In this document: piece by piece, positions 1 to 64,000 of the stretch
How the letters are laid out: each line of letters begins with the position of its first letter
Position numbering within the stretch: position 1 is the first letter of the stretch
NCBI GenBank assembly: GCA_028288165.1
Contig: JAQBOG010000009.1
Span: 1 to 64,000 of the forward strand
Origin: Sphingobacteriales bacterium
GTDB lineage: Bacteria; Bacteroidota; Bacteroidia; Sphingobacteriales; Sphingobacteriaceae
Length of the DNA stretch: 64,000 nt
Reading direction: 5' to 3'
Position numbers and translations under genes: made by a program
Notes under the pieces: model-generated
Databases searched by the model: none
Told to the model about the DNA's origin: nothing
Seen by the model: only the letters and a program-made list of their open reading frames with translations

Positions 1-1796
1 TCTTTAATTCTATGCAAAACTTCCGGATCAGACCAAACACTCTCTTCCATTCGACGGCAATTTGCGCAGCTATGCCCGGTAAAATCCAACAAAACTGGTT
101 TATTTACTTTAATAGCATACTCCATTCCCTCTTCATAATCGAAAAAACCATCAATTCCTTGAGGAGAATGGAACAAAGTTGCATATTTTTTTGCTTTAGT
201 TTGCTTTTCAGCGGATGATTGTTGACCACTGCCTCCTGTTGCACCAACCAACGTTGACAAATTAAAATCCTGTGTTGAAGGAGGTGGAAGCCATCCGCTT
301 AACGGTTTCAATGGTGCTCCAAACAATCCTGGAATCAGATATATGGTAAAGCCCAGAATGAGCATCGATATAAACATCCTGGGAAGTGATAAAAATTTAA
401 TGTCACTATCATGTGAAAATTTAATTTTCCCAAGTAAATAAAATCCCCAAACACCAAATACAACAATCCATACGATAAGATAAATATCCCGGTTTAGAAG
501 ATTCCAATGGTAAGCTAAATCCACATTTGATAAAAATTTGAAAGCCAATGCTAATTCTAGGAAGCCTAATGAAACTTTTACAGTATTCATCCAACCTCCT
601 GACTTAGGCATTTCTTTAAGCCATGACGGGAATATAGCAAACAAGGTAAAGGGTATCGCTAAAGCGGATGAAAATCCAAGCATACCGATGGCGGGTCCCA
701 AATAAGAACCTTTTGATACTGCGTCAACCAATAATCCACCGATGATTGGCCCTGTGCAGGAGAATGATACCAAAGCTAAGGTAAAAGCCATGAAAAACAA
801 TCCGACAAAACCGTTGTTATTCGACTTTTCATCCATCTTGTTTACTAAACTTGATGGCAGCGTTATTTCAAAAGCACCAAGAAAAGACATGGCGAAAACT
901 AATAACAATACAAAAAACAAAAGATTGAAAGTGGCACTACTTGCAGCTTCGTTTAAAGCGGATGCGCCAAAAATCAGTGTGATAATAAGACCTAATGCAA
1001 CATAGATGACTATAATAGACAAACCATAGATCACCGCACTTTGAATTCCCTTACTCTTTGTACCCGATTTCTTTGTAAAAAATGACACCGTTAGTGGGAT
1101 CATCGGATAAATACAAGGCATAAAAAAAGCAGCCAATCCGCCCAAGAAGCCGAGTATAAATATCCCGAAAAGGGTATTAGAGTTTTCTGCTTTAATAGGT
1201 TTAGAGGATCGCTTTGTTTGTTCATTGCTACCCCCAGTTGGGGTTTGAGCTTTTACATCGGTTGCCTTTATGGTATCCTTTATTACCGGTGTATTCTGTG
1301 CAATGGAGGTGGAGGGTGTTATAATTTCAGCTTTTTTTTCTGCAAGTATTGCCTTAACAGGTATTTTGAAATTAACTTCTGTAGGAGGTAAACATTGATG
1401 ATCATTGCAAACCATATATTCCAACACCCCCTCAACAGACACAACGGGTTTGTGCAAGGTTACCCGCTGTTTAAAAATAGCAAGACTTTCATGCCATGAG
1501 ATTTGTTTATTAAAATTTTTATCAAATGCCGTTTCTGGTTTTGGCTCTTCTGATGTTTTACCAATTAAGCTGTATAAATTTGAAGGAGTAAATTTGAAGG
1601 AAGTCGGTATCGGGCCATCCTCAACAATTTGCTGAGAGTAAACATGCCAACCTTTATCAATCTTCGCTTTTAAAACTAGTGTCGCTTCTTTGTTAGTTAT
1701 ATTTTCCGCCGAAAACGACCATTTAACCGGATCGAGAATCTGTGATTGAGCGTTAGCTGTGATTAATATTAGTACGAGTATTAGTAGTTTTTTCAT
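1..1796 (-). CDS. dsbD: Thiol:disulfide interchange protein DsbD, 3'-truncated by window edge
   Basis: Moves electrons from cytoplasmic thioredoxin across the inner membrane to periplasmic thiol proteins. The ATG at 1796-1794 opens a signal peptide (MKKLLILVLILITANA). About 100 residues on there is a DsbD-alpha-like domain with the Cys pair C-N-D-H-Q-C, then a proline/threonine-rich linker. The membrane domain follows, with the two conserved cysteines in FFMPCIYPMIPLTVSFF and SFSCTGPIIGG. The reading frame runs off the window inside the C-terminal thioredoxin-like domain, where the C-A-N-C redox motif is still visible near position 70. Three redox modules in this order are diagnostic of DsbD. 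It lies 45 bp downstream of birA on the same strand and may be co-transcribed with it. Only the C-terminal end is missing. Confidence 0.93.
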   Translation of the reverse strand, partial: MKKLLILVLILITANAQSQILDPVKWSFSAENITNKEATLVLKAKIDKGWHVYSQQIVEDGPIPTSFKFTPSNLYSLIGKTSEEPKPETAFDKNFNKQISWHESLAIFKQRVTLHKPVVSVEGVLEYMVCNDHQCLPPTEVNFKIPVKAILAEKKAEIITPSTSIAQNTPVIKDTIKATDVKAQTPTGGSNEQTKRSSKPIKAENSNTLFGIFILGFLGGLAAFFMPCIYPMIPLTVSFFTKKSGTKSKGIQSAVIYGLSIIVIYVALGLIITLIFGASALNEAASSATFNLLFFVLLLVFAMSFLGAFEITLPSSLVNKMDEKSNNNGFVGLFFMAFTLALVSFSCTGPIIGGLLVDAVSKGSYLGPAIGMLGFSSALAIPFTLFAIFPSWLKEMPKSGGWMNTVKVSLGFLELALAFKFLSNVDLAYHWNLLNRDIYLIVWIVVFGVWGFYLLGKIKFSHDSDIKFLSLPRMFISMLILGFTIYLIPGLFGAPLKPLSGWLPPPSTQDFNLSTLVGATGGSGQQSSAEKQTKAKKYATLFHSPQGIDGFFDYEEGMEYAIKVNKPVLLDFTGHSCANCRRMEESVWSDPEVLHRIK

Positions 1797-1840
1797 TTAT
1801 ATTCATTTATGGGCATGCCGGAGTCAATCGTACTTGGTAA

Positions 1841-2614
1841 TTAGTCAACAGGAATAAATTCAATTTCTTTTAGCCCGAATTTTTTAATTCCAGAAGAAAG
1901 CTCAATCTCTAAATATCCTTCTAGGGTAACTCCGTGAATTCTTCCAGACTCTTTAATACCATTTATTAAAAAATCTCCCCTCTGATTGATCAAATAAAGT
2001 TGACTTAAATATTCTGAAGTCAATTTCGATGCTTCGATAGACTGCAATTGTAGATATCTCACTTCTATTGACTGACAAATTTCACTTAATAACATTTGCA
2101 AATCATAATCAGTATGTAAGATTTGTTTTAACGAGGTAACATTTTTAATGCTTATGGGAAATTCAGTCTGATTCACATTTAAACCAACGCCAATTATGGC
2201 ATATTTAATTTGATCGCCCTGAATAACATTTTCTATTAAAATACCTCCCATTTTATGCCCTCCTGCATACACATCATTAGGCCATTTAATTTTTGCCATG
2301 TCCCCAATATATTTAGTCAACACATCGTTAATAGCTAAACAAATGGTTTTATTAAGATCGAACTGTTTATTAATAGCAAGAAAATGAGGGGTTAAAAGCA
2401 AGCTGAAAGTCAAATTTTTTCCTGGTTCACTCACCCAAGTATTATTTGTTTGCCCTCTACCTGCAAATTGCTCTTCTGCCATAATAACAGTGCCTTCTTT
2501 TAATGGCGCAGATTTTGACAAAGCATCCTTTAGGTATGTATTTGTTGAATTTACCTTATTGAGTTTGAGGACATTTTTTCCAATAAATAATCCCGAAAAA
2601 GTGTTATTTTGCAA
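1841..2614 (-). CDS. birA: Biotin--[acetyl-CoA-carboxylase] ligase
   Basis: Activates biotin to biotinyl-AMP and transfers it to the lysine of biotin carboxyl carrier proteins. The biotin/ATP loop is seen as GRGQTNNTWVSEPGKN (around residue 52), followed by the catalytic-core segment KWPNDVYAGGHKMGGILIEN. A short C-terminal SH3-like portion follows. At 257 residues the protein starts directly in the catalytic domain and lacks the N-terminal winged helix of E. coli BirA, so it is the monofunctional type and is not expected to act as a biotin repressor. It is divergent from rsfS with 46 bp between the starts, so the two promoters must share this gap. Confidence 0.93.
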   Translation of the reverse strand: MQNNTFSGLFIGKNVLKLNKVNSTNTYLKDALSKSAPLKEGTVIMAEEQFAGRGQTNNTWVSEPGKNLTFSLLLTPHFLAINKQFDLNKTICLAINDVLTKYIGDMAKIKWPNDVYAGGHKMGGILIENVIQGDQIKYAIIGVGLNVNQTEFPISIKNVTSLKQILHTDYDLQMLLSEICQSIEVRYLQLQSIEASKLTSEYLSQLYLINQRGDFLINGIKESGRIHGVTLEGYLEIELSSGIKKFGLKEIEFIPVD

Positions 2615-2660
2615 AGTACGTAGAACCTTAGTTGAATTTTTTCAAAACTAAATTTTTTTA

Positions 2661-3035
2661 ATGGTAAAAAACAAAATTGCTCAAGAATCAGCTGCTATAT
2701 CAGAGATTGCAGTTTATGGGATTCAAGAAAAAAAAGGAAATGATATTGTACGCCTAGATTTAAGAGAAATACACAGTTCAGTGGCCGATTATTTCGTGGT
2801 TTGTCACGCCGAATCATCCAATCAGGTTAAAGCTATAGCCAATAGCGTTGAAGATGAAATTTACAAAGCTTTTAAGCAAGATCCCTGGAGAAAAGAAGGA
2901 CTAATTAATAGTGATTGGATTATTCTAGACTATATTGACGTAGTTGTTCATATATTTAAAACCGATAAAAGAGAGTTTTACGGTCTTGAAGAACTGTGGG
3001 GCGATGCAGAAATGCAATTTTACAAAAGTGCGTAA
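2661..3035 (+). CDS. rsfS: Ribosomal silencing factor RsfS
   Basis: Member of the RsfS/Iojap (DUF143) family, which binds ribosomal protein uL14 and blocks subunit joining when nutrients are short. The 124-residue length and the family landmarks are present: DYFVVCHAESSNQVKAIANS in the first half and, near the C-terminus, DYIDVVVHIF followed by YGLEELWGDA. The first ATG lies just after an A/T-rich leader with no clear Shine-Dalgarno sequence, as is usual in Bacteroidota. It is followed 48 bp later by ftsH on the same strand, an arrangement common in this phylum, and the two are probably one transcript. Confidence 0.93.
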   Translation: MVKNKIAQESAAISEIAVYGIQEKKGNDIVRLDLREIHSSVADYFVVCHAESSNQVKAIANSVEDEIYKAFKQDPWRKEGLINSDWIILDYIDVVVHIFKTDKREFYGLEELWGDAEMQFYKSA

Positions 3036-3083
3036 TGCACATTAAAGGTATAACACGTACAAATGTTTGTTTGAATAACAAAG

Positions 3084-5189
3084 ATGAAAGACAATAATCA
3101 AGATAATAACAGAAAATTACCAAAGAAAATACCTGGGAAAAAACTTATTCCCAAAGCTCCAAAATTCAATTTGATGTGGCTGTATGCAGCTATAATAATT
3201 GGTTTATTTGTGGTACAATGGTATTTCAGTGGCAATAATGCCCTACCAACTACTTATCAAGAATTTGAAACCACCATGTTAAAAACTGGTGACGTTGAAA
3301 AGCTTGTTGCTTACAAAAGCACTGACTTAATAATCGTAGAGGTATACATTAAAAAGGATAGATTAAATCAGGCAAAATACAGCAAGGTTAATAAGGAAAA
3401 CAAAAGCAATTTAAATTTATCCCCAAACAGCCCACAGTATACCTTTACGGATGGATCATTTGATGGCTTACAAGCTAAATTAAAAGAAGCTGAAAAAGAT
3501 TTACCTACCGAAAAGAGAACGCCTGTAAATATTGTTTCCAGAGAAAGCCCGTGGGCTGGCTGGTTTATGTCATTTATATTACCGGTTCTTTTACTCGTTG
3601 GTTTCTGGGTATTCATTATGCGCAGAATGGGAGGCGGTGGCGCTGGTGGTGCTGGTGGCCAAATCTTTAATATTGGGAAGTCAAAAGCAACACTATTTGA
3701 TAAGGAGGCACAAATTTCTTTAACTTTTAATGATGTTGCTGGTCTGGAAGAAGCGAAGCAAGAGGTGATGGAAATTGTTGATTTCCTTAAAAATCCAAAA
3801 AAGTATACCAATCTAGGAGGTAAAATCCCGAAAGGTGCCTTATTAATTGGTTCGCCTGGTACTGGTAAAACATTAATGGCAAAAGCTGTTGCTGGTGAAG
3901 CTCAAGTTCCTTTTTTCTCTTTATCAGGATCTGATTTTGTGGAAATGTTTGTTGGAGTTGGTGCTTCAAGAGTTCGTGACTTGTTTAAGCAAGCCAAAGA
4001 TAAAGCTCCTTGTATTATTTTCATTGATGAAATTGATGCGATTGGCCGAGCCCGTGGTAAAAATAATATTGTTGGAGGTAATGATGAGCGTGAAAATACA
4101 TTAAACCAATTATTGGTTGAGATGGATGGTTTTGGAACTGATTCAGGAATTATTATTCTAGCAGCAACAAACCGTCCGGATGTACTTGACTCTGCTTTAT
4201 TACGCCCTGGTCGTTTTGACCGTCAAATTTCTATTGATAAGCCAGATTTAGTAGGACGTGAGCAAATTTTCAAAGTTCACTTGAAACCATTGAAGCTTGC
4301 TGAAGCTGTAGATGCTAAAAAACTCTCTGCTCAAACTCCTGGCTTTGCTGGTGCCGAAATTGCAAACGTTTGTAACGAAGCTGCTCTAATTGCTGCACGC
4401 AGGAATAAAGAAGCGGTTGATATGCAAGATTTCCAAGATGCTATTGATCGTGTGATTGGCGGATTGGAAAAGAAAAATAAAATCATATCTCCTGAAGAAA
4501 AACGGATTGTTGCTTATCACGAAGCAGGTCACGCAATTGCCGGTTGGTTTCTTGAACATGCAGATCCGCTAGTTAAAGTTTCCATTGTTCCAAGAGGAGT
4601 TGCGGCATTGGGTTATGCTCAATATTTGCCAAAAGAGCAGTTTCTGTATACCACAGAGCAATTGCTTGATGGTATGTGTATGACTTTAGGTGGTCGTGCG
4701 GCGGAAGATCTGGTTTTTGGAAAGATTTCAACCGGAGCTCAAAATGACCTGGAACGAATCACTAAACTTTCATACGCCATGGTAACTATCTATGGAATGA
4801 ATGAAAAGGTTGGAAATGTTTCTTTCAATGATACTCAGGGAGAATACCAGTTCAACAAACCTTATTCTGAAAGAACTTCAGAAATGATTGATATAGAAGT
4901 TCGTAAACAAATTGACGAGGCATATCAACGCACTAAAGCTCTGCTTCACGAAAAAAGAGAAGGACTTGAATTGCTTGCCCAAAAATTGTTAGAAAAAGAA
5001 ATTCTATTCCAATCTGATTTGGAAGAGATATTAGGTAAACGTCCTTTTGATAACCGTACAACTTATGATGAGTTTGTAAACGGGATGGAAGGTGAATCTC
5101 GTCAGGATATCCCAAGAGAAACACTACAACATGAAGGTGTAATTGATCACAACAAAGATTTGCCCGAAAACCAATCGACTGTTAATTGA
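3084..5189 (+). CDS. ftsH: ATP-dependent zinc metalloprotease FtsH
   Basis: Membrane-anchored AAA+ protease that extracts and degrades misassembled membrane proteins and short-lived regulators. Two transmembrane segments (about residues 30-48 and 156-178) flank a periplasmic region. A Gly-rich linker leads to the AAA domain with Walker A GSPGTGKT (about 256-263), Walker [12 protein letters not shown] (about 311) and the second region of homology ending [10 protein letters not shown]. The zinc-protease site is HEAGH at residues 479-483. The Walker A has Ser where most FtsH proteins have Pro (GPPGTGKT); this should not affect nucleotide binding. The 701-residue length is normal for Bacteroidota. 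A rho-independent hairpin follows at 5211. Confidence 0.97.
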
Positions 5190-5210
5190 TAAAAAGCAAT
5201 CTATTATATT

Positions 5211-5247
5211 TGTCACGTCCGGTTCATCCGCACGTGACTTTTTTTTG
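5211..5247 (+). terminator. Rho-independent terminator after ftsH
   Basis: Perfect 7-bp stem GTCACGT (5212-5218) / ACGTGAC (5232-5238) with a 13-nt loop, followed directly by eight or more T residues. It separates ftsH from the LUD-domain gene that begins at 5255. The run of T overlaps the leader of the next gene, so some read-through or a promoter within this short gap is needed for its expression. Confidence 0.8.
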
Positions 5248-5254
5248 TTAAAAG

Positions 5255-5890
5255 ATGAAGGAAACAACTTCTAAAGAAAAAATACTTAAAAAGATTCGCA
5301 AAGCTCTACTAGAGAAAAGGGATAATCCATATCCAAATCTAGAAGATTTGCCACTTTATGAAGATTATTCAGATTTCCTTGAAGTTCTGTTTGCAGAACA
5401 ATTTACCGCCGTTGCAGGCCAATTTGTTTTTTGCGAAGATGAGATTCAGTTTATTGAAAACCTGCTTCAGCTTGCGCAAGAAAGATCTTGGCGTAAAATT
5501 TACTGCTGGGAGCCGAAGCTGCAAGCAATTTTAAGCCAATACGAATATCCTTTTTATAGTACTGATACTGACTTTCTTCAGGCCGAAGTTGGCATCACAT
5601 TATGTGAATCGCTCATCGCCAGAAATGGAAGCATCATGGTTACCAATGCAGATGCAGGTGGACGAAGATTAAGTATATATCCTCATGTACACATCGTTCT
5701 TGCGTATACTTCGCAATTAGTTTTAGACTTAAAAGATGGCTTTAAGCTGGTAAAGGAAAAATATCCCGAGCGTCTACCTACTATGATTTCTACTATTACA
5801 GGACCAAGCAGAACCGCAGATATCGAAAAAACGCTGGTGCTAGGTGCTCATGGGCCCAAGGAATTGCTAGTATTTTTAATAGACGGATAG
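5255..5890 (+). CDS. LUD-domain protein (LutC/YkgG family)
   Basis: A 211-residue protein of the LUD (lactate utilisation domain) family, related to LutC/YkgG. The family signature is seen in the C-terminal half: a Gly/Asp-rich stretch NADAGGRRLSIYPHVHIVLA and then GPSRTADIEKTLVLGAHGP close to the end. LutC acts with LutA and LutB in L-lactate oxidation, but no lutA/lutB partners are present in this window. Stand-alone LUD genes downstream of ftsH are common in Bacteroidota and their role is not settled. The family call is firm; involvement in lactate metabolism is not supported by the context. Confidence 0.8.
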   Translation: MKETTSKEKILKKIRKALLEKRDNPYPNLEDLPLYEDYSDFLEVLFAEQFTAVAGQFVFCEDEIQFIENLLQLAQERSWRKIYCWEPKLQAILSQYEYPFYSTDTDFLQAEVGITLCESLIARNGSIMVTNADAGGRRLSIYPHVHIVLAYTSQLVLDLKDGFKLVKEKYPERLPTMISTITGPSRTADIEKTLVLGAHGPKELLVFLIDG

Positions 5891-5940
5891 AACAAATTAG
5901 GCTTTTGTGAGATTCATAATAGTTTTGATATTTACTTAAT

Positions 5941-8751
5941 ATGAAGCGTCCTCACAGGCAACCCTACTTTTTCTTTTTTTTAACATTTCTGTTCGTTCTC
6001 TGTTACGTTTCTGCTAGTTACGGTCAGCTATGTACCGGCACATTAGGTGATCCGGTAGTAAAAATCACTTTTGGAGCAGGTCCTGGTTTAGGCCCAGCTT
6101 TAGAGCCTGGCATAACGGATTATCACTATGATTTTGGTGCATGTCCAGAAGATGGTTTATATTCAATAATAAACAAAATGTCACCGAGTTGCCATTTGGG
6201 TGCATGGCACCGTGTAGAGCAAGATCATACGGGAGATCCTAATGGATATATGATGCTGGTTAACGCTCAAGACCAAACCCAATTACCGAATCCTACACCT
6301 GGAGATTTTTATGTAAAGAAAATCACAGGTTTGTGTCCCGGAACTACATATGAATTTGGAGCCTACGTGATGAACATATTAATGGCTTCTGTTTCTGGAT
6401 TTGATCCCAAACTGACTTTTAGGATAGAAACCACCGTTGGAGATACACTAAAAACAAAAAGCACTGGAGATATTCCAAAAACCAATTCACCAACTTGGGT
6501 ACAATATGCCACCCAATTTACTGTCCCTGTAGGAATTTCAGAAGTGGTCTTGCGCATAAGGAATCTTGCACCTGGCGGAAATGGGAATGATTTAATAATA
6601 GACGACATAACTTTCAGGCCTTGTGGCCCAATTATTACTTCTGGATTAAACGGAACAGGTCTAAAAGAGCTTCCTATTTGCGAAGGAACATCTAGCACCC
6701 ATTCTTTAAAAGCAGTAGTAAGTGCCAGCAATCAAGAATTTCAATGGCAAACCACCACAGACGGGATTAATTGGGGCAATATTCAAGGAGCAACCAACGA
6801 TGAATACCAAGCAATATTTAACAACGCTTCACCTGGTATATATCAATATCGGCTTTTAACTGCCAGAATGGGCAATATCAATTCACCTAACTGCCGTTCT
6901 GCATCAGAACCATTAACTTTTAAGGTAAATGCAATACCACCCACCACTATAATTGCCAATACTCCATTATGCGAAGGGGAAACATTAAATTTAGGGGCCT
7001 CAGGAGGGAGTACTTATAATTGGACGGGGCCTAATTTTTCATCACCAGATCAGAATCCCACAATAAACACTATAGGAGTTAACGGAACGGGGCAATATCA
7101 AGTAATCATCAAAACAGCAGAGGGTTGTGAAACCATAAAAAACATTCAAGTGGTGGTCAATAGTAAGCCTGTTGCATCTTTTATTACTTCTAATCCAATT
7201 TGCGAAAAAGAACCGGTGAACTTCTTTGATCAATCAAGCATCGGTAGTGGATTAATTACAGAATGGCAATGGGATTTCGGCGACGGTAATACCTCAACCT
7301 TAAAAAATCCAACACACACGTATATTGAGCCTGGCCTATATCATGTAAGCTTAACTGCTAAAAGTGATAATGGCTGTACTAGTCTAGTTGAAATGAAGGA
7401 TATAACGGTAAATCCAAAGGCACAAATAAGTTTTAATGATCCGGGTGCTTGTGTTGACGATGTATCTGCTCAATTTATTGGGATTGTAAATACTGGCGTA
7501 ATAGTACAATCTTGGGAATGGGATTTCGGTGATGGAACGAATGACTTAACAGAAAAATTTAAACAAAATCCAAAACATAAATATCTAAATGCGCAAAGCT
7601 ATTCAGTTGTTTTAAAAGTGAAAACGGATAAAGGTTGCGAAACTAGTTTTCCCAAAAACATTATAATCAGTGGGGCTACACCCCAAGCATCTTTTACTGT
7701 TATAAATGAAAACAGTTTATGTAGTAACCAACTAGTCTCTTTTAAAAATACCTCGGCAATGCCAGGAACATCTTTTGGACGAGTAACTAAAATTGAATGG
7801 AACTTTAATTATACAGGATCCAATTCTGATATAATTGAAACCATTGACAATCCGGAATACAATGCTATTTTTACCCATCAATATCCTATAAGCAATGTTG
7901 ATAAAAGATATAAAATCCAACTAAAAGCTTATTCGGGAACGGTTTGCTACATCGCGACTGCCCCCTTTGAAATTAAGATTAAAGGTAGTCCAGAAATCAC
8001 TTTTAGCAATTTGCCGGCAATTTGCCAAGAAAGCGACCCTCTTAATTTAAGAACTTTTGTTATCATCTCTAACGGTTATACATCATCGGGCAGCTGGATA
8101 TTTTCTGGCCAAGGAGTATCGTCTACCGGAATGTTTGATCCAAGCCAAGCTACCGTTGGCTCCAATGTAATAACCGCTATTTTTAATCCCCTAAGCAATT
8201 GTGCTTCTGTATCTAAATCACAAACCATAATAGTAAAACCATCACCGATTGTAAATGCAGGCGAAGATTTTACAATGTTAGAAGGTGGTGAAAAGCAGCT
8301 CGAAGCAACAGCAAATTCAAACTTAACTTACAAATGGACCTTAGCTGATGGCTCCCCGGCTACTGATTTGAGTAGAGATGATATATTAAATCCTATTGCA
8401 TCGCCAAAAGATGATGTTACATACCGGCTTACGGTAACCTCAAATGACCAGTGTATAAACACAGATGAAGTTTCAATACAAGTTTTAAAGCTACCCAAAG
8501 TTCCAAACACGTTTACGCCTAATGGCGATGGCACCAACGATTACTGGAGAATAATGTACTTAGATAGTTACCCGAATGCTACTATTGAGATCTATAATCG
8601 ATATGGCAACAAAGTTTTCGGAACTTCCACATACCAAGAGTGGGATGGAAGGCATAATGGCTCTGATCTTCCGGTTGGCACGTATTACTACATTATAAAT
8701 CCCAAAAATGGTCGCAAGCCAATTAAAGGATCTGTGTCGATAGTGAGGTGA
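5941..8751 (+). CDS. Secreted PKD-repeat protein with T9SS (CHU_C) C-terminal domain
   Basis: A 936-residue exported protein. A hydrophobic signal peptide (about 1-28, ending SASYG) is followed by a region resembling a carbohydrate-binding beta-sandwich, an Ig-like stretch and at least two PKD repeats with the hallmark WQWDFGDG (about residue 442) and WEWDFGDG (about 525). The last 80 residues are a gliding-motility-associated/CHU_C domain: VPNTFTPNGDGTNDYWRI, IEIYNRYGNKVF, W-D-G-R-x-N-G, PVGTYYYII. This domain targets proteins to the type IX secretion system and the cell surface. No catalytic domain is recognisable, so an adhesin or surface-structure role is likelier than an enzyme. The gene stands alone; a 580-bp gap follows. 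Confidence 0.85.
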   Translation: MKRPHRQPYFFFFLTFLFVLCYVSASYGQLCTGTLGDPVVKITFGAGPGLGPALEPGITDYHYDFGACPEDGLYSIINKMSPSCHLGAWHRVEQDHTGDPNGYMMLVNAQDQTQLPNPTPGDFYVKKITGLCPGTTYEFGAYVMNILMASVSGFDPKLTFRIETTVGDTLKTKSTGDIPKTNSPTWVQYATQFTVPVGISEVVLRIRNLAPGGNGNDLIIDDITFRPCGPIITSGLNGTGLKELPICEGTSSTHSLKAVVSASNQEFQWQTTTDGINWGNIQGATNDEYQAIFNNASPGIYQYRLLTARMGNINSPNCRSASEPLTFKVNAIPPTTIIANTPLCEGETLNLGASGGSTYNWTGPNFSSPDQNPTINTIGVNGTGQYQVIIKTAEGCETIKNIQVVVNSKPVASFITSNPICEKEPVNFFDQSSIGSGLITEWQWDFGDGNTSTLKNPTHTYIEPGLYHVSLTAKSDNGCTSLVEMKDITVNPKAQISFNDPGACVDDVSAQFIGIVNTGVIVQSWEWDFGDGTNDLTEKFKQNPKHKYLNAQSYSVVLKVKTDKGCETSFPKNIIISGATPQASFTVINENSLCSNQLVSFKNTSAMPGTSFGRVTKIEWNFNYTGSNSDIIETIDNPEYNAIFTHQYPISNVDKRYKIQLKAYSGTVCYIATAPFEIKIKGSPEITFSNLPAICQESDPLNLRTFVIISNGYTSSGSWIFSGQGVSSTGMFDPSQATVGSNVITAIFNPLSNCASVSKSQTIIVKPSPIVNAGEDFTMLEGGEKQLEATANSNLTYKWTLADGSPATDLSRDDILNPIASPKDDVTYRLTVTSNDQCINTDEVSIQVLKLPKVPNTFTPNGDGTNDYWRIMYLDSYPNATIEIYNRYGNKVFGTSTYQEWDGRHNGSDLPVGTYYYIINPKNGRKPIKGSVSIVR

Positions 8752-9331
8752 TAACAAAGACTGGTTTCCTGAATTTATATCAAGGAATTCTTTCGTAACA
8801 TTAGGTTAGAGCCGTTTCCGAGAAAGGTTCTCAAATGTTTAGAAAATAATGTTTCTGCATTCATCGGTTGCATCAGTCCCGCCAATCATTACAAATCCTC
8901 GTCTGGCATCCCTCATTCCATCCCACACTCCGGGTTTTTCATTTTTGTCGGGTTTAACTTACTGAGGCTTGTCCTTGAAAGCTCTGTTAAAAACTGATGA
9001 ACTGAGTTAATTAGTCTCAATACCATTTTCCTCTATGTTCCGACTCTGGACGAACCTCATTTTGAGTTTATTTTGTTAACAAAAATTCGGGCTTTAAATA
9101 CAAAATCAGGACTTACAAAACATTTTATAGAATGCGTTTATGAAACTTGCTAGGTTCTGCGTTAGGGATTGAAGAGAAAATCCTTTTTGCATCCTTCGCA
9201 AAAAGATTGGAACGAAAAGCCCGCTCGAACGCCCAAATCCTCGCTCTTAAAAAAGTTTAAATCGAATTTATTCGTAATAAAAAATGGAAGAAATTTATTG
9301 AAAAATACTAATATTTTTAGCATTTTTGTTT
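8752..9331. other. Long intergenic region, non-coding apart from repeat copy A
   Basis: 580 bases between the T9SS protein and the radical SAM gene. I found no convincing gene on either strand: open frames are short and do not resemble any protein known to me. The right part (9159-9234) holds a copy of the dispersed structured repeat described below. No clear rho-independent terminator follows the upstream gene. Confidence 0.6.
9159..9234 (+). repeat. Dispersed structured repeat, copy A
   Basis: Begins GCGTTAGGGATTGAAG and ends GAACGAAAAGCCCG...GAACGCCC. The ends pair (GCGTT/AACGC). The centre is a strong hairpin CTTTTTGC / GCAAAAAG around a 7-nt loop. The conserved blocks AGGGATTG and AACGAAAAGCCCG are shared with copies at 29226-29318 (minus) and 34860-34942 (plus), while the stem sequences differ between copies. 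Confidence 0.75.
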
Positions 9332-10402
9332 ATGTCACATCAAGAAAACGCTGAATATTTTAGGGGTCGAGGCGCCCAAATAAATACTCACAACAAGTTT
9401 TTTAGAAATCAATATACCGCTGAACACATAGAGGGGATAGATGAACCGTTGCTAGAAAATTCATCTACACAGCTTTTTGAAGAACATCCTAAAAAGATTG
9501 TAAGTATATCTAATAGTCCTGACTTATCTTTTGTACAATCGATAAATCCCTATCAAGGGTGTGAGCATGGTTGTTTGTATTGCTATGCTCGAAACGCCCA
9601 TGAATATTGGGGTTTTAGTGCTGGTTTGGATTTCGAAAATAAAATAATTGTTAAAAGGAATGCCGCACAGCTTTTAGAGAAGTTTTTCAATAAAAAAGGT
9701 TATGTTCCCGCAACAATTATGCTTTCTGGGAATACCGATTGTTATCAGCCTATTGAAAGGAAACTTAAAATTACACGATCGCTTTTAGAAGTGTTTTTAA
9801 AATATAAACACCCAGTTAGTATCATCAGTAAAAACAACTTGATTTTAAGAGACCTCGACTTAATTCAAAAATTAAATGATTTGAATTTAGTGCACGTAGC
9901 CGTTACATTAAATTCTTTAAATGAGGATTTGCGTCAAAAATTAGAGCCTAGAACCGTGACAGCAAAAGGCAGATTGAATCTCATTTCAAAGCTAACTGAA
10001 AAAAATATTCCGGTGAGGCTTATGCTTGCCCCAATAATTCCGGGATTAAACAGCGACGAAATTCCAAATGTTATTAAAGCGGCGGCGGATGCTGGTGCTC
10101 ATGCTGCATCGTTTACCATGGTGAGATTAAATGGCTCCATAGCAGAAATTTTTACTGATTGGATTTATAAGGCATACCCTGACAGAGCGGACAAAGTTTT
10201 AAATATGATTGCAGAATGCCACGACGGAAAATTGAACGATAGTAGATGGGGAACACGGATGAGGGGCGATGGCGTTTTGGCAGAAAGTATTCATAATTTA
10301 TTTAAAATTTCTGTTAATCGGTTTATGCCAGGGCGCAATTTAAAAGAGTTGAGCTTTGAACATTTTACTCCATCAAATGGGAAACAACTTGATTTATTTT
10401 AA
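9332..10402 (+). CDS. PA0069-type radical SAM protein (SplB-like)
   Basis: Radical S-adenosylmethionine enzyme of the PA0069/Rv2578c group, distantly related to spore photoproduct lyase. The [4Fe-4S] ligands are C77-x3-C81-x2-C84 in the segment CEHGCLYCYAR. SAM-binding elements follow (MLSGNTDCYQPIE; VAVTLNSLNEDLRQKLEPRT). The C-terminal part GTRMRGDGVLAESIHNLF is also typical of the group. I place the start at the ATG at 9332 (MSHQENAEYF); a TTG two codons upstream is open but less likely. The substrate is unknown. About 356 residues, a normal length. It stands alone, preceded by the structured repeat. Confidence 0.85.
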   Translation: MSHQENAEYFRGRGAQINTHNKFFRNQYTAEHIEGIDEPLLENSSTQLFEEHPKKIVSISNSPDLSFVQSINPYQGCEHGCLYCYARNAHEYWGFSAGLDFENKIIVKRNAAQLLEKFFNKKGYVPATIMLSGNTDCYQPIERKLKITRSLLEVFLKYKHPVSIISKNNLILRDLDLIQKLNDLNLVHVAVTLNSLNEDLRQKLEPRTVTAKGRLNLISKLTEKNIPVRLMLAPIIPGLNSDEIPNVIKAAADAGAHAASFTMVRLNGSIAEIFTDWIYKAYPDRADKVLNMIAECHDGKLNDSRWGTRMRGDGVLAESIHNLFKISVNRFMPGRNLKELSFEHFTPSNGKQLDLF

Positions 10403-10480
10403 AGAATTATGCTTGTACGATATAAATATTGTACCTTTAATACAATAAACCGTTTTAGTATTTAGTCCAAAATCTGCTAA

Positions 10481-11557
10481 ATGAGCAATCAAATCAGTTC
10501 TGTAATCATCTCTACAGGAAGTTACCTCCCAAAAAACATTATAAAAAACGATGAATTTCTCGAATTTCGCTTCTTCGAAAAAACAGGCGAATTCATTAAT
10601 AGAGCCAATTCAGAAATCATTTCAAAGTTTCAAGATATCACCGAAATAGAAGAACGTCTGTATGCCGATGGTGATCATTTGGCATCTGATCTTGGTTATT
10701 TTGCGGCTCAAGATGCCTTAGAAAGTAACAATATTGATCCCGAAACATTGGATTATATTATTGTTGCACACAATTTCGGCGACATCCCGCTAGGAACAAC
10801 AAGGGCAAATGTTTTACCCACACTTGCATCTCGTATTAAACATAAATTAGGTATTGTAAACCCAGATTGTGTTGCCTATGACTTACCTTTCGGTTGCCCA
10901 GGATGGCTCCAAGGTATGATACAGGCTGATTATTTCATCCGCTCCGGTGATGCCAAGCGCATCATGGTAATTGGCACTGAAACGCTATCCAGGGTAACCG
11001 ATCCGCATGACCGTGACAGTATGATTTTTGCCGATGGTGCCGCTGCTACCATACTCGAGGGGGCTATCGGTACTGAAGCTGGCATATTATCCCACAAAAC
11101 TCAGACGCATACTTTTAAAGAGGCTAATTACTTATATACAGAAAAAACCAGTAACCCAGATTTCGACAGTGAAGAACTTTACATTAAAATGGATGGTCGA
11201 AAGATTTACGAATATGCGTTGATCAATGTCCCTTTGGTAATTAAAACTGCTATAGAAAAGGCTGGCGTTGATTTAAAAGACGTTAAAAAGGTTTTAGTGC
11301 ACCAAGCTAATGGTAAAATGGATGAGGCTATTTTAAAACGCTTATTTAAGCTTTATAAAGTTACAGATATACCTGAAAATATTATGCCGATGACCATTGC
11401 CAAATTGGGTAATAGCTCAGTTGCAACTATTCCTACCTTACTTGACTTGATTATGAAAGGCAACATGGAGGGACATCAAATAAATAAAGGAGATATTGTG
11501 GTAATTGCGTCAGTAGGGGCAGGTATGAATATCAATGCGATGGTTTACCAGTTTTAA
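10481..11557 (+). CDS. 3-oxoacyl-ACP synthase III family protein
   Basis: Thiolase-fold ketosynthase of the FabH/KAS III family, which condenses an acyl-CoA starter with malonyl-ACP. The Cys-His-Asn catalytic triad is visible: C139 in DLPFGCPGWLQG, H274 in VHQANGKMDEA and N311 in LGNSSVATIPTLLDL. At 358 residues it is about 40 longer than housekeeping FabH (about 317) and has a divergent N-terminus (a segment around EFLEFRFFEKTGEFINRANS), so it may be a specialised paralogue rather than the main fatty-acid initiator. No acyl-carrier or other lipid genes are adjacent. It converges on the TPR gene, with a hairpin between them. Confidence 0.85.
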   Translation: MSNQISSVIISTGSYLPKNIIKNDEFLEFRFFEKTGEFINRANSEIISKFQDITEIEERLYADGDHLASDLGYFAAQDALESNNIDPETLDYIIVAHNFGDIPLGTTRANVLPTLASRIKHKLGIVNPDCVAYDLPFGCPGWLQGMIQADYFIRSGDAKRIMVIGTETLSRVTDPHDRDSMIFADGAAATILEGAIGTEAGILSHKTQTHTFKEANYLYTEKTSNPDFDSEELYIKMDGRKIYEYALINVPLVIKTAIEKAGVDLKDVKKVLVHQANGKMDEAILKRLFKLYKVTDIPENIMPMTIAKLGNSSVATIPTLLDLIMKGNMEGHQINKGDIVVIASVGAGMNINAMVYQF

Positions 11558-11573
11558 GCATAAATTAACCTTC

Positions 11574-11605
11574 GATAGCCCATGCATTTTAATCTATGGG
11601 CTATC
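11574..11605. terminator. Hairpin between convergent genes
   Basis: Perfect 10-bp inverted repeat GATAGCCCAT (11574-11583) / ATGGGCTATC (11596-11605) with a 12-nt loop, lying between the ends of the FabH-like gene and the convergent TPR gene. No strong T-run follows on either strand, so termination by this element alone would be weak; it may also protect the 3' ends of both messages. Confidence 0.55.
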
Positions 11606-11618
11606 AAATATTATAGAA

Positions 11619-13097
11619 TCACTTCAATCTCTTTAAACCTTCTTTGGCTTTATTTTCGATACTGCTTTCATAATCGTGGTCTTCCATGTTAATGGCGGTA
11701 TTGTAATAGTTTTTAGCGTTATTAAGATCTTTTCTTCTTTCGTAGATCATGCCAATTCTTAAGGCTGCATTTGACGCAAAGTAATATTGTTCTTTACTCC
11801 CCAACCTAATCGCATACTGATAGAACTTTATGGCCGCATCTTCATGACTTTTCGCATCATAAATACGTCCCAATCGGTAGCAATACTCTATTTTGTCTCT
11901 TATTATTTTAAAATCGTCGATTTTTTTATCTGAAATTTCTTTCAATGCCAAATCGTAGTATCCTCCATCAAACAATAACCTTGCTTTTAATAACTCCTTA
12001 TCAGGAATGGCATAACCGGCTTCTTTAAGTGCCTGCTTATCTTTATCATGGTAAGTGTAGCCTCTAATTTTGACTTGTTGAATATTATCGAGGTATCCTG
12101 AAGTATTCCCCTTTAATAGGCTTAAAAAAGCTAGACTCAAATAAGTATCCTTTTCTAAATTAATACCATTGTAGTTTTTTAGATAATAATTAAATGGAAT
12201 TGCTGCATCCTGATTAAGAGAACGCATTTTAGCCATCCCAAGTAAGTAATCCAGATACGGATAAGGTTGATACTGTGCTCCTCTGGGTCTTTTATTAAGC
12301 GCTGATATCGCATCCTCGTTATGTGACAGCTTCATGCCTGCATAGCTGCGGATATAAGTTCTCAACAAGCTGGATGAATCAATTTTATTCGTGTTTTCTA
12401 AGATAGATCTGTATGCATCCGAATCATTAACTATATCAAGCTTCACAAAAGATAAAAGAAAAACAACTTCATCGTAATAGAACTGATAATTTGAGTTAGG
12501 TAAACTTTTTACTAAGCTTTCTAACATTCTTATTCCTGTTTGAGTGTTACCACGAATTCCAAATGCAGATATTGTTTTCTTTAGTCCCTCTGGTAACGCT
12601 CCCAGTAAGGCATTGATCATTCCTAGATTTTTTTGGTTTAGAATAAATGCAGGATACTTCTTATCATTCTCCTGCAGCATTTTATAAGCTCTGTTAATTT
12701 CTAAACCTGAAGTAAATTGCTCCTGAAATCTGACCCTGGTGATTGCCCATTGTAAGTTAATTTCTGACAATGCAAAAAGATAATACGGAGAATTTTTATC
12801 TTCTCGCTCTATCCGATTCATTCTAAAAGCTTTGTTGTTTTTTAACCGCTCAAAATCACTACGACTTTCGGAGGTTAAAATTGTAAAAAAATCAACATAG
12901 TTATCCAAAAGGTATGGAATGGAGTTGTTGGGATTTATCTTTTTTTCATTTGCAATCAACACCTTTGCGGTACTCAGTTTTAAGCACAAAATGTTTTGAT
13001 ATGCCTTTATGCAATTCGCATTAAAATCAAAATTCGCCTTGACAGAACTGCTAATAAGAAGCAGCCCAATAACAAAATAACAACGGATTAATTTCAT
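11619..13097 (-). CDS. Secreted TPR-repeat protein
   Basis: A 492-residue protein with an N-terminal signal peptide (MKLIRCYFVIGLLLISSSVKA) and no lipobox cysteine, so probably periplasmic. The C-terminal third is rich in tetratricopeptide-like helical pairs, for example around YYFASNAALRIGMIYERRKDLNNAKNYYNTAI (shown in parts: A-L-R-I-G-M-I-Y and A-K-N-Y-Y-N-T-A). The N-terminal part looks like the divergent helical-repeat region seen in Bacteroidota TPR proteins. No enzymatic motif is visible; a scaffold role is the most that can be inferred. It follows the zinc-ribbon gene on the same strand, but a strong terminator lies between them, so it probably has its own promoter. Confidence 0.7.
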   Translation of the reverse strand: MKLIRCYFVIGLLLISSSVKANFDFNANCIKAYQNILCLKLSTAKVLIANEKKINPNNSIPYLLDNYVDFFTILTSESRSDFERLKNNKAFRMNRIEREDKNSPYYLFALSEINLQWAITRVRFQEQFTSGLEINRAYKMLQENDKKYPAFILNQKNLGMINALLGALPEGLKKTISAFGIRGNTQTGIRMLESLVKSLPNSNYQFYYDEVVFLLSFVKLDIVNDSDAYRSILENTNKIDSSSLLRTYIRSYAGMKLSHNEDAISALNKRPRGAQYQPYPYLDYLLGMAKMRSLNQDAAIPFNYYLKNYNGINLEKDTYLSLAFLSLLKGNTSGYLDNIQQVKIRGYTYHDKDKQALKEAGYAIPDKELLKARLLFDGGYYDLALKEISDKKIDDFKIIRDKIEYCYRLGRIYDAKSHEDAAIKFYQYAIRLGSKEQYYFASNAALRIGMIYERRKDLNNAKNYYNTAINMEDHDYESSIENKAKEGLKRLK

Positions 13098-13118
13098 GTA
13101 TCGTAATAAATCTTTTAA

Positions 13119-13151
13119 ATAAAAAAAGCGACCCTATGCGGATCGCTTTAA
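13119..13151 (-). terminator. Rho-independent terminator of the Nif3/zinc-ribbon operon
   Basis: Read on the minus strand, the stem TAAAGCGATCC / GGTCGCTTT closes a short loop and is followed by a run of seven T residues. It lies 20 bp past the stop of the zinc-ribbon gene and 22 bp before the start of the TPR gene, separating the two transcripts. Confidence 0.8.
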
Positions 13152-13170
13152 TATCTTAAGAAAATTTTAA

Positions 13171-13923
13171 CTATTCGGCAACAGCTGGTTCATGCTCTAA
13201 AGCAAATCCTTCGTCAACTAATATTCTTCCGCAATGCTCGCAAACAATGATTTTTTTGCGCTGGCGAATGTCTAATTGTCTTTGTGGAGGAATTTGATTA
13301 AAACATCCTGCACAAGAATCACGTTGAATGGTAACTACAGCTAAACCATTTTTAGCATTTCCGCGTAATCTTTTATAAGCGAATAATAAACGCTCATCAA
13401 TACCTTGTTCTGCCTCTTCAACTTTTTCTAAAACGGCAGCTTCTTCTTTTTCAGTTTCAGAAGTGATTGTATCTAATTCGCTTTTCTTTATTTCCAGATC
13501 TTTTTTACGTTCTTCAAGATCTGCTAATGCTTTTTGATAAACTTCCGTTTTATTGGCGATTTCAAAACCATGCTCTTTTATTTTCTTTTCAGAAACAAGA
13601 ACTTCTAAGCCTTGTATTTCAATTTCTTTCGAAATTGCATCGTATTCACGGTTATTTTTAACTTCAGTAAGCTGAGTCTCATACTTGCGGGTAGCCGTTT
13701 GAGCATCTTTAATCATATTCTTGCGGGTAACCACAGAATCTTCAAGCTCATCAAGTTCGCTCTTTATTTTTTGAATGCGTGTTTCTAAACCAGCAACCTC
13801 ATCTTCCAGATCCGAAACTTCCATTGGAAGCTCACCACGAACTTGGCGGATTCTATCAATTTTAGTATGAATAGTTTGAAGTTGGTATAACGCCTTTAAT
13901 TTCTGTTCTACAGTTTGTTCCAT
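13171..13923 (-). CDS. Coiled-coil protein with C4-type zinc ribbon (CT398-like)
   Basis: A 250-residue protein with a long N-terminal coiled coil (about 1-190, heptads rich in Glu, Lys, Leu) and a C-terminal zinc ribbon with the cysteine pairs CAGC and CEHC (DSCAGCFNQIPPQ ... IIVCEHCGRILVDE). It belongs to the family of Chlamydia CT398 and Helicobacter HP0958. HP0958 binds the sigma-54/flagellar machinery, but Bacteroidota homologues have no established role. Its start codon overlaps the stop of the upstream nif3-like gene by one base (TAATG), which indicates translational coupling. This pairing is widely conserved in the phylum. Confidence 0.85.
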   Translation of the reverse strand: MEQTVEQKLKALYQLQTIHTKIDRIRQVRGELPMEVSDLEDEVAGLETRIQKIKSELDELEDSVVTRKNMIKDAQTATRKYETQLTEVKNNREYDAISKEIEIQGLEVLVSEKKIKEHGFEIANKTEVYQKALADLEERKKDLEIKKSELDTITSETEKEEAAVLEKVEEAEQGIDERLLFAYKRLRGNAKNGLAVVTIQRDSCAGCFNQIPPQRQLDIRQRKKIIVCEHCGRILVDEGFALEHEPAVAE

Positions 13924-15020
13924 TAAATCAAATAATTTATGGGGTTTGTACTTTGTTGTGCTAAATGGAGTGCAAAGTTAGGAAATTTTTTGTTAATAAG
14001 TTCTAACAATAATTGTTGGGTAAATTGCTCACTTTCAAAATGTCCGACATCGGCAATCACGATTTTTTTATCTGCATCAAAAAACTCATGGTATTTATAA
14101 TCAGCTGTTATAAAGACGTCAGCTCCGGCCCTAATTGCATGTTGTAATAAAAAGCCACCTGATCCTCCGCATACTGCAACTCTGTTAACTTTCTTATTTC
14201 TTAATGCAGTATATCGAATCACTTTCGCATTTAGCATCGTTTTAACATTGTTTAAGAAGTCTAATTCATCAATTTCGCTTTCTAAGTTACCAATCATACC
14301 GGCCCCTACTTGACCATGAGTATTTGATATCGGATATAAATCATACGCAACTTCTTCATATGGATGGCTTTCATGTAAAGCAACTAAAATCTGCCGTTCC
14401 ATTTCTACTGAATAGATTGTTTCTATGCGGACTTCTTCTTCATAATGCTTTTGGCCCTTATCACCTACAAATGCGTTCGTTTCTTCTCCGGCCTTGAAAC
14501 TTCCGGTTCCACTCACATTAAAACTACATTCTGAATAATTGCCAATATTTCCAGCACCTGCATTAAACAAAGAATTTCGAACAGAATCAGCATGTGCAAC
14601 CGGGCAGAATGTTACCAGCTTTTTTAAAATATTCCCCTTTGGAGATAAAATAGACACATTCTTAATCCCTAAAACTTCGCATATCTTACCATTTACTCCA
14701 TTCAGCACATGATCTAAATTTGTGTGAATGGCATAAATTGCGATGTCGTTCTTTATGGCCTTTATAACCACTCGTTCCACATACGTGCTACCATTAAACT
14801 TTTTAATGCCCTTAAAAACAATCGGGTGATGAGAAATAATTAAGTCGCAATCATTTTTAATGGCCTCATCCACAATTTCTTCAGTGCAGTCTAAAGAAAT
14901 TAGCGCTTTTTGTACTTCCTTTTTGGGATCTCCAACTATAAGGCCGGAGTTATCATAATCTTCCTGATAAGGTAACGGAGCAATACTTTCAAGATAAGAT
15001 GTAATGTGGGAAAGGAGCAT
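13923..15020 (-). CDS. Nif3-like dinuclear metal centre hexameric protein
   Basis: Member of the NIF3/YbgI/YqfO (DUF34) family, hexameric rings with two metal ions per subunit. Metal-site motifs are seen at DLIISHHPIVFKG and IYAIHTNLDH near the N-terminus and around ADVGHFESEQF near the C-terminus. At 365 residues it is longer than E. coli YbgI (about 247). The extra ~100 residues in the middle (from about 130, VTFCPVAHADSVRNSLFNAG to ALHESHPYEEVAYD) are the PII/CutA-like insertion found in YqfO-type members. The biochemical function is not settled; GTP cyclohydrolase I type 2 is a frequent but poorly supported label. Coupled to the zinc-ribbon gene downstream. Confidence 0.88.
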   Translation of the reverse strand: MLLSHITSYLESIAPLPYQEDYDNSGLIVGDPKKEVQKALISLDCTEEIVDEAIKNDCDLIISHHPIVFKGIKKFNGSTYVERVVIKAIKNDIAIYAIHTNLDHVLNGVNGKICEVLGIKNVSILSPKGNILKKLVTFCPVAHADSVRNSLFNAGAGNIGNYSECSFNVSGTGSFKAGEETNAFVGDKGQKHYEEEVRIETIYSVEMERQILVALHESHPYEEVAYDLYPISNTHGQVGAGMIGNLESEIDELDFLNNVKTMLNAKVIRYTALRNKKVNRVAVCGGSGGFLLQHAIRAGADVFITADYKYHEFFDADKKIVIADVGHFESEQFTQQLLLELINKKFPNFALHLAQQSTNPINYLI

Positions 15021-15124
15021 AAGATTAGTAGCAGGTATTTAGTAGCAAGTATCCAAATTTTCTAGCATATCCATGCAGATATCTCAACAAAAGTACATCA
15101 ACTTTTGATCTCTAATAACTAAAC
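15021..15124. repeat. Imperfect AGTAnCAnGTATn direct repeats
   Basis: Just upstream of the nif3-like gene there are two near-copies, TAGTAGCAGGTATT and TAGTAGCAAGTATC, in tandem. A similar short-period stretch occurs upstream of cdsA at 22765-22835. This looks like slippage-type low-complexity DNA rather than a regulatory site. Confidence 0.5.
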
Positions 15125-15505
15125 TTAAATAGTTGGTTTTTGCCCACCATTATTCATTATGCTTACCATCTGAGCGCACTCATAAGCCGTTGTTCGATTA
15201 TATTCGGATGCCAGAGAGCGATGATTAATAATATCCACAATGGTGCCTATAAAACATAAACCGCACGTTAGTAAATAGAGAATTCCCATTCCTATCTGGC
15301 CAATAACAAATCGTTGAACACCTGCAACAACTACGAATCCTAAAAGTGTAAATAAGAGAATATCTTGGGCAGTTCTTCGCTTACCAGAGTAAAACATAAT
15401 GAAATTTTGAGCCTGCCTTCGATCCATGCCATTCATTATTTGTTCCAGATAAACATATTCTTCAGGAGTTACTCCCTTTAAAGTCATTAATAGGTCTTGA
15501 TGCAT
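15125..15505 (-). CDS. TM2-domain membrane protein
   Basis: A 126-residue protein with an N-terminal soluble segment and a C-terminal TM2-type pair of membrane helices (FTLLGFVVVAGVQRFVIGQIG, shown in part, and GILYLLTCGLCFIGTIVDII), separated by the polar turn typical of TM2 domains. Such proteins are common in Bacteroidota; the function is unknown. It is the last gene of a three-gene minus-strand cluster (DUF4199, DUF2752, TM2) with 16 bp to the gene before it. Confidence 0.78.
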   Translation of the reverse strand: MHQDLLMTLKGVTPEEYVYLEQIMNGMDRRQAQNFIMFYSGKRRTAQDILLFTLLGFVVVAGVQRFVIGQIGMGILYLLTCGLCFIGTIVDIINHRSLASEYNRTTAYECAQMVSIMNNGGQKPTI

Positions 15506-15521
15506 CGATTTGGTTTTTTGG

Positions 15522-15800
15522 TTAAGCTAATTTAGTCGGATTTTTACTTATTAACTCAAAGATTCGGTAGAGAAGAATGAAAAGTGCCGGAAAACCAAAC
15601 CAATGTTGGTGGAAGGAGCTTATAAATTCTCCATGAAAAATATGACTAATTGACCTTCCCAATCCGCAGCCAGGGCACCAGCTTATTCCAAGATTAAAAA
15701 ATGGGCATAAACTGCAGTGATGGCTATCAAATCGTGAAAAAGCTAAAAAAGAAATGGCTGCGATCCAACAAAATAATTCAAAATTTAAAACTCTTTTCAA
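15522..15800 (-). CDS. DUF2752 membrane protein
   Basis: A 92-residue protein with two membrane helices and the DUF2752 signature, a cysteine- and glycine-rich segment CPFFNLGISWCPGCGLGRS followed by H-x2-H/G-E. The conserved Cys residues suggest metal or redox chemistry, but no function is established. It sits between the TM2 gene (16 bp away) and the DUF4199 gene (1 bp away), so the three are almost certainly one transcript. Confidence 0.8.
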   Translation of the reverse strand: MKRVLNFELFCWIAAISFLAFSRFDSHHCSLCPFFNLGISWCPGCGLGRSISHIFHGEFISSFHQHWFGFPALFILLYRIFELISKNPTKLA

Positions 15801-15801
15801 G

Positions 15802-16215
15802 TCAAAGATTTTTTTGCTTATTCATCAGGGCCAAAGATATAGATAGATTAAAGAGTGTTCCAATAATTAAGGCTCCACCAATCCTGCCCATATAATCTGT
15901 ATTAAAAGCGTTTGAAGAATATTGAACATAAACAGCCGCGAATAAAAAGGTAATCAATGCGCCCACTATCATTATTTTAAATCCTTCCATCACGCCTTCA
16001 AAAAACTCCATCTTATCACTTCCCTGGCTATCTCTAAAGCTTTTTATACCTAAATACAATCCTGTAAAGGGTATAATTATCGATGCGTATTCAAGCAAAT
16101 GAGGATCATCCCCCCCGGGAGATTCCTTTTCATATACACCTAGATAGTGCATCATTAAAATCCAGAAACCGCTAACTACACCAATTAAAACTCCATACTT
16201 TAATGCGTTATTCAT
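15802..16215 (-). CDS. DUF4199 membrane protein
   Basis: A 137-residue protein predicted to have four membrane helices (about 6-26, 45-60, 78-100 and 112-132) with few charged residues, matching the DUF4199 family common in Bacteroidota. The N-terminal ALKYGVLIGVVSGFWIL and the second helix ASIIIPFTGLYLGIKSFRD are typical of that family. Function unknown. First gene of the DUF4199-DUF2752-TM2 cluster; divergent from mfd across 266 bp that hold no other gene. Confidence 0.75.
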   Translation of the reverse strand: MNNALKYGVLIGVVSGFWILMMHYLGVYEKESPGGDDPHLLEYASIIIPFTGLYLGIKSFRDSQGSDKMEFFEGVMEGFKIMIVGALITFLFAAVYVQYSSNAFNTDYMGRIGGALIIGTLFNLSISLALMNKQKNL

Positions 16216-16456
16216 TAGAATTTTGTTTAAAGATGAAAAATTACGTTGTTAGCTCTAGCTTACTATCTTTTAGGGTCTATTTCAATCTGTATGAAATCGA
16301 TCTGAAAATTCTCATAACATTTCGCAAGAGAAACACGCGTTAGTAGTATAAATTTACTCCTTTCATTGTTAAAGTACAACCATTTGGCTCAGAATGTTTA
16401 ATTAATTATTCATTTGTTAACTCTTCAATTAGCTTAACATTTAAACTCAAGTACTG

Positions 16457-16464
16457 TATATTTG
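16457..16464 (+). promoter_or_regulatory. Candidate -7 promoter box for mfd
   Basis: TATATTTG matches the Bacteroidota -7 consensus TAnnTTTG and lies 18 bp before the GTG start of mfd, giving a very short leader. No good -33 TTTG was found at the expected spacing, so support is partial. Confidence 0.4.
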
Positions 16465-16481
16465 CAGCGAAATCTGCTTTT

Positions 16482-19400
16482 GTGAATATTAAAGATATAT
16501 TAAATTTATACAAGGAAGATCCTCGTGTTTCCGCCTTAGCTAATAAACTAAATAGCGATCCAAAATCACGAATCCATCTAAAAGGCCTCATTGGTTCAAG
16601 CGATGCTGTTTTTGCTATAGCCTTATATTTCCTTCAACACCGAAACATGGTGTTTGTACTCCCTGAAAGAGAAGAAGCTTCTTACTTTCAAAGCGATTTA
16701 GAAAACCTAATTGAAAAGGAAGTCTTATTTTTTCCATCCTCCTTCAGGAAAGCATTTGAATTTACTCAACCGGATAGTGGGAGCATCTTACAACGGGCAG
16801 AGGTTTTAAACGAATTAAATCATTCTTCAGAATTCGGTCAATTAATAGTTACCTATCCGGAAGCATTGGCTGAAAAGGTTATTGACCGAGAAGCGCTTGA
16901 AAAAAACACGCTTGATATAGCAACAGGCAATAAATTAAGCATCGATTTCATTAACGAGTTTCTAATTGAATATGATTTTGAAAGGGTTGAGTTTGTTTAT
17001 GAGCCCGGACAATTTTCTATACGTGGGGGAATTGTAGACATTTTCTCTTTCTCACATGATTTACCTTACCGGATTGAGTTTTTTGGCGATTTCATCGAGT
17101 CAATCAGAACGTTCGTAATTGAAGATCAATTATCGGTTGAACATGTTAAAACCATCACGATTGTACCAAATGTTCAGTCAAAATTTTTAACAGACCATAA
17201 CATTTCGTTACTTGAATATATAGATCGAGACACCGTTGTTTGGTTTAAAGATGTTCAGTTTTCACTGGATATTATCAGGGATGGTTATAAAAAAGCGGTC
17301 GAACTATGGAAGGCTCTTCCGGCTGCTGATAAACAACAAAATCCTCATTGGATAGATCCAAAATTCAATTTTACAGACGATAGGTTGATTGCTGATCAGT
17401 TGAGCGATTTCCCTATTATTGAATTTGGCAAACAGTTTTTTTATTTTCCCAATGAAACGATCTCCTTTGAGATAAAGCCGCAGCCATCTTTCAATAAAGA
17501 CTTTAATTTACTTATTCACAATATAAAGCTTAACGAAGAACAGCATATCCAAAACCTAATTTTCACTGATTCTACCAAACAGATTGAGCGCTTATATAGC
17601 ATATTTGATGACATTGATAAAACCGTCAAGTTTACGCCGGTTCATCATTCCTTACGGGAAGGCTTTATCGATCATGGCCAAAAATTAGCTTGTTATACCG
17701 ATCATCAAATTTTTGATCGCTATTATAAGTATAAACTCAAAAAAGGATATGTTCGTTCACAAGCTATTACTTTAAAAGAGTTAAGAGAGCTTAAGCCCGG
17801 CGATTACATCACTCATATCGATCACGGGATAGGAAAATACGCCGGACTGGAAAAAGTTGAAGTAAGCGGCAAACAGCAGGAAATGATTCGTTTGGTGTAT
17901 GCAGACAATGATTTACTGTATGTAAACATCAATTCGCTGAATCGTATTTCCAAATATTCGGGTAAGGACGGAACCGTTCCGAAAATGAATAAGCTGGGTA
18001 CAGATACCTGGGAAAAGCTAAAAAAAACTACTAAAAAAAAAGTTAAAGATATTGCCCGCGACCTGATTAAACTTTACGCCGTCCGTAAAGCACAAACAGG
18101 AAATGCTTTTTATCCGGATACTTATTTGCAAACCGAGTTAGAGGCTTCGTTTATTTATGAAGATACCCCTGATCAGGTTAAGGCTACGGCCGATGTAAAA
18201 AAAGATATGGAAGCACCACATCCGATGGACCGGTTGGTTTGTGGTGATGTTGGATTCGGTAAAACAGAAATCGCTATTCGGGCAGCGTTTAAGGCTGTTG
18301 CTGATAGTAAACAAGTGGCAATTCTTGTACCTACCACCATTCTTGCCTTACAACACTATAAAACATTCACTTCTCGCCTAGCGGATTTTCCTTGTAATAT
18401 CGATTACATAAATCGGTTTAAAACAAGTAAACAGATCAAAGAAACGTTACAAAAGCTGGCAGATGGAAAAGTTGATATCATTATCGGCACCCATCGGATA
18501 GTTAGTAAGGATGTTAAGTTTAAAGATTTGGGCTTACTGATTATTGATGAAGAGCAAAAATTTGGAGTAGGCGTTAAAGAAAAGTTAAAACAACTTCGGT
18601 CTAATGTAGATACACTTACATTAACAGCCACGCCAATACCACGAACACTTCATTTCTCATTAATGGGAGCCCGGGATTTAAGTATCATTAGCACGCCTCC
18701 GCCAAACAGGCAGCCGGTGGTAACAGAACTTCATACTTTTCATGATAAGCTTATTAAAGAAGCTGTAGAATTTGAAATTAATCGCAACGGCCAAATGTTT
18801 TTTATCCATAATCGGGTTGCTGATCTGCCGCAGCTTGGTGCTTTAATCCACAAATTGGTTCCAAAAGCCAGAGTTGGTATTGCTCATGGCCAGCTTGAAG
18901 GTGATGCATTAGAGGATGTTATGTTGAAGTTTGTTGATGCAGAATATGATGTATTAGTTGCCACAACCATTATTGAAGCCGGTTTAGATATCCCCAACGC
19001 AAACACAATTATTATCAATCACGCACATATGTTTGGTTTAAGTGACTTACACCAAATGCGGGGCAGGGTTGGTCGATCAAATAAAAAAGCCTTTTGTTAT
19101 TTATTAAGTCCGCCTCTGTCAACTTTAACCAATGAGGCCCGCAAGCGCTTAAGTGCTATTGAGGAGTTTTCTGATTTGGGTAGCGGTTTTAATGTCGCCA
19201 TGCGGGATTTGGATATCCGCGGAAGCGGTAACTTATTAGGAGCCGAGCAAAGTGGTTTTATTGCAGAAATAGGCTTTGAAATGTATCACAAAATTTTGGA
19301 TGAAACGATCCAAGAATTGAAGGATGAAGAGTTTAAAGATCTCTTTACGCATGAAAAACCGCGTCCATTTATCACGTTTACACAAGTGGATACCGATCTG

Positions 19401-19838
19401 GAAGTTTTGATTCCGGATGCCTATGTAACTAATATTGCAGAGCGTTATAATTTATATACCGAGCTTTCAAAAATTGAAGATGAAGCTGCTCTCGAACAGT
19501 TTAAACAACAATTAATTGACCGTTTCGGCCCAATACCAGAACCTGTACGGGTTTTAATAAATACTTGGCGGCTGCAATGGCTTGGAAAAGCTATTGGATT
19601 TGAAAAGCTGTCTTTCAAAAAGAATACGTTAAAAGGATATTTTATACCGAACCAGCAATCAGCTTACTTTGAATCAGAGCAGTTTGGCAGGGTTTTGCAG
19701 TATGCGCAAGCCTTCCCCAGACGATGTAATTTGAAAGAAGTTAAAAAGACGCTACGTTTAGCTATTGAATTTATCAGCAACTTAGATGAAGCAATAGAGA
19801 TTTTACAAGAAATTGCAAGCCCTGTAGAAGTGAGTTAA
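16482..19838 (+). CDS. mfd: Transcription-repair coupling factor Mfd
   Basis: SF2 translocase that displaces RNA polymerase stalled at DNA lesions and recruits UvrA. The 1118 residues carry a UvrB-like N-terminal module (for example PGQFSIRGGIVDIFSFS), a CarD-type RNA-polymerase interaction domain (GDYITHIDHGIGKYAGLEKV, about 445) and the helicase core: Walker A GDVGFGKTE (about 588), DEEQ box IIDEEQKFGV (about 687), TATPIPRTL, and QMRGRVGRS. A C-terminal TRCF domain follows. The start is GTG; the upstream A/T-rich leader and protein homology support it. Its TAA stop shares the palindrome TTAA with the stop of the convergent gene (4-bp overlap). Confidence 0.96.
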   Translation: MNIKDILNLYKEDPRVSALANKLNSDPKSRIHLKGLIGSSDAVFAIALYFLQHRNMVFVLPEREEASYFQSDLENLIEKEVLFFPSSFRKAFEFTQPDSGSILQRAEVLNELNHSSEFGQLIVTYPEALAEKVIDREALEKNTLDIATGNKLSIDFINEFLIEYDFERVEFVYEPGQFSIRGGIVDIFSFSHDLPYRIEFFGDFIESIRTFVIEDQLSVEHVKTITIVPNVQSKFLTDHNISLLEYIDRDTVVWFKDVQFSLDIIRDGYKKAVELWKALPAADKQQNPHWIDPKFNFTDDRLIADQLSDFPIIEFGKQFFYFPNETISFEIKPQPSFNKDFNLLIHNIKLNEEQHIQNLIFTDSTKQIERLYSIFDDIDKTVKFTPVHHSLREGFIDHGQKLACYTDHQIFDRYYKYKLKKGYVRSQAITLKELRELKPGDYITHIDHGIGKYAGLEKVEVSGKQQEMIRLVYADNDLLYVNINSLNRISKYSGKDGTVPKMNKLGTDTWEKLKKTTKKKVKDIARDLIKLYAVRKAQTGNAFYPDTYLQTELEASFIYEDTPDQVKATADVKKDMEAPHPMDRLVCGDVGFGKTEIAIRAAFKAVADSKQVAILVPTTILALQHYKTFTSRLADFPCNIDYINRFKTSKQIKETLQKLADGKVDIIIGTHRIVSKDVKFKDLGLLIIDEEQKFGVGVKEKLKQLRSNVDTLTLTATPIPRTLHFSLMGARDLSIISTPPPNRQPVVTELHTFHDKLIKEAVEFEINRNGQMFFIHNRVADLPQLGALIHKLVPKARVGIAHGQLEGDALEDVMLKFVDAEYDVLVATTIIEAGLDIPNANTIIINHAHMFGLSDLHQMRGRVGRSNKKAFCYLLSPPLSTLTNEARKRLSAIEEFSDLGSGFNVAMRDLDIRGSGNLLGAEQSGFIAEIGFEMYHKILDETIQELKDEEFKDLFTHEKPRPFITFTQVDTDLEVLIPDAYVTNIAERYNLYTELSKIEDEAALEQFKQQLIDRFGPIPEPVRVLINTWRLQWLGKAIGFEKLSFKKNTLKGYFIPNQQSAYFESEQFGRVLQYAQAFPRRCNLKEVKKTLRLAIEFISNLDEAIEILQEIASPVEVS

Positions 19839-20668
19839 TTATCTTTTATATCGTAGCTAGAACCCACGATATCGGAAGAACTAAAATTTTTAATTTCTAC
19901 CTGTTTTAGTGAAATGATTTTTCCGCTTTCATTAATAATCATTTCATTCCTTACTTCTGCAGATTCTTGCTTGTTGTACAACTTTTGTTGGTAATTTAAC
20001 TCCACCCAGTACGTTAAAATTACTTCTGAACCATTTCGGTAGAACTTAAGTGACGGTGAAACCAGGTGTTGCTGCAAGTTGTTCATCTTGCGGAAACGTT
20101 TATTGTAGGCATCTTTTATCTGATCAATTGATGGATTTTCTTCGGAATAATAAAGCTCTGTTTTATCAGAAAAATAGTTCGCAAATTCAAAATTTCCAGC
20201 TGATTGCCTGGCATAAAAATCTTCGAGAAACGTACTTAACGATCCTTTAAGTTCCCGATCACTTAATTTTATATGGTGATTTAATCCGATTGGCTCATTA
20301 ACATGAGAAGGTAAAGCGATGGCCTTAGAGGGAAAACTAAATTGGTAGGCGAAAAAGCCCAATATTAATATTGCCAAAACACCAAAAAGTAGTTTTACGG
20401 ATGAAACCTTCTTTTTCGGTTGCAACTTAAGGGACCGTAAAGATTTGGGCCTCCTGTGATGTGATTTATTAAGCGGACGAACGTCTATTTGATCAGCAAT
20501 AAAATCTTCTTTCAGGTTTTTGAACCATGCAGGAGGAGCATTTTTTCCTGAAGTTCCATTTTTTTCATTTGAAGGGGAAACCTCTTCAGCTTCAATATCA
20601 ATAACTAATGGTTGTGGCCTCCCCGTTTTATCATTAGGATTTTCCACATTTCGTAAAAAGTCTTTCAT
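19835..20668 (-). CDS. Single-pass membrane protein with NTF2-like C-terminal domain
   Basis: A 277-residue protein with a polar, probably disordered N-terminus (1-90), one membrane helix (about 91-111, KLLFGVLAILILGFFAYQF) and a C-terminal domain of about 140 residues that looks NTF2-like. That domain matches the one in the next gene upstream over its full length: FLEDFYA, Y-F-S/A-x3-E-x-Y-Y, R-x3-M-x2-L, V-I-L-T-Y-W, E-S-A-E/D-V-R/K-N-E-[MI]-I-I. The pair therefore arose by duplication. Function unknown. Convergent with mfd with a 4-bp overlap of the stops. Confidence 0.65.
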   Translation of the reverse strand: MKDFLRNVENPNDKTGRPQPLVIDIEAEEVSPSNEKNGTSGKNAPPAWFKNLKEDFIADQIDVRPLNKSHHRRPKSLRSLKLQPKKKVSSVKLLFGVLAILILGFFAYQFSFPSKAIALPSHVNEPIGLNHHIKLSDRELKGSLSTFLEDFYARQSAGNFEFANYFSDKTELYYSEENPSIDQIKDAYNKRFRKMNNLQQHLVSPSLKFYRNGSEVILTYWVELNYQQKLYNKQESAEVRNEMIINESGKIISLKQVEIKNFSSSDIVGSSYDIKDN

Positions 20669-20847
20669 ACGTTCCCCGTTATCGTCTGTATAAATGGAAC
20701 CGACATTTGGAGTTATTGTTTAAGAAATTTTAGTTACAAAAGAAGTTATTAAACTAAATAAGGTATGATTTTAAAATAATCTGCTTTTATCATTGATCTG
20801 CTTTTTATTTGCCGCAAGTATTTAAGCAAGATTAACCAAGCGGAAAC

Positions 20848-21915
20848 TTATTGGTCTATTACCTGAAATGTAATGGGCAAAGTAAAAGAAGCCCTTACGG
20901 GATGTCCGCCAACGCTTCCTGGTTTCCATGGCGGGCTAGCTTTTAATACTTTTATTGCTTCTTCATCACATCCTGAGCCAATTCCCTTAATTATTTTGAG
21001 ATCTGTCAAGCTTCCGTTTTTCTCCACAATAAAGGAAATAAAAACCTTTCCTGTTACTTTATCTTCTGTAGCCTTTACAGGATATTTAAGATTAGATGCG
21101 ATAAAATTTCCAAGTGCTTTTTGCCCCCCAGAAAATTCCGGTGACGTTTCGACCGTGCCTAAATCATATATCTTACTATCAGATTCAAGTGTTGTAGGAG
21201 AGGACGTTGGGCTAGTTGCTGTCGTAGATGGAGGAACCAAAGGCCCATCATATCCAGTATCTTCTCCTCCTAAAGTATCTGCACTTCTATCAACATAAAA
21301 AGACGTCAAATTTTTGGTATCTACTTCCCGAAAGGAAACTATTTTACCTTCTTTATCAATGATAATTTCATTCTTAACATCTGCCGACTCTTCCGTACTG
21401 CTAAATGTTTTAAAATATTTAACCTGTGTCCAGTAGGTTACAATCAATTGTTCATCATTTCGCACGAAATCTAAAGAAGACACAATCCAGTTAAGATCCA
21501 GATGTTGCATATCCTGAAGCCGCCTTTTGTGGATTTGTTTTAACCGATCGTATGTTAGATTATGAAAATTATAGTAAGTTTCGGTGATGCTGGCAAAATA
21601 GCTAGGCGGATCAAAGTAACCGTCCCGTTGATCCCTGTAAAAGGCATCCACGAACTTAATAAGTGACGATTTAACTTTCTCATCACTCATTTCGGAGTTT
21701 TTATTTAATAAAGCTTCCTCTTGATTCCCGTTTAAAGCAATGGTTTCATCTTTCCCAGAAAAAAGTGTGCTAATATCATCTACATAAAAGGTTAAATAGC
21801 CCATCACCATCACAATGAGGCCTAAGGCTATACTCATGTATAACAGTGACCTATCTTTTTTCACCACTATACCCGAATCAGTTTCTCCCTCCTTAAAAGT
21901 ATTCTGATTTGCCAT
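20848..21915 (-). CDS. NTF2-like membrane protein fused to a TonB C-terminal domain
   Basis: A 355-residue protein: one membrane helix (about 24-44), an NTF2-like domain (about 75-205) homologous to that of the neighbouring gene, a Pro/Thr/Ser-rich linker (about 220-245) and a TonB C-terminal domain (about 262-355; GNFIASNLKYPVKA, VTGKVFISFIVEKNGSLTD, WKPGSVGGHPVRASFTLPI). TonB domains contact the TonB box of outer-membrane receptors. An NTF2-like module inserted between the membrane anchor and TonB is unusual. No ExbB/ExbD genes are nearby, and the membrane helix lacks an obvious ExbB-contact S-x3-H motif, so energy transduction is not assured. Confidence 0.78.
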   Translation of the reverse strand: MANQNTFKEGETDSGIVVKKDRSLLYMSIALGLIVMVMGYLTFYVDDISTLFSGKDETIALNGNQEEALLNKNSEMSDEKVKSSLIKFVDAFYRDQRDGYFDPPSYFASITETYYNFHNLTYDRLKQIHKRRLQDMQHLDLNWIVSSLDFVRNDEQLIVTYWTQVKYFKTFSSTEESADVKNEIIIDKEGKIVSFREVDTKNLTSFYVDRSADTLGGEDTGYDGPLVPPSTTATSPTSSPTTLESDSKIYDLGTVETSPEFSGGQKALGNFIASNLKYPVKATEDKVTGKVFISFIVEKNGSLTDLKIIKGIGSGCDEEAIKVLKASPPWKPGSVGGHPVRASFTLPITFQVIDQ

Positions 21916-21957
21916 TGATCAATTATTCTTTCTCTATAAACGCTTTAGTACGATTCT

Positions 21958-22758
21958 CTATTCTACAAATTGTAAAAAAACATAAACTAATGGAGCGGCT
22001 AAAAGCAATCCATCAAACCTGTCTAATAAGCCTCCATGCCCTGGCAATAAAGTGCCCGAATCTTTCGTGTTGTGACTCCTCTTAAGCATTGATTCTGTTA
22101 AATCACCCAATGATCCGGCTACAACTATGATTAAGGATATAGCCATCCAATAAATAAGCACCAATTCATGAAAATATAGGCTTATTATAACAGAGGCCAC
22201 TAAACTCGTAAAAAGGCCGCCAACAAAACCTTCCCACGACTTTTTTGGAGAATGCCTTTCGAATAATTTATGCTTACCGAACTTTATTCCAAAAATGTAT
22301 GCACCAGTATCACTAGACCATAACAGAATTAAGAACGCTAGCGGATAATGTGAATTATAATTCCCATCAGTAAATGCCATACCGTAAAAAAAGCAAAATG
22401 GTAAACCAGCAAACATTACCCCAAAAAGGGTATAAGCGATGTTATGAAAGGGATTTGAATGCTTTCTGTATAATTCTGCAATAATTATTAAAATAGTAAC
22501 AGGTACACCAAGCAAAATGTTTTTGAAAGGCATGCCCATCATCAAATTCAAGCTCAAAGGAAGATAAATGCAAATGATCAACGCCAATCCCCAACGCTTT
22601 TGGGGTTTAACGGTATCGGTAGTAACCATTCTATAAAATTCTTCTACACAAAGGACACTTAGAATCAAAAAGAAAAGAGTAAAAGCATAGTTACTTAATA
22701 ACACTGATGCCAGCATAACACCAACAAAAAAGAATCCGGTTATGGCACGAGTTTTCAT
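21958..22758 (-). CDS. cdsA: Phosphatidate cytidylyltransferase
   Basis: Makes CDP-diacylglycerol from CTP and phosphatidic acid, the branch point for membrane phospholipids. A polytopic protein of 266 residues with the CDS signature near the C-terminus: GSLGDLTESMLKRSHNTKDS then LLPGHGGLLDRFDGLL, where the Asp residues bind Mg2+. The cytoplasmic segment KKSWEGFVGGLF is also conserved. It is preceded by a short repeat-rich gap (22759-22848) and the DUF2007/CPBP gene pair on the same strand; a link to lipid metabolism for those genes is not shown. Confidence 0.95.
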   Translation of the reverse strand: MKTRAITGFFFVGVMLASVLLSNYAFTLFFLILSVLCVEEFYRMVTTDTVKPQKRWGLALIICIYLPLSLNLMMGMPFKNILLGVPVTILIIIAELYRKHSNPFHNIAYTLFGVMFAGLPFCFFYGMAFTDGNYNSHYPLAFLILLWSSDTGAYIFGIKFGKHKLFERHSPKKSWEGFVGGLFTSLVASVIISLYFHELVLIYWMAISLIIVVAGSLGDLTESMLKRSHNTKDSGTLLPGHGGLLDRFDGLLLAAPLVYVFLQFVE

Positions 22759-22764
22759 TGGTTA

Positions 22765-22838
22765 CTAGTATTGAGTAATGAGGACTGAGTATTGAGTATT
22801 GGTATCAAGTAGTTGGTATTAAGTATCAAGTAAAAGTT
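22765..22838. repeat. Short-period direct repeats upstream of cdsA
   Basis: Tandem imperfect copies of a 7-10 base unit (AGTATTGAGTA, GAGTATTGAGTATTGG, GTATTAAGTATCAAGTA). Composition is biased to A, G and T on the plus strand. The similar stretch at 15021-15060 suggests a general slippage-prone intergenic sequence type. Confidence 0.55.
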
Positions 22839-22848
22839 ATCTAATGGT

Positions 22849-23052
22849 TTACAAATCATTAGATAATATTAATTCTGTTGCGTGGCTAAAATTATCATGA
22901 TGTACAAAAATTTCCACCTGGCCGATATTATAGGGAAATCCTCGTTTATCTATTAAAACTGCCTCTACACCGTTATCTAGCAATACTTGCCTAACAATTT
23001 CCGTTTTAAAAAAGTCGGTTGAATAATAAATTTTACTCCAATCTTTTTCCAT
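22849..23052 (-). CDS. DUF2007-type putative signal-transducing protein
   Basis: A 67-residue protein of the DUF2007 family (PII-like fold). Family features are the N-terminal YYSTDFFKTEIVRQVLLDNG, the middle VLIDKRGFPYNIGQVEIFV and a short helical end. Homologues are annotated as putative signal-transducing proteins without experimental backing. The start overlaps the 3' end of the CPBP protease gene by 20 bp, which supports co-translation. Confidence 0.75.
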   Translation of the reverse strand: MEKDWSKIYYSTDFFKTEIVRQVLLDNGVEAVLIDKRGFPYNIGQVEIFVHHDNFSHATELILSNDL

Positions 23053-23974
23053 CTATATTTTTATCTACGTGGCTATTTGCTGCTACTTTATAGAAAAGCC
23101 AAATTAAAACCGCTGTACCTACAAAACTAATTAAATATATGTATGATGGTGATGGAGTACCGACTTCCAGATTATCAAGAGGAATTCCTTTTCGCTGGTA
23201 CACATAGGCAGTTACCACTGCTGTTCCATTATTTACAAAATGAGCCAGAATGGGCAGCCAAATGCTTTTACTCCAGAAAAATAGGTATCCGAATAATGCT
23301 CCAAGCAACATTCTGGGGATAAAACCATAAAATTGAATATGTATAGCACTAAATATGATTGCTGTTAGCCAAATAGCCATGTGATGATTTCCAAACATCT
23401 TACCGAAAATCTTTTGTAAGCATGCTCTAAAAGTAAGCTCTTCACCAACCGCCGGAATAATTGCTAGCATGAATAAATTAAGAGCCAAAACGGGGATCGT
23501 TTTCATATCCAGCAATTGCATGGTTAGCTTTGCCATTTCGTCTTCCTTGTTTTTCATCCAAATTTCCAGTCCTTTTAAAAATTCCGGCAATTTCATTGCT
23601 CTGTTTAATTCTACGCTGTACTCTAATAAAGGCGCTGAAGCAAACATCAACAGAAAGGTAATCGCAACAAGCAAAAATGGAAAAGCAGCATTTAACTTCA
23701 AATAGCCTAGCCAATTTTTACTTTCAATCCGGGCAAATACTAGTGCAGGAATGATAAACATCCCGATAGAAGTGCTTATTTGAAATATTTTTAAAAAGTT
23801 GATACTGCCAATCGCCTTTCCAGTTGCTATATCTAAAACTGGATTTAAGCCGTAGAGAGTGACGCTAACAGCCAGAGCAATGAGTGAAAAAATAACTACG
23901 CCGGCAATGATTAATAGTAAGAGTATAAGAAGGGAAGTGAAAGGATGACGCTCGCTTGACCGGTATTGAGCCAT
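23033..23974 (-). CDS. CPBP family intramembrane metalloprotease
   Basis: A polytopic membrane protein of 313 residues from the CPBP (CAAX protease and bacteriocin-processing, Abi) family. The catalytic motifs are present: E178-E179-x3-R183 in VGEELTFRACLQ, a His in FSAIHIQFYGFIPR (H212), and HFVNN near residue 254. About eight hydrophobic segments are visible. Family members cleave prenylated or other membrane substrates; the substrate here is unknown. It heads a two-gene unit with the DUF2007 protein and is divergent from dusB with 64 bp between the starts. Confidence 0.85.
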   Translation of the reverse strand: MAQYRSSERHPFTSLLILLLLIIAGVVIFSLIALAVSVTLYGLNPVLDIATGKAIGSINFLKIFQISTSIGMFIIPALVFARIESKNWLGYLKLNAAFPFLLVAITFLLMFASAPLLEYSVELNRAMKLPEFLKGLEIWMKNKEDEMAKLTMQLLDMKTIPVLALNLFMLAIIPAVGEELTFRACLQKIFGKMFGNHHMAIWLTAIIFSAIHIQFYGFIPRMLLGALFGYLFFWSKSIWLPILAHFVNNGTAVVTAYVYQRKGIPLDNLEVGTPSPSYIYLISFVGTAVLIWLFYKVAANSHVDKNIDGKRLE

Positions 23975-23990
23975 GATATATAATTATTTG

Positions 23991-23998
23991 TAATTTTG
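23991..23998 (+). promoter_or_regulatory. Candidate -7 promoter box for dusB
   Basis: TAATTTTG fits the Bacteroidota -7 consensus TAnnTTTG and lies 41 bp before the dusB start, in the divergent gap with the CPBP gene. A convincing -33 element was not identified. Confidence 0.35.
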
Positions 23999-24038
23999 CG
24001 TTTTAATGCGCAGATGTATTATGCGATGAAGATAGCTA

Positions 24039-25031
24039 ATGTCAGTTAAGATTGGAAATATAGATTTAGGTGAGTTCCCGTTATTGCTGGCACCAATGGA
24101 AGATGTGAGCGATCCACCTTTTCGCTATGTGTGTAAGCAAAATGGTGCTGATATGATGTATACCGAGTTTATTTCTTCAGAAGGGTTAATCCGTGATGCA
24201 GCAAAAAGCCGTCAGAAACTGGATATTTTTGAATATGAACGACCTATCGGAATTCAAATATTTGGCAGTGATATCGAAAGTATGCGAGAGGCAACGCGGA
24301 TAGCAACCGTTGTTGAACCAGATTTGATTGATATAAATTACGGTTGTCCTGTTAAAAATGTGGCCTGTAGAGGTGCGGGTGCAAGCCTTTTACAGGATAT
24401 TGACAAAATGGTTAAAATGACCAAGGCAGTTGTTGAATCAACTCATTTGCCTGTTACTGTTAAAACTCGTTTGGGTTGGGATGATAACACTAAAAATGTG
24501 TGTGAAGTTGCTGAACGGTTACAAGATATTGGAATTAAAGCCTTAACCATTCATGGCCGAACCCGTGCACAAATGTATAAGGGAAGTGCAGATTGGTCTC
24601 TTATCCGTGAAATTAAACGCAACCCTCATATTTCTATCCCAATATTCGGTAACGGTGATGTAGATTCTGTTGAAAAAGCAGCCGATTGGCGTTTAGAATA
24701 CGAAGTGGATGGGATTATGGTTGGTCGTGCGGCCATTGGCTACCCCTGGATATTTAGAGAAATTAAACACTTTTTTAAAACTGGGGAACATTTACCCGGG
24801 CCAACGTTGGCTGAACGGATTGAGGTATGCCGTACCCATTTAGAGAAATCTGTGGAGTGGAAAGGTGACAAAACGGGTATATTTGAAATGAGGCGTCATT
24901 ACTCAAATTACTTTAAAGGAATACCGAATTTTAAAGAGTATCGCATGAAATTGGTATCCTTAGAAAACATTCATGACATTAAATCAGTTCTTTTAGAAAT
25001 AGGAGAGCACTTCGAACCTGTAATGGTTTGA
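24039..25031 (+). CDS. dusB: tRNA-dihydrouridine synthase
   Basis: Flavin enzyme that reduces uridine to dihydrouridine in tRNA D-loops. FMN-binding start LLAPMEDVSDPPFRYVC, the catalytic cysteine in DINYGCPVKNVACRGAGASL, and the phosphate-binding region GRTRAQMYKGSADW and FGNGDVDS...GIMVGRAAIGYPWIF are all present. The 330-residue length and motif pattern fit the DusB subgroup. It is followed 45 bp later by apaG and the two probably form one transcript ending at the hairpin at 25480. Confidence 0.93.
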   Translation: MSVKIGNIDLGEFPLLLAPMEDVSDPPFRYVCKQNGADMMYTEFISSEGLIRDAAKSRQKLDIFEYERPIGIQIFGSDIESMREATRIATVVEPDLIDINYGCPVKNVACRGAGASLLQDIDKMVKMTKAVVESTHLPVTVKTRLGWDDNTKNVCEVAERLQDIGIKALTIHGRTRAQMYKGSADWSLIREIKRNPHISIPIFGNGDVDSVEKAADWRLEYEVDGIMVGRAAIGYPWIFREIKHFFKTGEHLPGPTLAERIEVCRTHLEKSVEWKGDKTGIFEMRRHYSNYFKGIPNFKEYRMKLVSLENIHDIKSVLLEIGEHFEPVMV

Positions 25032-25076
25032 TTCTTGTATTATAAAATTATATTGGTAACAGATTAAATTATTTTT

Positions 25077-25463
25077 ATGGTAACCAAAATTACAGAAGGC
25101 GTAAAAGTATCAGTAGAAACTATCTACCAACCTGAATATTCTAATCCGGCAAATGAGCACTTTATGTTTGCTTATAAGGTAAATATCGAAAATTTAAGTG
25201 AGTATACCGTTCAATTGCTAAATCGCCATTGGGTTATATTTGATTCAAATGGAGCACATCGTGATGTAGCAGGAGAAGGTGTTGTAGGAGAACAGCCGGT
25301 TATTGAACCTGGCGATAACCATGAATATGTTTCAGGTTGTAATTTAAAAACAGACATGGGTAACATGAAAGGAACTTATGAAATGAAAAGAATTGTTGAT
25401 GATGAACGTTTCCTCGTTAACATTCCAGAATTTTATTTGATAGCTCCTTATAAAATGAATTAA
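25077..25463 (+). CDS. apaG: ApaG protein
   Basis: A 128-residue single-domain protein of the ApaG family (fibronectin III-like fold). Motifs: HFMFAYKVNIENLSEYTVQL, LNRHWVIFDSNG, VGEQPVIEPGDNHEY, and the C-terminal IPEFYLIAPYKMN. In enterobacteria ApaG is tied to Co2+ resistance and Mg2+ efflux by genetics only; its molecular role is not settled. It follows dusB and precedes a strong bidirectional terminator. Confidence 0.93.
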   Translation: MVTKITEGVKVSVETIYQPEYSNPANEHFMFAYKVNIENLSEYTVQLLNRHWVIFDSNGAHRDVAGEGVVGEQPVIEPGDNHEYVSGCNLKTDMGNMKGTYEMKRIVDDERFLVNIPEFYLIAPYKMN

Positions 25464-25479
25464 AACATTTTTATGCATT

Positions 25480-25513
25480 AAAAAGCCCTTTCAGAATTTG
25501 AAAGGGCTTTTTT
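25480..25513. terminator. Bidirectional terminator between apaG and the zinc peptidase gene
   Basis: A perfect stem AAAAAGCCCTTTC / GAAAGGGCTTTTT with a 7-nt loop. Runs of A on the left and T on the right make it work as a rho-independent terminator in both directions, as fits its place between two convergent genes. Confidence 0.9.
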
Positions 25514-25528
25514 GTAAACTAACCTTTA

Positions 25529-26215
25529 TTAGTTTCTTCTGTTTACCAGCATACTAGCATAGTAAACCAGTGTTGCTAATGAACCTAAAGCAGCAACCAC
25601 ATAAGTCATCGCGGCCCACCATAAAGCATCTTTCGCTTGAGAATGTTCTACATTGGTTTGCATAATTCCCTTGTTGGTTTGTAGCCAAGCTAATGCTCGT
25701 CTACTAGCATCAAACTCTACCGGCAAAGTAATAAAGCTGAATAAGGTAACGACTGCTAATGCAATTACACCAATTAATAAAACTAACGGATTACCTGAAA
25801 AAGCTAATAACAGTATACCGATCATTAATGTCCATTGAACTAGTTTAGAAGCCAGATTAACAGCAGGAACTACTGCAGATCTAAACTGTAGCCAAGTATA
25901 TGCCCGAGCATGTTGTACCGCATGCCCAACTTCGTGTGAAGCAACTGCCGCTGCTGCTACGCTTCGTCCGTGGTAAACATCCGGGCTTAAATTCACCGTT
26001 TTATTTGCTGGATTGTAATGATCAGATAGCTGACCTTCTGCAGAAATTATATTCACATCATATATTCCGTTATCGTGAAGCATTCTTTCAGCCACATCTC
26101 GGCCATTCAATCCAGATGCTAAAGGCATCTCCGAGTATTTTTTAAACTTACTTTTAAAACGCCATTGCACGATGAAACTAACCAGTGCAATTACAATCAT
26201 TAATATAAATCCCAT
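25529..26215 (-). CDS. YugP-type zinc metallopeptidase
   Basis: Membrane-bound neutral zinc metallopeptidase of the YugP family, 228 residues. The zinc site is H94-E-x2-H98 in ASHEVGHAVQHARAY. An N-terminal helix (1-17) and three further hydrophobic segments in the C-terminal half (about 118-130, 140-165, 200-222) anchor it. The conserved NLSPDVYHGRSVAA lies just before the active site. The substrate is unknown. It is convergent with apaG and divergent from the FAD oxidoreductase gene. Confidence 0.88.
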   Translation of the reverse strand: MGFILMIVIALVSFIVQWRFKSKFKKYSEMPLASGLNGRDVAERMLHDNGIYDVNIISAEGQLSDHYNPANKTVNLSPDVYHGRSVAAAAVASHEVGHAVQHARAYTWLQFRSAVVPAVNLASKLVQWTLMIGILLLAFSGNPLVLLIGVIALAVVTLFSFITLPVEFDASRRALAWLQTNKGIMQTNVEHSQAKDALWWAAMTYVVAALGSLATLVYYASMLVNRRN

Positions 26216-26289
26216 TTTACTTTTTTTGAATATTGTATTTCAAAAAGTATTCCTAATAGCGATATTACGCCAACCTTCACTTCTCGCAT

Positions 26290-27432
26290 ATGTCATCAAA
26301 TTATTCTTACTGGGAACTAACCTCCTTTTTATCAGGGTATGATGTATTAGTGATCGGAAGTGGCTTGGTTGGCCTAAGTGCTGCTTTACATCTGAAACAA
26401 ACTGATAAATCACTAAAAATTGGTGTTCTTGAAGCTGGATTTTTACCCAGCGGCGCAAGTACTAAAAATGCCGGATTTGCTTGTTTTGCAGGCATTTCTG
26501 AAGCTTTGGATGAATTAGAGACTTGCTCAGAAAGTGATCTTGTTAAAATCATAGAAATGCGATGGAAGGGATTTTTAAAGCTCAGAAAAAGACTAGGCGA
26601 TAAAGCAATTGATTTTGTTCAGTCTGCAGGATATGACTTATTCAGTAAAGATCAGAATGAACGAGCCGAATTATGCATTTCAAGAATCAATTACTTTAAT
26701 AATATTACAAAAGAGATTACCGGAATACCTGACAATTTTTCAGTCGCAAATAAAAAAATAAAATATTTTGGCTTTAATAATATAACCAATATTATTAAAA
26801 ATAAGTCTGAAGGACAGATAGATACTGGTAAAATGATGCAAGCCTTAATTCAGAAGGTTCAGTCACTCGGAGTTCAAATTTTCAATAATTGTGCTGTTTT
26901 AGATATCGTGCAAAAAAGCAACATTCAAGTAATTAAAACTACTCAAGGGAATTTTACCTCCCGGAAGGTAATTATTGCTACGAATGCATTTTCAAAACAG
27001 ATTTTACCAGAGCTTGATATCATTCCTGGAAGAGGACAGGTGCTCATAACAGAACGAATAGAAAACTTAAAAGTTAACGGTGCTTTTCATTACGACAAGG
27101 GTTTTTATTATTTCCGAAATATCAATAACCGGATACTTTTAGGCGGCGGCCGCAACATCAATTTTAAAGCGGAAGAAACTACAGAGGTCGGACTTACATC
27201 AATCGTTCAAGAATCGCTGGAAAAACTGCTTTATGATGTTATTCTCCCACAACAAAAAGTAAAAATTGAACACCGTTGGAGTGGTATTATGGCTTTTGGC
27301 AATGAATTAAAGCCGATAATAAAAGAAGTGAAGCCAAATTTATTTTGTGCTGTACGTTGTAATGGAATGGGGATAGCGATGGGTAGCTTAGTAGGTGAAG
27401 AAGTGGCGAACTTAGCGCTTTCGAATCTTTAA
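26290..27432 (+). CDS. FAD-dependent oxidoreductase (DAO family)
   Basis: A 380-residue flavoprotein of the D-amino-acid-oxidase/glycine-oxidase fold. The dinucleotide-binding site is VIGSGLVGLSAALHL at about residues 20-34, preceded by about 20 extra residues. Other FAD-contact segments are the acidic strand end GVLEAG and, near the C-terminus, FCAVRCNGMGIAMGSLVGEEVA. HRWSGIMAFGNELKPII resembles the substrate-side strand of this family. The substrate cannot be told from sequence. The end overlaps the convergent DUF1801 gene by 21 bp. Confidence 0.82.
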   Translation: MSSNYSYWELTSFLSGYDVLVIGSGLVGLSAALHLKQTDKSLKIGVLEAGFLPSGASTKNAGFACFAGISEALDELETCSESDLVKIIEMRWKGFLKLRKRLGDKAIDFVQSAGYDLFSKDQNERAELCISRINYFNNITKEITGIPDNFSVANKKIKYFGFNNITNIIKNKSEGQIDTGKMMQALIQKVQSLGVQIFNNCAVLDIVQKSNIQVIKTTQGNFTSRKVIIATNAFSKQILPELDIIPGRGQVLITERIENLKVNGAFHYDKGFYYFRNINNRILLGGGRNINFKAEETTEVGLTSIVQESLEKLLYDVILPQQKVKIEHRWSGIMAFGNELKPIIKEVKPNLFCAVRCNGMGIAMGSLVGEEVANLALSNL

Positions 27433-27798
27433 AAAATTACGTGTTTTGGTTCTGTTTATTTCTACGGCTTGCTTCAAAAAAGCTACAATGATCTCTTCGT
27501 TTAAATCGTCAATAGTTTGGAACAATAACTTTCTAATCTGTGACGTATCGGTGTTAAATATCCCATATTCATCTTGCATCGATGCCCCTTCAATGAATCC
27601 TAAAACTACCTTATTTGACTTTTTCTCTTTATTTATATAACAAAGCAACCCCTTCCATGAATAACAAGGTATTCGCCATTTGATATTTTCTTCAATCTCC
27701 GGAACATGATGAAAAACCATATCTCTCAATACCTCCATCACTAATATTGAATCTTGGTCAAACTCATAAATGTATCTGTCAACTGCTGGACTTCGCAT
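27412..27798 (-). CDS. DUF1801 (YdhG-like) protein
   Basis: A 128-residue single-domain protein of the DUF1801/YdhG group: SPAVDRYIYEFDQ at the start, HHVPEIEENIKWRIPCYSWK in the middle and a Lys/Arg-rich end (TKTRNFLKIRKR). Related frataxin-like-fold proteins have no clear function in most bacteria. The end overlaps the convergent FAD oxidoreductase by 21 bp; the start is 36 bp from that of the divergent rmuC gene. Confidence 0.75.
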   Translation of the reverse strand: MRSPAVDRYIYEFDQDSILVMEVLRDMVFHHVPEIEENIKWRIPCYSWKGLLCYINKEKKSNKVVLGFIEGASMQDEYGIFNTDTSQIRKLLFQTIDDLNEEIIVAFLKQAVEINRTKTRNFLKIRKR

Positions 27799-27811
27799 AA
27801 ATTAATTTTAG

Positions 27812-27819
27812 TAAATTTG
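27812..27819 (+). promoter_or_regulatory. Candidate -7 promoter box for rmuC
   Basis: TAAATTTG fits TAnnTTTG and lies 15 bp before the ATG at 27835, in the short divergent gap. No clear -33 element at standard spacing. Confidence 0.35.
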
Positions 27820-27834
27820 ATAAAATTTTTAGTA

Positions 27835-29208
27835 ATGGAATATACAATAATAGTAATATTAGCAATTATATTGGTCGGAATTATCGCCATATTAATCAAG
27901 AAGCCTCATCCTAGTAACTTATTAGAAGTTGATCAATTGAGGTTAGAAAACCAATCTCTGAAAATCAATTTGGCTAAATTAGAGGAAAGAGCTGAAAATT
28001 ACCTGCAGGAAAAAGAAAAAAACTCACAGCTATTCAAAGAAGAAAAAGAATTCTTAGTCAAAGAATTAATAGAGGAACGTGAAAAAGTTAACACAGTTAC
28101 CAGATCATTAGAAAGTTCGAAAGCTTGGATGCAAGCTCAAAAAGAAAAAATCACGGAGCAAGCATTGGAAATGGAAAAGAATCAGCAGAAGTTCAATGCG
28201 GATTTTGAATTGATCGCAACTAAAATTTTAGACGAAAAAACCAAAAAGTTTACCGATCAAAATCAAGTAAACTTAACCACATTACTCACTCCTCTAAAAG
28301 AAAATATTAAATCATTTGAGGAGAAAGTAGAGAAGGTTTATAAAACAGAATCTGATGAGCGGAACAACTTAAAAGGAGTTATCAGCCAACTCATGGATTT
28401 AAACAAGTTGATGAGTACCGAAACGCAAAACTTAACCAAAGCGCTTAAAGGCGATAATAAAAAACAAGGTAATTGGGGCGAGATGATCCTGGAGCGGGTT
28501 TTAGAACGCTCCGGTTTAGTAAAAGATCAGGAATATCGAATTCAAAATAGCTTTCAATCAACGGATGGTAGCCGTTTTCAGCCCGATGTTATCATTGATT
28601 TACCGGATGATAAACACCTAATAATAGATGCAAAGGTTTCACTACTCGCATATGAGCGCTTAGTTAATTGCGAAACGGATGATGATCACGATGTTTTTAC
28701 CAAGCAGCACGTGCTATCTGTCCGGAACCATGTTAACGGACTTGCAGCTAAAAATTATAGCGATTTGTATAAAATCAATTCTCCCGATTTTGTGCTGCTT
28801 TTTATTCCCATCGAATCCTGTTTAAGCATTGCGGTACAAAAAGATGCCGAGCTATTTAATTTTGCCTGGGAAAAAAGAGTGGTTATTGTTAGCCCATCAA
28901 CCTTATTGGCTACTTTAAGAACCATTGCCAGCATCTGGAAACAGGAGCGTCAAAACAAAAATGTGCTTGAAATTGCCCGTTTAAGTGGCGAAATGTACGA
29001 TAAGTTTGTGGGCTTCATTACTGATATGGAAAGCATTGGTAAAAACATTAAGCAAAGCCATGACGCCTATGAAAAAGCCTTAAATAAACTAACAGAAGGA
29101 CGTGGAAACCTGACAACCACTGCAGAAAAAGTAAAGAAGTTGGGTGCAAAAGCCAGTAAACAAATTGATACTAAATTTTTAAGTGAGGTAGAAGGTTTGT
29201 CTTTATAA
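27835..29208 (+). CDS. rmuC: DNA recombination protein RmuC
   Basis: RmuC family protein of 457 residues. An N-terminal membrane helix (MEYTIIVILAIILVGIIAI) is followed by a coiled coil (about 30-130) and a PD-(D/E)XK-like nuclease core with the conserved GNWGEMILERVLERSGL and the metal-site strand FQPDVIIDLPDDKHLIIDAKV. In E. coli RmuC limits inversions at short inverted repeats. An open frame extends 27 codons upstream to 27754, but that part overlaps the divergent DUF1801 gene and does not resemble RmuC; the ATG at 27835 gives the usual membrane-anchor start. Confidence 0.92.
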   Translation: MEYTIIVILAIILVGIIAILIKKPHPSNLLEVDQLRLENQSLKINLAKLEERAENYLQEKEKNSQLFKEEKEFLVKELIEEREKVNTVTRSLESSKAWMQAQKEKITEQALEMEKNQQKFNADFELIATKILDEKTKKFTDQNQVNLTTLLTPLKENIKSFEEKVEKVYKTESDERNNLKGVISQLMDLNKLMSTETQNLTKALKGDNKKQGNWGEMILERVLERSGLVKDQEYRIQNSFQSTDGSRFQPDVIIDLPDDKHLIIDAKVSLLAYERLVNCETDDDHDVFTKQHVLSVRNHVNGLAAKNYSDLYKINSPDFVLLFIPIESCLSIAVQKDAELFNFAWEKRVVIVSPSTLLATLRTIASIWKQERQNKNVLEIARLSGEMYDKFVGFITDMESIGKNIKQSHDAYEKALNKLTEGRGNLTTTAEKVKKLGAKASKQIDTKFLSEVEGLSL

Positions 29209-29225
29209 TAAGTTGAAGTTGTTTA

Positions 29226-29318
29226 GGGCGTGTCCCAAGATGGGTCGGGCTTTTCGTTACAAGTCCTCGCCACAATGGAGAATTGTGTCTGTGGGCTTTT
29301 CACTGCAATCCCTCACGC
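29226..29318 (-). repeat. Dispersed structured repeat, copy B
   Basis: On the minus strand it begins GCGTGAGGGATTGCAG and ends AACGAAAAGCCCGACC...GACACGCCC. The ends pair (GCGTG/CACGC). The central hairpin is CACAAT / ATTGTG with a 5-nt loop and the small distal hairpin is CCC-atctt-GGG. It lies between rmuC and the beta-propeller gene. Confidence 0.8.
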
Positions 29319-29425
29319 AAAAGCATGCTACATAAAAAACATCCCATACTTAAAAACGTTTATAATAAAGTCAATTAATTTATCTTTACTGATCAAACTC
29401 ACTATTCAAAACTTTCAAACCTCTT

Positions 29426-30259
29426 ATGAAAAATAACATTTTTAAAGTTTCTACGCTTGGTATTCTAATAACAGGATCCAGATTATTTGCCCAAGAACAT
29501 ACTATTACAAAAATTTGGGAAACACAAAATAATTTAAAAGTTCCTGAAAGTGTACTTTATGAGCCTAAGTCAAAAGTGCTTTATTTTTCTAATATTGACG
29601 GTACTCCTGACGGAAAAGACGGAAAAGGATCAATCGGAAAATTAAGTTTAGACGGAAAAACAGCCACTGAAATAGTGACTGATTTAAATGCCCCAAAAGG
29701 TTTAGGTATTTATAAAAATGTATTATACACTGCAGACATCGACCAAGTAGTTGCTATCGATTTGAACACTAATAAAGTGATTAACCGGTACCCGGTAGAA
29801 GGAGCAGCTTTTCTGAATGATATTACTATAAATTTAAAGGGTAAAGTATTCGTTTCTGATTCCGGTACAGGTAAAATTCATGTTATCGAAGACGGTAAAG
29901 TATCCACCTATTTAGAAGAACTAAAAGAAGTGAATGGCTTGTTGTCTGTAAAAGATGACTTGTATATACTTGCGAGCGGATCTTTATGGAAAGCTGATAA
30001 AAGCAAAAAATTAACGCAAATTGCCCATGGTTTAGAAAGCAGTACCGATGGTATCGAACAAACTAAAAACGGTGATTTTATTGTTTCCAGCTGGAATGGT
30101 ATGGTATATTATGTAAAAGCAGACGGATCTAAAGAAACACTTTTAAACACCACGGCAGAACAATCTAAAACTGCTGACATTGGTTTCGATGTAAAAAATA
30201 ACATTATTTATGTGCCTACTTTTTTCAAGAATACAGTGGCTGCGTATCAGTTGAAATGA
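29426..30259 (+). CDS. Secreted SMP-30/gluconolactonase-like beta-propeller protein
   Basis: A 277-residue protein with a signal peptide (about 1-22, ending RLFAQ) and a repeating four-strand pattern of a six-bladed propeller similar to SMP-30/gluconolactonase. Characteristic segments are PESVLYEPKSKVLYFSNIDG, LNAPKGLGIYKNVLYTADID and LNDITINLKGKVFVSDSGTG, where Asn/Asp residues would form the central metal site. Family members hydrolyse sugar lactones or serve as structural propellers; lactonase activity here is not assured. The gene stands alone and ends at a strong terminator. Confidence 0.78.
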   Translation: MKNNIFKVSTLGILITGSRLFAQEHTITKIWETQNNLKVPESVLYEPKSKVLYFSNIDGTPDGKDGKGSIGKLSLDGKTATEIVTDLNAPKGLGIYKNVLYTADIDQVVAIDLNTNKVINRYPVEGAAFLNDITINLKGKVFVSDSGTGKIHVIEDGKVSTYLEELKEVNGLLSVKDDLYILASGSLWKADKSKKLTQIAHGLESSTDGIEQTKNGDFIVSSWNGMVYYVKADGSKETLLNTTAEQSKTADIGFDVKNNIIYVPTFFKNTVAAYQLK

Positions 30260-30277
30260 TATTTTATTAAGAACAGG

Positions 30278-30311
30278 AAAGCCTCCAAAATTAATTTGGA
30301 GGCTTTTTTAT
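30278..30311 (+). terminator. Rho-independent terminator
   Basis: Stem AAAGCCTCCAAA / TTTGGAGGCTTT with a 4-6 nt loop, followed by a T-run, starting 19 bp after the stop of the beta-propeller gene. Confidence 0.9.
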
Positions 30312-30450
30312 TTAGAGGCGGTATGTTTAACTCCTGTTTCTGCAGTTTCTTTCATATACTCACTGTGTTCTTTTGATTTTTAAACGAGTGCTTTTCAATA
30401 TCATGCTCGGCCAGTAACTGGTAAATATTATTAATTGATCAGTTTTTTAA
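30310..30450 (-). pseudogene. Possible decayed C-terminal gene fragment
   Basis: Read on the minus strand, two adjacent frames give a coherent-looking short peptide: NNIYQLLAEHDIEKHSF-KNQK, then after a +1/-1 shift EYMKETAETGVKHTASK and a stop. A stop codon lies a few codons upstream of the first part and no start is evident. It looks like the 3' remnant of a lost gene, but could be chance. I do not recognise the family. Confidence 0.25.
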
Positions 30451-30557
30451 AGTAATTAAGCAAACTGCTCACTCATCTGCTATGCTAAAAAATAAATAAA
30501 CTGAATCTGTTTTTGTTTAAGCAAACACTGTTAATTTGTATATAAAACAGATAAGAT

Positions 30558-31799
30558 ATGCAGTTAACTGATTTAACCGAACTGGAAATTCAAAAATTAC
30601 GTGCAGAAACAAAAGGAACGAAAGAAGTCATTCATTTTAATAATGCCGGTTCCTCACTACCTCCTGATGTAGTAGTAGATTCAGTAGTAGCCTATTTACA
30701 GGAAGAAGCTGTGAAAGGCGGATATGAAACGGAAGCTAAATATCAAAGTGTTTTAAACAACACCTATACGCTAATTGCCAAACTTATTAATGCCGAGCCA
30801 GACGAAATTGCTATAGTAGAGAATGCTAGTACAGCTTGGTGGATAGCCTTTAATGGCATAGATTTTAAACCAGGGGATGAAATTATTGCATCAGAATATG
30901 AATATGTAACGAACTATATAGGTTTACTTACAGCTCAAAATCGCTATGGAGTTATTGTTAAAGTTATTTATAACGATGAACAGGGCGATTACCCAATTGA
31001 TAAGCTAGAAAAGGCAATTACCACACAAACAAAATTGATTTTAGCCACACATATACCCAGCACTGCCGCCGGTATCTTACCTGTTGCTGAAATCGGTAAA
31101 ATTGCCCGAAAAAATAACATTCTCTATTTAGTGGATGCTTGCCAGTCAGTTGGACAAATTCCCGTTGATGTGAAGGAAATTGATTGCGATATGCTAGCAG
31201 TTACTGGCCGGAAGTATTTGCGTGCTCCACGTGGAACAGGATTTCTATTTGTAAAAAAGAGCATTCAAAACCAACTAAATACTAGTTTAATGGATGGGTT
31301 CAGTGCTAGCTCTGTAAATATTAATGAGTATAAACTTCGAGACGATGCCAGAAGATTTGAGCTTTACGAAAAGAGCAGAGCCCTAACTATCGGTTTGGGT
31401 AAAGCAGTAGAATATGCGTTAGCTGTCGGAATAGATAGAATTAGCCAACGGATTATTTATTTGGCGGATTTAATGCGGAACCAATTAAGAAATGTAAACG
31501 GTTTAACTGTTCATGATGTGGGAGAAAAACTGTGTGGAATTATTACATTTTCAGTTAACAGCCTTGATTGTATTGTTGTTAAAAATAAACTAGCCATAAG
31601 AAACATCAATATTTCTGTAGGGCAAGCTAAATCAACGATGTATTATATGGAGAAAAATAAGCTAACAACAATTTTAAGGGCATCTGTTCACTATTACAAT
31701 ACGGAAGTAGAAATAACTTTATTCTGTGATGCTATGAAACAAATATTGACCGAAGTAGAATCGGATCGAACAGATAAGTCAGCAGTTATTATTTTATAA
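30558..31799 (+). CDS. Class V aminotransferase-fold PLP enzyme
   Basis: A 413-residue pyridoxal-phosphate enzyme of the class V aminotransferase/cysteine desulfurase fold. Family landmarks: HFNNAGSSLPPDVVVDSVV near the start, ENASTAWWIAFNGIDFKPGD, the aspartate-containing strand LYLVDACQSVGQIPVDV, and the PLP-binding Lys K219 in AVTGRKYLRAPRGTGFLF. It lacks the clear Cys loop of IscS/SufS, so a desulfurase or a small-molecule lyase/transaminase are both possible. It is followed with one intervening base by a MocR-type regulator pseudogene, which suggests the two were once a regulated unit. Confidence 0.82.
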   Translation: MQLTDLTELEIQKLRAETKGTKEVIHFNNAGSSLPPDVVVDSVVAYLQEEAVKGGYETEAKYQSVLNNTYTLIAKLINAEPDEIAIVENASTAWWIAFNGIDFKPGDEIIASEYEYVTNYIGLLTAQNRYGVIVKVIYNDEQGDYPIDKLEKAITTQTKLILATHIPSTAAGILPVAEIGKIARKNNILYLVDACQSVGQIPVDVKEIDCDMLAVTGRKYLRAPRGTGFLFVKKSIQNQLNTSLMDGFSASSVNINEYKLRDDARRFELYEKSRALTIGLGKAVEYALAVGIDRISQRIIYLADLMRNQLRNVNGLTVHDVGEKLCGIITFSVNSLDCIVVKNKLAIRNINISVGQAKSTMYYMEKNKLTTILRASVHYYNTEVEITLFCDAMKQILTEVESDRTDKSAVIIL

Positions 31800-31800
31800 G

Positions 31801-33235
31801 ATGCATGACATTGACGAATTTTTATATCTACGGATTCCAAAACTTTTGAAAATCAAATTCTAAAGGAAGTTATCCGCTTAGGCGATAAACTGCCTTCATT
31901 ACGAAGTATTTGTAAGCAATATGATGTAAGCCAAACTACGGCTATGCAAGCATATTACTATTTGGAAAGCAAATTCTTAATAGAATCAAAGCCTAAGTCT
32001 GGATATTATGTGAGCTACTCTTCTAAACACTTCGCATCCATGCCGGAAATTAGCAAACCTAGTGATCAAGAGGGTGATCCAGAAGATATGGAGAATATAA
32101 TTGATAAAGTTTATCGCCATATCACGAGTAGTAAACCAACCATGTTATCGTTAAGTGTGCCTGCACCAGAACTATTGCCTATTGCTAAATTGAATAAAGC
32201 AATGGTAAATGCGTTACGAAGCTTACCTGCCAGTGGTACAGCTTATGAACACATACAAGGTAATATTAAACTAAGAAGACAAGTGGCTCGCTTATCTCAT
32301 CCCATGGAAGTTTCCTTCACAGAGGATGATTTGGTAATTACCGATGGCTGTATGAACGGTATCTCCTACGCCATGATGGCTTTACCAAAGCAGGTGATAC
32401 CATCATTGTAGAGAGCCCTATTTACTTCGGAATTTTACAATTAGCCAAAAGTTTAAATATTAAAGTTTTAGAATTACCTACTCATCCTAAAACTGGCGTT
32501 GAGCTGGAAGCCGTTAAAAAAGCGCTGGAAGAAAAGAAAATTACTTTATGTCTGCTGGTATCCAATTTTAGTAACCCATTGGGCAGCTGTATGCCAGATG
32601 AGCACAAAAAGGAGATGGTAAATCTAATTCAGAAGCATAACATACCACTTATTGAAGATGATATTTATGGCGATGTTTATTTTGGATTAAATCGTCCAAA
32701 AACCTGTAAAACGTTTGATGAAAGTGGATTGGTACTTTGGTGCAATTCTATATCAAAAACACTAGCTCCTGGATATAGAGTAGGTTGGATAGCTCCTGGA
32801 AAATTTAAAGATCAGTTTTTAAAATTGAAAAAATATCATTCCATTTCTTCACCCACACTAACTCAAGAGGTAATTGGCAGCTTTTTAGAAACCGGGCGAT
32901 ATCAACATCACTTACGAAAGCTAAGAAGTACCCTTCAAGCAAATTCTATTAATTTTTTGAATGCTATTTATGAGAATTTCCCTGAAGGTGTTAAAGTAAA
33001 CCGGCCGGAAGGCGGCTTTGTTTTATGGATAGAGCTTGATAAACAACTCAGTACCGTTGACTTGTATGAAAGAGCAATAAAAAGAAATATAAGCATTGCT
33101 ACTGGTTCTATGTTTACCCTGCAAAAACAGTTTTCTAATTGTATGCGTTTAAGTTATGGAATGAAATGGGATACTACAGTTGCTCAATCTCTTAAAACTT
33201 TAGGGATGATTAGTAAGGAGTTGATGGGAAGATGA
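31801..33235 (+). pseudogene. MocR/GntR-type PLP-dependent regulator, two frameshifts
   Basis: Coding sequence for a winged-helix plus aminotransferase-like protein broken twice. Frame 1 runs from ATG 31801 (MHDIDEFLYLRI) and would stop at 31863. Losing one base near 31836 explains the change to the frame that reads KTFENQILKEV, then GDKLPSLRSICKQYDVSQTT, the GntR-type helix-turn-helix. A second one-base loss near 32384 moves the frame again: the first frame stops at 32411, while the homologous reading TKAGDTIIVESPIYFGILQL continues to 33235. The PLP Lys region SISKTLAPGYRVGWI is intact. Either a true pseudogene or two sequencing errors; the ATG follows the upstream stop by one base. Confidence 0.82.
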
Positions 33236-33280
33236 TATTTATTTATCTTGTAGTTTTCACTATATTATTTAGGAGTATTT

Positions 33281-33310
33281 GTAAGATTCAAAAGTTTGAT
33301 TGAATCTTAC
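33281..33310. terminator. Inverted repeat between convergent genes
   Basis: Perfect 10-bp inverted repeat GTAAGATTCA / TGAATCTTAC with a 10-nt loop, between the MocR pseudogene and the convergent lipoprotein gene. No T-run follows on either side, so it is at best a weak terminator. Confidence 0.4.
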
Positions 33311-33324
33311 AAATCACAAGAATA

Positions 33325-33660
33325 CTACTCTATAATTTTACTCGATACAGTCGCACTCTTCTCTTGTACTTGCGAGTTTAGAATTTCGCCTCGCCAAAAT
33401 ATTTTACAAGACACTATTTTTGTGGGATCATTACTTGTGGCGCTTACTTGAGTAATAAAACCTGCGTATCCATTGACAATGAATTCTTTTTTTCCTGATT
33501 GGTTCACTAAAACAATGAAGTTATTACTTTCCTTGTCAGCATAACTTACCGAATAATTTTCTCCTTCGGTTTGATAGGTTATCACATAGTCCTTTTTATC
33601 TTTTTTGCATGACGATACAACTAATAGGCAGACTGCAAATAATACTGTTTTTATTCTCAT
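33325..33660 (-). CDS. Small lipoprotein, unknown function
   Basis: A 111-residue protein with a lipoprotein signal peptide: MRIKTVLFAVCLLVVSSCKK with the lipidated Cys at about residue 18 and Lys/Asp-rich residues after it. The rest is a small beta-rich domain (strands around YVITYQTEGENYSVSY and KEFIVNGYAGFITQV). Not recognised beyond this; such proteins are numerous in Pedobacter-type genomes. It stands alone. Confidence 0.65.
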   Translation of the reverse strand: MRIKTVLFAVCLLVVSSCKKDKKDYVITYQTEGENYSVSYADKESNNFIVLVNQSGKKEFIVNGYAGFITQVSATSNDPTKIVSCKIFWRGEILNSQVQEKSATVSSKIIE

Positions 33661-33774
33661 AGATAATATATTTTTTCTTAAAAATAATAATACTCTCTAA
33701 ATAATAAAAAATTATTAACACTTTTTAACTCAATCCCTAATAAATTGAATTGTAACTATTTTTATAAAAAGTAG

Positions 33775-34821
33775 TTACACACTCTTCTTAAAAGCATTCC
33801 ACCCCTGGGCTTTTAATTCATGTACCTTTTGAGATTTAGATATTAAGTGACAACCAGCAGCAGGTTCGGTGATATGGCCAATGATAGAAATATCGGGATT
33901 ATTCTTAATTATTTCAAAGTCATTTTGGCTAACGGTGAATAATAACTCATAATCTTCGCCGCCATTTAAGGCACAAACGGTTGGATCTAAGCCAAAATCA
34001 CGAGCAGTGTCATAAGTCATTGGGTCGATAGGAATTTTATCTTCATAGAGACTGCAGCCCTTGTTAGATTGCTTGCAAAGGTGAAGTATTTCAGAAGCCA
34101 AGCCATCAGAAACATCAATCATGGATGTTGGTTTAATTTTCATTAATTCTAACGCTTCCACAATGTCTTTACGAGCTTCTGGTTTCAATTGGCGCTCAAC
34201 AATGTAATCTTTACCTTCTAAATCAGGTTGAATATTTGGGTTTTCTAAAAATATTCCTTTTTCTCTTTCTAATAATTGAAGACCGATATAAGCACCTCCT
34301 AAATCACCAGAAACACATAATAAATCACCTTCTTGAGCTCCGTTACGGTAACAAATTTTATCTTCTTCGGCAAAACCAATACTGGTTACACTTATTACTA
34401 ATCCTTGTTTTGAGGAGGATGTATCACCACCAACTAAATCAACTCCATATTTTTCACAAGCTATAGAAATCCCTTGGTATAATTCTTCTACTGCTTCTAA
34501 TGGAAATTTACTGGATATACCAATTGAAACAGTGATTTGAGTGGCTGTTCCATTCATTGCATAAATATCGCTCAAATTTACTTGAACGGCTTTATAACCA
34601 AGGTGTTTAAGCGGTGTATAGGCTAAATCGAAATGAATGCCTTCTAATAAAAGATCGGTTGAAATAAGTGTTTTTTTATTTTCAAAATTTAAAACAGCAG
34701 CATCGTCGCCAATGCCCTTTACAGAAGAGCTATTTTTAATTTCAAAGTGTTTGGTTAAATGCTCTATTAAACCAAATTCACCTAATTGTTCTATTTCTGT
34801 ACGACCTTTATTTTCAAACAT
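33775..34821 (-). CDS. thiL: Thiamine-phosphate kinase
   Basis: Phosphorylates thiamine monophosphate to the active cofactor thiamine diphosphate. The 348-residue PurM-like ATP-binding protein shows the family's acidic metal and nucleotide motifs: GIGDDAAVLNF, ISTDLLLEGIHFDL, GVDLVGGDTSSSKQG, the Gly-rich GDLGGAYIGLQLL, and MIDVSDGLASEILHL. The C-terminal NGGEDYELLFTV is also diagnostic. No thiamine riboswitch or other thi gene was seen next to it. The structured repeat copy C lies directly upstream of its start. Confidence 0.95.
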   Translation of the reverse strand: MFENKGRTEIEQLGEFGLIEHLTKHFEIKNSSSVKGIGDDAAVLNFENKKTLISTDLLLEGIHFDLAYTPLKHLGYKAVQVNLSDIYAMNGTATQITVSIGISSKFPLEAVEELYQGISIACEKYGVDLVGGDTSSSKQGLVISVTSIGFAEEDKICYRNGAQEGDLLCVSGDLGGAYIGLQLLEREKGIFLENPNIQPDLEGKDYIVERQLKPEARKDIVEALELMKIKPTSMIDVSDGLASEILHLCKQSNKGCSLYEDKIPIDPMTYDTARDFGLDPTVCALNGGEDYELLFTVSQNDFEIIKNNPDISIIGHITEPAAGCHLISKSQKVHELKAQGWNAFKKSV

Positions 34822-34859
34822 GAAGCTTATTTTATTTCTTTTTTGATGAGATGCTAGGT

Positions 34860-34942
34860 GCGTGAGGGATTGAAGTGGAAAGCCTACAGCCTGTTTAGGC
34901 GAGGACTTGAAACGAAAAGCCCGACCTTTTTAAGGCACGCCC
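34860..34942 (+). repeat. Dispersed structured repeat, copy C
   Basis: Begins GCGTGAGGGATTGAAG and ends AACGAAAAGCCCGACC...GGCACGCCC. Terminal pairing GCGTG/CACGC; central hairpin GCCTACA / TGTttAGGC (7 bp with a 2-nt bulge); distal small hairpin CCTT-ttt-AAGG. It lies between nadA and thiL, which are both on the minus strand. Confidence 0.8.
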
Positions 34943-34967
34943 AATGCATTAATTTTATTTTTAATTT

Positions 34968-35960
34968 CTATAAACCTAGTTTAGCCGAAATATCCAACAT
35001 CCTTTCAATTGGTATCCTTGCTTTTTCAATAATATCCATAGGAACTGTAATTTCAGGAAGTCCATTTTTTAAACACAAATACAGTTTTTCTAATGTGTTT
35101 CTGCGCATATGCGGACAATCATTGCATGCACACGAATTATTGGGTGGAGCTGGTATAAAAACCTTATCAGGATTTGATTTTTCCATTTGGTGGATAATAC
35201 CGCTTTCCGTTGCTACTATAAATTCAGTTGCCTCATTTTTAATGGTATAATTCAATAATCCGGTGGTTGAACCAATGTAATCGGCCATTTGAAGAACTGC
35301 ATCTTCACATTCCGGATGTGCTATGAACTTTGCATTCGGATGTCTTTCCTTCAGTTTTAAAATTCGTTGTTGTGAAAATATTTCGTGAACCATGCAGGCA
35401 CCATTCCACAAAACTAAATCTCTGCCTGTTTTTTGAGCAACGTACCGGCCTAAATTTCTGTCTGGCCCGAATATAATTTTTTGATCTTTTGGTAAGCTTT
35501 CCACTATCTGAACAGCGTTTGAAGAAGTACAAACTATATCGCTCATTGCTTTCAATTCAGCTGTACAGTTCACGTAAGTTATTACCAGATGATCAGGATA
35601 TTTATCTTTAAATATTTTAAATAACTTTGGCGGACAACTATCTGATAAAGAACATCCTGCCTTTAAATCTGGCAATAAAACCTTCTTTTCTGGGGATAGA
35701 ATTTTAGCCGTTTCGGCCATGAAATGTACGCCGGCAAAAACAATTACGTCTGCATCCGTTTTCGCTGCTTGCTGTGATAATCCCAAACTATCTCCGATAT
35801 AATCGGCAATATCCTGAATGTCTGGTTCCTGGTAATAATGGGCGAGTATGACAGCATTTTTTTCCTTTTTTAGTTTTTCAATTTCATCAAATAAATCCAG
35901 TGTCGGATCAATTGGTTCGTCTATAAAACCTTTAATATTTAATTCTTCGAAGGTATTCAT
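34968..35960 (-). CDS. nadA: Quinolinate synthase
   Basis: Condenses iminoaspartate with dihydroxyacetone phosphate to quinolinate, the second step of de novo NAD synthesis. A 330-residue [4Fe-4S] enzyme. Candidate cluster ligands are C109 (CSLSDSCPP), C189 ([11 protein letters not shown]) and C282 ([18 protein letters not shown]). [20 protein letters not shown] at the start and [14 protein letters not shown] are family hallmarks. It is divergent from nadB, its pathway partner, across 410 bp, so a shared regulator could control both. Confidence 0.96.
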
Positions 35961-36370
35961 TTATCAACTTGTCTAATAAATACAATATAATTTAAATAAG
36001 ATTCTTATTGTTTATTAAGGTGTTGGTATTGTTGGAAAGTAAACGTTTAAAATATTGCATTTATATCTTTTACTTAATTTACTAACATATAATTAACATT
36101 AATTAAATCTTATTTGGTTGATTATCAGATGACATCATGAATGCAAGTTTTTATTTACATTTTTATATGTTCACTCTTTGTAATTTTATAAAAGTGGATT
36201 ACTCCTGAATAATATCTGATAACTAATTCAAAAGTAAGTTAAAATCATGATTTGGAATAGAGTTGTTAGCCCTTATATATATTATTCAACGAATGTTTAC
36301 ATAGAACTAACACCTTTTAGGGGGTTGTTAACATATTTACGAGTTATACTTATTTTATATTAAAATACCA
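35961..36370. promoter_or_regulatory. nadA/nadB divergent control region
   Basis: 410 A/T-rich bases with no gene on either strand. It must hold both promoters. A 9-bp inverted pair TTATCAGAT (36122-36130) and ATCTGATAA (36214-36222) lies 83 bp apart and could be paired operator halves. Two GTTGTTA direct repeats occur nearer nadB (about 36262 and 36324). No riboswitch-like structure was recognised. Confidence 0.4.
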
Positions 36371-37957
36371 ATGAGAAATGTTGATTTCCTTGTTATAGGT
36401 TCTGGAATAGCCGGATTAAGTTTTGCACTTAAAGCTTCAAAACATGGTAAGGTTCTGATAGTTACAAAATCAAATGCGGATGAATCAAACACTAAGTATG
36501 CTCAAGGTGGGGTAGCTGTAGTTGTGGATAAAGAGGATTCTTTTGAGAAACACATAGAAGATACGCTCATTGCTGGTGATGGATTATGTGATAAACACAT
36601 TGTTGATATTGTAGTAAAGGAAGGACCGGAGCGTATTGATGAGATCATTAACTATGGAACTCATTTTGATAAAACAAACCAGGGGATGTTTGATTTGGCG
36701 AAAGAAGGTGGCCATTCCGAGCATCGGGTATTACATTATAAGGATATAACTGGCTTTGAAATAGAGCGGGCTTTACTCGAAAAGATTGAAGCTAACACTA
36801 ATATTGAGATTTTAACACACTATTTTGCTGTTGAACTAATTACTCAACATCATTTGGGTGAGTTTGTAGATAAAAGTTCCTCGGATATAAAATGCTATGG
36901 AATTTATGCTTTAGACACCTTTAATAATAATGTTGAAAAGATATTAGCAAAGGTTACAATTATGGCAAGTGGTGGTGCTGGTCATATATATTCTACTACT
37001 ACCAATCCTGTTATTGCAACTGGTGATGGTATAGCGATGGTTTATCGTGCGAAAGGTAAGGTTAGAAATATGGAGTTTATACAGTTCCATCCTACGGCTT
37101 TATATAACCCGGGTGAATATCCTTCTTTTTTGATTTCTGAAGCAGTGAGAGGTTTTGGGGGTGTGTTAAAAAGGCGCAATGGTGATGAGTTTATGCAATT
37201 GTATGATGAACGAAAATCACTCGCACCACGTGATATTGTTGCCAGAGCTATTGATGCAGAAATGAAAAAATCAGGTGATGATTTTGTTTATTTAGATATT
37301 AGGCATCGCTCAAAAGAAGACATACTGGTTCATTTTCCAAATATTTATGCTAAGTGTTTAAGTATTGGTATTGATATGTGTAAAGATATGATTCCGGTAA
37401 CTCCAGCTGCTCATTATATGTGTGGTGGGATATTAGTTGATGAATTTGGAAAATCATCCATCCACCGCTTATATGCATGTGGCGAATGTGCTTCGACAGG
37501 TTTGCATGGTGCGAATAGATTGGCTTCTAATTCTTTGTTGGAGGCTACTGTGTTTGCACATCGTATTTATTTGGATGCGATTAGTAATTTTGAAAATAAT
37601 ATCATTCCTTCGGATATACCTGAATGGGACGAGACTGATACACAGCTATCTAATGAAGATATTTTAGTGATTCATAATCTGAGAGAAACACAGAAAGTAA
37701 TGAGCGATTATGTGGGTATTGTCCGTTCAGATTTCAGACTTGATAGAGCTTTTCGAAGATTGGGATTGTTGCATGAGGAAACGGAGAGCTTTTATAAGAA
37801 GACTAAATTATCTGTTAAATTATGTGAGCTAAGAAACGTTATTCAAAATGCTTTTATAGTTATAAAATCAGCTATGCTTAGAAAGGAAAGTAGAGGCTTA
37901 CATTACACAACTGATTATTTGGAACATCAAGAAAACCCAACTGACACAGTATTTTAA
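36371..37957 (+). CDS. nadB: L-aspartate oxidase
   Basis: FAD enzyme that oxidises L-aspartate to iminoaspartate for NadA. The 528 residues have the N-terminal FAD site VIGSGIAGLSFALKAS, the fumarate-reductase-like catalytic regions KYAQGGVAVV, GGHSEHRVLHYKDITG and MEFIQFHPTALY, and the substrate-site segment TPAAHYMCGGILVDEFG followed by CGECASTGLHGANRLASNSL. The C-terminal helical domain with RSDFRLDRAFRRLGLL is also typical. It is divergent from nadA and 10 bp upstream of the carbonic-anhydrase-like gene. Confidence 0.96.
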   Translation: MRNVDFLVIGSGIAGLSFALKASKHGKVLIVTKSNADESNTKYAQGGVAVVVDKEDSFEKHIEDTLIAGDGLCDKHIVDIVVKEGPERIDEIINYGTHFDKTNQGMFDLAKEGGHSEHRVLHYKDITGFEIERALLEKIEANTNIEILTHYFAVELITQHHLGEFVDKSSSDIKCYGIYALDTFNNNVEKILAKVTIMASGGAGHIYSTTTNPVIATGDGIAMVYRAKGKVRNMEFIQFHPTALYNPGEYPSFLISEAVRGFGGVLKRRNGDEFMQLYDERKSLAPRDIVARAIDAEMKKSGDDFVYLDIRHRSKEDILVHFPNIYAKCLSIGIDMCKDMIPVTPAAHYMCGGILVDEFGKSSIHRLYACGECASTGLHGANRLASNSLLEATVFAHRIYLDAISNFENNIIPSDIPEWDETDTQLSNEDILVIHNLRETQKVMSDYVGIVRSDFRLDRAFRRLGLLHEETESFYKKTKLSVKLCELRNVIQNAFIVIKSAMLRKESRGLHYTTDYLEHQENPTDTVF

Positions 37958-37967
37958 CGATTAGATT

Positions 37968-38489
37968 ATGGCTTTGATTTTACCAGTAAAAGGGGTTAGT
38001 CCGGTTTGGGGGTATGATTGTTTTATTGCAGAAAATAGCACCATCGTTGGTGATGTAGTGATGGGTGATAATTGTTCCGTTTGGTTTAATGCAGTGATTA
38101 GAGGGGATGTAAATTATATCAAAATTGGAAACAATACCAACATTCAAGACGGTGCAGTGATTCACTGTACGTATTTAAAAGCAGGAACTGATATAGGGAA
38201 TAACGTTTCTATTGGGCATAATGCTTTGGTTCATGGCTGTACCTTAAAAGATCATGTACTTGTGGGTATGGGTGCTATCGTGATGGATAATGCAGTTGTA
38301 GAAGAATATTGTATTATAGCGGCTGGAGCAATAGTTTTAGAAAATACGATTTGTGAGACAGGCTATTTATATGCGGGTATTCCTGCTAAAAAAATAAAGC
38401 CTATTACTGATGAGCAAAAGGCTTTATTAAACAAGTTACCGAATAATTATATCATGTATTCCAAGTGGTTTACTGATCCTTCGGAATAA
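37968..38489 (+). CDS. Gamma carbonic anhydrase family protein
   Basis: A 173-residue left-handed beta-helix protein of the gamma carbonic anhydrase/YrdA-PaaY group. The hexapeptide-repeat pattern and the metal-binding histidines are visible in QDGAVIHCTYLKAG and IGHNALVHGCTLKDHVLVG. The last coil ends AGIPAKKIKPITDEQ, followed by a C-terminal helix. Carbonic anhydrase activity is not certain for this subgroup. Only 10 bp separate it from nadB. The end overlaps the convergent lipoprotein gene by 20 bp. Confidence 0.88.
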   Translation: MALILPVKGVSPVWGYDCFIAENSTIVGDVVMGDNCSVWFNAVIRGDVNYIKIGNNTNIQDGAVIHCTYLKAGTDIGNNVSIGHNALVHGCTLKDHVLVGMGAIVMDNAVVEEYCIIAAGAIVLENTICETGYLYAGIPAKKIKPITDEQKALLNKLPNNYIMYSKWFTDPSE

Positions 38490-40104
38490 CAAATTTATCT
38501 TCCATATCCCAATTAGGACGGATAGTTATTTCCTTGTCTGAAATATATATTTTTTCCGGTTGCAATTTATTCTTCACATTTCCAGTATCCCAGAGGCCAT
38601 TTTTATTGGTGTCATAAACTATCTGGAAATGGTACTTTTCGGCAGGGTAGGACAGATACGAAATAACCGTGTTTTTTTTAATAATATCACTTCTAAGGAC
38701 AGCATTTTTTTCATCCATCCATTGCAGAATATATGATTTTGTGGTGTCTTCCACACTTACCTCTATTTTAATACTTCCATAATTATCTACTTTATCTAAT
38801 GAGAATTTGCGGCTATTAAGCTTTGATTTTATGCCCATTAGGTTGGTAAATGCATTGTCATCAGTTTTTAAGGTATACTGTTTATCTGGCCGCCATCTAT
38901 ATTTTACTGAGAACCTTCGTGACAAATTTTCTGATTGAGTGAGTTGAAAATTTCTTATTTGTAAGGAATCTTCCATTAATGTGATCTTTTTTGGATCGAA
39001 TGATGCAATTGGTGATGAAGCTATTATTTGTAGATCTATTTTAGGTTTAAGCTTTCCACTACTTAAATTATCCGTAAAGGTTATAGGCTTGTTGTACGTA
39101 TCTTTTTTACCTCGTCTAATTGTTAGTGTATCTAACGGCTTTCCTTGGTCGTTAATTGATACGTTAATTGAATCAAAGGTTATTTGCGGGAGCCACATAT
39201 AAGCTGAATCTTTTTTCGTTGTAAATTCAACTATCTTTTTTGATTCTAAGTCAGTAGGTGATAAAATAGATAAATTGGGATTTACCAGTGGTTTATTAAA
39301 TATAAAATTAAAACGTCCGGTTTCGTCTAGTTTCCTTTCATTTACAATAAATTTTGATGGTATTTCTTTAAATAAATTAAGCTTTATCCCTCCAGTATCT
39401 TTTCTTAAAACTATTGAATCTTCAATAAAGGCGATTTGGTCATTCGGCGAGTTTAAAATACGATCTCCCCCTCCTTCTTCTTTCAAGGCGTATATTCGAT
39501 AGGTATCTTCCCGTATATTCTTCAGTTTGAAATTTCCTGAAGAATCAGTCAATGTAAATATGCTTGCTTTCTTCTTGCCAAATATAGAATCTTGCCTTGT
39601 CGGGATGATAAATACAGTTACATCTTTTTGTAAGTCTTTAGATAATGAACTCGTAACATTTCCTGAAATAGAAAGAGAGTCTATTTTATCACCAGTAGAA
39701 AAAACATAAGAATAGTTTTTTAGAACATTACCTTCATTTACATCTACAATCGCTTTTCCGAAACTAACGGTATAGGTTGTATTTTTTTCTAATGGTTGAT
39801 CAAAAGTGATTTCTAAGTTTTCTTTTTTAGCTTTTAGAATTGGAGCTTTTTCTAGCTCAGGCGAAATTGAAACTTCGCTAAACTCATTTGTCAGTTTAAT
39901 AAATTCGTCAAACGCTATTTCAATTTTTTTAGAAGCAAAGTTTCTGGTAAAATTTTTAGGAGTTTCGGTTACAACTTTTGGAGGAGTTTTATCTTTTGGG
40001 CCACCGAGGGGAGGCCGGATGTTTGCACAGGCCGTTATGATGAAAAGAATAGTTAAAATCAAATAGAAATACTCTTGTTTTTTGCCCTTTTGATTTAAAG
40101 TCAT
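38470..40104 (-). CDS. Ig-like domain lipoprotein
   Basis: A 544-residue lipoprotein. The signal peptide ends LFIITACANIRPP, with the Cys at about residue 26, and continues with the GGPKDKTPPKV segment that marks a widespread Bacteroidota family with an N-terminal Ig-like domain (FDEFIKLTNEFSEVSISPEL; YTVSFGKAIVDVNEGNVLKN). The middle includes a carboxypeptidase-regulatory-like stretch (FTLTDSSGNFKLKNIREDTY). The end carries YDTNKNGLWDTGN, which resembles a small calcium-type loop. Function unknown; probably in the cell envelope. It is convergent with the gamma carbonic anhydrase gene (20-bp overlap). Confidence 0.8.
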   Translation of the reverse strand: MTLNQKGKKQEYFYLILTILFIITACANIRPPLGGPKDKTPPKVVTETPKNFTRNFASKKIEIAFDEFIKLTNEFSEVSISPELEKAPILKAKKENLEITFDQPLEKNTTYTVSFGKAIVDVNEGNVLKNYSYVFSTGDKIDSLSISGNVTSSLSKDLQKDVTVFIIPTRQDSIFGKKKASIFTLTDSSGNFKLKNIREDTYRIYALKEEGGGDRILNSPNDQIAFIEDSIVLRKDTGGIKLNLFKEIPSKFIVNERKLDETGRFNFIFNKPLVNPNLSILSPTDLESKKIVEFTTKKDSAYMWLPQITFDSINVSINDQGKPLDTLTIRRGKKDTYNKPITFTDNLSSGKLKPKIDLQIIASSPIASFDPKKITLMEDSLQIRNFQLTQSENLSRRFSVKYRWRPDKQYTLKTDDNAFTNLMGIKSKLNSRKFSLDKVDNYGSIKIEVSVEDTTKSYILQWMDEKNAVLRSDIIKKNTVISYLSYPAEKYHFQIVYDTNKNGLWDTGNVKNKLQPEKIYISDKEITIRPNWDMEDKFVIPKDQ

Positions 40105-40234
40105 TTTTACGCTTTATATTAAACTTTCGCTCGTTTTGGAAGATTTATATTCTGATATTTTTTTAATGCGTTTAATAGCTTTTATTTAAATCACTTATTT
40201 TTAACTTAAATAACTGATTGTCAGATATTTGTGT

Positions 40235-42097
40235 TTATCTGGACATATGTACCATTAAAACCGATATATCTGATGGTGAAACTCCCGAAATTCGTGAAGC
40301 TTGTCCAAGTGTTCTTGGTTTTATTTTCATCAATTTTTCTTGAGCTTCTTTAGAAAGAGAAATCAATGTTTTGTAATTGAATTCTGTATTTATTTCCCGG
40401 TCCTCCATGAGTTTCATTTTGTTTACGATCTCTAATTCTTTTTCGAAGTAGCTTTCATATTTAACTTTGATTTCAGCTTGCTCGATGGTGTCGAGGTCAA
40501 AGTTGTTTAAAAGCTCATCAAATTTTTCATCAACCTTTCGGATATCTTCCAATGTAACTTGAGGCCGGGTTATCAATTGAAACATTTTTACATTTTGATT
40601 GATTGTTGCGGTTCCGAGCTCTTCTAGTTTTGAGTTTACTTTCGCTGGCTCGATAGAAGTAGTTTTCAGATATTTTACAATACTATCAGAATTTTCTACT
40701 TTCTTATTTACAATGTCTAATCTTGCTTGATCTATCAAACCCAGATCAAATCCAATTTGGCTCAATCGTATATCGGCATTATCTTGACGAAGTAATAGCC
40801 GGTGTTCTGCTCTTGAAGTAAACATTCTATAAGGTTCTTCAGTTCCTTTAGTTACCAAGTCATCAATTAGTACTCCTATATATGACTCTGATCTTTTTAA
40901 GATCAAGCTTTCTTTATCTTTGATTTTTTGATGGGCATTTATTCCTGCCATGAAACCTTGGCAGGCTGCTTCCTCATATCCAGTAGTACCATTTATCTGG
41001 CCAGCGAAATACAAGTTATCAATCAGCTTAGTTTCCAACGTAAGCTTTAATTGGGTAGGTGGGAAGTAATCATACTCGATGGCATAGCCCGGCCGGAACA
41101 TGCGCACATTTTCAAAACCTGGAATTTTGGTCAAGGCTTTATATTGTACATCCTCGGGTAGGGAAGTTGAAAAGCCGTTCACATATATTTCTACTGTGTC
41201 CCATCCTTCGGGCTCAACAAAAATCTGATGTCTTTCTCGTTCAGCAAAACGATTAATTTTATCTTCAATGGATGGGCAATATCTCGGACCTAACCCTTTG
41301 ATTCTGCCAGTGAACATTGGAGATTTTTCAAATCCTTCTTTTAAAGTTTCATGAACTTCGTTATTAGTATAAGTAATCCAGCAACATCTTTGGCGCTCAG
41401 GTAGGGTTATGTTCGTATAAGAAAATCTGCCTCTTTGTTCATCTCCCCATTGCTCTTCCATTTTAGAATAATCAAGTGATCTTCCGTCTACACGAGGAGG
41501 GGTTCCTGTTTTCATCCGGCCAGATTCGAAACCTAGTTCTACAAGTTGTTCGGTAATCCCGGTTGCTGCTTTCTCTGCTGTTCTGCCACCACCAAATTTT
41601 TTCTCGCCGATATGAATTTGCCCATTTAGAAAAGTTCCGTTGGTCAACACAACCGCATCACATTTAATTTCTATTCCTAGCGATGTTTTAACTCCGGTTA
41701 ATTTTCCATCTTCAATAAGGAGGGAGTTGACGGTGTCTTGCCAGAAATCTACATTAGGGATTCTTTCTAGAGTTAATCTCCATTCCTCTGCAAAGCGTAC
41801 TCTGTCAATTTGAGCTCTCGGGCTCCACATGGCAGGCCCCTTAGACCTATTGAGCATTCTGAATTGCAAAGTAGACTTGTCAGACACAATTCCAGAGTAT
41901 CCGCCGATTGCATCAATTTCTCTAACAATCTGCCCTTTCGCGACACCACCCATTGCCGGATTGCAACTCATCTGTGCGATGGTTGCCATGTTCATCGTAA
42001 TGAGCAATACTGATGAGCCAAGGTTAGCAGCAGCGGCAGCAGCTTCACAGCCAGCATGTCCGGCACCAACAACTATTATATCGTATTTCTTAAACAT
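40235..42097 (-). CDS. mnmG: tRNA uridine-5-carboxymethylaminomethyl modification enzyme MnmG
   Basis: With MnmE, adds the carboxymethylaminomethyl group to wobble uridine 34 in several tRNAs. The 620-residue protein has the FAD site [19 protein letters not shown], the MnmG signatures [19 protein letters not shown] and [14 protein letters not shown], and [18 protein letters not shown] in the second half. The C-terminal helical MnmE-binding part ([19 protein letters not shown]) is complete. The gene formerly called gidA lies close to the replication origin in many bacteria; here two parS-like palindromes lie directly upstream of its start. Confidence 0.97.
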
Positions 42098-42104
42098 AGC
42101 TTAA

Positions 42105-42120
42105 TGTTCCACGTGGAACA
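42105..42120. other. parS-like centromere site 1
   Basis: TGTTCCACGTGGAACA is a perfect 16-bp palindrome and fits the widely conserved ParB binding consensus TGTTNCACGTGNAACA at every defined position. It lies 8 bp upstream of the mnmG start. Confidence 0.85.
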
Positions 42121-42136
42121 ATTAGTATTTAAATAA

Positions 42137-42154
42137 ACGTTCCACGTGGAACGT
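42137..42154. other. parS-like centromere site 2
   Basis: ACGTTCCACGTGGAACGT is a perfect 18-bp palindrome sharing the 14-bp core GTTCCACGTGGAAC with site 1. Its outer T/A of the consensus is replaced by C/G. The centres of the two sites are 33 bp apart, about three helical turns. It lies 10 bp past the stop of the ABC-F gene. Confidence 0.75.
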
Positions 42155-42163
42155 CGTAATTCT

Positions 42164-44026
42164 TTATTTTAATTCGGATAATTCTAACCATCTAAGGCTG
42201 TTGAATTCTAGTGTTTCATTGAGGGTTTGAATCTCGGTAGACACTTCGATTAGCCTTTTATGATCTATATTGATAGTATTGAGCTCTTCAGTTAGTGCTT
42301 TAATCTTGTTTTCGATATCAGTAATGCTTTTCTCCATGTTAAGTATTTCTTGTTCTTCTTTAAAGCTTAGCTTCTTTTTAGGGGATGATAGAGCCTCCTG
42401 AACTTGAATTTGAGTTTTTGGGGCTTCCTTTAATGATGATTTTTCTTCCTCTTGTTCTAAGCGATAGTCGGTATAGTTCCCCGTGTATATTCTAACAACA
42501 CCGCTTCCTTCAAATATAAATAATTGTTCAGTAAGCCTGTCAATAAGATATCTGTCATGCGATACAAGCATTAGCACCCCAGAAAAATTTAAAAGGAAAT
42601 CTTCCAGAACATTTAACGTGTCAATATCTAAATCATTAGTAGGCTCATCTAAGATCAAGAAATTAGGATTTTTCATCAATACCCTCATCAATTGCAGGCG
42701 TTTCTTTTCCCCGCCACTTAACTTACTAACCATCCCAAATTGCTTAGCAGGAGGGAAGAGAAAATGTGTTAACACCTGGCTTGCTGTTAAGGTTTTGCCA
42801 TCAGCCATGGTAATGTATTCGGCGATATTTTTTACAACATCTAATACTCTTTCATCATCTGTAAACTCTAATCCGCCTTGACGGTAATAGCCAAATACTG
42901 TTGTTTCTCCAACATTAATGGCTCCTTTGTCTGGAGATATTTTACCAGTTACCAAATTTAACAGAGTTGATTTACCCGTACCATTTTTACCAGCTACGCC
43001 AATTCTATCTCCTTTTTTAAACGTATAATCGAAGTTTTTTAATATAGCAATGTTTTCAAAGGACTTACTTATTTTGTGTAGTTCTAAAATTTTGTTCCCT
43101 TGTCTGGATACTTTGACACTTAATTCTAATTGAGATTTCTCCTGACGACCTTTTGTTTTGTCTTCTAATTCATAAAATGAATCTATTCTTGATTTTGATT
43201 TGGTAGACCTTGCTTTTGGCTGCCTGCGCATCCATTCAAGTTCTTTTCTTAGTAAATTCTTGTTCTTTTCAAAAGCTGCCTCATCTGCTGAGTCCAGCTC
43301 TGCTTTTTTCTCCAAATAGTAGCTATAGTTTCCTTTAAAAACGGCTATTTTCCCCTTATCAAGTTCTATAATTTGATTAGATACATTATCTAAAAAGTAA
43401 CGATCATGAGTTACTAATAGGATTGTCTTTTGGCCCGTTGTCAAAAAGTTTTCTAACCATTCAATAGTTTCTATATCTAAATGGTTGGTAGGCTCATCTA
43501 GTATATATACATCCGGATCGTCAATAAGGAGCTTCGCTAATGCCAAACGTTTTCGTTGACCGCCAGATAGGGTGGCAATTTTTTGTTCGAGATGTTGTAT
43601 TCCTAATCGGCCTAATATTGTTTTAATTTCATATTCGTATTCCCAAACATTCTCATTGCTCATTTCATCCATGAGCTTATTCAACAAGTCTTCGTTAGGG
43701 ATTTCCTCACTAACAGCTTCCTCATACTCGCGTATTAATTGTTGTTGCTTGTTATTAATTGAATAGATAAAATCGCTAATACTTTCCTCTTCATTAAATT
43801 TAGGATCTTGTTCAAGGTAACCAATTTGAAGATCTCGTTCGGTTACTACTTTCCCTTCTGTGGGATTTAGAATACCTGATAATATTCGAAGTAAGGTAGA
43901 TTTACCGGTACCATTAATGCCAACCAGCGAAATGCGTTCGCCTTTGCTGATCCCTAAATATAACTCTTTAAATAACCACGTATCGTTGAAAGCATGGCCT
44001 AACTTTTCTGTAGATAATATACTCAC
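42164..44026 (-). CDS. ABC-F family ATP-binding protein (Uup-like)
   Basis: Soluble ABC-F ATPase with two nucleotide-binding domains and no membrane part; such proteins act on the ribosome. Domain 1: Walker A GINGTGKSTL (about 37), signature LSGGQRKRLALA, Walker B VYILDEPTNHLDIETIEW. Domain 2: Walker A GKNGTGKSTL, signature LSGGEKKRLQLM, Walker B FLILDEPTNDLDIDTL. A charged linker lies between them. The C-terminal coiled coil (about 545-615) matches the Uup group, which is tied to ribosome assembly and transposon-excision phenotypes in E. coli. It is on the same strand as mnmG but its stop lies 67 bp upstream of the mnmG start. Confidence 0.92.
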   Translation of the reverse strand: MSILSTEKLGHAFNDTWLFKELYLGISKGERISLVGINGTGKSTLLRILSGILNPTEGKVVTERDLQIGYLEQDPKFNEEESISDFIYSINNKQQQLIREYEEAVSEEIPNEDLLNKLMDEMSNENVWEYEYEIKTILGRLGIQHLEQKIATLSGGQRKRLALAKLLIDDPDVYILDEPTNHLDIETIEWLENFLTTGQKTILLVTHDRYFLDNVSNQIIELDKGKIAVFKGNYSYYLEKKAELDSADEAAFEKNKNLLRKELEWMRRQPKARSTKSKSRIDSFYELEDKTKGRQEKSQLELSVKVSRQGNKILELHKISKSFENIAILKNFDYTFKKGDRIGVAGKNGTGKSTLLNLVTGKISPDKGAINVGETTVFGYYRQGGLEFTDDERVLDVVKNIAEYITMADGKTLTASQVLTHFLFPPAKQFGMVSKLSGGEKKRLQLMRVLMKNPNFLILDEPTNDLDIDTLNVLEDFLLNFSGVLMLVSHDRYLIDRLTEQLFIFEGSGVVRIYTGNYTDYRLEQEEEKSSLKEAPKTQIQVQEALSSPKKKLSFKEEQEILNMEKSITDIENKIKALTEELNTINIDHKRLIEVSTEIQTLNETLEFNSLRWLELSELK

Positions 44027-44218
44027 TATAATTGCTGTATTGATTTAATAGTTAAATACTTCAGTCTTTTATGATTGCTGTATTTGTAAACTGCCACATT
44101 GGCGGTTATAAAAACAAGATTTGCTCATAAATGACATAAAGTATTTTAATAACTTACAAAGGTACATAAACAATCACTGGAATAAATATTGTATGTTTAA
44201 ACACCTAATTAATATGTT

Positions 44219-44929
44219 ATGAAAAAGATAATTCACAAGGCAAATGACAGAGGTATTCAAAACCATGGATGGCTGAAAGCAGCTCATTCATTCAGTTTTG
44301 CTAACTATCACGATCCTAATAAAGTACATTTCGGCTTATTGCGTGTTTTAAACGATGATATTGTTGCACCAGGCATGGGCTTTGGTACACACGGTCATGA
44401 TAATATGGAAATAGTTACTATCCCTCTTAAAGGCTCTTTAGCACATAAGGATAGCATTGGATCAGAAGGCATAATAACAGCAAACGAGGTGCAAATAATG
44501 TCTGCTGGAAGCGGAATTAAACATTCAGAGTTTAATGCATCTTCAACAGAAGAAGTTAATCTGTTGCAACTATGGGTTTTTCCGAAGGAGAGAAATATCG
44601 AGCCTCGTTATGACCAAAAACAATTTGATGAAACGGGCTTTGATAACAAATTTCAAACAGTAGTTTCACCAGATCAGGTTGATGGATCTATGTGGATTAA
44701 CCAAAATGCGGTGTTTTCCTTAGGCAATTTTAAACAAGGTACATCAGCTAGCTATAAGCTGAATTTTAATGGAAATGGTGCATATGTGTTTTTGATAGAA
44801 GGAAAAGCAGATCTGGATGGACAAAGTATGGAGAAAAGAGATGCGATTGGGGTATATGATACTGAAGCTTTCGATATTAAATTTTTGGAAGATGCTAAAG
44901 TGTTGGTAATAGAAGTTCCAATGGAGTAA
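44219..44929 (+). CDS. Pirin family protein
   Basis: Bicupin of 236 residues. The N-terminal cupin carries the metal-binding pattern of pirins: a HGWLKAAHSFSFANYHDP opening, then FGTHGHDNMEIVTIPLKG, with His-His-Glu in place, and QIMSAGSGIKHSEFN. Pirins include quercetinases such as E. coli YhhW; the substrate here is unknown. It starts in a 192-bp gap after the divergent ABC-F gene, and its end meets the convergent ybeY gene with only two bases between. Confidence 0.92.
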   Translation: MKKIIHKANDRGIQNHGWLKAAHSFSFANYHDPNKVHFGLLRVLNDDIVAPGMGFGTHGHDNMEIVTIPLKGSLAHKDSIGSEGIITANEVQIMSAGSGIKHSEFNASSTEEVNLLQLWVFPKERNIEPRYDQKQFDETGFDNKFQTVVSPDQVDGSMWINQNAVFSLGNFKQGTSASYKLNFNGNGAYVFLIEGKADLDGQSMEKRDAIGVYDTEAFDIKFLEDAKVLVIEVPME

Positions 44930-44931
44930 GG

Positions 44932-45360
44932 CTATTTAATAAAATCACGGGCAGAGAGGTACTGATCTTCTTTTTGAGTCATTAGTGCTTTATCTGCCTT
45001 GCTTTTATCTTTATATCCCAGCAAATGGAGTGTTCCATGGATAATTACGCGGTGTAATTCATCTGCTTCTGAAACATTAAATGCTTTTGAGTTTTCTTTA
45101 ATACGATCAATACTAATAAAAATATCACCAACTATAACGCCTTTTTTGGTTGCGTTATCAAAGGTTACAATATCAGTATAAGTGTTGTGCTTAAGGTATT
45201 GCTGATTTATATTGAGCAGGTAATCATCACTACAGAATATAAAATTCAGTTCTTGGAGGGTAAAGCCTTCCTGGTTAATCGTAGAACTAATCCAGAGGCG
45301 TGTAGCAGTTTTCTGTTTTAAATTATAGGTAAGATCTTCATTAAAAAAATTAATGCGCAT
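44932..45360 (-). CDS. ybeY: Endoribonuclease YbeY
   Basis: Zinc-dependent single-strand endoribonuclease for 16S rRNA 3'-end maturation and ribosome quality control. The 142-residue protein keeps the first two zinc histidines, H108 and H112, in IIHGTLHLLGYKD. The third ligand of the usual H-x3-H-x5-H pattern is not His: residue 118 is Asp (G-Y-K-D in place of G-Y-D-H). I believe this GYKD form is common in Bacteroidota, so the enzyme is probably active. Upstream features NQQYLKHNTYTDIVTF and GDIFISIDRI fit the family. It is preceded by the anti-sigma-type ATPase gene with a 9-bp gap. Confidence 0.9.
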   Translation of the reverse strand: MRINFFNEDLTYNLKQKTATRLWISSTINQEGFTLQELNFIFCSDDYLLNINQQYLKHNTYTDIVTFDNATKKGVIVGDIFISIDRIKENSKAFNVSEADELHRVIIHGTLHLLGYKDKSKADKALMTQKEDQYLSARDFIK

Positions 45361-45369
45361 ACAAGCTCA

Positions 45370-45804
45370 CTAGAGTTTAAAATGAAGCTCCATTTCGTTG
45401 CCTTTTGAATTAAATATGCATTGATCTGCCAGGCGTTTTATAATAAAAACCCCTCTACCAGATAAACTTTGTAGATTTTCTGGAGCAGTTGGGTCGGGCA
45501 ATGAATTAAAATCAAATCCATCACCTTCATCAGCAATCGTGAAGATGAGCCTTTTACCTTCAACCACTTCAAGGTTTAGATAAACTTTTTTGCTTTCATC
45601 TTCCTTATTACCATGAACAATGGCATTGATTATTGCTTCACTAAGGCATGTAAGTACGTTAGCGTAAGTTTCTTCACTGAAATTGTACTTCTCACTTATA
45701 TTGTCAACAAAGTTCTCCATCGTAATTACGCTGTCGAATTTTGAGGGCAACTGTAAGGTATACAGTGCAGTGTTATCTGAGATATTTGCCGGATCTGTAT
45801 TCAT
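45370..45804 (-). CDS. RsbW-type ATP-binding protein (anti-sigma factor-like)
   Basis: A 144-residue GHKL/HATPase domain of the SpoIIAB/RsbW type. ATP-site motifs: the N-box ASEAIINAIVHGNKED-like segment (LSEAIINAIVHGN), G1 box FTIADEGDGFDF, and GRGVFIIKRLADQ. No partner sigma factor, antagonist or PP2C phosphatase lies next to it, so whether it regulates a sigma factor or acts as a stand-alone kinase is unknown. Its start overlaps the stop of the long DUF4175 gene by 4 bp (ATGA) and it is 9 bp from ybeY; all three are co-transcribed. Confidence 0.85.
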   Translation of the reverse strand: MNTDPANISDNTALYTLQLPSKFDSVITMENFVDNISEKYNFSEETYANVLTCLSEAIINAIVHGNKEDESKKVYLNLEVVEGKRLIFTIADEGDGFDFNSLPDPTAPENLQSLSGRGVFIIKRLADQCIFNSKGNEMELHFKL

Positions 45805-48800
45805 TTATTACCCGAATTTAAGAATTTAAAATAGTTTTCAACTTTTATTTTATAAAATGAATTTAAGGAGGGCGAAAGTGTATTAATCAATTCAAGCTCT
45901 TTTTTATTCATTTTTTGGTATTGAGTAAGTACCGCCTTGTATCTAGATGATTGATTAAGCGCCGATTTACTCTCCCGTTGATTGTCTAGCTCCCTTTCTT
46001 TTTCGGCTTTTTCAGCCTCTAAAAGTTTACTAAAGATTTCTTGTTGTCTGTTTAACGTTTCCCGTTCGATTTTCTTGTATACGAGATCGGTCTCAGTTTG
46101 TTCCATATCTTTAATTATTTTATCCAGGTTGCCCAATCCGTTTTTGCCATCTTTGCTCAAATTTTTATTTATTTCCTGCATGGCTTGTCTAATTTCTGCC
46201 TGCTCTCTGGCCATTTGAGCAAGTTGTTGGCTCATTGCACCTTTAGACGACTTTTTATCGCCGCTCGAGCTTTGTTGTTGCATTTGTTGACGAGTTTTTT
46301 GCATATTTTTATTTAACTCGTCTTGCATTTTGCTAAGTTGAGATAGGCTCTTGCTTTTCCCTTTGCCTCCTCCTTTTGCTTTTTGTTGTGCTTTTTTTAC
46401 CTGATCTAAAGCCTCACTCAACATTAAAGCCAAATTATTTATAGAAGTCATGGCATACTGTTGATTTTTGTTTGCTTCTGATGTTTTTCTGTCTCCTAAA
46501 TTTTCAAGCGCCTTATTAACGTTAAAATTGATAGATTGGATTTCCGCGGTCACAACAGTTTCAATTTGTGGTACTTTTTTGCTTAGTGAAAACAGACTGT
46601 CTTCAATCATCTTTAGATTATCTTTTACATTTCTTTGTTGTTGTGTAAGAGTAATATAACCCGGATCATTGTTATTGGTGTTCTTTAATGACTGCATTAT
46701 TTTTTCCTGATCGAAAGACGTGCTAAGCAAATTGCTTAAAATTTCTCTAAGCCCTTGTAAATTAGTCTCATTCTCATTGCTTTCATCCTCTTGCTGCGCT
46801 TTTTCAAGCTTCTTAGCTAATTGTTCCATTTGTTCAGAAGCCTCTTTCTGCGTTGAGGATGCCTTTTTGCTATCTTTTTTATCTAAATTTTGTTCAATTT
46901 GTTTTTGAAGCTGATCAATCTGTTCTTTCTCTTTTTCAGGATTTTGAAAAGATTGCTTTTCATCTAAGGCCTCATTTTTCTTTTCAATATCTGCAAGATC
47001 TTTCTTGATGTCGTTAAAATCTTGTTTTACTTTTCCTTGATCAGCTTTTACTTTATCGTAATCTGGGTTCTTTATAGCCGTTTGTTCTGCTAATTTCTTT
47101 TGTTCGTTCGATAATGCGTTCAGTTTATTAACAGCAAGATTTATCTTTTGTTCTACCTCTAGACTTTTATATAATTCTAAAAGCCTGTCAAGCTCTTTTT
47201 GAATCGTTTTATGATCTGCCTGCACCTTTGATAATTCGTTTTGAGTGTTGCTTTTATTGTTTTCCGCTAGCAACTTCTCTATATTTTTTAAAAGGTCACG
47301 TGTTTTTTCATCCAGCACATGGTCAAATAAATTTTCAATTTGTTTTTGTTTTTCGAGCAATTGATCACTAAGCTGATTATTTTCTTTTTGATCAATCATA
47401 TTTTGTTTATTCTGCTGTTGGATCTCTTTAATAAGATTCTCCAGATCAGCTTGTTTTTTAATCAGCTGATTTGCTTTATTCTTTTCATCATATGATAGGC
47501 TTTTTTTGTTTAGAAGCTCCTGACCAAGTGTTTTTGCTTCTTTTTCAACTTGCCCTGCTTTTCGGAGCGCATCTGATATCTTCTGTTTAATGGACGATGA
47601 ATTAGCTTCCACTTGTTTTTCAATCTCATTTGTAGAAAGTAACCTGTACCTTTTAATGTCAGATCGGGTTGATTTTGGGCCATTAAAGCCATCGTTATCA
47701 AATACTTCAAAGTAATATTCTAACTCAGTACCCGGATTGATGTTTAGCTTTTTTAAATCCCACACGTAAAAAAAAGTAGTTGATAGCTCTCTAGTGTTGA
47801 TAGGAATAACTCTTGAAGCAAAGCCTGTAGGTTTACCTCCCTTTTCAGCTATCGCTCTATAATTTAGTGATAATTTAGTGAGTCCATGGTCGTCAGAGGT
47901 CTCTCCGATAAAGTATAAGGCCTTTTTATCAAGTGAATCACGTTGTTCATTTACATTTAATGAAGGATGTAAGTCAGGAATTACCTTTATAGAATAATTT
48001 ATCGGCCCATCACTAGAAAGGTTTTGGTTGGCTAACGCGAAACTATAGCTAACATCGGCTCCAGGCAGATAGGCTACCTTGAATGCATTACCCACACGTG
48101 AAACGGCCAGGTTTTTATTGTTAACGTTAAACTTGATTTTTGATGTATTACTTGCATGAATATTCCAGGTTAAAAGGGTGCCTGACGGAACCGTTAAATT
48201 CCCATCATTCAATAACACTTCACTCTTTTTTTGAAGGTAAGCCGGATATTTCAGTACTACATTAAAATCAATTAATGATGGCTTAGGAATCACTTTTATA
48301 TGATATGCATCTGAGGTGTAATCACCTCCCACAAAATTCAAGTCTTTATTATTCTGGATGTTTTTAAAATTGTAACTAAACAGAACAGTACTTTCTTGTT
48401 CCATCTTAAATGTGTTTGGGCCGATTTCAATGAATAGCTCTTTAGGAATTTCGTTGCCTTCAAGTTTAAGTCTAAGAACATAGTCATCGCCTTGAGCAAC
48501 AACCAGGGTTTTATTTAAAACCACAAACTGAAACGGTGCCTTCTTTACAAACTTTCTATTATGATTTACAAGCCTAACGGTGCCTTCTTCTAAGATATTA
48601 GGTGATTTAAAAGCAATAAAGATGATAACCAATAGGGGAATTAAGGCATATTTAAGGTAAGGTTTGTTTTCTGAGTATTTTATGGCAGCAGAGAAGGGAA
48701 TCGGCCTTAGCTGTGTAATTTTTTGATTAATACTTGCTTCGATTAGTAATCTTTGTTCTGGATTTGTGTCTGATAGCTTTTTTAACTGTAAGGTATTCAG

Positions 48801-49136
48801 CAGTTTGTCTTTAATCGGTTGAAAATGTAGGCCAATAATTTCTGATGCTTTCTCGTGACTGATGCTTTTGCCTAGTTGGAAATAAGAAAGACCCGGTTTT
48901 AAGATATAACAGAAAAAAATTAAAAGATTTATGCCAATAAAACCATAAAAAATGGCAGTTCTAATAGCAGGGTTAAAGTTTCCGTAATATTCTGAAACCG
49001 TTACAATCAGATATCCTGCTAAGAATAAGGTTGTAAGATATATGGCGCCTCTTATTACTTTATTTAAGTAATATTTACGGATAAACTCATCGATTTTTTG
49101 AATCAAATGATTATAGTGGGGGCTCAACCTCTCCAT
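45801..49136 (-). CDS. DUF4175-type membrane protein with long coiled coil
   Basis: An 1111-residue protein. Hydrophobic segments near the N-terminus (about 30-50, 59-79 and a further one around 160-180) anchor it; a large beta-rich periplasmic-type region follows (about 185-500). From about 510 to 1010 it is almost wholly coiled coil, very rich in Lys, Gln, Glu and Asn. This matches the Bacteroidota DUF4175 family. The function is not known; a scaffold for envelope structure is plausible from shape alone. The conserved linkage to the RsbW-type ATPase and ybeY is common in the phylum. Confidence 0.8.
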   Translation of the reverse strand: MERLSPHYNHLIQKIDEFIRKYYLNKVIRGAIYLTTLFLAGYLIVTVSEYYGNFNPAIRTAIFYGFIGINLLIFFCYILKPGLSYFQLGKSISHEKASEIIGLHFQPIKDKLLNTLQLKKLSDTNPEQRLLIEASINQKITQLRPIPFSAAIKYSENKPYLKYALIPLLVIIFIAFKSPNILEEGTVRLVNHNRKFVKKAPFQFVVLNKTLVVAQGDDYVLRLKLEGNEIPKELFIEIGPNTFKMEQESTVLFSYNFKNIQNNKDLNFVGGDYTSDAYHIKVIPKPSLIDFNVVLKYPAYLQKKSEVLLNDGNLTVPSGTLLTWNIHASNTSKIKFNVNNKNLAVSRVGNAFKVAYLPGADVSYSFALANQNLSSDGPINYSIKVIPDLHPSLNVNEQRDSLDKKALYFIGETSDDHGLTKLSLNYRAIAEKGGKPTGFASRVIPINTRELSTTFFYVWDLKKLNINPGTELEYYFEVFDNDGFNGPKSTRSDIKRYRLLSTNEIEKQVEANSSSIKQKISDALRKAGQVEKEAKTLGQELLNKKSLSYDEKNKANQLIKKQADLENLIKEIQQQNKQNMIDQKENNQLSDQLLEKQKQIENLFDHVLDEKTRDLLKNIEKLLAENNKSNTQNELSKVQADHKTIQKELDRLLELYKSLEVEQKINLAVNKLNALSNEQKKLAEQTAIKNPDYDKVKADQGKVKQDFNDIKKDLADIEKKNEALDEKQSFQNPEKEKEQIDQLQKQIEQNLDKKDSKKASSTQKEASEQMEQLAKKLEKAQQEDESNENETNLQGLREILSNLLSTSFDQEKIMQSLKNTNNNDPGYITLTQQQRNVKDNLKMIEDSLFSLSKKVPQIETVVTAEIQSINFNVNKALENLGDRKTSEANKNQQYAMTSINNLALMLSEALDQVKKAQQKAKGGGKGKSKSLSQLSKMQDELNKNMQKTRQQMQQQSSSGDKKSSKGAMSQQLAQMAREQAEIRQAMQEINKNLSKDGKNGLGNLDKIIKDMEQTETDLVYKKIERETLNRQQEIFSKLLEAEKAEKERELDNQRESKSALNQSSRYKAVLTQYQKMNKKELELINTLSPSLNSFYKIKVENYFKFLNSGNK

Positions 49137-49299
49137 CGGTTTGAAGATATTTTAGGAAAAATACGCAATTATTACTAAATGGCTTCAAAATAAGTTTAGT
49201 AAGTATTGAGGCTACTTTTTTACAATTGTTACAAACCATCAACTTATTTATTTGTTTTATTAGGAACACCTATGTATGAAAATAAATTGACCAATTTTT

Positions 49300-49755
49300 A
49301 TGAAAAATTTAATATTAGCATTGATATTAATCGTGCCTTTAGCAGCATGTAAAAAAGATAAAAAATCATCAGTTAAAGCACCTGAAACAATAATAAGGGC
49401 TACTTGGTTTACAACATCAGAAAAGCATGTGTATTATAATGGGAGCAATACCGTACTGTTTCAAGAAAGTAAGCCAATAGGTGATAAATATGTTTTATTG
49501 AATGACGATATCATAAAAAAGTCATCACCTTCTGGGGTGCAAGAATTTAGGAGTCCGTTCACGCTGTCAAAAACTGACAATAAACTGCTAATAACGTTTG
49601 ATAACAATGATGGATCGCAAACTTATGAAGTTGTTTCAGCAAATGAACAAACAATGACTTGGGTGCAGGTTACTACCAATCAACCGTATGATAATGGAAC
49701 GAAAACAGCAGCTAAGAAAATTGTAACGATCGATTTTCACTGCCCTTGTCCTTAG
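49300..49755 (+). CDS. Small lipoprotein, unknown function
   Basis: A 151-residue protein with a lipoprotein signal peptide (MKNLILALILIVPLAACKKD, Cys at about 17). The mature part is a small beta-rich domain, lipocalin-like in its pattern: ATWFTTSEKHVYYNG at the start and TYEVVSANEQTMTWVQV near the end, ending in the unusual C-P-C-P. The strand order W...Y...L...M-x-W resembles lipocalin-like/DUF4923-type lipoproteins but I cannot assign a family with confidence. Alone on its transcript; a perfect terminator follows. Confidence 0.7.
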   Translation: MKNLILALILIVPLAACKKDKKSSVKAPETIIRATWFTTSEKHVYYNGSNTVLFQESKPIGDKYVLLNDDIIKKSSPSGVQEFRSPFTLSKTDNKLLITFDNNDGSQTYEVVSANEQTMTWVQVTTNQPYDNGTKTAAKKIVTIDFHCPCP

Positions 49756-49780
49756 TAAATAGAGGAAATTTAACTTAATA

Positions 49781-49818
49781 AAAAAGGGTTTAGAATCACA
49801 CATTCTAAACCCTTTTTT
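49781..49818 (+). terminator. Rho-independent terminator
   Basis: Perfect 16-bp stem AAAAAGGGTTTAGAAT / ATTCTAAACCCTTTTT with a 5-nt loop, followed by T residues. It lies 26 bp past the lipoprotein stop and seals this transcript off from the polysaccharide-locus regulator. Confidence 0.93.
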
Positions 49819-50050
49819 ATTAACAAGACCTTAATCAACTGCAAATAACTTGTATTACGTGGCAACAGATTTCCTGATACAGCGTATGATCCTGTTTAAG
49901 GACACTCTAAACACATCTTTAATGGTTAACTAAAATAGATTGTTTAGATTTTTAATATTATGTTAGGATAAGTACCGATACATAAATACTTTAATTAATT
50001 TAGCAAACCCTTTCTTCAATTAACCAAATAAATTAAGGCAGCCCTACTGC

Positions 50051-52969
50051 ATGAAGAGATTTCTCAACGTTATATTATTCTCCATTTTAATTAGTTCTGC
50101 CTACGGACAAAGCCAAATAGCATCGCCACAAATTGTAAATTACAATAGCTTCGATTATAAAGCCGGAATACAAAATTGGGGTATAGCCCAAGGCAAAAAT
50201 GGAGTGTTATATTTTGGAAACAACGAAGGATTATTATCGTACGATGGCAGTTTCTGGAAAAAATATCAGCTACCGAATTTAACGATTATCAGATCTTTAA
50301 AAATAGATTTAAAGGGTAGAATTTATGTCGGCGGTCAGGACGAAATAGGATACTTTTTCCCAAATCAAAACGGTACCCTTCAATATCATTCCTTAAATAA
50401 CCTGGTACCGTTGAATGATCGGAAATTTGCAGATATCTGGAATGTAGAACTGATTAATGATGAAGTTTTTTTTAGATCAGTAAGTACCATTCTTCATTTT
50501 AAAGATGGCATTGTAAAAATCTTTAAGGCTAAAACTCAGTGGCAGTTTATGGGCAAAACAAGTAATCTATTGTTTGCTCAGGAAATAGGTAGGGGATTAA
50601 TGGTTTATGATAGCGGCAATTGGAAACCGATTTGTGAAGATAAGATATTGAAAAGTGAAATCATTGCGTCAATAATTGATTTGGGACATGACTCTTTACT
50701 GGTGTCTACGCAGAAGAAGGGGCTCTTTATCCTTAAAAACGGGATCTTAACGCAAAAGAAAACGTCAGTAGATGAAACATTTTTTAACGACCGTATTTAT
50801 TGTGCTATTAAGGTAAATGAAAACTGGCTTGCCTTTGGAACAGCATCAGCAGGAGTATTAATCGTCAATAAAGATGGTAAACTTATACAAAGTTACTCTT
50901 CCCGCGAAGGCCTTCAAAAAAACTACATACGAAGTGCTTTTATAGACAAGAACAAAAATCTTTGGTTAGGATTGGATGATGGAATAGATATGATCGCTAT
51001 TAACAGTGCCATCAAACATATTGATCCGGATAGAAACAAGCAAATTACTAGTTATGCTGTTCAGTTGTTTGATAATCAACTCTTTATTGGAGCATCTAAT
51101 GGCTTATTTGCTTCACCCATCGACAGAACTGAAAAAGATTTGAGTTTATCAAAAGGAGAATTTAAAGAGATCAAAAATGCGAAAGGGCAAGTTTGGAATT
51201 TGGAAGAAATTAATAACCATTTGTTAATCGGGCATGAAGACGGATTTTTCGTTTTAAATGGGGATAAAGCAGATCAAATTTATTACCATCCAGGAACCTG
51301 GCTATTTCAACCAGTTTCTAATATTTTCCCTTCTACAGATATTATTGCCGGTACATATGAAGGGCTACGGCATATTCAATATGACAACAATAAATTTGTT
51401 GACTTGGGGAAAATACCGAGCTTGGATGAATCGCTTCGTTTCATGGTTTTTGACCCTTTTGTCAACGCTATTTGGGCATCGCACCCTTATCATGGAGTAT
51501 TTAAAATAGAATTAGATAGGGATAGTAGAAAAGTACTTCGCACAACGGTTTATTCAAGCAGGCACGGCCTGCCTTCTAACTTATATAATTATGTTTTTTA
51601 TGTAAAAAACCGGATTGTAGTAGCCGCGTCTAACGGCATATATGAATTTGATAAAAGCAGTAATAGGTTTGTGCCATCGAGTATATTAAATCCTGCTTTG
51701 AAAGGGCTGTCTATACAGTACCTCAAGGAAGATAAAGATGGAAACGTTTGGTTTGTGACTAATAAGAATGTAGGAGTCGTTGATTTCCATAAACCAGTTG
51801 GTAAAAGACCATTTTCTATTATATACATACCTGAATTAAAGGGAAAAGTTGTAGGGGGGTTTGAAAAAATTTATCCGATAGATAATGAAAATATATTTAT
51901 TGGTGCTACAAAGGGCGTGTTCCACGTAAATTATAAAAAATATAGTGAGAGCATAACTAAGCCTGGTGTGTTGCTGGATGAGGTAAGATTATTAGGAAAG
52001 GTAGATAGTGTGATTTTTGGTGGTTATTTTCTGAAAGACAAGGGGGTTTCCGAACGACAGGACCTTAAATCAGTAATAAATCTTCCACATACGTCAAATT
52101 CATTACATTTTGAGTACTCTTCAACTTTATTTGAGCAACGAGGCAATATGGAATTTGCATACCAGTTGGAAGGCTTTGATAAAGATTGGGCAGTTTGGAG
52201 TGATAAAAGTGAAAAGGAGTACACTAATTTGCCTCCAGGCAGCTATACATTTAAGGTAAAGGCCCGTAATAATTTAGGAAATGAATCAGAAATAGCTTCA
52301 TACAAATTTACTATTGAGGCTGCATGGTATCAAAACAGCTGGAGCTATATGTTGTATATTGCTGCTTTTTCTGGATTGATTTATTTGATATTTATTTGGC
52401 AAAAGAAGCAACATCGGAAAGATCAGGCCAACCTCGGGTATCTTCACCAGTTAGAACTTGATCGTACTGAAAAAGAGATAGTTAGATTAAAGAACGAAAA
52501 ACTGGAGTCGGAGGTAAATTTCAAAAACAAGGAGCTATCTACCATGACGATGCACTTAGTTCAACGAGGGCAGGTTCTTGCAAAAATCAAGGAGGTGATA
52601 TCTTCCATCATTAAAAAGCATGATATAAGCGATAGCTCTACAAGTTTCAGGCAATTACTAAGGTTAATAAGGGAGGTTGATAAAAGCGATGAAGATTGGG
52701 ATCAATTCACCATTCATTTTACAAATGTTAATGCTGATTTCTTTGATATATTAAAAGCGAAATATCCAGACGTAACATCAAATGAACTTAAGCTATGTGC
52801 TTACCTTAAAATGAATTTGTCATCTAAAGAAATAGCACAATTAATGAATATTACTATTAAAGCTGTTGAAGTAGGCCGGTACCGATTAAGAAAAAAACTA
52901 CACCTGCAATCTGATATAAATTTATATGATTTCTTACTTCAACTCTCCAAAGGCGAACCGGTAAAGTAG
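50051..52969 (+). CDS. Membrane-spanning beta-propeller/Y_Y_Y/LuxR-type transcription regulator
   Basis: A 972-residue regulator. A signal peptide (1-20, ending SSAYG) is followed by two periplasmic seven-bladed-type propeller sections (about 30-650), a Y_Y_Y (triple tyrosine) domain (about 680-760, LEGFDKDWAVWS; YTNLPPGSYTFKVKARN), one membrane helix (about 772-790), a cytoplasmic coiled coil and a LuxR-like helix-turn-helix at the end (TSNELKLCAYLKMNLSSKEI; MNITIKAVEVGRYRLRKKL). There is no histidine kinase or receiver domain, so it senses outside and binds DNA within one chain. It lies directly upstream of the susC/susD operon and is the probable glycan-responsive activator. Confidence 0.9.
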   Translation: MKRFLNVILFSILISSAYGQSQIASPQIVNYNSFDYKAGIQNWGIAQGKNGVLYFGNNEGLLSYDGSFWKKYQLPNLTIIRSLKIDLKGRIYVGGQDEIGYFFPNQNGTLQYHSLNNLVPLNDRKFADIWNVELINDEVFFRSVSTILHFKDGIVKIFKAKTQWQFMGKTSNLLFAQEIGRGLMVYDSGNWKPICEDKILKSEIIASIIDLGHDSLLVSTQKKGLFILKNGILTQKKTSVDETFFNDRIYCAIKVNENWLAFGTASAGVLIVNKDGKLIQSYSSREGLQKNYIRSAFIDKNKNLWLGLDDGIDMIAINSAIKHIDPDRNKQITSYAVQLFDNQLFIGASNGLFASPIDRTEKDLSLSKGEFKEIKNAKGQVWNLEEINNHLLIGHEDGFFVLNGDKADQIYYHPGTWLFQPVSNIFPSTDIIAGTYEGLRHIQYDNNKFVDLGKIPSLDESLRFMVFDPFVNAIWASHPYHGVFKIELDRDSRKVLRTTVYSSRHGLPSNLYNYVFYVKNRIVVAASNGIYEFDKSSNRFVPSSILNPALKGLSIQYLKEDKDGNVWFVTNKNVGVVDFHKPVGKRPFSIIYIPELKGKVVGGFEKIYPIDNENIFIGATKGVFHVNYKKYSESITKPGVLLDEVRLLGKVDSVIFGGYFLKDKGVSERQDLKSVINLPHTSNSLHFEYSSTLFEQRGNMEFAYQLEGFDKDWAVWSDKSEKEYTNLPPGSYTFKVKARNNLGNESEIASYKFTIEAAWYQNSWSYMLYIAAFSGLIYLIFIWQKKQHRKDQANLGYLHQLELDRTEKEIVRLKNEKLESEVNFKNKELSTMTMHLVQRGQVLAKIKEVISSIIKKHDISDSSTSFRQLLRLIREVDKSDEDWDQFTIHFTNVNADFFDILKAKYPDVTSNELKLCAYLKMNLSSKEIAQLMNITIKAVEVGRYRLRKKLHLQSDINLYDFLLQLSKGEPVK

Positions 52970-53186
52970 CCCCTGCTTATTCGTCCTAAAGCAATTTATG
53001 AACCTAATACATGATTCAGGAAGCTGATTTCCCATCTTTTTTCATGCTCATATAAATCAGTCGTAAAAATTATGGTAAAAAGAAAACGCCTTGTGCAAAC
53101 GATTGTTGTTTGAGGGTAGCCAATAGTATATCCTTATTACTCTTGTATTTTGTAACGTTTTCATCTACAGATAGTTGTTTTCTTTT

Positions 53187-53258
53187 TGTAGTGCTTTTGT
53201 AGGGCAGATTTTTTACTCTGTAGTGGTACAAACCAAAGCATGTATGGTTTGTGTAGGG
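53187..53258 (+). promoter_or_regulatory. Phased TGTAGKG motif cluster, candidate operator
   Basis: TGTAGTG at 53187, TGTAGGG at 53198, TGTAGTG at 53219 and TGTAGGG at 53252. The start-to-start intervals of 11, 21 and 33 bp are close to one, two and three helical turns, so all four lie on one DNA face. Between the last two lies the inverted repeat ACAAACCA (53228-53235) / TGGTTTGT (53245-53252). The cluster ends 34 bp upstream of the -7 box, where an activator would bind. Confidence 0.5.
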
Positions 53259-53291
53259 TTGTCAAATCACCTGATCACGCTCCTGCTCTAA

Positions 53292-53299
53292 TATATTTG
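53292..53299 (+). promoter_or_regulatory. Candidate -7 box of the susC promoter
   Basis: TATATTTG matches TAnnTTTG exactly and lies 63 bp before the susC start. There is no TTTG at the -33 position, which fits an activator-dependent promoter. Confidence 0.45.
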
Positions 53300-53361
53300 A
53301 CAAACTATGCTCCAAGCATTAGGCCAATTAACCAATTTTCTCAAACTTTTAAACAATTATT

Positions 53362-56300
53362 ATGAAAGGAAGAATTACTCTAATTTTCTTCATTTCCTGT
53401 TTCCTTTTATTTCCAGCTATTACATATGCTCAGGAGTTTCAGGTTTCAGGTAAAGTAACATCAAAGTCTGATGGGTCACCTTTGCCAGGTGTCACCGTCG
53501 CTATTGAAGGCTCTAAAACCGGTACGAGCACAAACGGTAATGGAGAATTTGTAATCAATGTGCCAAAAGCAGGAACGGTTTTATCCTTTAGCCAATTAGG
53601 CATGGAAACTCAAACGTTCAAAGTACAACGACCAGGTCCTGTAAACATTTCATTAAATGAATCAAATAGTACATTAAATGAGGTAGTTGTTGTGGGTTAT
53701 GGTACACAAAAGAAAAGTGAAGTCACAGGTGCCATATCAAGTGTAAAGGCAAAAGACTTAGAAAATCAACAAATTACGCGGGTTGAGCAAGCTTTACAAG
53801 GAAGAACATCAGGCGTGACCATTGCTTCAAACTCTGGTGCTCCAGGTTCAGCATCTACGGTAAGGGTAAGGGGTATTACTTCTCTAAACAGCAATAATCC
53901 TTTGTATGTTATCGATGGAGTTGTGGTAGATAATGGAGGGATTGACTATTTGAATTCAGCCGATATTGAAAATATTGAGGTGCTAAAGGATGCTGCGTCA
54001 GCAGCAATTTACGGTGCAAGAGCCTCCGCAGGAGTAATATTAGTAACTACTAAAAAAGGTAAATCCGGCGGTTTAAAAATCAATTATAATGGCTACTACG
54101 GAACTCAGGCTCCCGCAAGGAAGTTGGATTTGTTAGATGCTACTCAATATGCAACGTTGAGGAATGAAGCTTCTGTAAGTGGCGGAGCCGGAATCGTGTA
54201 TAATTCTCCTGCTTCTTTAGGGGCAGGAACCGACTGGCAAGATGCTCTTTTCAATAAACAAGCGATTATCCAGGATCAGCAAGTGAATGTAAGTGGTGGA
54301 AATGAAAAATCAACTTTCTATACTTCATTTGGATACATTGGTCAGGAAGGAATTGTTGCAACGGATATCTCCAATTACAAAAGATACAACATCCGTTTAA
54401 ATTCTACTCACAAAATTAAAAGTTGGTTGCAGGTTGCTACTAATTTAGGATATTCTCACATCAAGAGTAAAGGTGGCTTGAGCACAAATTCAGAGTTTGG
54501 CGGACCACTAAGTTCTGCAATTAATTTAGATCCAACCACCCCAACAATCGAAACTGACCCAGCTATAAATGCAACAGGCAGGTATGCACTTCCCAATGTG
54601 GTGCGTGATGCAAACGGAAACCCATATGGCATCTCCAATACCGTTCAACAAGAGATGACCAATCCTTTAGCCTACGTGCAAACACGTTTGGGAAATTACG
54701 GTTGGTCTGATAATTTGGTAGGTAACTTATCATTAGATTTAGAACCAATTAAAGGCTTAAAATTTACTTCGACCTTAGGCTCTAAGTTGGCTTTTTGGGG
54801 TGGATCAGGTTTTACTCCTTTATATTATTTGAATGCAACCCAATTAAGTAATCAAACTTCATTCGGAAGGGATAAAAATCAAGGCTTCAATTGGAGTATC
54901 GAAAATAATGCGTCTTATTCAAAAACAATAGCTAAACACAACTTTACCGTGTTGGTTGGTATGGGTGCTTATGAAGATAATAACACTAGCGGAAATAGCA
55001 TTAATTTCAACAACATTGCTGCATCAACGTTTGATGAAGCAACTTTCAACTTAAAAGTTCCAGTAGCTCAAATTAGCGCTGATGCTTATGATGGAATCAC
55101 TCATACGGTTAGTTCTATTTACTCAAGATTACTCTATAATTATAATGAGAAATACTTGTTTACAGGAATTATTCGTCGTGACGGCTCGTCAAGATTTGGA
55201 TCTAATAACAAGTATGGTTATTTCCCTTCTGCCTCTGTAGGATGGGTGCCTACGAATGAAAATTTCTGGCCTAAAAATAAAGTAGTTAACACGTTAAAAA
55301 TTCGTGGTTCTTACGGCGTAAATGGTAATGACGAATTAGGAAATTTCAGATACGTATCTACTGTTGGTTCTGGAAGGAATTATGTTTTTGGTCTCGATAA
55401 TTTAATTATCGGATATAGCCCGGACGCTCCTGCAAATCCAGATTTGAAATGGGAAGAAACCACTCAATTAAACATCGGGTTTGATGCCGCATTGTTTGAT
55501 AACTGGAATTTAACCTTTGATTGGTATAATAAGAAAACGAAAGGAATATTAAGAACAGTGCCACTTCCAAGTTATGGTGGATTTACAGGCAGCCCGTGGG
55601 GTAACGTTGCTGATATGGCTAATAAAGGCGTTGAGTTAGAGTTAGGGTATCGTAAGCAAATAGGAAAATTAAATTTTAATATAAAAGCTAACAGTTCTTT
55701 CCTTGATAATAAAGTAACTTATTTAGGAACTACAAACTTTACGACTAATGGAGCCGGTGGTATTCAAAACGTTGCCTATGAATTACAGCGTACTCAGGTT
55801 GGCCATACCTATAACTCGTTTTACGGATTTAAAACTGCGGGAATCTTCCAAAACCAAGCAGAGGTAAGCTCATACGTTGGTCCTAAAGGAAACCCAATAC
55901 AGCCTCTTGCTCAGCCAGGAGATTTTAGGTGGGTTGATAGCAATAATGATGGTGCTATCACTGAAGCTGATAGACAATTCCTTGGATCACCAATTCCTAA
56001 TTTCAATTATGGCTTCACATTCAAAGCAACTTACCAAGCATTTGATTTAAATGTGTTCGGTCAAGGGGTATCTGGCAATAAAATATTCCAGGGTCTACGC
56101 CGTCTTGATATTCCAACAGCAAACTGGACAACTAATGCGCTAGGCAGATGGACTGGAGAAGGCTCGTCAAACACTTATCCAAGAATCAGTAGCTCAGATC
56201 CCAACAAAAACTTTAGTAACCCGTCTGATTTCTATTTAGAAGATGGTGCTTATTTCAGAATCAAAACATTGCAAATAGGCTATTCCTTGCCAAGATCAAT

Positions 56301-56481
56301 TGCAAGTAAAGCCAAGTTTCAAAATGTGCGTTTTTATGTGAGCAGCAATAACCTGATCACCTTTACAAAGTACACAGGTTTTGATCCTGAAATAGGCGGC
56401 GGATCAGATACTTGGGGAATAGATGCAGGCATTTATCCACAAGCTAGATCGTTCATATTTGGAGTTAATATTGGTTTATAA
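53362..56481 (+). CDS. susC: SusC/RagA-type TonB-dependent outer-membrane transporter
   Basis: Imports oligosaccharides across the outer membrane with its SusD-like lid. A signal peptide (1-23) is followed by a carboxypeptidase-regulatory-like domain (about 25-100; GKVTSKSDGSPLPGVTVAIE, GEFVINVP), the TonB-box/plug start LNEVVVVGYGTQKKSEVTGA and the plug domain with RVRGITSLNSNNPLYVIDG and the VLKDAASAAIYGARASAGVI segment. A long beta-barrel ends ARSFIFGVNIGL with a terminal hydrophobic Leu. The 1039-residue length is typical. It is 18 bp upstream of susD and opens the polysaccharide locus operon. Confidence 0.96.
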   Translation: MKGRITLIFFISCFLLFPAITYAQEFQVSGKVTSKSDGSPLPGVTVAIEGSKTGTSTNGNGEFVINVPKAGTVLSFSQLGMETQTFKVQRPGPVNISLNESNSTLNEVVVVGYGTQKKSEVTGAISSVKAKDLENQQITRVEQALQGRTSGVTIASNSGAPGSASTVRVRGITSLNSNNPLYVIDGVVVDNGGIDYLNSADIENIEVLKDAASAAIYGARASAGVILVTTKKGKSGGLKINYNGYYGTQAPARKLDLLDATQYATLRNEASVSGGAGIVYNSPASLGAGTDWQDALFNKQAIIQDQQVNVSGGNEKSTFYTSFGYIGQEGIVATDISNYKRYNIRLNSTHKIKSWLQVATNLGYSHIKSKGGLSTNSEFGGPLSSAINLDPTTPTIETDPAINATGRYALPNVVRDANGNPYGISNTVQQEMTNPLAYVQTRLGNYGWSDNLVGNLSLDLEPIKGLKFTSTLGSKLAFWGGSGFTPLYYLNATQLSNQTSFGRDKNQGFNWSIENNASYSKTIAKHNFTVLVGMGAYEDNNTSGNSINFNNIAASTFDEATFNLKVPVAQISADAYDGITHTVSSIYSRLLYNYNEKYLFTGIIRRDGSSRFGSNNKYGYFPSASVGWVPTNENFWPKNKVVNTLKIRGSYGVNGNDELGNFRYVSTVGSGRNYVFGLDNLIIGYSPDAPANPDLKWEETTQLNIGFDAALFDNWNLTFDWYNKKTKGILRTVPLPSYGGFTGSPWGNVADMANKGVELELGYRKQIGKLNFNIKANSSFLDNKVTYLGTTNFTTNGAGGIQNVAYELQRTQVGHTYNSFYGFKTAGIFQNQAEVSSYVGPKGNPIQPLAQPGDFRWVDSNNDGAITEADRQFLGSPIPNFNYGFTFKATYQAFDLNVFGQGVSGNKIFQGLRRLDIPTANWTTNALGRWTGEGSSNTYPRISSSDPNKNFSNPSDFYLEDGAYFRIKTLQIGYSLPRSIASKAKFQNVRFYVSSNNLITFTKYTGFDPEIGGGSDTWGIDAGIYPQARSFIFGVNIGL

Positions 56482-56499
56482 TATTTAAAGAGCATTATA

Positions 56500-58017
56500 A
56501 TGAAAAGTAAATATTTAATATACACAGCAGTTTTTGCTTTAGGGCTTCAGTCTTTAAGTTCATGCAAAGACGATTTTTTAAATGTTGATCCGAAAGGAAC
56601 CATTTTAGAGTCGACATATTATAAAACCCCCGCTCAGGTACTTGCTGGTTTAGTTTCCGTTTACGATCCAATGGGTTGGGAAACAGCAGGATCTTATCTT
56701 AATATCGGTGGCGTTAATTCGGCGTCCGACGATCATGAGGCTGGTGGTGGTGGCCCAAGAGATATGGGTACCTGGCAGGACTGGAATGATTTTACTCTTA
56801 GCGGAGCAAATGGCCCGCAAGGAGATTACTGGAGTAGAAATTTTACTGGTGTAGCAAGAGCGAATACGTTGCTACAGAAACTTGAAACTGACATTGCTGG
56901 GCTAGATGCAGGAACAAAGAATAGGTACATCGCTGAAGCTAAATTTTTGAGAGGTTATTATTATTTCGACCTAGTTCGCATTTTCAAAAATGTCCCATTG
57001 TTTACCGCTCCAGTAACGTCTCAAGAAATATACGATGTTACTCAAGCAACTCCTGAAGCTGTTTATACTCAAATAGAAAAAGATTTAAATGAAGCCATTG
57101 CTGTTCTTCCTAACACCGTATCGGCTGCAACAGAGGGTGGTCGTGCAACAAAAGGTGCAGCTAAGGCGCTGCTTGGAAAAGTACTTCTTTATCAGAAAAA
57201 GTGGGCTCCAGCGGCTGCTCAGCTTGCAGAAGTGAATGGCATTCCAGGTGGCACTAGCCAGTTTGGTTATAAGTTACTTACTACCTATGCAGAAATCTTC
57301 AGACCGACGAACAAATTCAACAGTGAAGCAATTATTGAAATAGTTCACTCAAACATCGTTAAAGCTGATTGGGGTGGATGGGGTAGTTTCTCAGGCAACG
57401 TAGCAACTACGATGTTTGGACCAAGAGGTTACAGCGGTCCATTTTATTCTTCAGGCTGGAGCTTTAACCCGATAACTAAAAGTTTATATGATGTATTACA
57501 TTTCGACCCTCGATTTAAAGCTACTGTAGCAGATATTGACAGTCTTGAGAAAAATGGCCTAGCGACGTATGAGAAAGGATATGCCAATACTGGCTGGTTC
57601 ATTCAAAAATTTGCACCATTAACAGCATATAAATCAACTGCGGGGGGAGTTCCCGAATTAAATTATCCTCAAGACTATATTGAGTTGCGTTTAGCAGATG
57701 CTTATCTGATGGAGGCGGAAGCTCTAGTTGAAAGTGGGCAACCTGGGGTCGCCGGATCCAGAGCTTATCAGCTTTTAAATGCTGTTCGTTCTCGGGTTGG
57801 CCTTGCTCCAATAAATGCAACTTTAGATAACATTTTCCAAGAGCGCAGATTAGAGTTGGCAACCGAAGGACATCGTTTCTTTGATTTAGTGAGAACAGGC
57901 AGAGCTGCATCTGTTTTAGCAAGTAAAGGCTTTAAAGCAGGAATAAATGAAATTTTACCTATCCCATTAGGAGAATTAAATAATACTAAACTGGTTCAAA
58001 ATCCAGGTTATAACTAA
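56500..58017 (+). CDS. susD: SusD/RagB-type surface glycan-binding lipoprotein
   Basis: A 505-residue surface lipoprotein that caps the SusC barrel and binds the glycan. The lipobox ends LSSCKDDFLN with C22 followed by a K-D-D run, which resembles a surface-export signal. The TPR-like helical SusD core is seen at RYIAEAKFLRGYYYFDLVRI and the C-terminal SusD region at YIELRLADAYLMEAEALVE and IFQERRLELATEGHRFFDLV. The end NTKLVQNPGYN is the classic family terminus. Spacing of 18 bp on both sides places it in one operon with susC and the next lipoprotein. Confidence 0.95.
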   Translation: MKSKYLIYTAVFALGLQSLSSCKDDFLNVDPKGTILESTYYKTPAQVLAGLVSVYDPMGWETAGSYLNIGGVNSASDDHEAGGGGPRDMGTWQDWNDFTLSGANGPQGDYWSRNFTGVARANTLLQKLETDIAGLDAGTKNRYIAEAKFLRGYYYFDLVRIFKNVPLFTAPVTSQEIYDVTQATPEAVYTQIEKDLNEAIAVLPNTVSAATEGGRATKGAAKALLGKVLLYQKKWAPAAAQLAEVNGIPGGTSQFGYKLLTTYAEIFRPTNKFNSEAIIEIVHSNIVKADWGGWGSFSGNVATTMFGPRGYSGPFYSSGWSFNPITKSLYDVLHFDPRFKATVADIDSLEKNGLATYEKGYANTGWFIQKFAPLTAYKSTAGGVPELNYPQDYIELRLADAYLMEAEALVESGQPGVAGSRAYQLLNAVRSRVGLAPINATLDNIFQERRLELATEGHRFFDLVRTGRAASVLASKGFKAGINEILPIPLGELNNTKLVQNPGYN

Positions 58018-58035
58018 CAATATCAGATCATTCTA

Positions 58036-58902
58036 ATGAAAAGAAATATAAACTTAAAAAAGGCTGCCTGCGTAGTTGCTGCAGCTTTTACAATGGGTAC
58101 ATACTCTGCTTGTCAGCCAGATGAAGCTGGGAATGGTAATGGATTAAGTGACCCTAGCGTGGATGCATCTTTCTCTGTTACACCTGTAGAAGGCAAAACG
58201 AATACTTATGTCCTTAAAGCAAATACTGCAGGTGTAGTTGCCGTAATGTGGGATAAGGGTGATGGAAGCGGTTTTTCAAAGGGAAAGTTGGTTGATACAG
58301 TTTTCTTTCCAGATGCTGGAAATTATGCCATTGCTTTAAATGCAATCGGTAAAGGCGGTGTTATAGGTACCTCCACAAAACAAGTAGTGGTTGCAACTTC
58401 AGACCCTATTGCTGGTAACTTGGTTGTTGGTGGTAAAATGGAAGCCGCAGATGATGCAAAATGGCAACGTTTACCAATTGGCAATGGTGTAGATTTTACA
58501 TTAAGTGGTGGTAAAATGGTTGCAGCCGGTGGAGGTTGGGGTCATAAAGGCATCTATCAGGCAATTGATGTGGTGGCAGGCAAAAAGTATAAAGTAGATA
58601 TGCTTGTTTCTGGTGGCGGTGCTATCAATACCTGGTTTGAAGTTTATGTAGGTACAGCAGTGCCAGTTGCAGGTAAAGATTATGCCGATGGTGGTAAACG
58701 CCTTGCCTTAAGCACTTGGGCGGGATGTGGAAACGCTACATTTAACGGAAAACTTTCGGCGATCTCATGTGACGCTCCTGCTGGTAATACTGTGCAGTTT
58801 GCTACTACAGGAAAAGTTTACCTGGTTATCAGAACCGGTGGAGAATATTTGGGTGCAAACGGAATCTCGATAGATAACGTAGAATTCAGAGGTACTAAAT
58901 AA
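58036..58902 (+). CDS. Surface glycan-binding lipoprotein (SusE/F position)
   Basis: A 288-residue lipoprotein: the signal peptide ends MGTYSACQPDEAG with the Cys at about 26. The N-terminal domain (about 45-115) has a PKD-like pattern. The C-terminal domain (about 125-288) resembles CBM4/9-type carbohydrate-binding modules: GKMEAADDAKWQRLPIGNG, GWGHKGIYQAIDVVAGKKYK, and the end NGISIDNVEFRG. No catalytic residues are visible. Third in the susCD operon, it is the likely surface glycan-binding protein. The family match is by pattern only; sequence in this slot of PULs is usually poorly conserved. Confidence 0.75.
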   Translation: MKRNINLKKAACVVAAAFTMGTYSACQPDEAGNGNGLSDPSVDASFSVTPVEGKTNTYVLKANTAGVVAVMWDKGDGSGFSKGKLVDTVFFPDAGNYAIALNAIGKGGVIGTSTKQVVVATSDPIAGNLVVGGKMEAADDAKWQRLPIGNGVDFTLSGGKMVAAGGGWGHKGIYQAIDVVAGKKYKVDMLVSGGGAINTWFEVYVGTAVPVAGKDYADGGKRLALSTWAGCGNATFNGKLSAISCDAPAGNTVQFATTGKVYLVIRTGGEYLGANGISIDNVEFRGTK

Positions 58903-58916
58903 GTAGTAGTTTAATT

Positions 58917-58954
58917 AAGCCATCTGCTGCGGTTGTGGCAGGTGGCTTATTATT
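58917..58954 (+). terminator. Hairpin between glycan-binding lipoprotein and GH16 gene
   Basis: Stem AAGCCATCTGC / GCAGGTGGCTT (11 bp with one G-T pair) and a 10-nt loop, followed by ATTATTGTTATG, a broken T-run. It may cause partial termination, giving more susCD/lipoprotein message than enzyme message. Confidence 0.6.
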
Positions 58955-59054
58955 GTTATGTTACGTATTGATCAATAAAAATTCAGAAATTTTATAATAC
59001 ACCTTATTTTTAGTAAGGCTGTTACGTATATCCCTTAAATATTAGCCCCCTTAA

Positions 59055-59918
59055 ATGAAAACTAACTTATTAATAGCATGTGCTTGCTGTTTCATTCTTT
59101 TCAGCTTTTGTAAAAAGGATGTACCTAAAACAGGAACAAAATTTGTCCCGCCGGTGCCTGTTGTTGAAAAAGAATACTCTTTTGAAACAACTCCGCTCTG
59201 GGCTGATGAATTTGATTATACAGGTGCACCTGATCCTCTTAAATGGGGATATGATGTTGGTGGCTCCGGCTGGGGAAATAACGAATTGCAATATTATACT
59301 AACTCCATAAAAAATGCCAGCGTTGCTGATGGTAAATTAACCATCGCTGCACTAAAAGAAAGCGTAGGTGGCAGGCAATATTCCTCTGCCAGACTGATAA
59401 CAAAAGGCAAAGGAGATTTTCTGAATGGTAAAATAGAAGTGATGGCGAAATTGCCTTCAGGAAAAGGTACTTGGCCGGCTATTTGGATGCTTCCAACTGA
59501 TTGGGCATATGGTGATTGGCCAAAATCTGGTGAAATGGATATCATGGAACATGTTGGATATGATCAAAATAACATCCATGTTACCATGCATACAGAGGCA
59601 TATTATTTTAGAATAAATACCCAGAAATCTGCCACCAAAATGGTACCTAATGTTTCCACCGAATTCCATAAATATAGTATCGAATGGTCTCCTAAAGAGA
59701 TTAAAGGTTTAATAGACGACGAGGTAGTGTTCGGATTTGCAAATGAAGGGAACGGATATAAGGTTTGGCCTTTTGATAAGAAATTTCATCTACTCTTAAA
59801 TATTGCTTTTGGTGGTGATTGGGGTGGTGCACAAGGTATAGATGACTCTAAATTACCTCAAAAAATGGAGATTGATTATGTGAGGGTTTATAAACTGATT
59901 GAAACCATTAAGAAATAA
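59055..59918 (+). CDS. GH16 family beta-glucanase (laminarinase-type) lipoprotein
   Basis: Endo-beta-1,3(4)-glucanase of glycoside hydrolase family 16, 287 residues. A lipoprotein signal peptide ends LFSFCKKDV. The catalytic motif is E160-M-D162-I-M-E165 in GEMDIMEHVG, with the extra Met insertion that marks laminarinase-type GH16 rather than lichenases. Other landmarks are LWADEFDYTGAPDPLKWGYD near the start, GTWPAIWMLP before the active site and LLNIAFGGDWGGAQGID near the end. It probably cleaves the polymer backbone at the cell surface. It is 37 bp upstream of the GH3 gene. Confidence 0.93.
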   Translation: MKTNLLIACACCFILFSFCKKDVPKTGTKFVPPVPVVEKEYSFETTPLWADEFDYTGAPDPLKWGYDVGGSGWGNNELQYYTNSIKNASVADGKLTIAALKESVGGRQYSSARLITKGKGDFLNGKIEVMAKLPSGKGTWPAIWMLPTDWAYGDWPKSGEMDIMEHVGYDQNNIHVTMHTEAYYFRINTQKSATKMVPNVSTEFHKYSIEWSPKEIKGLIDDEVVFGFANEGNGYKVWPFDKKFHLLLNIAFGGDWGGAQGIDDSKLPQKMEIDYVRVYKLIETIKK

Positions 59919-59955
59919 TCTTCGGGATAAACTTTGCGATAAATACGACTGAACG

Positions 59956-62196
59956 ATGAAAAAGACGATTTTCTATGCCGCGGTAATAATTGCCATAACA
60001 AATTGCTGTACTGTGTTTGCCCAGGCCAGCAAAAAGAGCGCTGATGCTATTGATATTAAGGTAAATGCCTTGTTGGCAAAAATGACCTTAGAGGAAAAGG
60101 TTGGACAGCTAAACCAGTATACTAGTGATAAAGATGCAACAGGTCCTGTTAGCAAAAGCAGCAACAAATTAGAAGAAATTAAACAAGGCAGATTGGGTTC
60201 CATGCTGAATGTTAGAGGTGCGGCAGATACCCGTATCGTCCAGGAAACTGCAATGCAATCGCGTTTAAAAATTCCGCTTTTATTCGGTTTAGATGTTATA
60301 CATGGCTACAGGGTTACATTCCCGATTCCTTTAGCAGAAGCTGCTAGCTGGGATTTGGAAGCAATGGAACTGTCTGCTCGGGTTGCAGCCAGGGAAGCTT
60401 CAGCTTCTGGAATCCATTGGACATTTGCGCCAATGGTTGATATTAGTCGTGATCCTCGCTGGGGACGGATAATGGAAGGTGCAGGTGAAGATCCCTACCT
60501 CGGATCTTTAATTGCAAAAGCAAGAATCCATGGGTTTCAGGGAAAAGGCTTAGGAAATTTAGATGCTGTAATGGCATGTGCCAAGCATTTTGCCGCCTAT
60601 GGTGCAGCCTTGGCTGGTAGAGATTATAATTCGGTAGATATGAGCGACCGCTTGCTATGGGAAGTGTATTTGCCTCCTTTTAAAGCCGCCTTAGATGCAG
60701 GTGCAGCAACATTTATGAATTCTTTCAATGATTTAAATGGCATTCCGGCAACGGGTAATAGTTATTTACAACGTGATATTTTAAAAGACAAATGGAATTT
60801 TAAGGGATTTGTGGTTAGTGATTGGGGTTCAATCGGTGAGATGGTAGCCCACGGCTATGCGAAAGATAGTTATGAGGCTGCTCGTCTTGCTTTAACTGCA
60901 GGTAGTGATATGGATATGGAAAGCCGGAGCTACATTGGGAATTTGACGAAATTGGTAAAAGACAAAAAAGTATCTATTGCGCTGATTGACGACGCCGTTA
61001 AAAGGATTCTTCGCAAAAAGTATGAGCTTGGTTTATTTGATGATCCTTACAGGTTTAGTGATGTAGAACGTGAGAAAAAAGAATTAAACTCTCCTGAAAA
61101 TCGTCAGGCAGCAAGAGAGGTTGCAAAAAAATCAATCGTTTTACTAAAGAACGATAATCAGGTATTACCGCTTTCAAAAAATCTTAAAACAATTGCTGTA
61201 ATAGGCCCTTTAGCGAAGTCGAACACTGATATGAAAGGTTTTTGGTCTGTGGATTGGGACAATGATAAACTAGTTTCTTTGTATGAAGGGATTGAAAATA
61301 AGCTGGGTAATACAAAGCTGCTATATGCTAAAGGATGTGAGATATCAGATTCAACGCAAACTGGTTTTTCAGAAGCTGTTGCAATTGCAAAGCAGGCAGA
61401 TGTAGTGATTGTTGCTGTTGGCGAAGCTTTCAATATGAGTGGCGAAGCAAAGAGTCGCTCAAATATTCACATCCCAGGTGTTCAGGAAGAATTGATAAAA
61501 GTATTGCAAGCAACCGGAAAACCAGTAGTAGTGCTAGTGATGGCTGGTCGTCCATTAATTTTTAATTGGACGGCAGATCATGTACCATCCATTTTATATA
61601 CTTGGTGGTTAGGTAGTGAAGCTGGTAACGCTATGGCGGATGTTTTATTCGGTGATTACAATCCAGCAGGTAAACTCCCTATATCTTTCCCTAGATCGGA
61701 AGGACAAATTCCGGTGTTTTACAGTTCTAAAAGTACGGGCCGCCCGTCAATGAACGATAAAGACATCGTCTACAAATCTGCTTATTTGGATTTGCCAAAC
61801 AGCCCGAAGTTCGCATTTGGGCATGGCTTAAGCTACACCAGTTTTAAATACAGTGATCTAAAATTAAGCAAAAACAAAATAAGCCAAAAGGAAGCCCTAA
61901 CAGCAACTTTTACACTTACCAATACCGGCAAATATGCTGGTGAAGAAGTAGCTCAGCTTTATCTTCAAGATATGGTGGCAAGTGTTACTCGTCCTGTTAA
62001 AGAACTTAAGGATTTTAGAAAAATTATGCTTGCCGCAGGCGAAAGCAAAACCATCACTTTTATCATTGACAAGGAGAAACTTTCCTTTTACGATCAAAAA
62101 ATGAAATGGGGAGCAGAAGCGGGTGATTTCAACCTGATGATTGGAACAGCCTCCAACAACATTCTGTTAAGCAGCAAATTCGAATTAATTGACTAA
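59956..62196 (+). CDS. bglX: GH3 beta-glucosidase
   Basis: Exo-acting beta-glucosidase of family 3, 746 residues, with a signal peptide (about 1-22, ending CTVFAQ). The nucleophile is D289 in FVVSDWGSIGEM. The N-terminal (alpha/beta)8 domain shows GLDVIHGYRVTFPIPLAEAA and CAKHFAAYGA; the second domain has KSIVLLKNDNQVLPL; and a fibronectin III-like C-terminal domain ends the protein (GEEVAQLYLQDMVASVTRPV). The order and length match BglX of periplasmic type. In this locus it would release glucose from imported beta-glucan oligosaccharides. Confidence 0.95.
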   Translation: MKKTIFYAAVIIAITNCCTVFAQASKKSADAIDIKVNALLAKMTLEEKVGQLNQYTSDKDATGPVSKSSNKLEEIKQGRLGSMLNVRGAADTRIVQETAMQSRLKIPLLFGLDVIHGYRVTFPIPLAEAASWDLEAMELSARVAAREASASGIHWTFAPMVDISRDPRWGRIMEGAGEDPYLGSLIAKARIHGFQGKGLGNLDAVMACAKHFAAYGAALAGRDYNSVDMSDRLLWEVYLPPFKAALDAGAATFMNSFNDLNGIPATGNSYLQRDILKDKWNFKGFVVSDWGSIGEMVAHGYAKDSYEAARLALTAGSDMDMESRSYIGNLTKLVKDKKVSIALIDDAVKRILRKKYELGLFDDPYRFSDVEREKKELNSPENRQAAREVAKKSIVLLKNDNQVLPLSKNLKTIAVIGPLAKSNTDMKGFWSVDWDNDKLVSLYEGIENKLGNTKLLYAKGCEISDSTQTGFSEAVAIAKQADVVIVAVGEAFNMSGEAKSRSNIHIPGVQEELIKVLQATGKPVVVLVMAGRPLIFNWTADHVPSILYTWWLGSEAGNAMADVLFGDYNPAGKLPISFPRSEGQIPVFYSSKSTGRPSMNDKDIVYKSAYLDLPNSPKFAFGHGLSYTSFKYSDLKLSKNKISQKEALTATFTLTNTGKYAGEEVAQLYLQDMVASVTRPVKELKDFRKIMLAAGESKTITFIIDKEKLSFYDQKMKWGAEAGDFNLMIGTASNNILLSSKFELID

Positions 62197-62219
62197 GCCT
62201 GATATTAATCAGACACATT

Positions 62220-63689
62220 ATGAAAATACTTTTTAAATATAGTTTTACTGCAATTTTAATTCTCGCTTTTTTTGGTTCAGCAGTTAGCTGTAATAAGAAG
62301 AAATCAGGAGCCGATCCGCAAGTTACGCCAACACCACCTGTTCCACCAGTAACCCCCATAAAAACAGATGTTGAATTTTGGCTTACGGAAGCGGACGGCT
62401 CCCGATTATTCAAAAAACAAAATGTCGGCTTAATTTTTAACACGGCAACTAATGCAAATCCAACAATCGAAGTAGACCCAACTCAATTCTATCAAACAAT
62501 TGATGGGTTCGGTTATACCTTAACAGGCGGAAGCGCAACTTTAATTAACAGCTTACCAGACGAAAAAAAGACGGCGTTATTAGAGGAACTTTTTAGGTCA
62601 GATAGCACTCACATAGGTGTAAGCTATATTCGACTAAGTTTGGGAGCGTCTGATTTAGATCCAGCACCCTTTTCGTACGACGATCTTGGCGCTGGTGCAA
62701 CGGATGTAAATCTTGATCATTTCAATTTAGATAAAGAGAAATATGATCTCATTCCAATACTGAAGAAAATTGTTGCCATAAATCCTGATATAAAATTTCT
62801 TTCTTGCCCTTGGTCTCCACCTACGTGGATGAAAACGAACAATTCATTTAAGGGAGGCAGCTTAAAGCCAGAATATTACGGTGTATACGCTAAGTATTTT
62901 GTAAAATATATTCAGGCAATGAAAGCCGAAGGCATTACTATTGATGCCATTACGCCACAGAACGAACCATTGCATGATGGCAATAACCCTAGCTTGAAAA
63001 TGATTGCTTCTGAACAAGCGGAGTTTATCAAAAATCATTTAGGCCCTGCATTTAAAGCTGCAAATATCAAAACCAAAATAATTGTTTATGATCACAATCT
63101 CGATCGCCCGGATTACGCAATTTCCATCATAAATGATCCGGAGGCAAGTCCATACGTAGATGGATCGGCGTTTCATTTATATGCTGGCAATATTAGTACT
63201 TTAACACAAGTTCATAATGCTAACCCACAGAAACATGTTTATTTCACCGAGCAATGGGTGGGTGGACCTGGCAATTTTGCTGGCGATTTAAAGTGGCATG
63301 TAGGTACATTGATTATTGGCGCAACCAGAAATTGGAGCAGAAATGTATTAGAATGGAATTTGGCTGCCGATCCGCAATATAACCCCCATACCGATGGCGG
63401 ATGCACAACTTGTTTGGGTGCATTGACTGTAAATGGACCATCTGTTTCTCGTAACGTAGCCTATTATGTAATTGCTCATGCATCTAAATTTGTTAGGCCA
63501 GGCTCTACACGTATTGCATCAAATATAGCCGGGAGTTTATCAAATGTTGCTTTTAAAAGAGCAGATGGCAAAACTGTTTTGATAGTTTTAAATGATGGAA
63601 ATACTCAACAAATATTCAATATTAAACAGGATGGTAAACAAGTATCAGCTAGGTTAAATAGTGGAGCAGTTGGTACGTATATATGGTAA
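62220..63689 (+). CDS. GH30 family glycoside hydrolase lipoprotein
   Basis: A 489-residue enzyme of family 30. A lipoprotein signal ends FFGSAVSCNKKKSG, followed by a Pro/Thr-rich linker. The acid/base residue is E249 in ITPQNEPLHDG and the nucleophile E344 in VYFTEQWVGG. The GH30 opening IDGFGYTLTGGSATLINSL and the C-terminal beta-domain (FVRPGSTRIASNIAGSLSNV; TVLIVLNDGNTQQIFNI) are complete. Bacterial GH30 enzymes of this type include beta-1,6-glucanases and glucosylceramidase-like enzymes; the GH16/GH3 company favours beta-1,6-glucan linkages. It is 23 bp after the GH3 gene. Confidence 0.9.
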   Translation: MKILFKYSFTAILILAFFGSAVSCNKKKSGADPQVTPTPPVPPVTPIKTDVEFWLTEADGSRLFKKQNVGLIFNTATNANPTIEVDPTQFYQTIDGFGYTLTGGSATLINSLPDEKKTALLEELFRSDSTHIGVSYIRLSLGASDLDPAPFSYDDLGAGATDVNLDHFNLDKEKYDLIPILKKIVAINPDIKFLSCPWSPPTWMKTNNSFKGGSLKPEYYGVYAKYFVKYIQAMKAEGITIDAITPQNEPLHDGNNPSLKMIASEQAEFIKNHLGPAFKAANIKTKIIVYDHNLDRPDYAISIINDPEASPYVDGSAFHLYAGNISTLTQVHNANPQKHVYFTEQWVGGPGNFAGDLKWHVGTLIIGATRNWSRNVLEWNLAADPQYNPHTDGGCTTCLGALTVNGPSVSRNVAYYVIAHASKFVRPGSTRIASNIAGSLSNVAFKRADGKTVLIVLNDGNTQQIFNIKQDGKQVSARLNSGAVGTYIW

Positions 63690-63703
63690 TACAAAACAAT
63701 AAC

Positions 63704-64000
63704 ATGAAGAAACTATTCCTTTTAATGCTGTTAGCTCCTGCTTTAACAGTTACTCTTGCTCAACAGAAAAAGAGCTTGAAGTCGGGCTCTACCCAAAAAC
63801 AATATGACGTTACCTCTAAAGTAGCAACCGTTTATACAACGGCAGATCAATCTGAACTCCGTTTAACGAAAACAGGAACGTTGCGGTTTAAAGATTTTGG
63901 CCAGCCATTAGAAACTCAATTATGTGTTTTTATTGATCCATCCAGAACTTTCCAATCAATGACGGGGATTGGCGCTGCATTAACAGACGCTTCTGCAGAA
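63704..64000 (+). CDS. Second GH30 family glycoside hydrolase, 5' part only
   Basis: The ATG at 63704 opens a signal peptide (MKKLFLLMLLAPALTVTLAQ), followed by a linker and the start of a GH30 catalytic domain with FQSMTGIGAALTDASAE. The frame stays open to the window end (99 codons). The opening G-I-G-A-A-L-T-D-A-S-A differs from the G-F-G-Y-T-L-T-G-G-S-A of the preceding gene, so the two are distinct subfamily members and not a recent duplication. No lipobox Cys is visible, so it may be periplasmic. It follows the first GH30 gene by 14 bp. Confidence 0.85.
   Translation, partial: MKKLFLLMLLAPALTVTLAQQKKSLKSGSTQKQYDVTSKVATVYTTADQSELRLTKTGTLRFKDFGQPLETQLCVFIDPSRTFQSMTGIGAALTDASAE

Follow-up and report, generated by a model that had tools for sequence, protein, structure and literature searches.

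The Flavo-1 motif was published in 2010 as a candidate RNA (PMC2864571) and has stood in Rfam since that year, as family RF01705 of type Gene; sRNA, without a function. One review names it in the section that covers the small RNAs most abundant in bacteria (PMC9029176), and a transcript map of Flavobacterium psychrophilum describes Flavo-1 hits that lie sense or antisense to transcribed regions indistinctly, with many outside them (PMC9723704). Judged by titles, none of the papers listed on RAYT/REP sequences, repeats and MITEs of Bacteroidetes, IS982 MITEs or Rfam families as mobile elements names Flavo-1 as mobile. Two types of mobile DNA also invite comparison. Known REPs carry a GTAG/CGTC tag (PMC3733652), and TnpA_REP subclass 2.6 is described as a RAYT of the Bacteroidota (PMC6006769). 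MITECca01 of Cardinium is an IS982-family MITE of about 240 bp (PMC9769881).

Three Flavo-1 copies in the window

The initial annotation of a 64,000-nucleotide stretch of a Sphingobacteriales genome (the window) reported three structured repeats. We confirmed that these repeats are real, recovering each in place and on the strand reported, and they are copies of Flavo-1:

9159..9234, + strand: Flavo-1 copy A, CCTTTTTG hairpin type; RF01705 49.4 bits (above 42), model R1 94.1 bits
29226..29318, - strand: Flavo-1 copy B, GAGGACTTG and distal CCC/GGG hairpin type; RF01705 35.4 bits (below 42), R1 68 bits
34860..34942, + strand: Flavo-1 copy C, same type as B, with a distal CCTT/AAGG hairpin; RF01705 38.3 bits (below 42), R1 58.7 bits

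The RF01705 family threshold is a covariance-model score of 42 bits; A lies above it and B and C lie below (E-values of 8.5e-4 and 1.4e-4, respectively). The R1 scores of these copies are not independent, as A, B and C belonged to the set on which that model was trained. A function is indeed undescribed, as the annotation had it, but the family itself was already on record (RF01705, PMC2864571).

Both sequence blocks said to be common to the copies, GCGTKAGGGATTG and AACGAAAAGCCCG, gave three perfect matches in the window. With up to two mismatches the first was found at five window places against 1.15 expected (0 of 100 shuffles reached five); the second was found at five places against 1.43 expected (3 of 100 shuffles). 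All three copies are intergenic, lying between long ORFs. A 130-codon ORF overlapping copy C, running antisense into the NadA gene, was judged spurious. Single-copy folding energies of A, B and C were unremarkable (z of -0.33, -0.52 and -1.10).

Dispersal and hairpin structure

A pattern search for the left half of Flavo-1 returned 208 matches in the window's own genome, with 0 for the control pattern. The description of a three-copy repeat therefore holds for the window, which contains its share of about 208 genome-wide, and many further copies lie beyond it. At least 148 own-genome matches reached the RF01705 cut-off (148 of the 149 reported); low-scoring copies like B and C are missing from this list because the best 150 of 951 candidates were scored. 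Across 61 genomes of the family the count ranged from 0 to at least 64, and the four own-genus genomes among them held 0, 4, 10 and at least 64 matches, in keeping with the annotation's remark that such repeats are frequent in Sphingobacteriaceae. Short or distant matches were seen in five records of a plasmid collection and one of a phage collection, none from Bacteroidota by name.

Placement of Flavo-1 is intergenic and orientation-free, with 19 copies sense and 21 antisense relative to genes; many intergenic palindromic copies are also what REP-type elements require. Convergent gaps were favoured (13 copies vs 7.0 expected) and divergent gaps avoided (5 vs 10.6), a skew that we count against the mobile-DNA explanation preferred below.

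Reading inward, the outer part of the hairpin consists of a GCGTT/AACGC stem, GGG/CCC, a T-A pair and a W-W pair, followed by an internal loop that has GNA on each strand, then a stem of 2 bp and a second, similar loop. The distal end is a stem with one extra C and then a freely variable tip. The copies share the two-internal-loop paired layout of the RF01705 structure line. The compensatory change noted in the outer stem is real: its fifth pair was T-A in 66, G-C in 10, C-G in 2 and broken in 1 of 79 own-genome rows (78 sites). Similarly, the central hairpins, reported as self-paired and differing between copies, vary with compensation. Covariation in 61 copies from nine other genomes was strong at 0.513 (slid control at most 0.109), and a second measurement gave 0.237 (control at most 0.052), in agreement with the proposed conserved joints and covarying arms. 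The W-W pair, which lies outside the R1 structure, was paired in 61/61 (T-A 34, A-T 20, G-C 5, C-G 2). A small distal hairpin like that of B and C proved a recurrent variant: among the parsed copies it was present in 10/66 from the own genome and 12/30 from other genomes (12 and 31 copies, respectively, were unparsed), and the remaining parsed copies have a short linker instead.

An excess of isolated G.T over A.C pairs would be a sign that a single strand is the recognised form. G.T exceeded A.C in the 2-bp stem (9 vs 0) and in the variable hairpin (19 vs 2), counts that exclude the pair beside the extra C, an exclusion made after the counts were seen. Unfiltered, all helices together gave 34 G.T and 29 A.C (35 vs 28 in another raw count), with no strand bias. 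Seventeen of the 29 A.C fall on that single pair, where we judged the alignment to be shifted. Strict per-copy parsing, which handled only 33 of 139 copies and was set aside, gave 5 G.T and 1 A.C. This dependence on filtering weakens the single-strand sign in the explanation preferred below.

Two other identities were considered from this structure. A terminator was rejected, as by eye no T run follows the outer stem on either strand. Integron attC sites open with RYYYAAC and close with GTTRRRY; this box order is reversed in Flavo-1, also by eye, and an attC site was judged improbable on this ground.

As filed in Rfam, Flavo-1 would be a structured RNA, present as numerous small RNA genes or as cis-acting elements, a reading we consider unlikely. 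Its Rfam type, the RNA-like internal loops with their covariation, one-strand wobble pairs, which RNA would give too, and retention at some orthologous sites are consistent with RNA, but a set of about 208 copies whose tips change freely is not easily reconciled with it. Equally, upstream sequence was unconserved by eye (35 of 60 other-genome rows anchored at two mismatches or fewer). The random orientation to genes and the F. psychrophilum map, as described there (PMC9723704), oppose a conventional RNA, and the RNA element suggested in the annotation is improbable.

IS982-type MITE flanks and orthologous sites

About half of the examined own-genome copies have IS982-type MITE flanks (39/78, copy A included: 16 training copies and 23 of 62 further ones), and the carriage of Flavo-1 within such flanks is new in this work. 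Both inverted repeats were present in 30/78 copies (no more than 9 mismatches over the 30 positions of the two ends) and in 0/78 with shuffled flanks, and a 3-bp target duplication was seen in 8 of 13 copies against 0.83 expected. The MITEs here measure about 180-210 bp, with 15-bp ends and 3-bp duplications. An IS982 element of 1.02 kb in locus L370, with a transposase of 298 aa (NF033520, E=6.9e-80), has the same ends, each with 1 mismatch. One such MITE lies in the window:

9077..9274 (ends approximate), + strand: decayed IS982-type MITE around copy A; left flank 13.8 bits, right flank 11.2 bits

At 300 random places 99% of flank-profile scores were below 9.3 (left) and 9.0 (right), with maxima of 12.8 and 15.9. 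The right-end remnant of this MITE is AATCGAATTTATTCG, with 6 mismatches of 15. Flanks of copy B (9.2 and 4.1 bits) and copy C (5.0 and 5.8 bits) were below threshold. We rejected an autonomous element enclosing Flavo-1 in this genome, since facing ends lie about 0.2 kb apart (32 places, at most 1 mismatch) and the IS982 transposase domain PF13612 was not detected in this 68.6%-complete genome.

Scanning 73 TIR loci with R1 placed Flavo-1 inside a perfect-ended MITE in L303, from a named Sphingobacteriales MAG, and beside a single TIR in L293 and L267. These loci, the 3-bp duplications and the 39/78 flanked copies would suit a Flavo-1 that travels only as a MITE passenger, in IS982-type elements here and in other vehicles elsewhere, and has no mobility of its own. 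We hold this to be quite improbable: in genome G050 only 1 of 16 copies had a flank above threshold (random places, 5/300), and correctly anchored rows of other genomes showed no shared flanks by eye, bar a possible trace in L190. The MITE suggested in the annotation is half right, because 39/78 examined copies here have IS982-type flanks, but in G050 they are confined to that 1 of 16.

Retention was analysed by scanning with R1 the sites orthologous to five G050 copies, 42 genome-site comparisons in all. In 8 of these Flavo-1 occupied the corresponding place in unchanged orientation; two further matches were weak (E 0.03 and 0.06) and one was in the opposite orientation. Site 1 was ruled out as an empty site in five genomes, as it holds a strongly diverged variant, which R1 detected in G079 (40.2 bits) and which was recognised only by eye in four further relatives, G078, G060, G088 and G090. 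One relative has a disrupted copy, by eye. At one orthologous site Flavo-1 is present in G050 and G090 and absent in G079 and G078. The orthologous pair L083/L084 keeps the arms and has the inner hairpin replaced. This retention exceeds the prediction for a purely selfish, fast-moving element. The own-genus empty-site comparison was unusable because the closest relative, 75% identical in one compared stretch, is too far.

Candidate movers and comparison with known systems

With about half of the copies checked here in MITEs and about 200 copies dispersed, Flavo-1 looks more like mobile DNA than an RNA gene. We lean, at slightly better than an even chance, towards a non-autonomous dispersed mobile DNA hairpin, here partly a passenger of IS982-type MITEs, with its core also spreading alone elsewhere. 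What is recognised would be a long imperfect hairpin formed by a single strand. An IS982 transposase acting in trans may have multiplied the MITEs in this lineage, with Flavo-1 as passenger, while in other genera the core would spread without IS982-type ends, as a hairpin of single-stranded DNA on which an enzyme acts in trans, most likely a putative Y1/HuH single-strand transposase. Against this explanation stand the failure to detect PF13612 in the 68.6%-complete genome, the 8/42 retention and the swapped inner hairpin of L083/L084, and no transposase was found for the core. The fuller version is tentative, and we would not expect it to hold in all its parts: a Bacteroidota-wide mobile ssDNA hairpin, not an RNA, with an RNA-like two-loop recognition module, its own putative trans-acting single-strand recombinase and a tip renewed by exchange between copies, able to ride IS982 MITEs.

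A RAYT could be such an enzyme. Flavo-1 would then be the cognate REP of the Bacteroidota RAYT (TnpA_REP subclass 2.6), cut and pasted as single-stranded DNA, which is possible but doubtful. REP-type Y1 matches occurred in 11/13 genomes that have 10 or more Flavo-1 matches and in 10/48 others (Fisher p=4.4e-5, uncorrected for relatedness and with labels set by hand). One of the two exceptions, G044, holds broken RAYT relics by the RAYT profile, giving 12/13 when relics are counted, and the single-strand wobble sign also points this way. Yet in G032, which is 100% complete and holds 45 copies or more, neither of two profiles detects a RAYT. Inspection of 18 RAYT-type genes found, no further than 260 bp away, one complete Flavo-1, about 67 bp from a degenerate gene, and one 13-base left end; a third gene has Flavo-1 about 560 bp away. 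Flanking by cognate copies was thus not the rule among these 18 genes, many of which show palindromes of their own, by eye. The annotation's RAYT mover fits in that RAYT presence tracks copy number, but not in its rare adjacency or in G032. Close pairs were not enriched (1 pair below 300 bp vs 2.65 expected in 23 own-genome stretches), which also counts against a RAYT, and the REPIN proposal was rejected on this ground; single close pairs outside this test are inverted in L001 and L162 and direct in L168.

A RAYT origin is compatible with the mobile hairpin that we prefer, and would name the mover of the core.

Overall, the annotation's interpretation is partly supported: a dispersed structured element was right, and its mechanism readings are not supported as phrased. 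Neither outcome named there as a refutation was observed, since copies occur far beyond these three and covariation is present. If Flavo-1 is mobile DNA, the small-RNA counts and annotations that include it would have to be corrected. The two-loop hairpin would give Bacteroidota Y1 proteins a well-defined substrate for testing, and carriage in IS982 MITEs offers a concrete route for its multiplication in one lineage.

Compared with the known systems, the repeats share sequence blocks, paired layout and occurrence in Bacteroidetes with the Flavo-1 RNA motif RF01705; that family is catalogued as an sRNA gene candidate, whereas in this genome it behaves as a dispersed repeat, with MITE flanks on half of the examined copies. 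Like REP/REPIN sequences with their RAYT, Flavo-1 is an intergenic, imperfect hairpin in high copy whose abundance correlates with RAYT presence, but it is longer, has two internal loops and a variable tip, lacks enrichment of close pairs and is rarely found beside a RAYT gene. As in IS982-family MITEs such as MITECca01, the MITEs here have IS982-type ends and no transposase inside; they differ in carrying Flavo-1.

Identity, abundance and fold of Flavo-1

Scanning the window against Rfam 15 assigned all three copies of the dispersed repeat in the initial annotation, whose positions proved correct and whose two common sequence blocks are perfect matches in 3/3, to Flavo-1 (RF01705; curated cut-off 42 bits):

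9159-9234, + strand: copy A, 49.4 bits, over the cut-off
29226-29318, - strand: copy B, 35.4 bits, under the cut-off
34860-34942, + strand: copy C, 38.3 bits, under the cut-off

Folding each copy singly was uninformative. The repeat extends far beyond three copies: the window's own genome (3.69 Mb in 42 contigs, 68.6% complete) gave at least 149 reported matches, with 150 of 951 first-look candidates scored, and a degenerate left-half pattern (≤2 mismatches) occurs there at 208 places (107 vs 101 by strand; reversed control, 0). Across the family, 36 of 61 genomes carry a match, over the cut-off in 26 of the 61, and counts per genome range from 0 to at least 64. Flavo-1 is well supported as a real structured dispersed repeat, already catalogued.

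A covariance model (R1) was built from 31 oriented copies (alignment A2). It gave 79 matches in the own-genome sources supplied, equal to 78 sites as one was given twice, and 61 elsewhere, in nine other genomes, from which 60 stretches had been picked at high-scoring places. Covariation reached 0.237 in the own-genome alignment (slid or shuffled, at most 0.052) and 0.513 in the other-genome alignment (at most 0.109), both fitted to R1; it beat every control in each, bearing out the covarying stems first proposed. One base pair absent from R1 is paired in 61/61 other-genome copies by four pair types, GGG/CCC is replaced there by A-T and C-G pairs (e.g. ACG/CGT), and the 2-bp stem shows compensated variation plus some wobble. 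On each strand the outer loop reads GNA (left G and A each 61/61; right G 56/61, A 61/61), from which we infer sheared G.A pairs; outside the own genome the inner loop is looser. Distal mini-hairpins like those noticed in B and C recur in other copies, where they take the place of a short linker. Rfam's structure line has a matching paired layout, and the fold as such was therefore known already.

One copy (locus L227, 2740-2855) has about 16 additional bases in its outer internal loop. In some copies (L025, L173, L177, L192, L172) the tip holds another common repeat, CCTGAGCG..GAAGG, which looks like insertion of a REP-like sequence into the inner hairpin or its replacement by one.

IS982-type MITEs around Flavo-1

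In many own-genome copies the shared sequence extends through the flanks as far as AACCTGAGTTCGATT and its complement. At a mismatch sum of ≤9/30, 30 of the 78 copies show both ends, against 0/78 with shuffled flanks, and an exact 3-bp duplication surrounds 8 of the 13 best-ended copies (0.83 expected). Flank profiles made from 16 MITE-flanked copies match 23 of 62 further own-genome copies on at least one side, against 5/300 random places. Of the three window copies only A scores, on both its sides; B and C stay under both thresholds, B by a small margin on the left.

Public genomes contain the 16-mer TAACCTGAGTTCGATT in at least 118 stretches. Bacteroidota make up most of the 80 titles listed; some others are Balneolia, and a few are MAGs bearing another label. 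At least 35 distinct short elements with these ends occur among the 118 listed stretches, 23 of the 35 with a 3-bp duplication (4.7 expected). In a Persicobacter plasmid (L370) the same ends, with 1 mismatch each, lie ~1.02 kb apart, flanked by aag on both sides, and the 298-aa protein between them matches NCBIfam IS982 (6.9e-80). The own genome, 68.6% complete, yielded no PF13612 transposase. The IS982-type MITEs (L251-L368) share one end set around very diverse interiors (89-434 bp) in many Bacteroidota genera, and many of their ends lie near contig ends. R1 matched in 4 of the 73 TAACCTGAGTTCGATT loci examined:

L303: Flavo-1 within a perfect-ended 229-bp MITE
L293: Flavo-1 adjoining one lone TIR
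L267: Flavo-1 adjoining one lone TIR
L254: Flavo-1 distant from its TIR

In the own genome Flavo-1 was probably spread in part by IS982-type MITEs; their flanks are present on 39 of the 78 copies, a non-random sample of that genome's copies, but the same profiles match only 1 of 16 copies in another genome, G050.

Turnover, gene context and the recognised strand

Five G050 sites were compared with relatives of its genus, giving 42 genome-site comparisons, many anchored on one side only. R1 found a Flavo-1 matching in both position and orientation in 8 (G079 three, G089 two, G087, G088 and G090 one each), weakly in 2 more (G090, G037) and in opposite orientation in 1 (G086), and found none in 31, among which site 1 has a strongly diverged variant by eye in four and a disrupted copy in one (G037). 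Site 4 carries Flavo-1 in G050 and G090, lacks it in G079 and G078, and has other repeats in G088; at one site G050 and G089 (flanks ~86% identical) keep the arms and differ in the inner hairpin. Flavo-1 is therefore both gained or lost and retained over long periods, and the changing tips would plausibly stem from copies exchanging sequence.

A simple ORF caller puts 58 of 66 own-genome copies in intergenic gaps and 3 within ORFs of 96-99 codons, taken as spurious; the other 5 lie at stretch ends. Relative to co-directional neighbours 19 are sense and 21 antisense; 13 are in convergent gaps, where gap length predicts 7.0, and 5 in divergent ones, where it predicts 10.6. Among 16 G050 copies, 4 are sense, 7 antisense and 1 within a 103-codon ORF. 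Passages of the Flavobacterium psychrophilum transcript map (PMC9723704) describe Flavo-1 hits as indistinctly sense or antisense, many outside transcribed regions; together with the random orientation of copies to genes, this makes a conventional RNA gene or cis element less likely.

Several copies are closely followed, on their downstream side, by a second repeat, hairpin GATGCTGG/GGTGCAGG..CCAGCAC (L122 ~13370, L120 ~9570, L125 ~10560). In the window itself, two adjoining ORFs of equal length (620 codons; 40235-42097 and 42164-44026, both - strand) are possibly a duplicated gene.

If one folded strand is recognised, G.T on that strand should be tolerated and A.C not. Isolated G.T and A.C numbered 9 vs 0 in the 2-bp stem, 19 vs 2 in the variable hairpin, and 30 vs 6 in helices 2-4 minus the pair beside the extra C. 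That pair was excluded after the data were seen, because it alone holds 17 A.C cells and two subtypes were judged to place the extra C differently; without the exclusion the counts are 31 vs 23 (helices 2-4) and 34 vs 29 (overall), and R1's preference for G-U possibly adds slightly to the G.T excess. Read with caution, these counts suggest recognition of a single strand, whether of RNA or of DNA.

RAYT as a candidate mover

Movement by a RAYT is kept as a rival explanation. Among the 13 genomes with 10 or more Flavo-1 matches, 11 give weak REP-type Y1 matches (PF01797), vs 10 of the 48 others and 1 of the 25 in which Flavo-1 has no match, kinship being ignored throughout. When 13 chosen genomes were scanned with a profile of 12 RAYTs (A6), 6 matched. 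G044 has broken relics only, and G032, 100% complete with at least 45 Flavo-1 copies, has no match. In the flanks of 18 RAYT-type genes there is a single complete Flavo-1, next to a gene that is degenerate, plus a left end of 13 bases.

Palindromes beside many of these 18 genes are, by eye, not Flavo-1; the part of PMC6006769 on Bacteroidetes subclass 2.6 genes notes unusual flanking structures. In L056 (3924-4184) a Flavo-1 left end breaks off after 13 bases and a RAYT gene, accompanied by a palindrome of its own, follows at once, as though it had landed in a Flavo-1 copy. L051 has intact and degenerate RAYT genes (8539-9150 and 10442-10885), 1.3 kb apart, with a MITE-borne Flavo-1 67 bp upstream of the degenerate one.

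A non-autonomous mobile DNA hairpin explains Flavo-1 better than an RNA does. The initial interpretation stands as regards a structured dispersed repeat with covarying pairs, which in this genome is partly MITE-borne.
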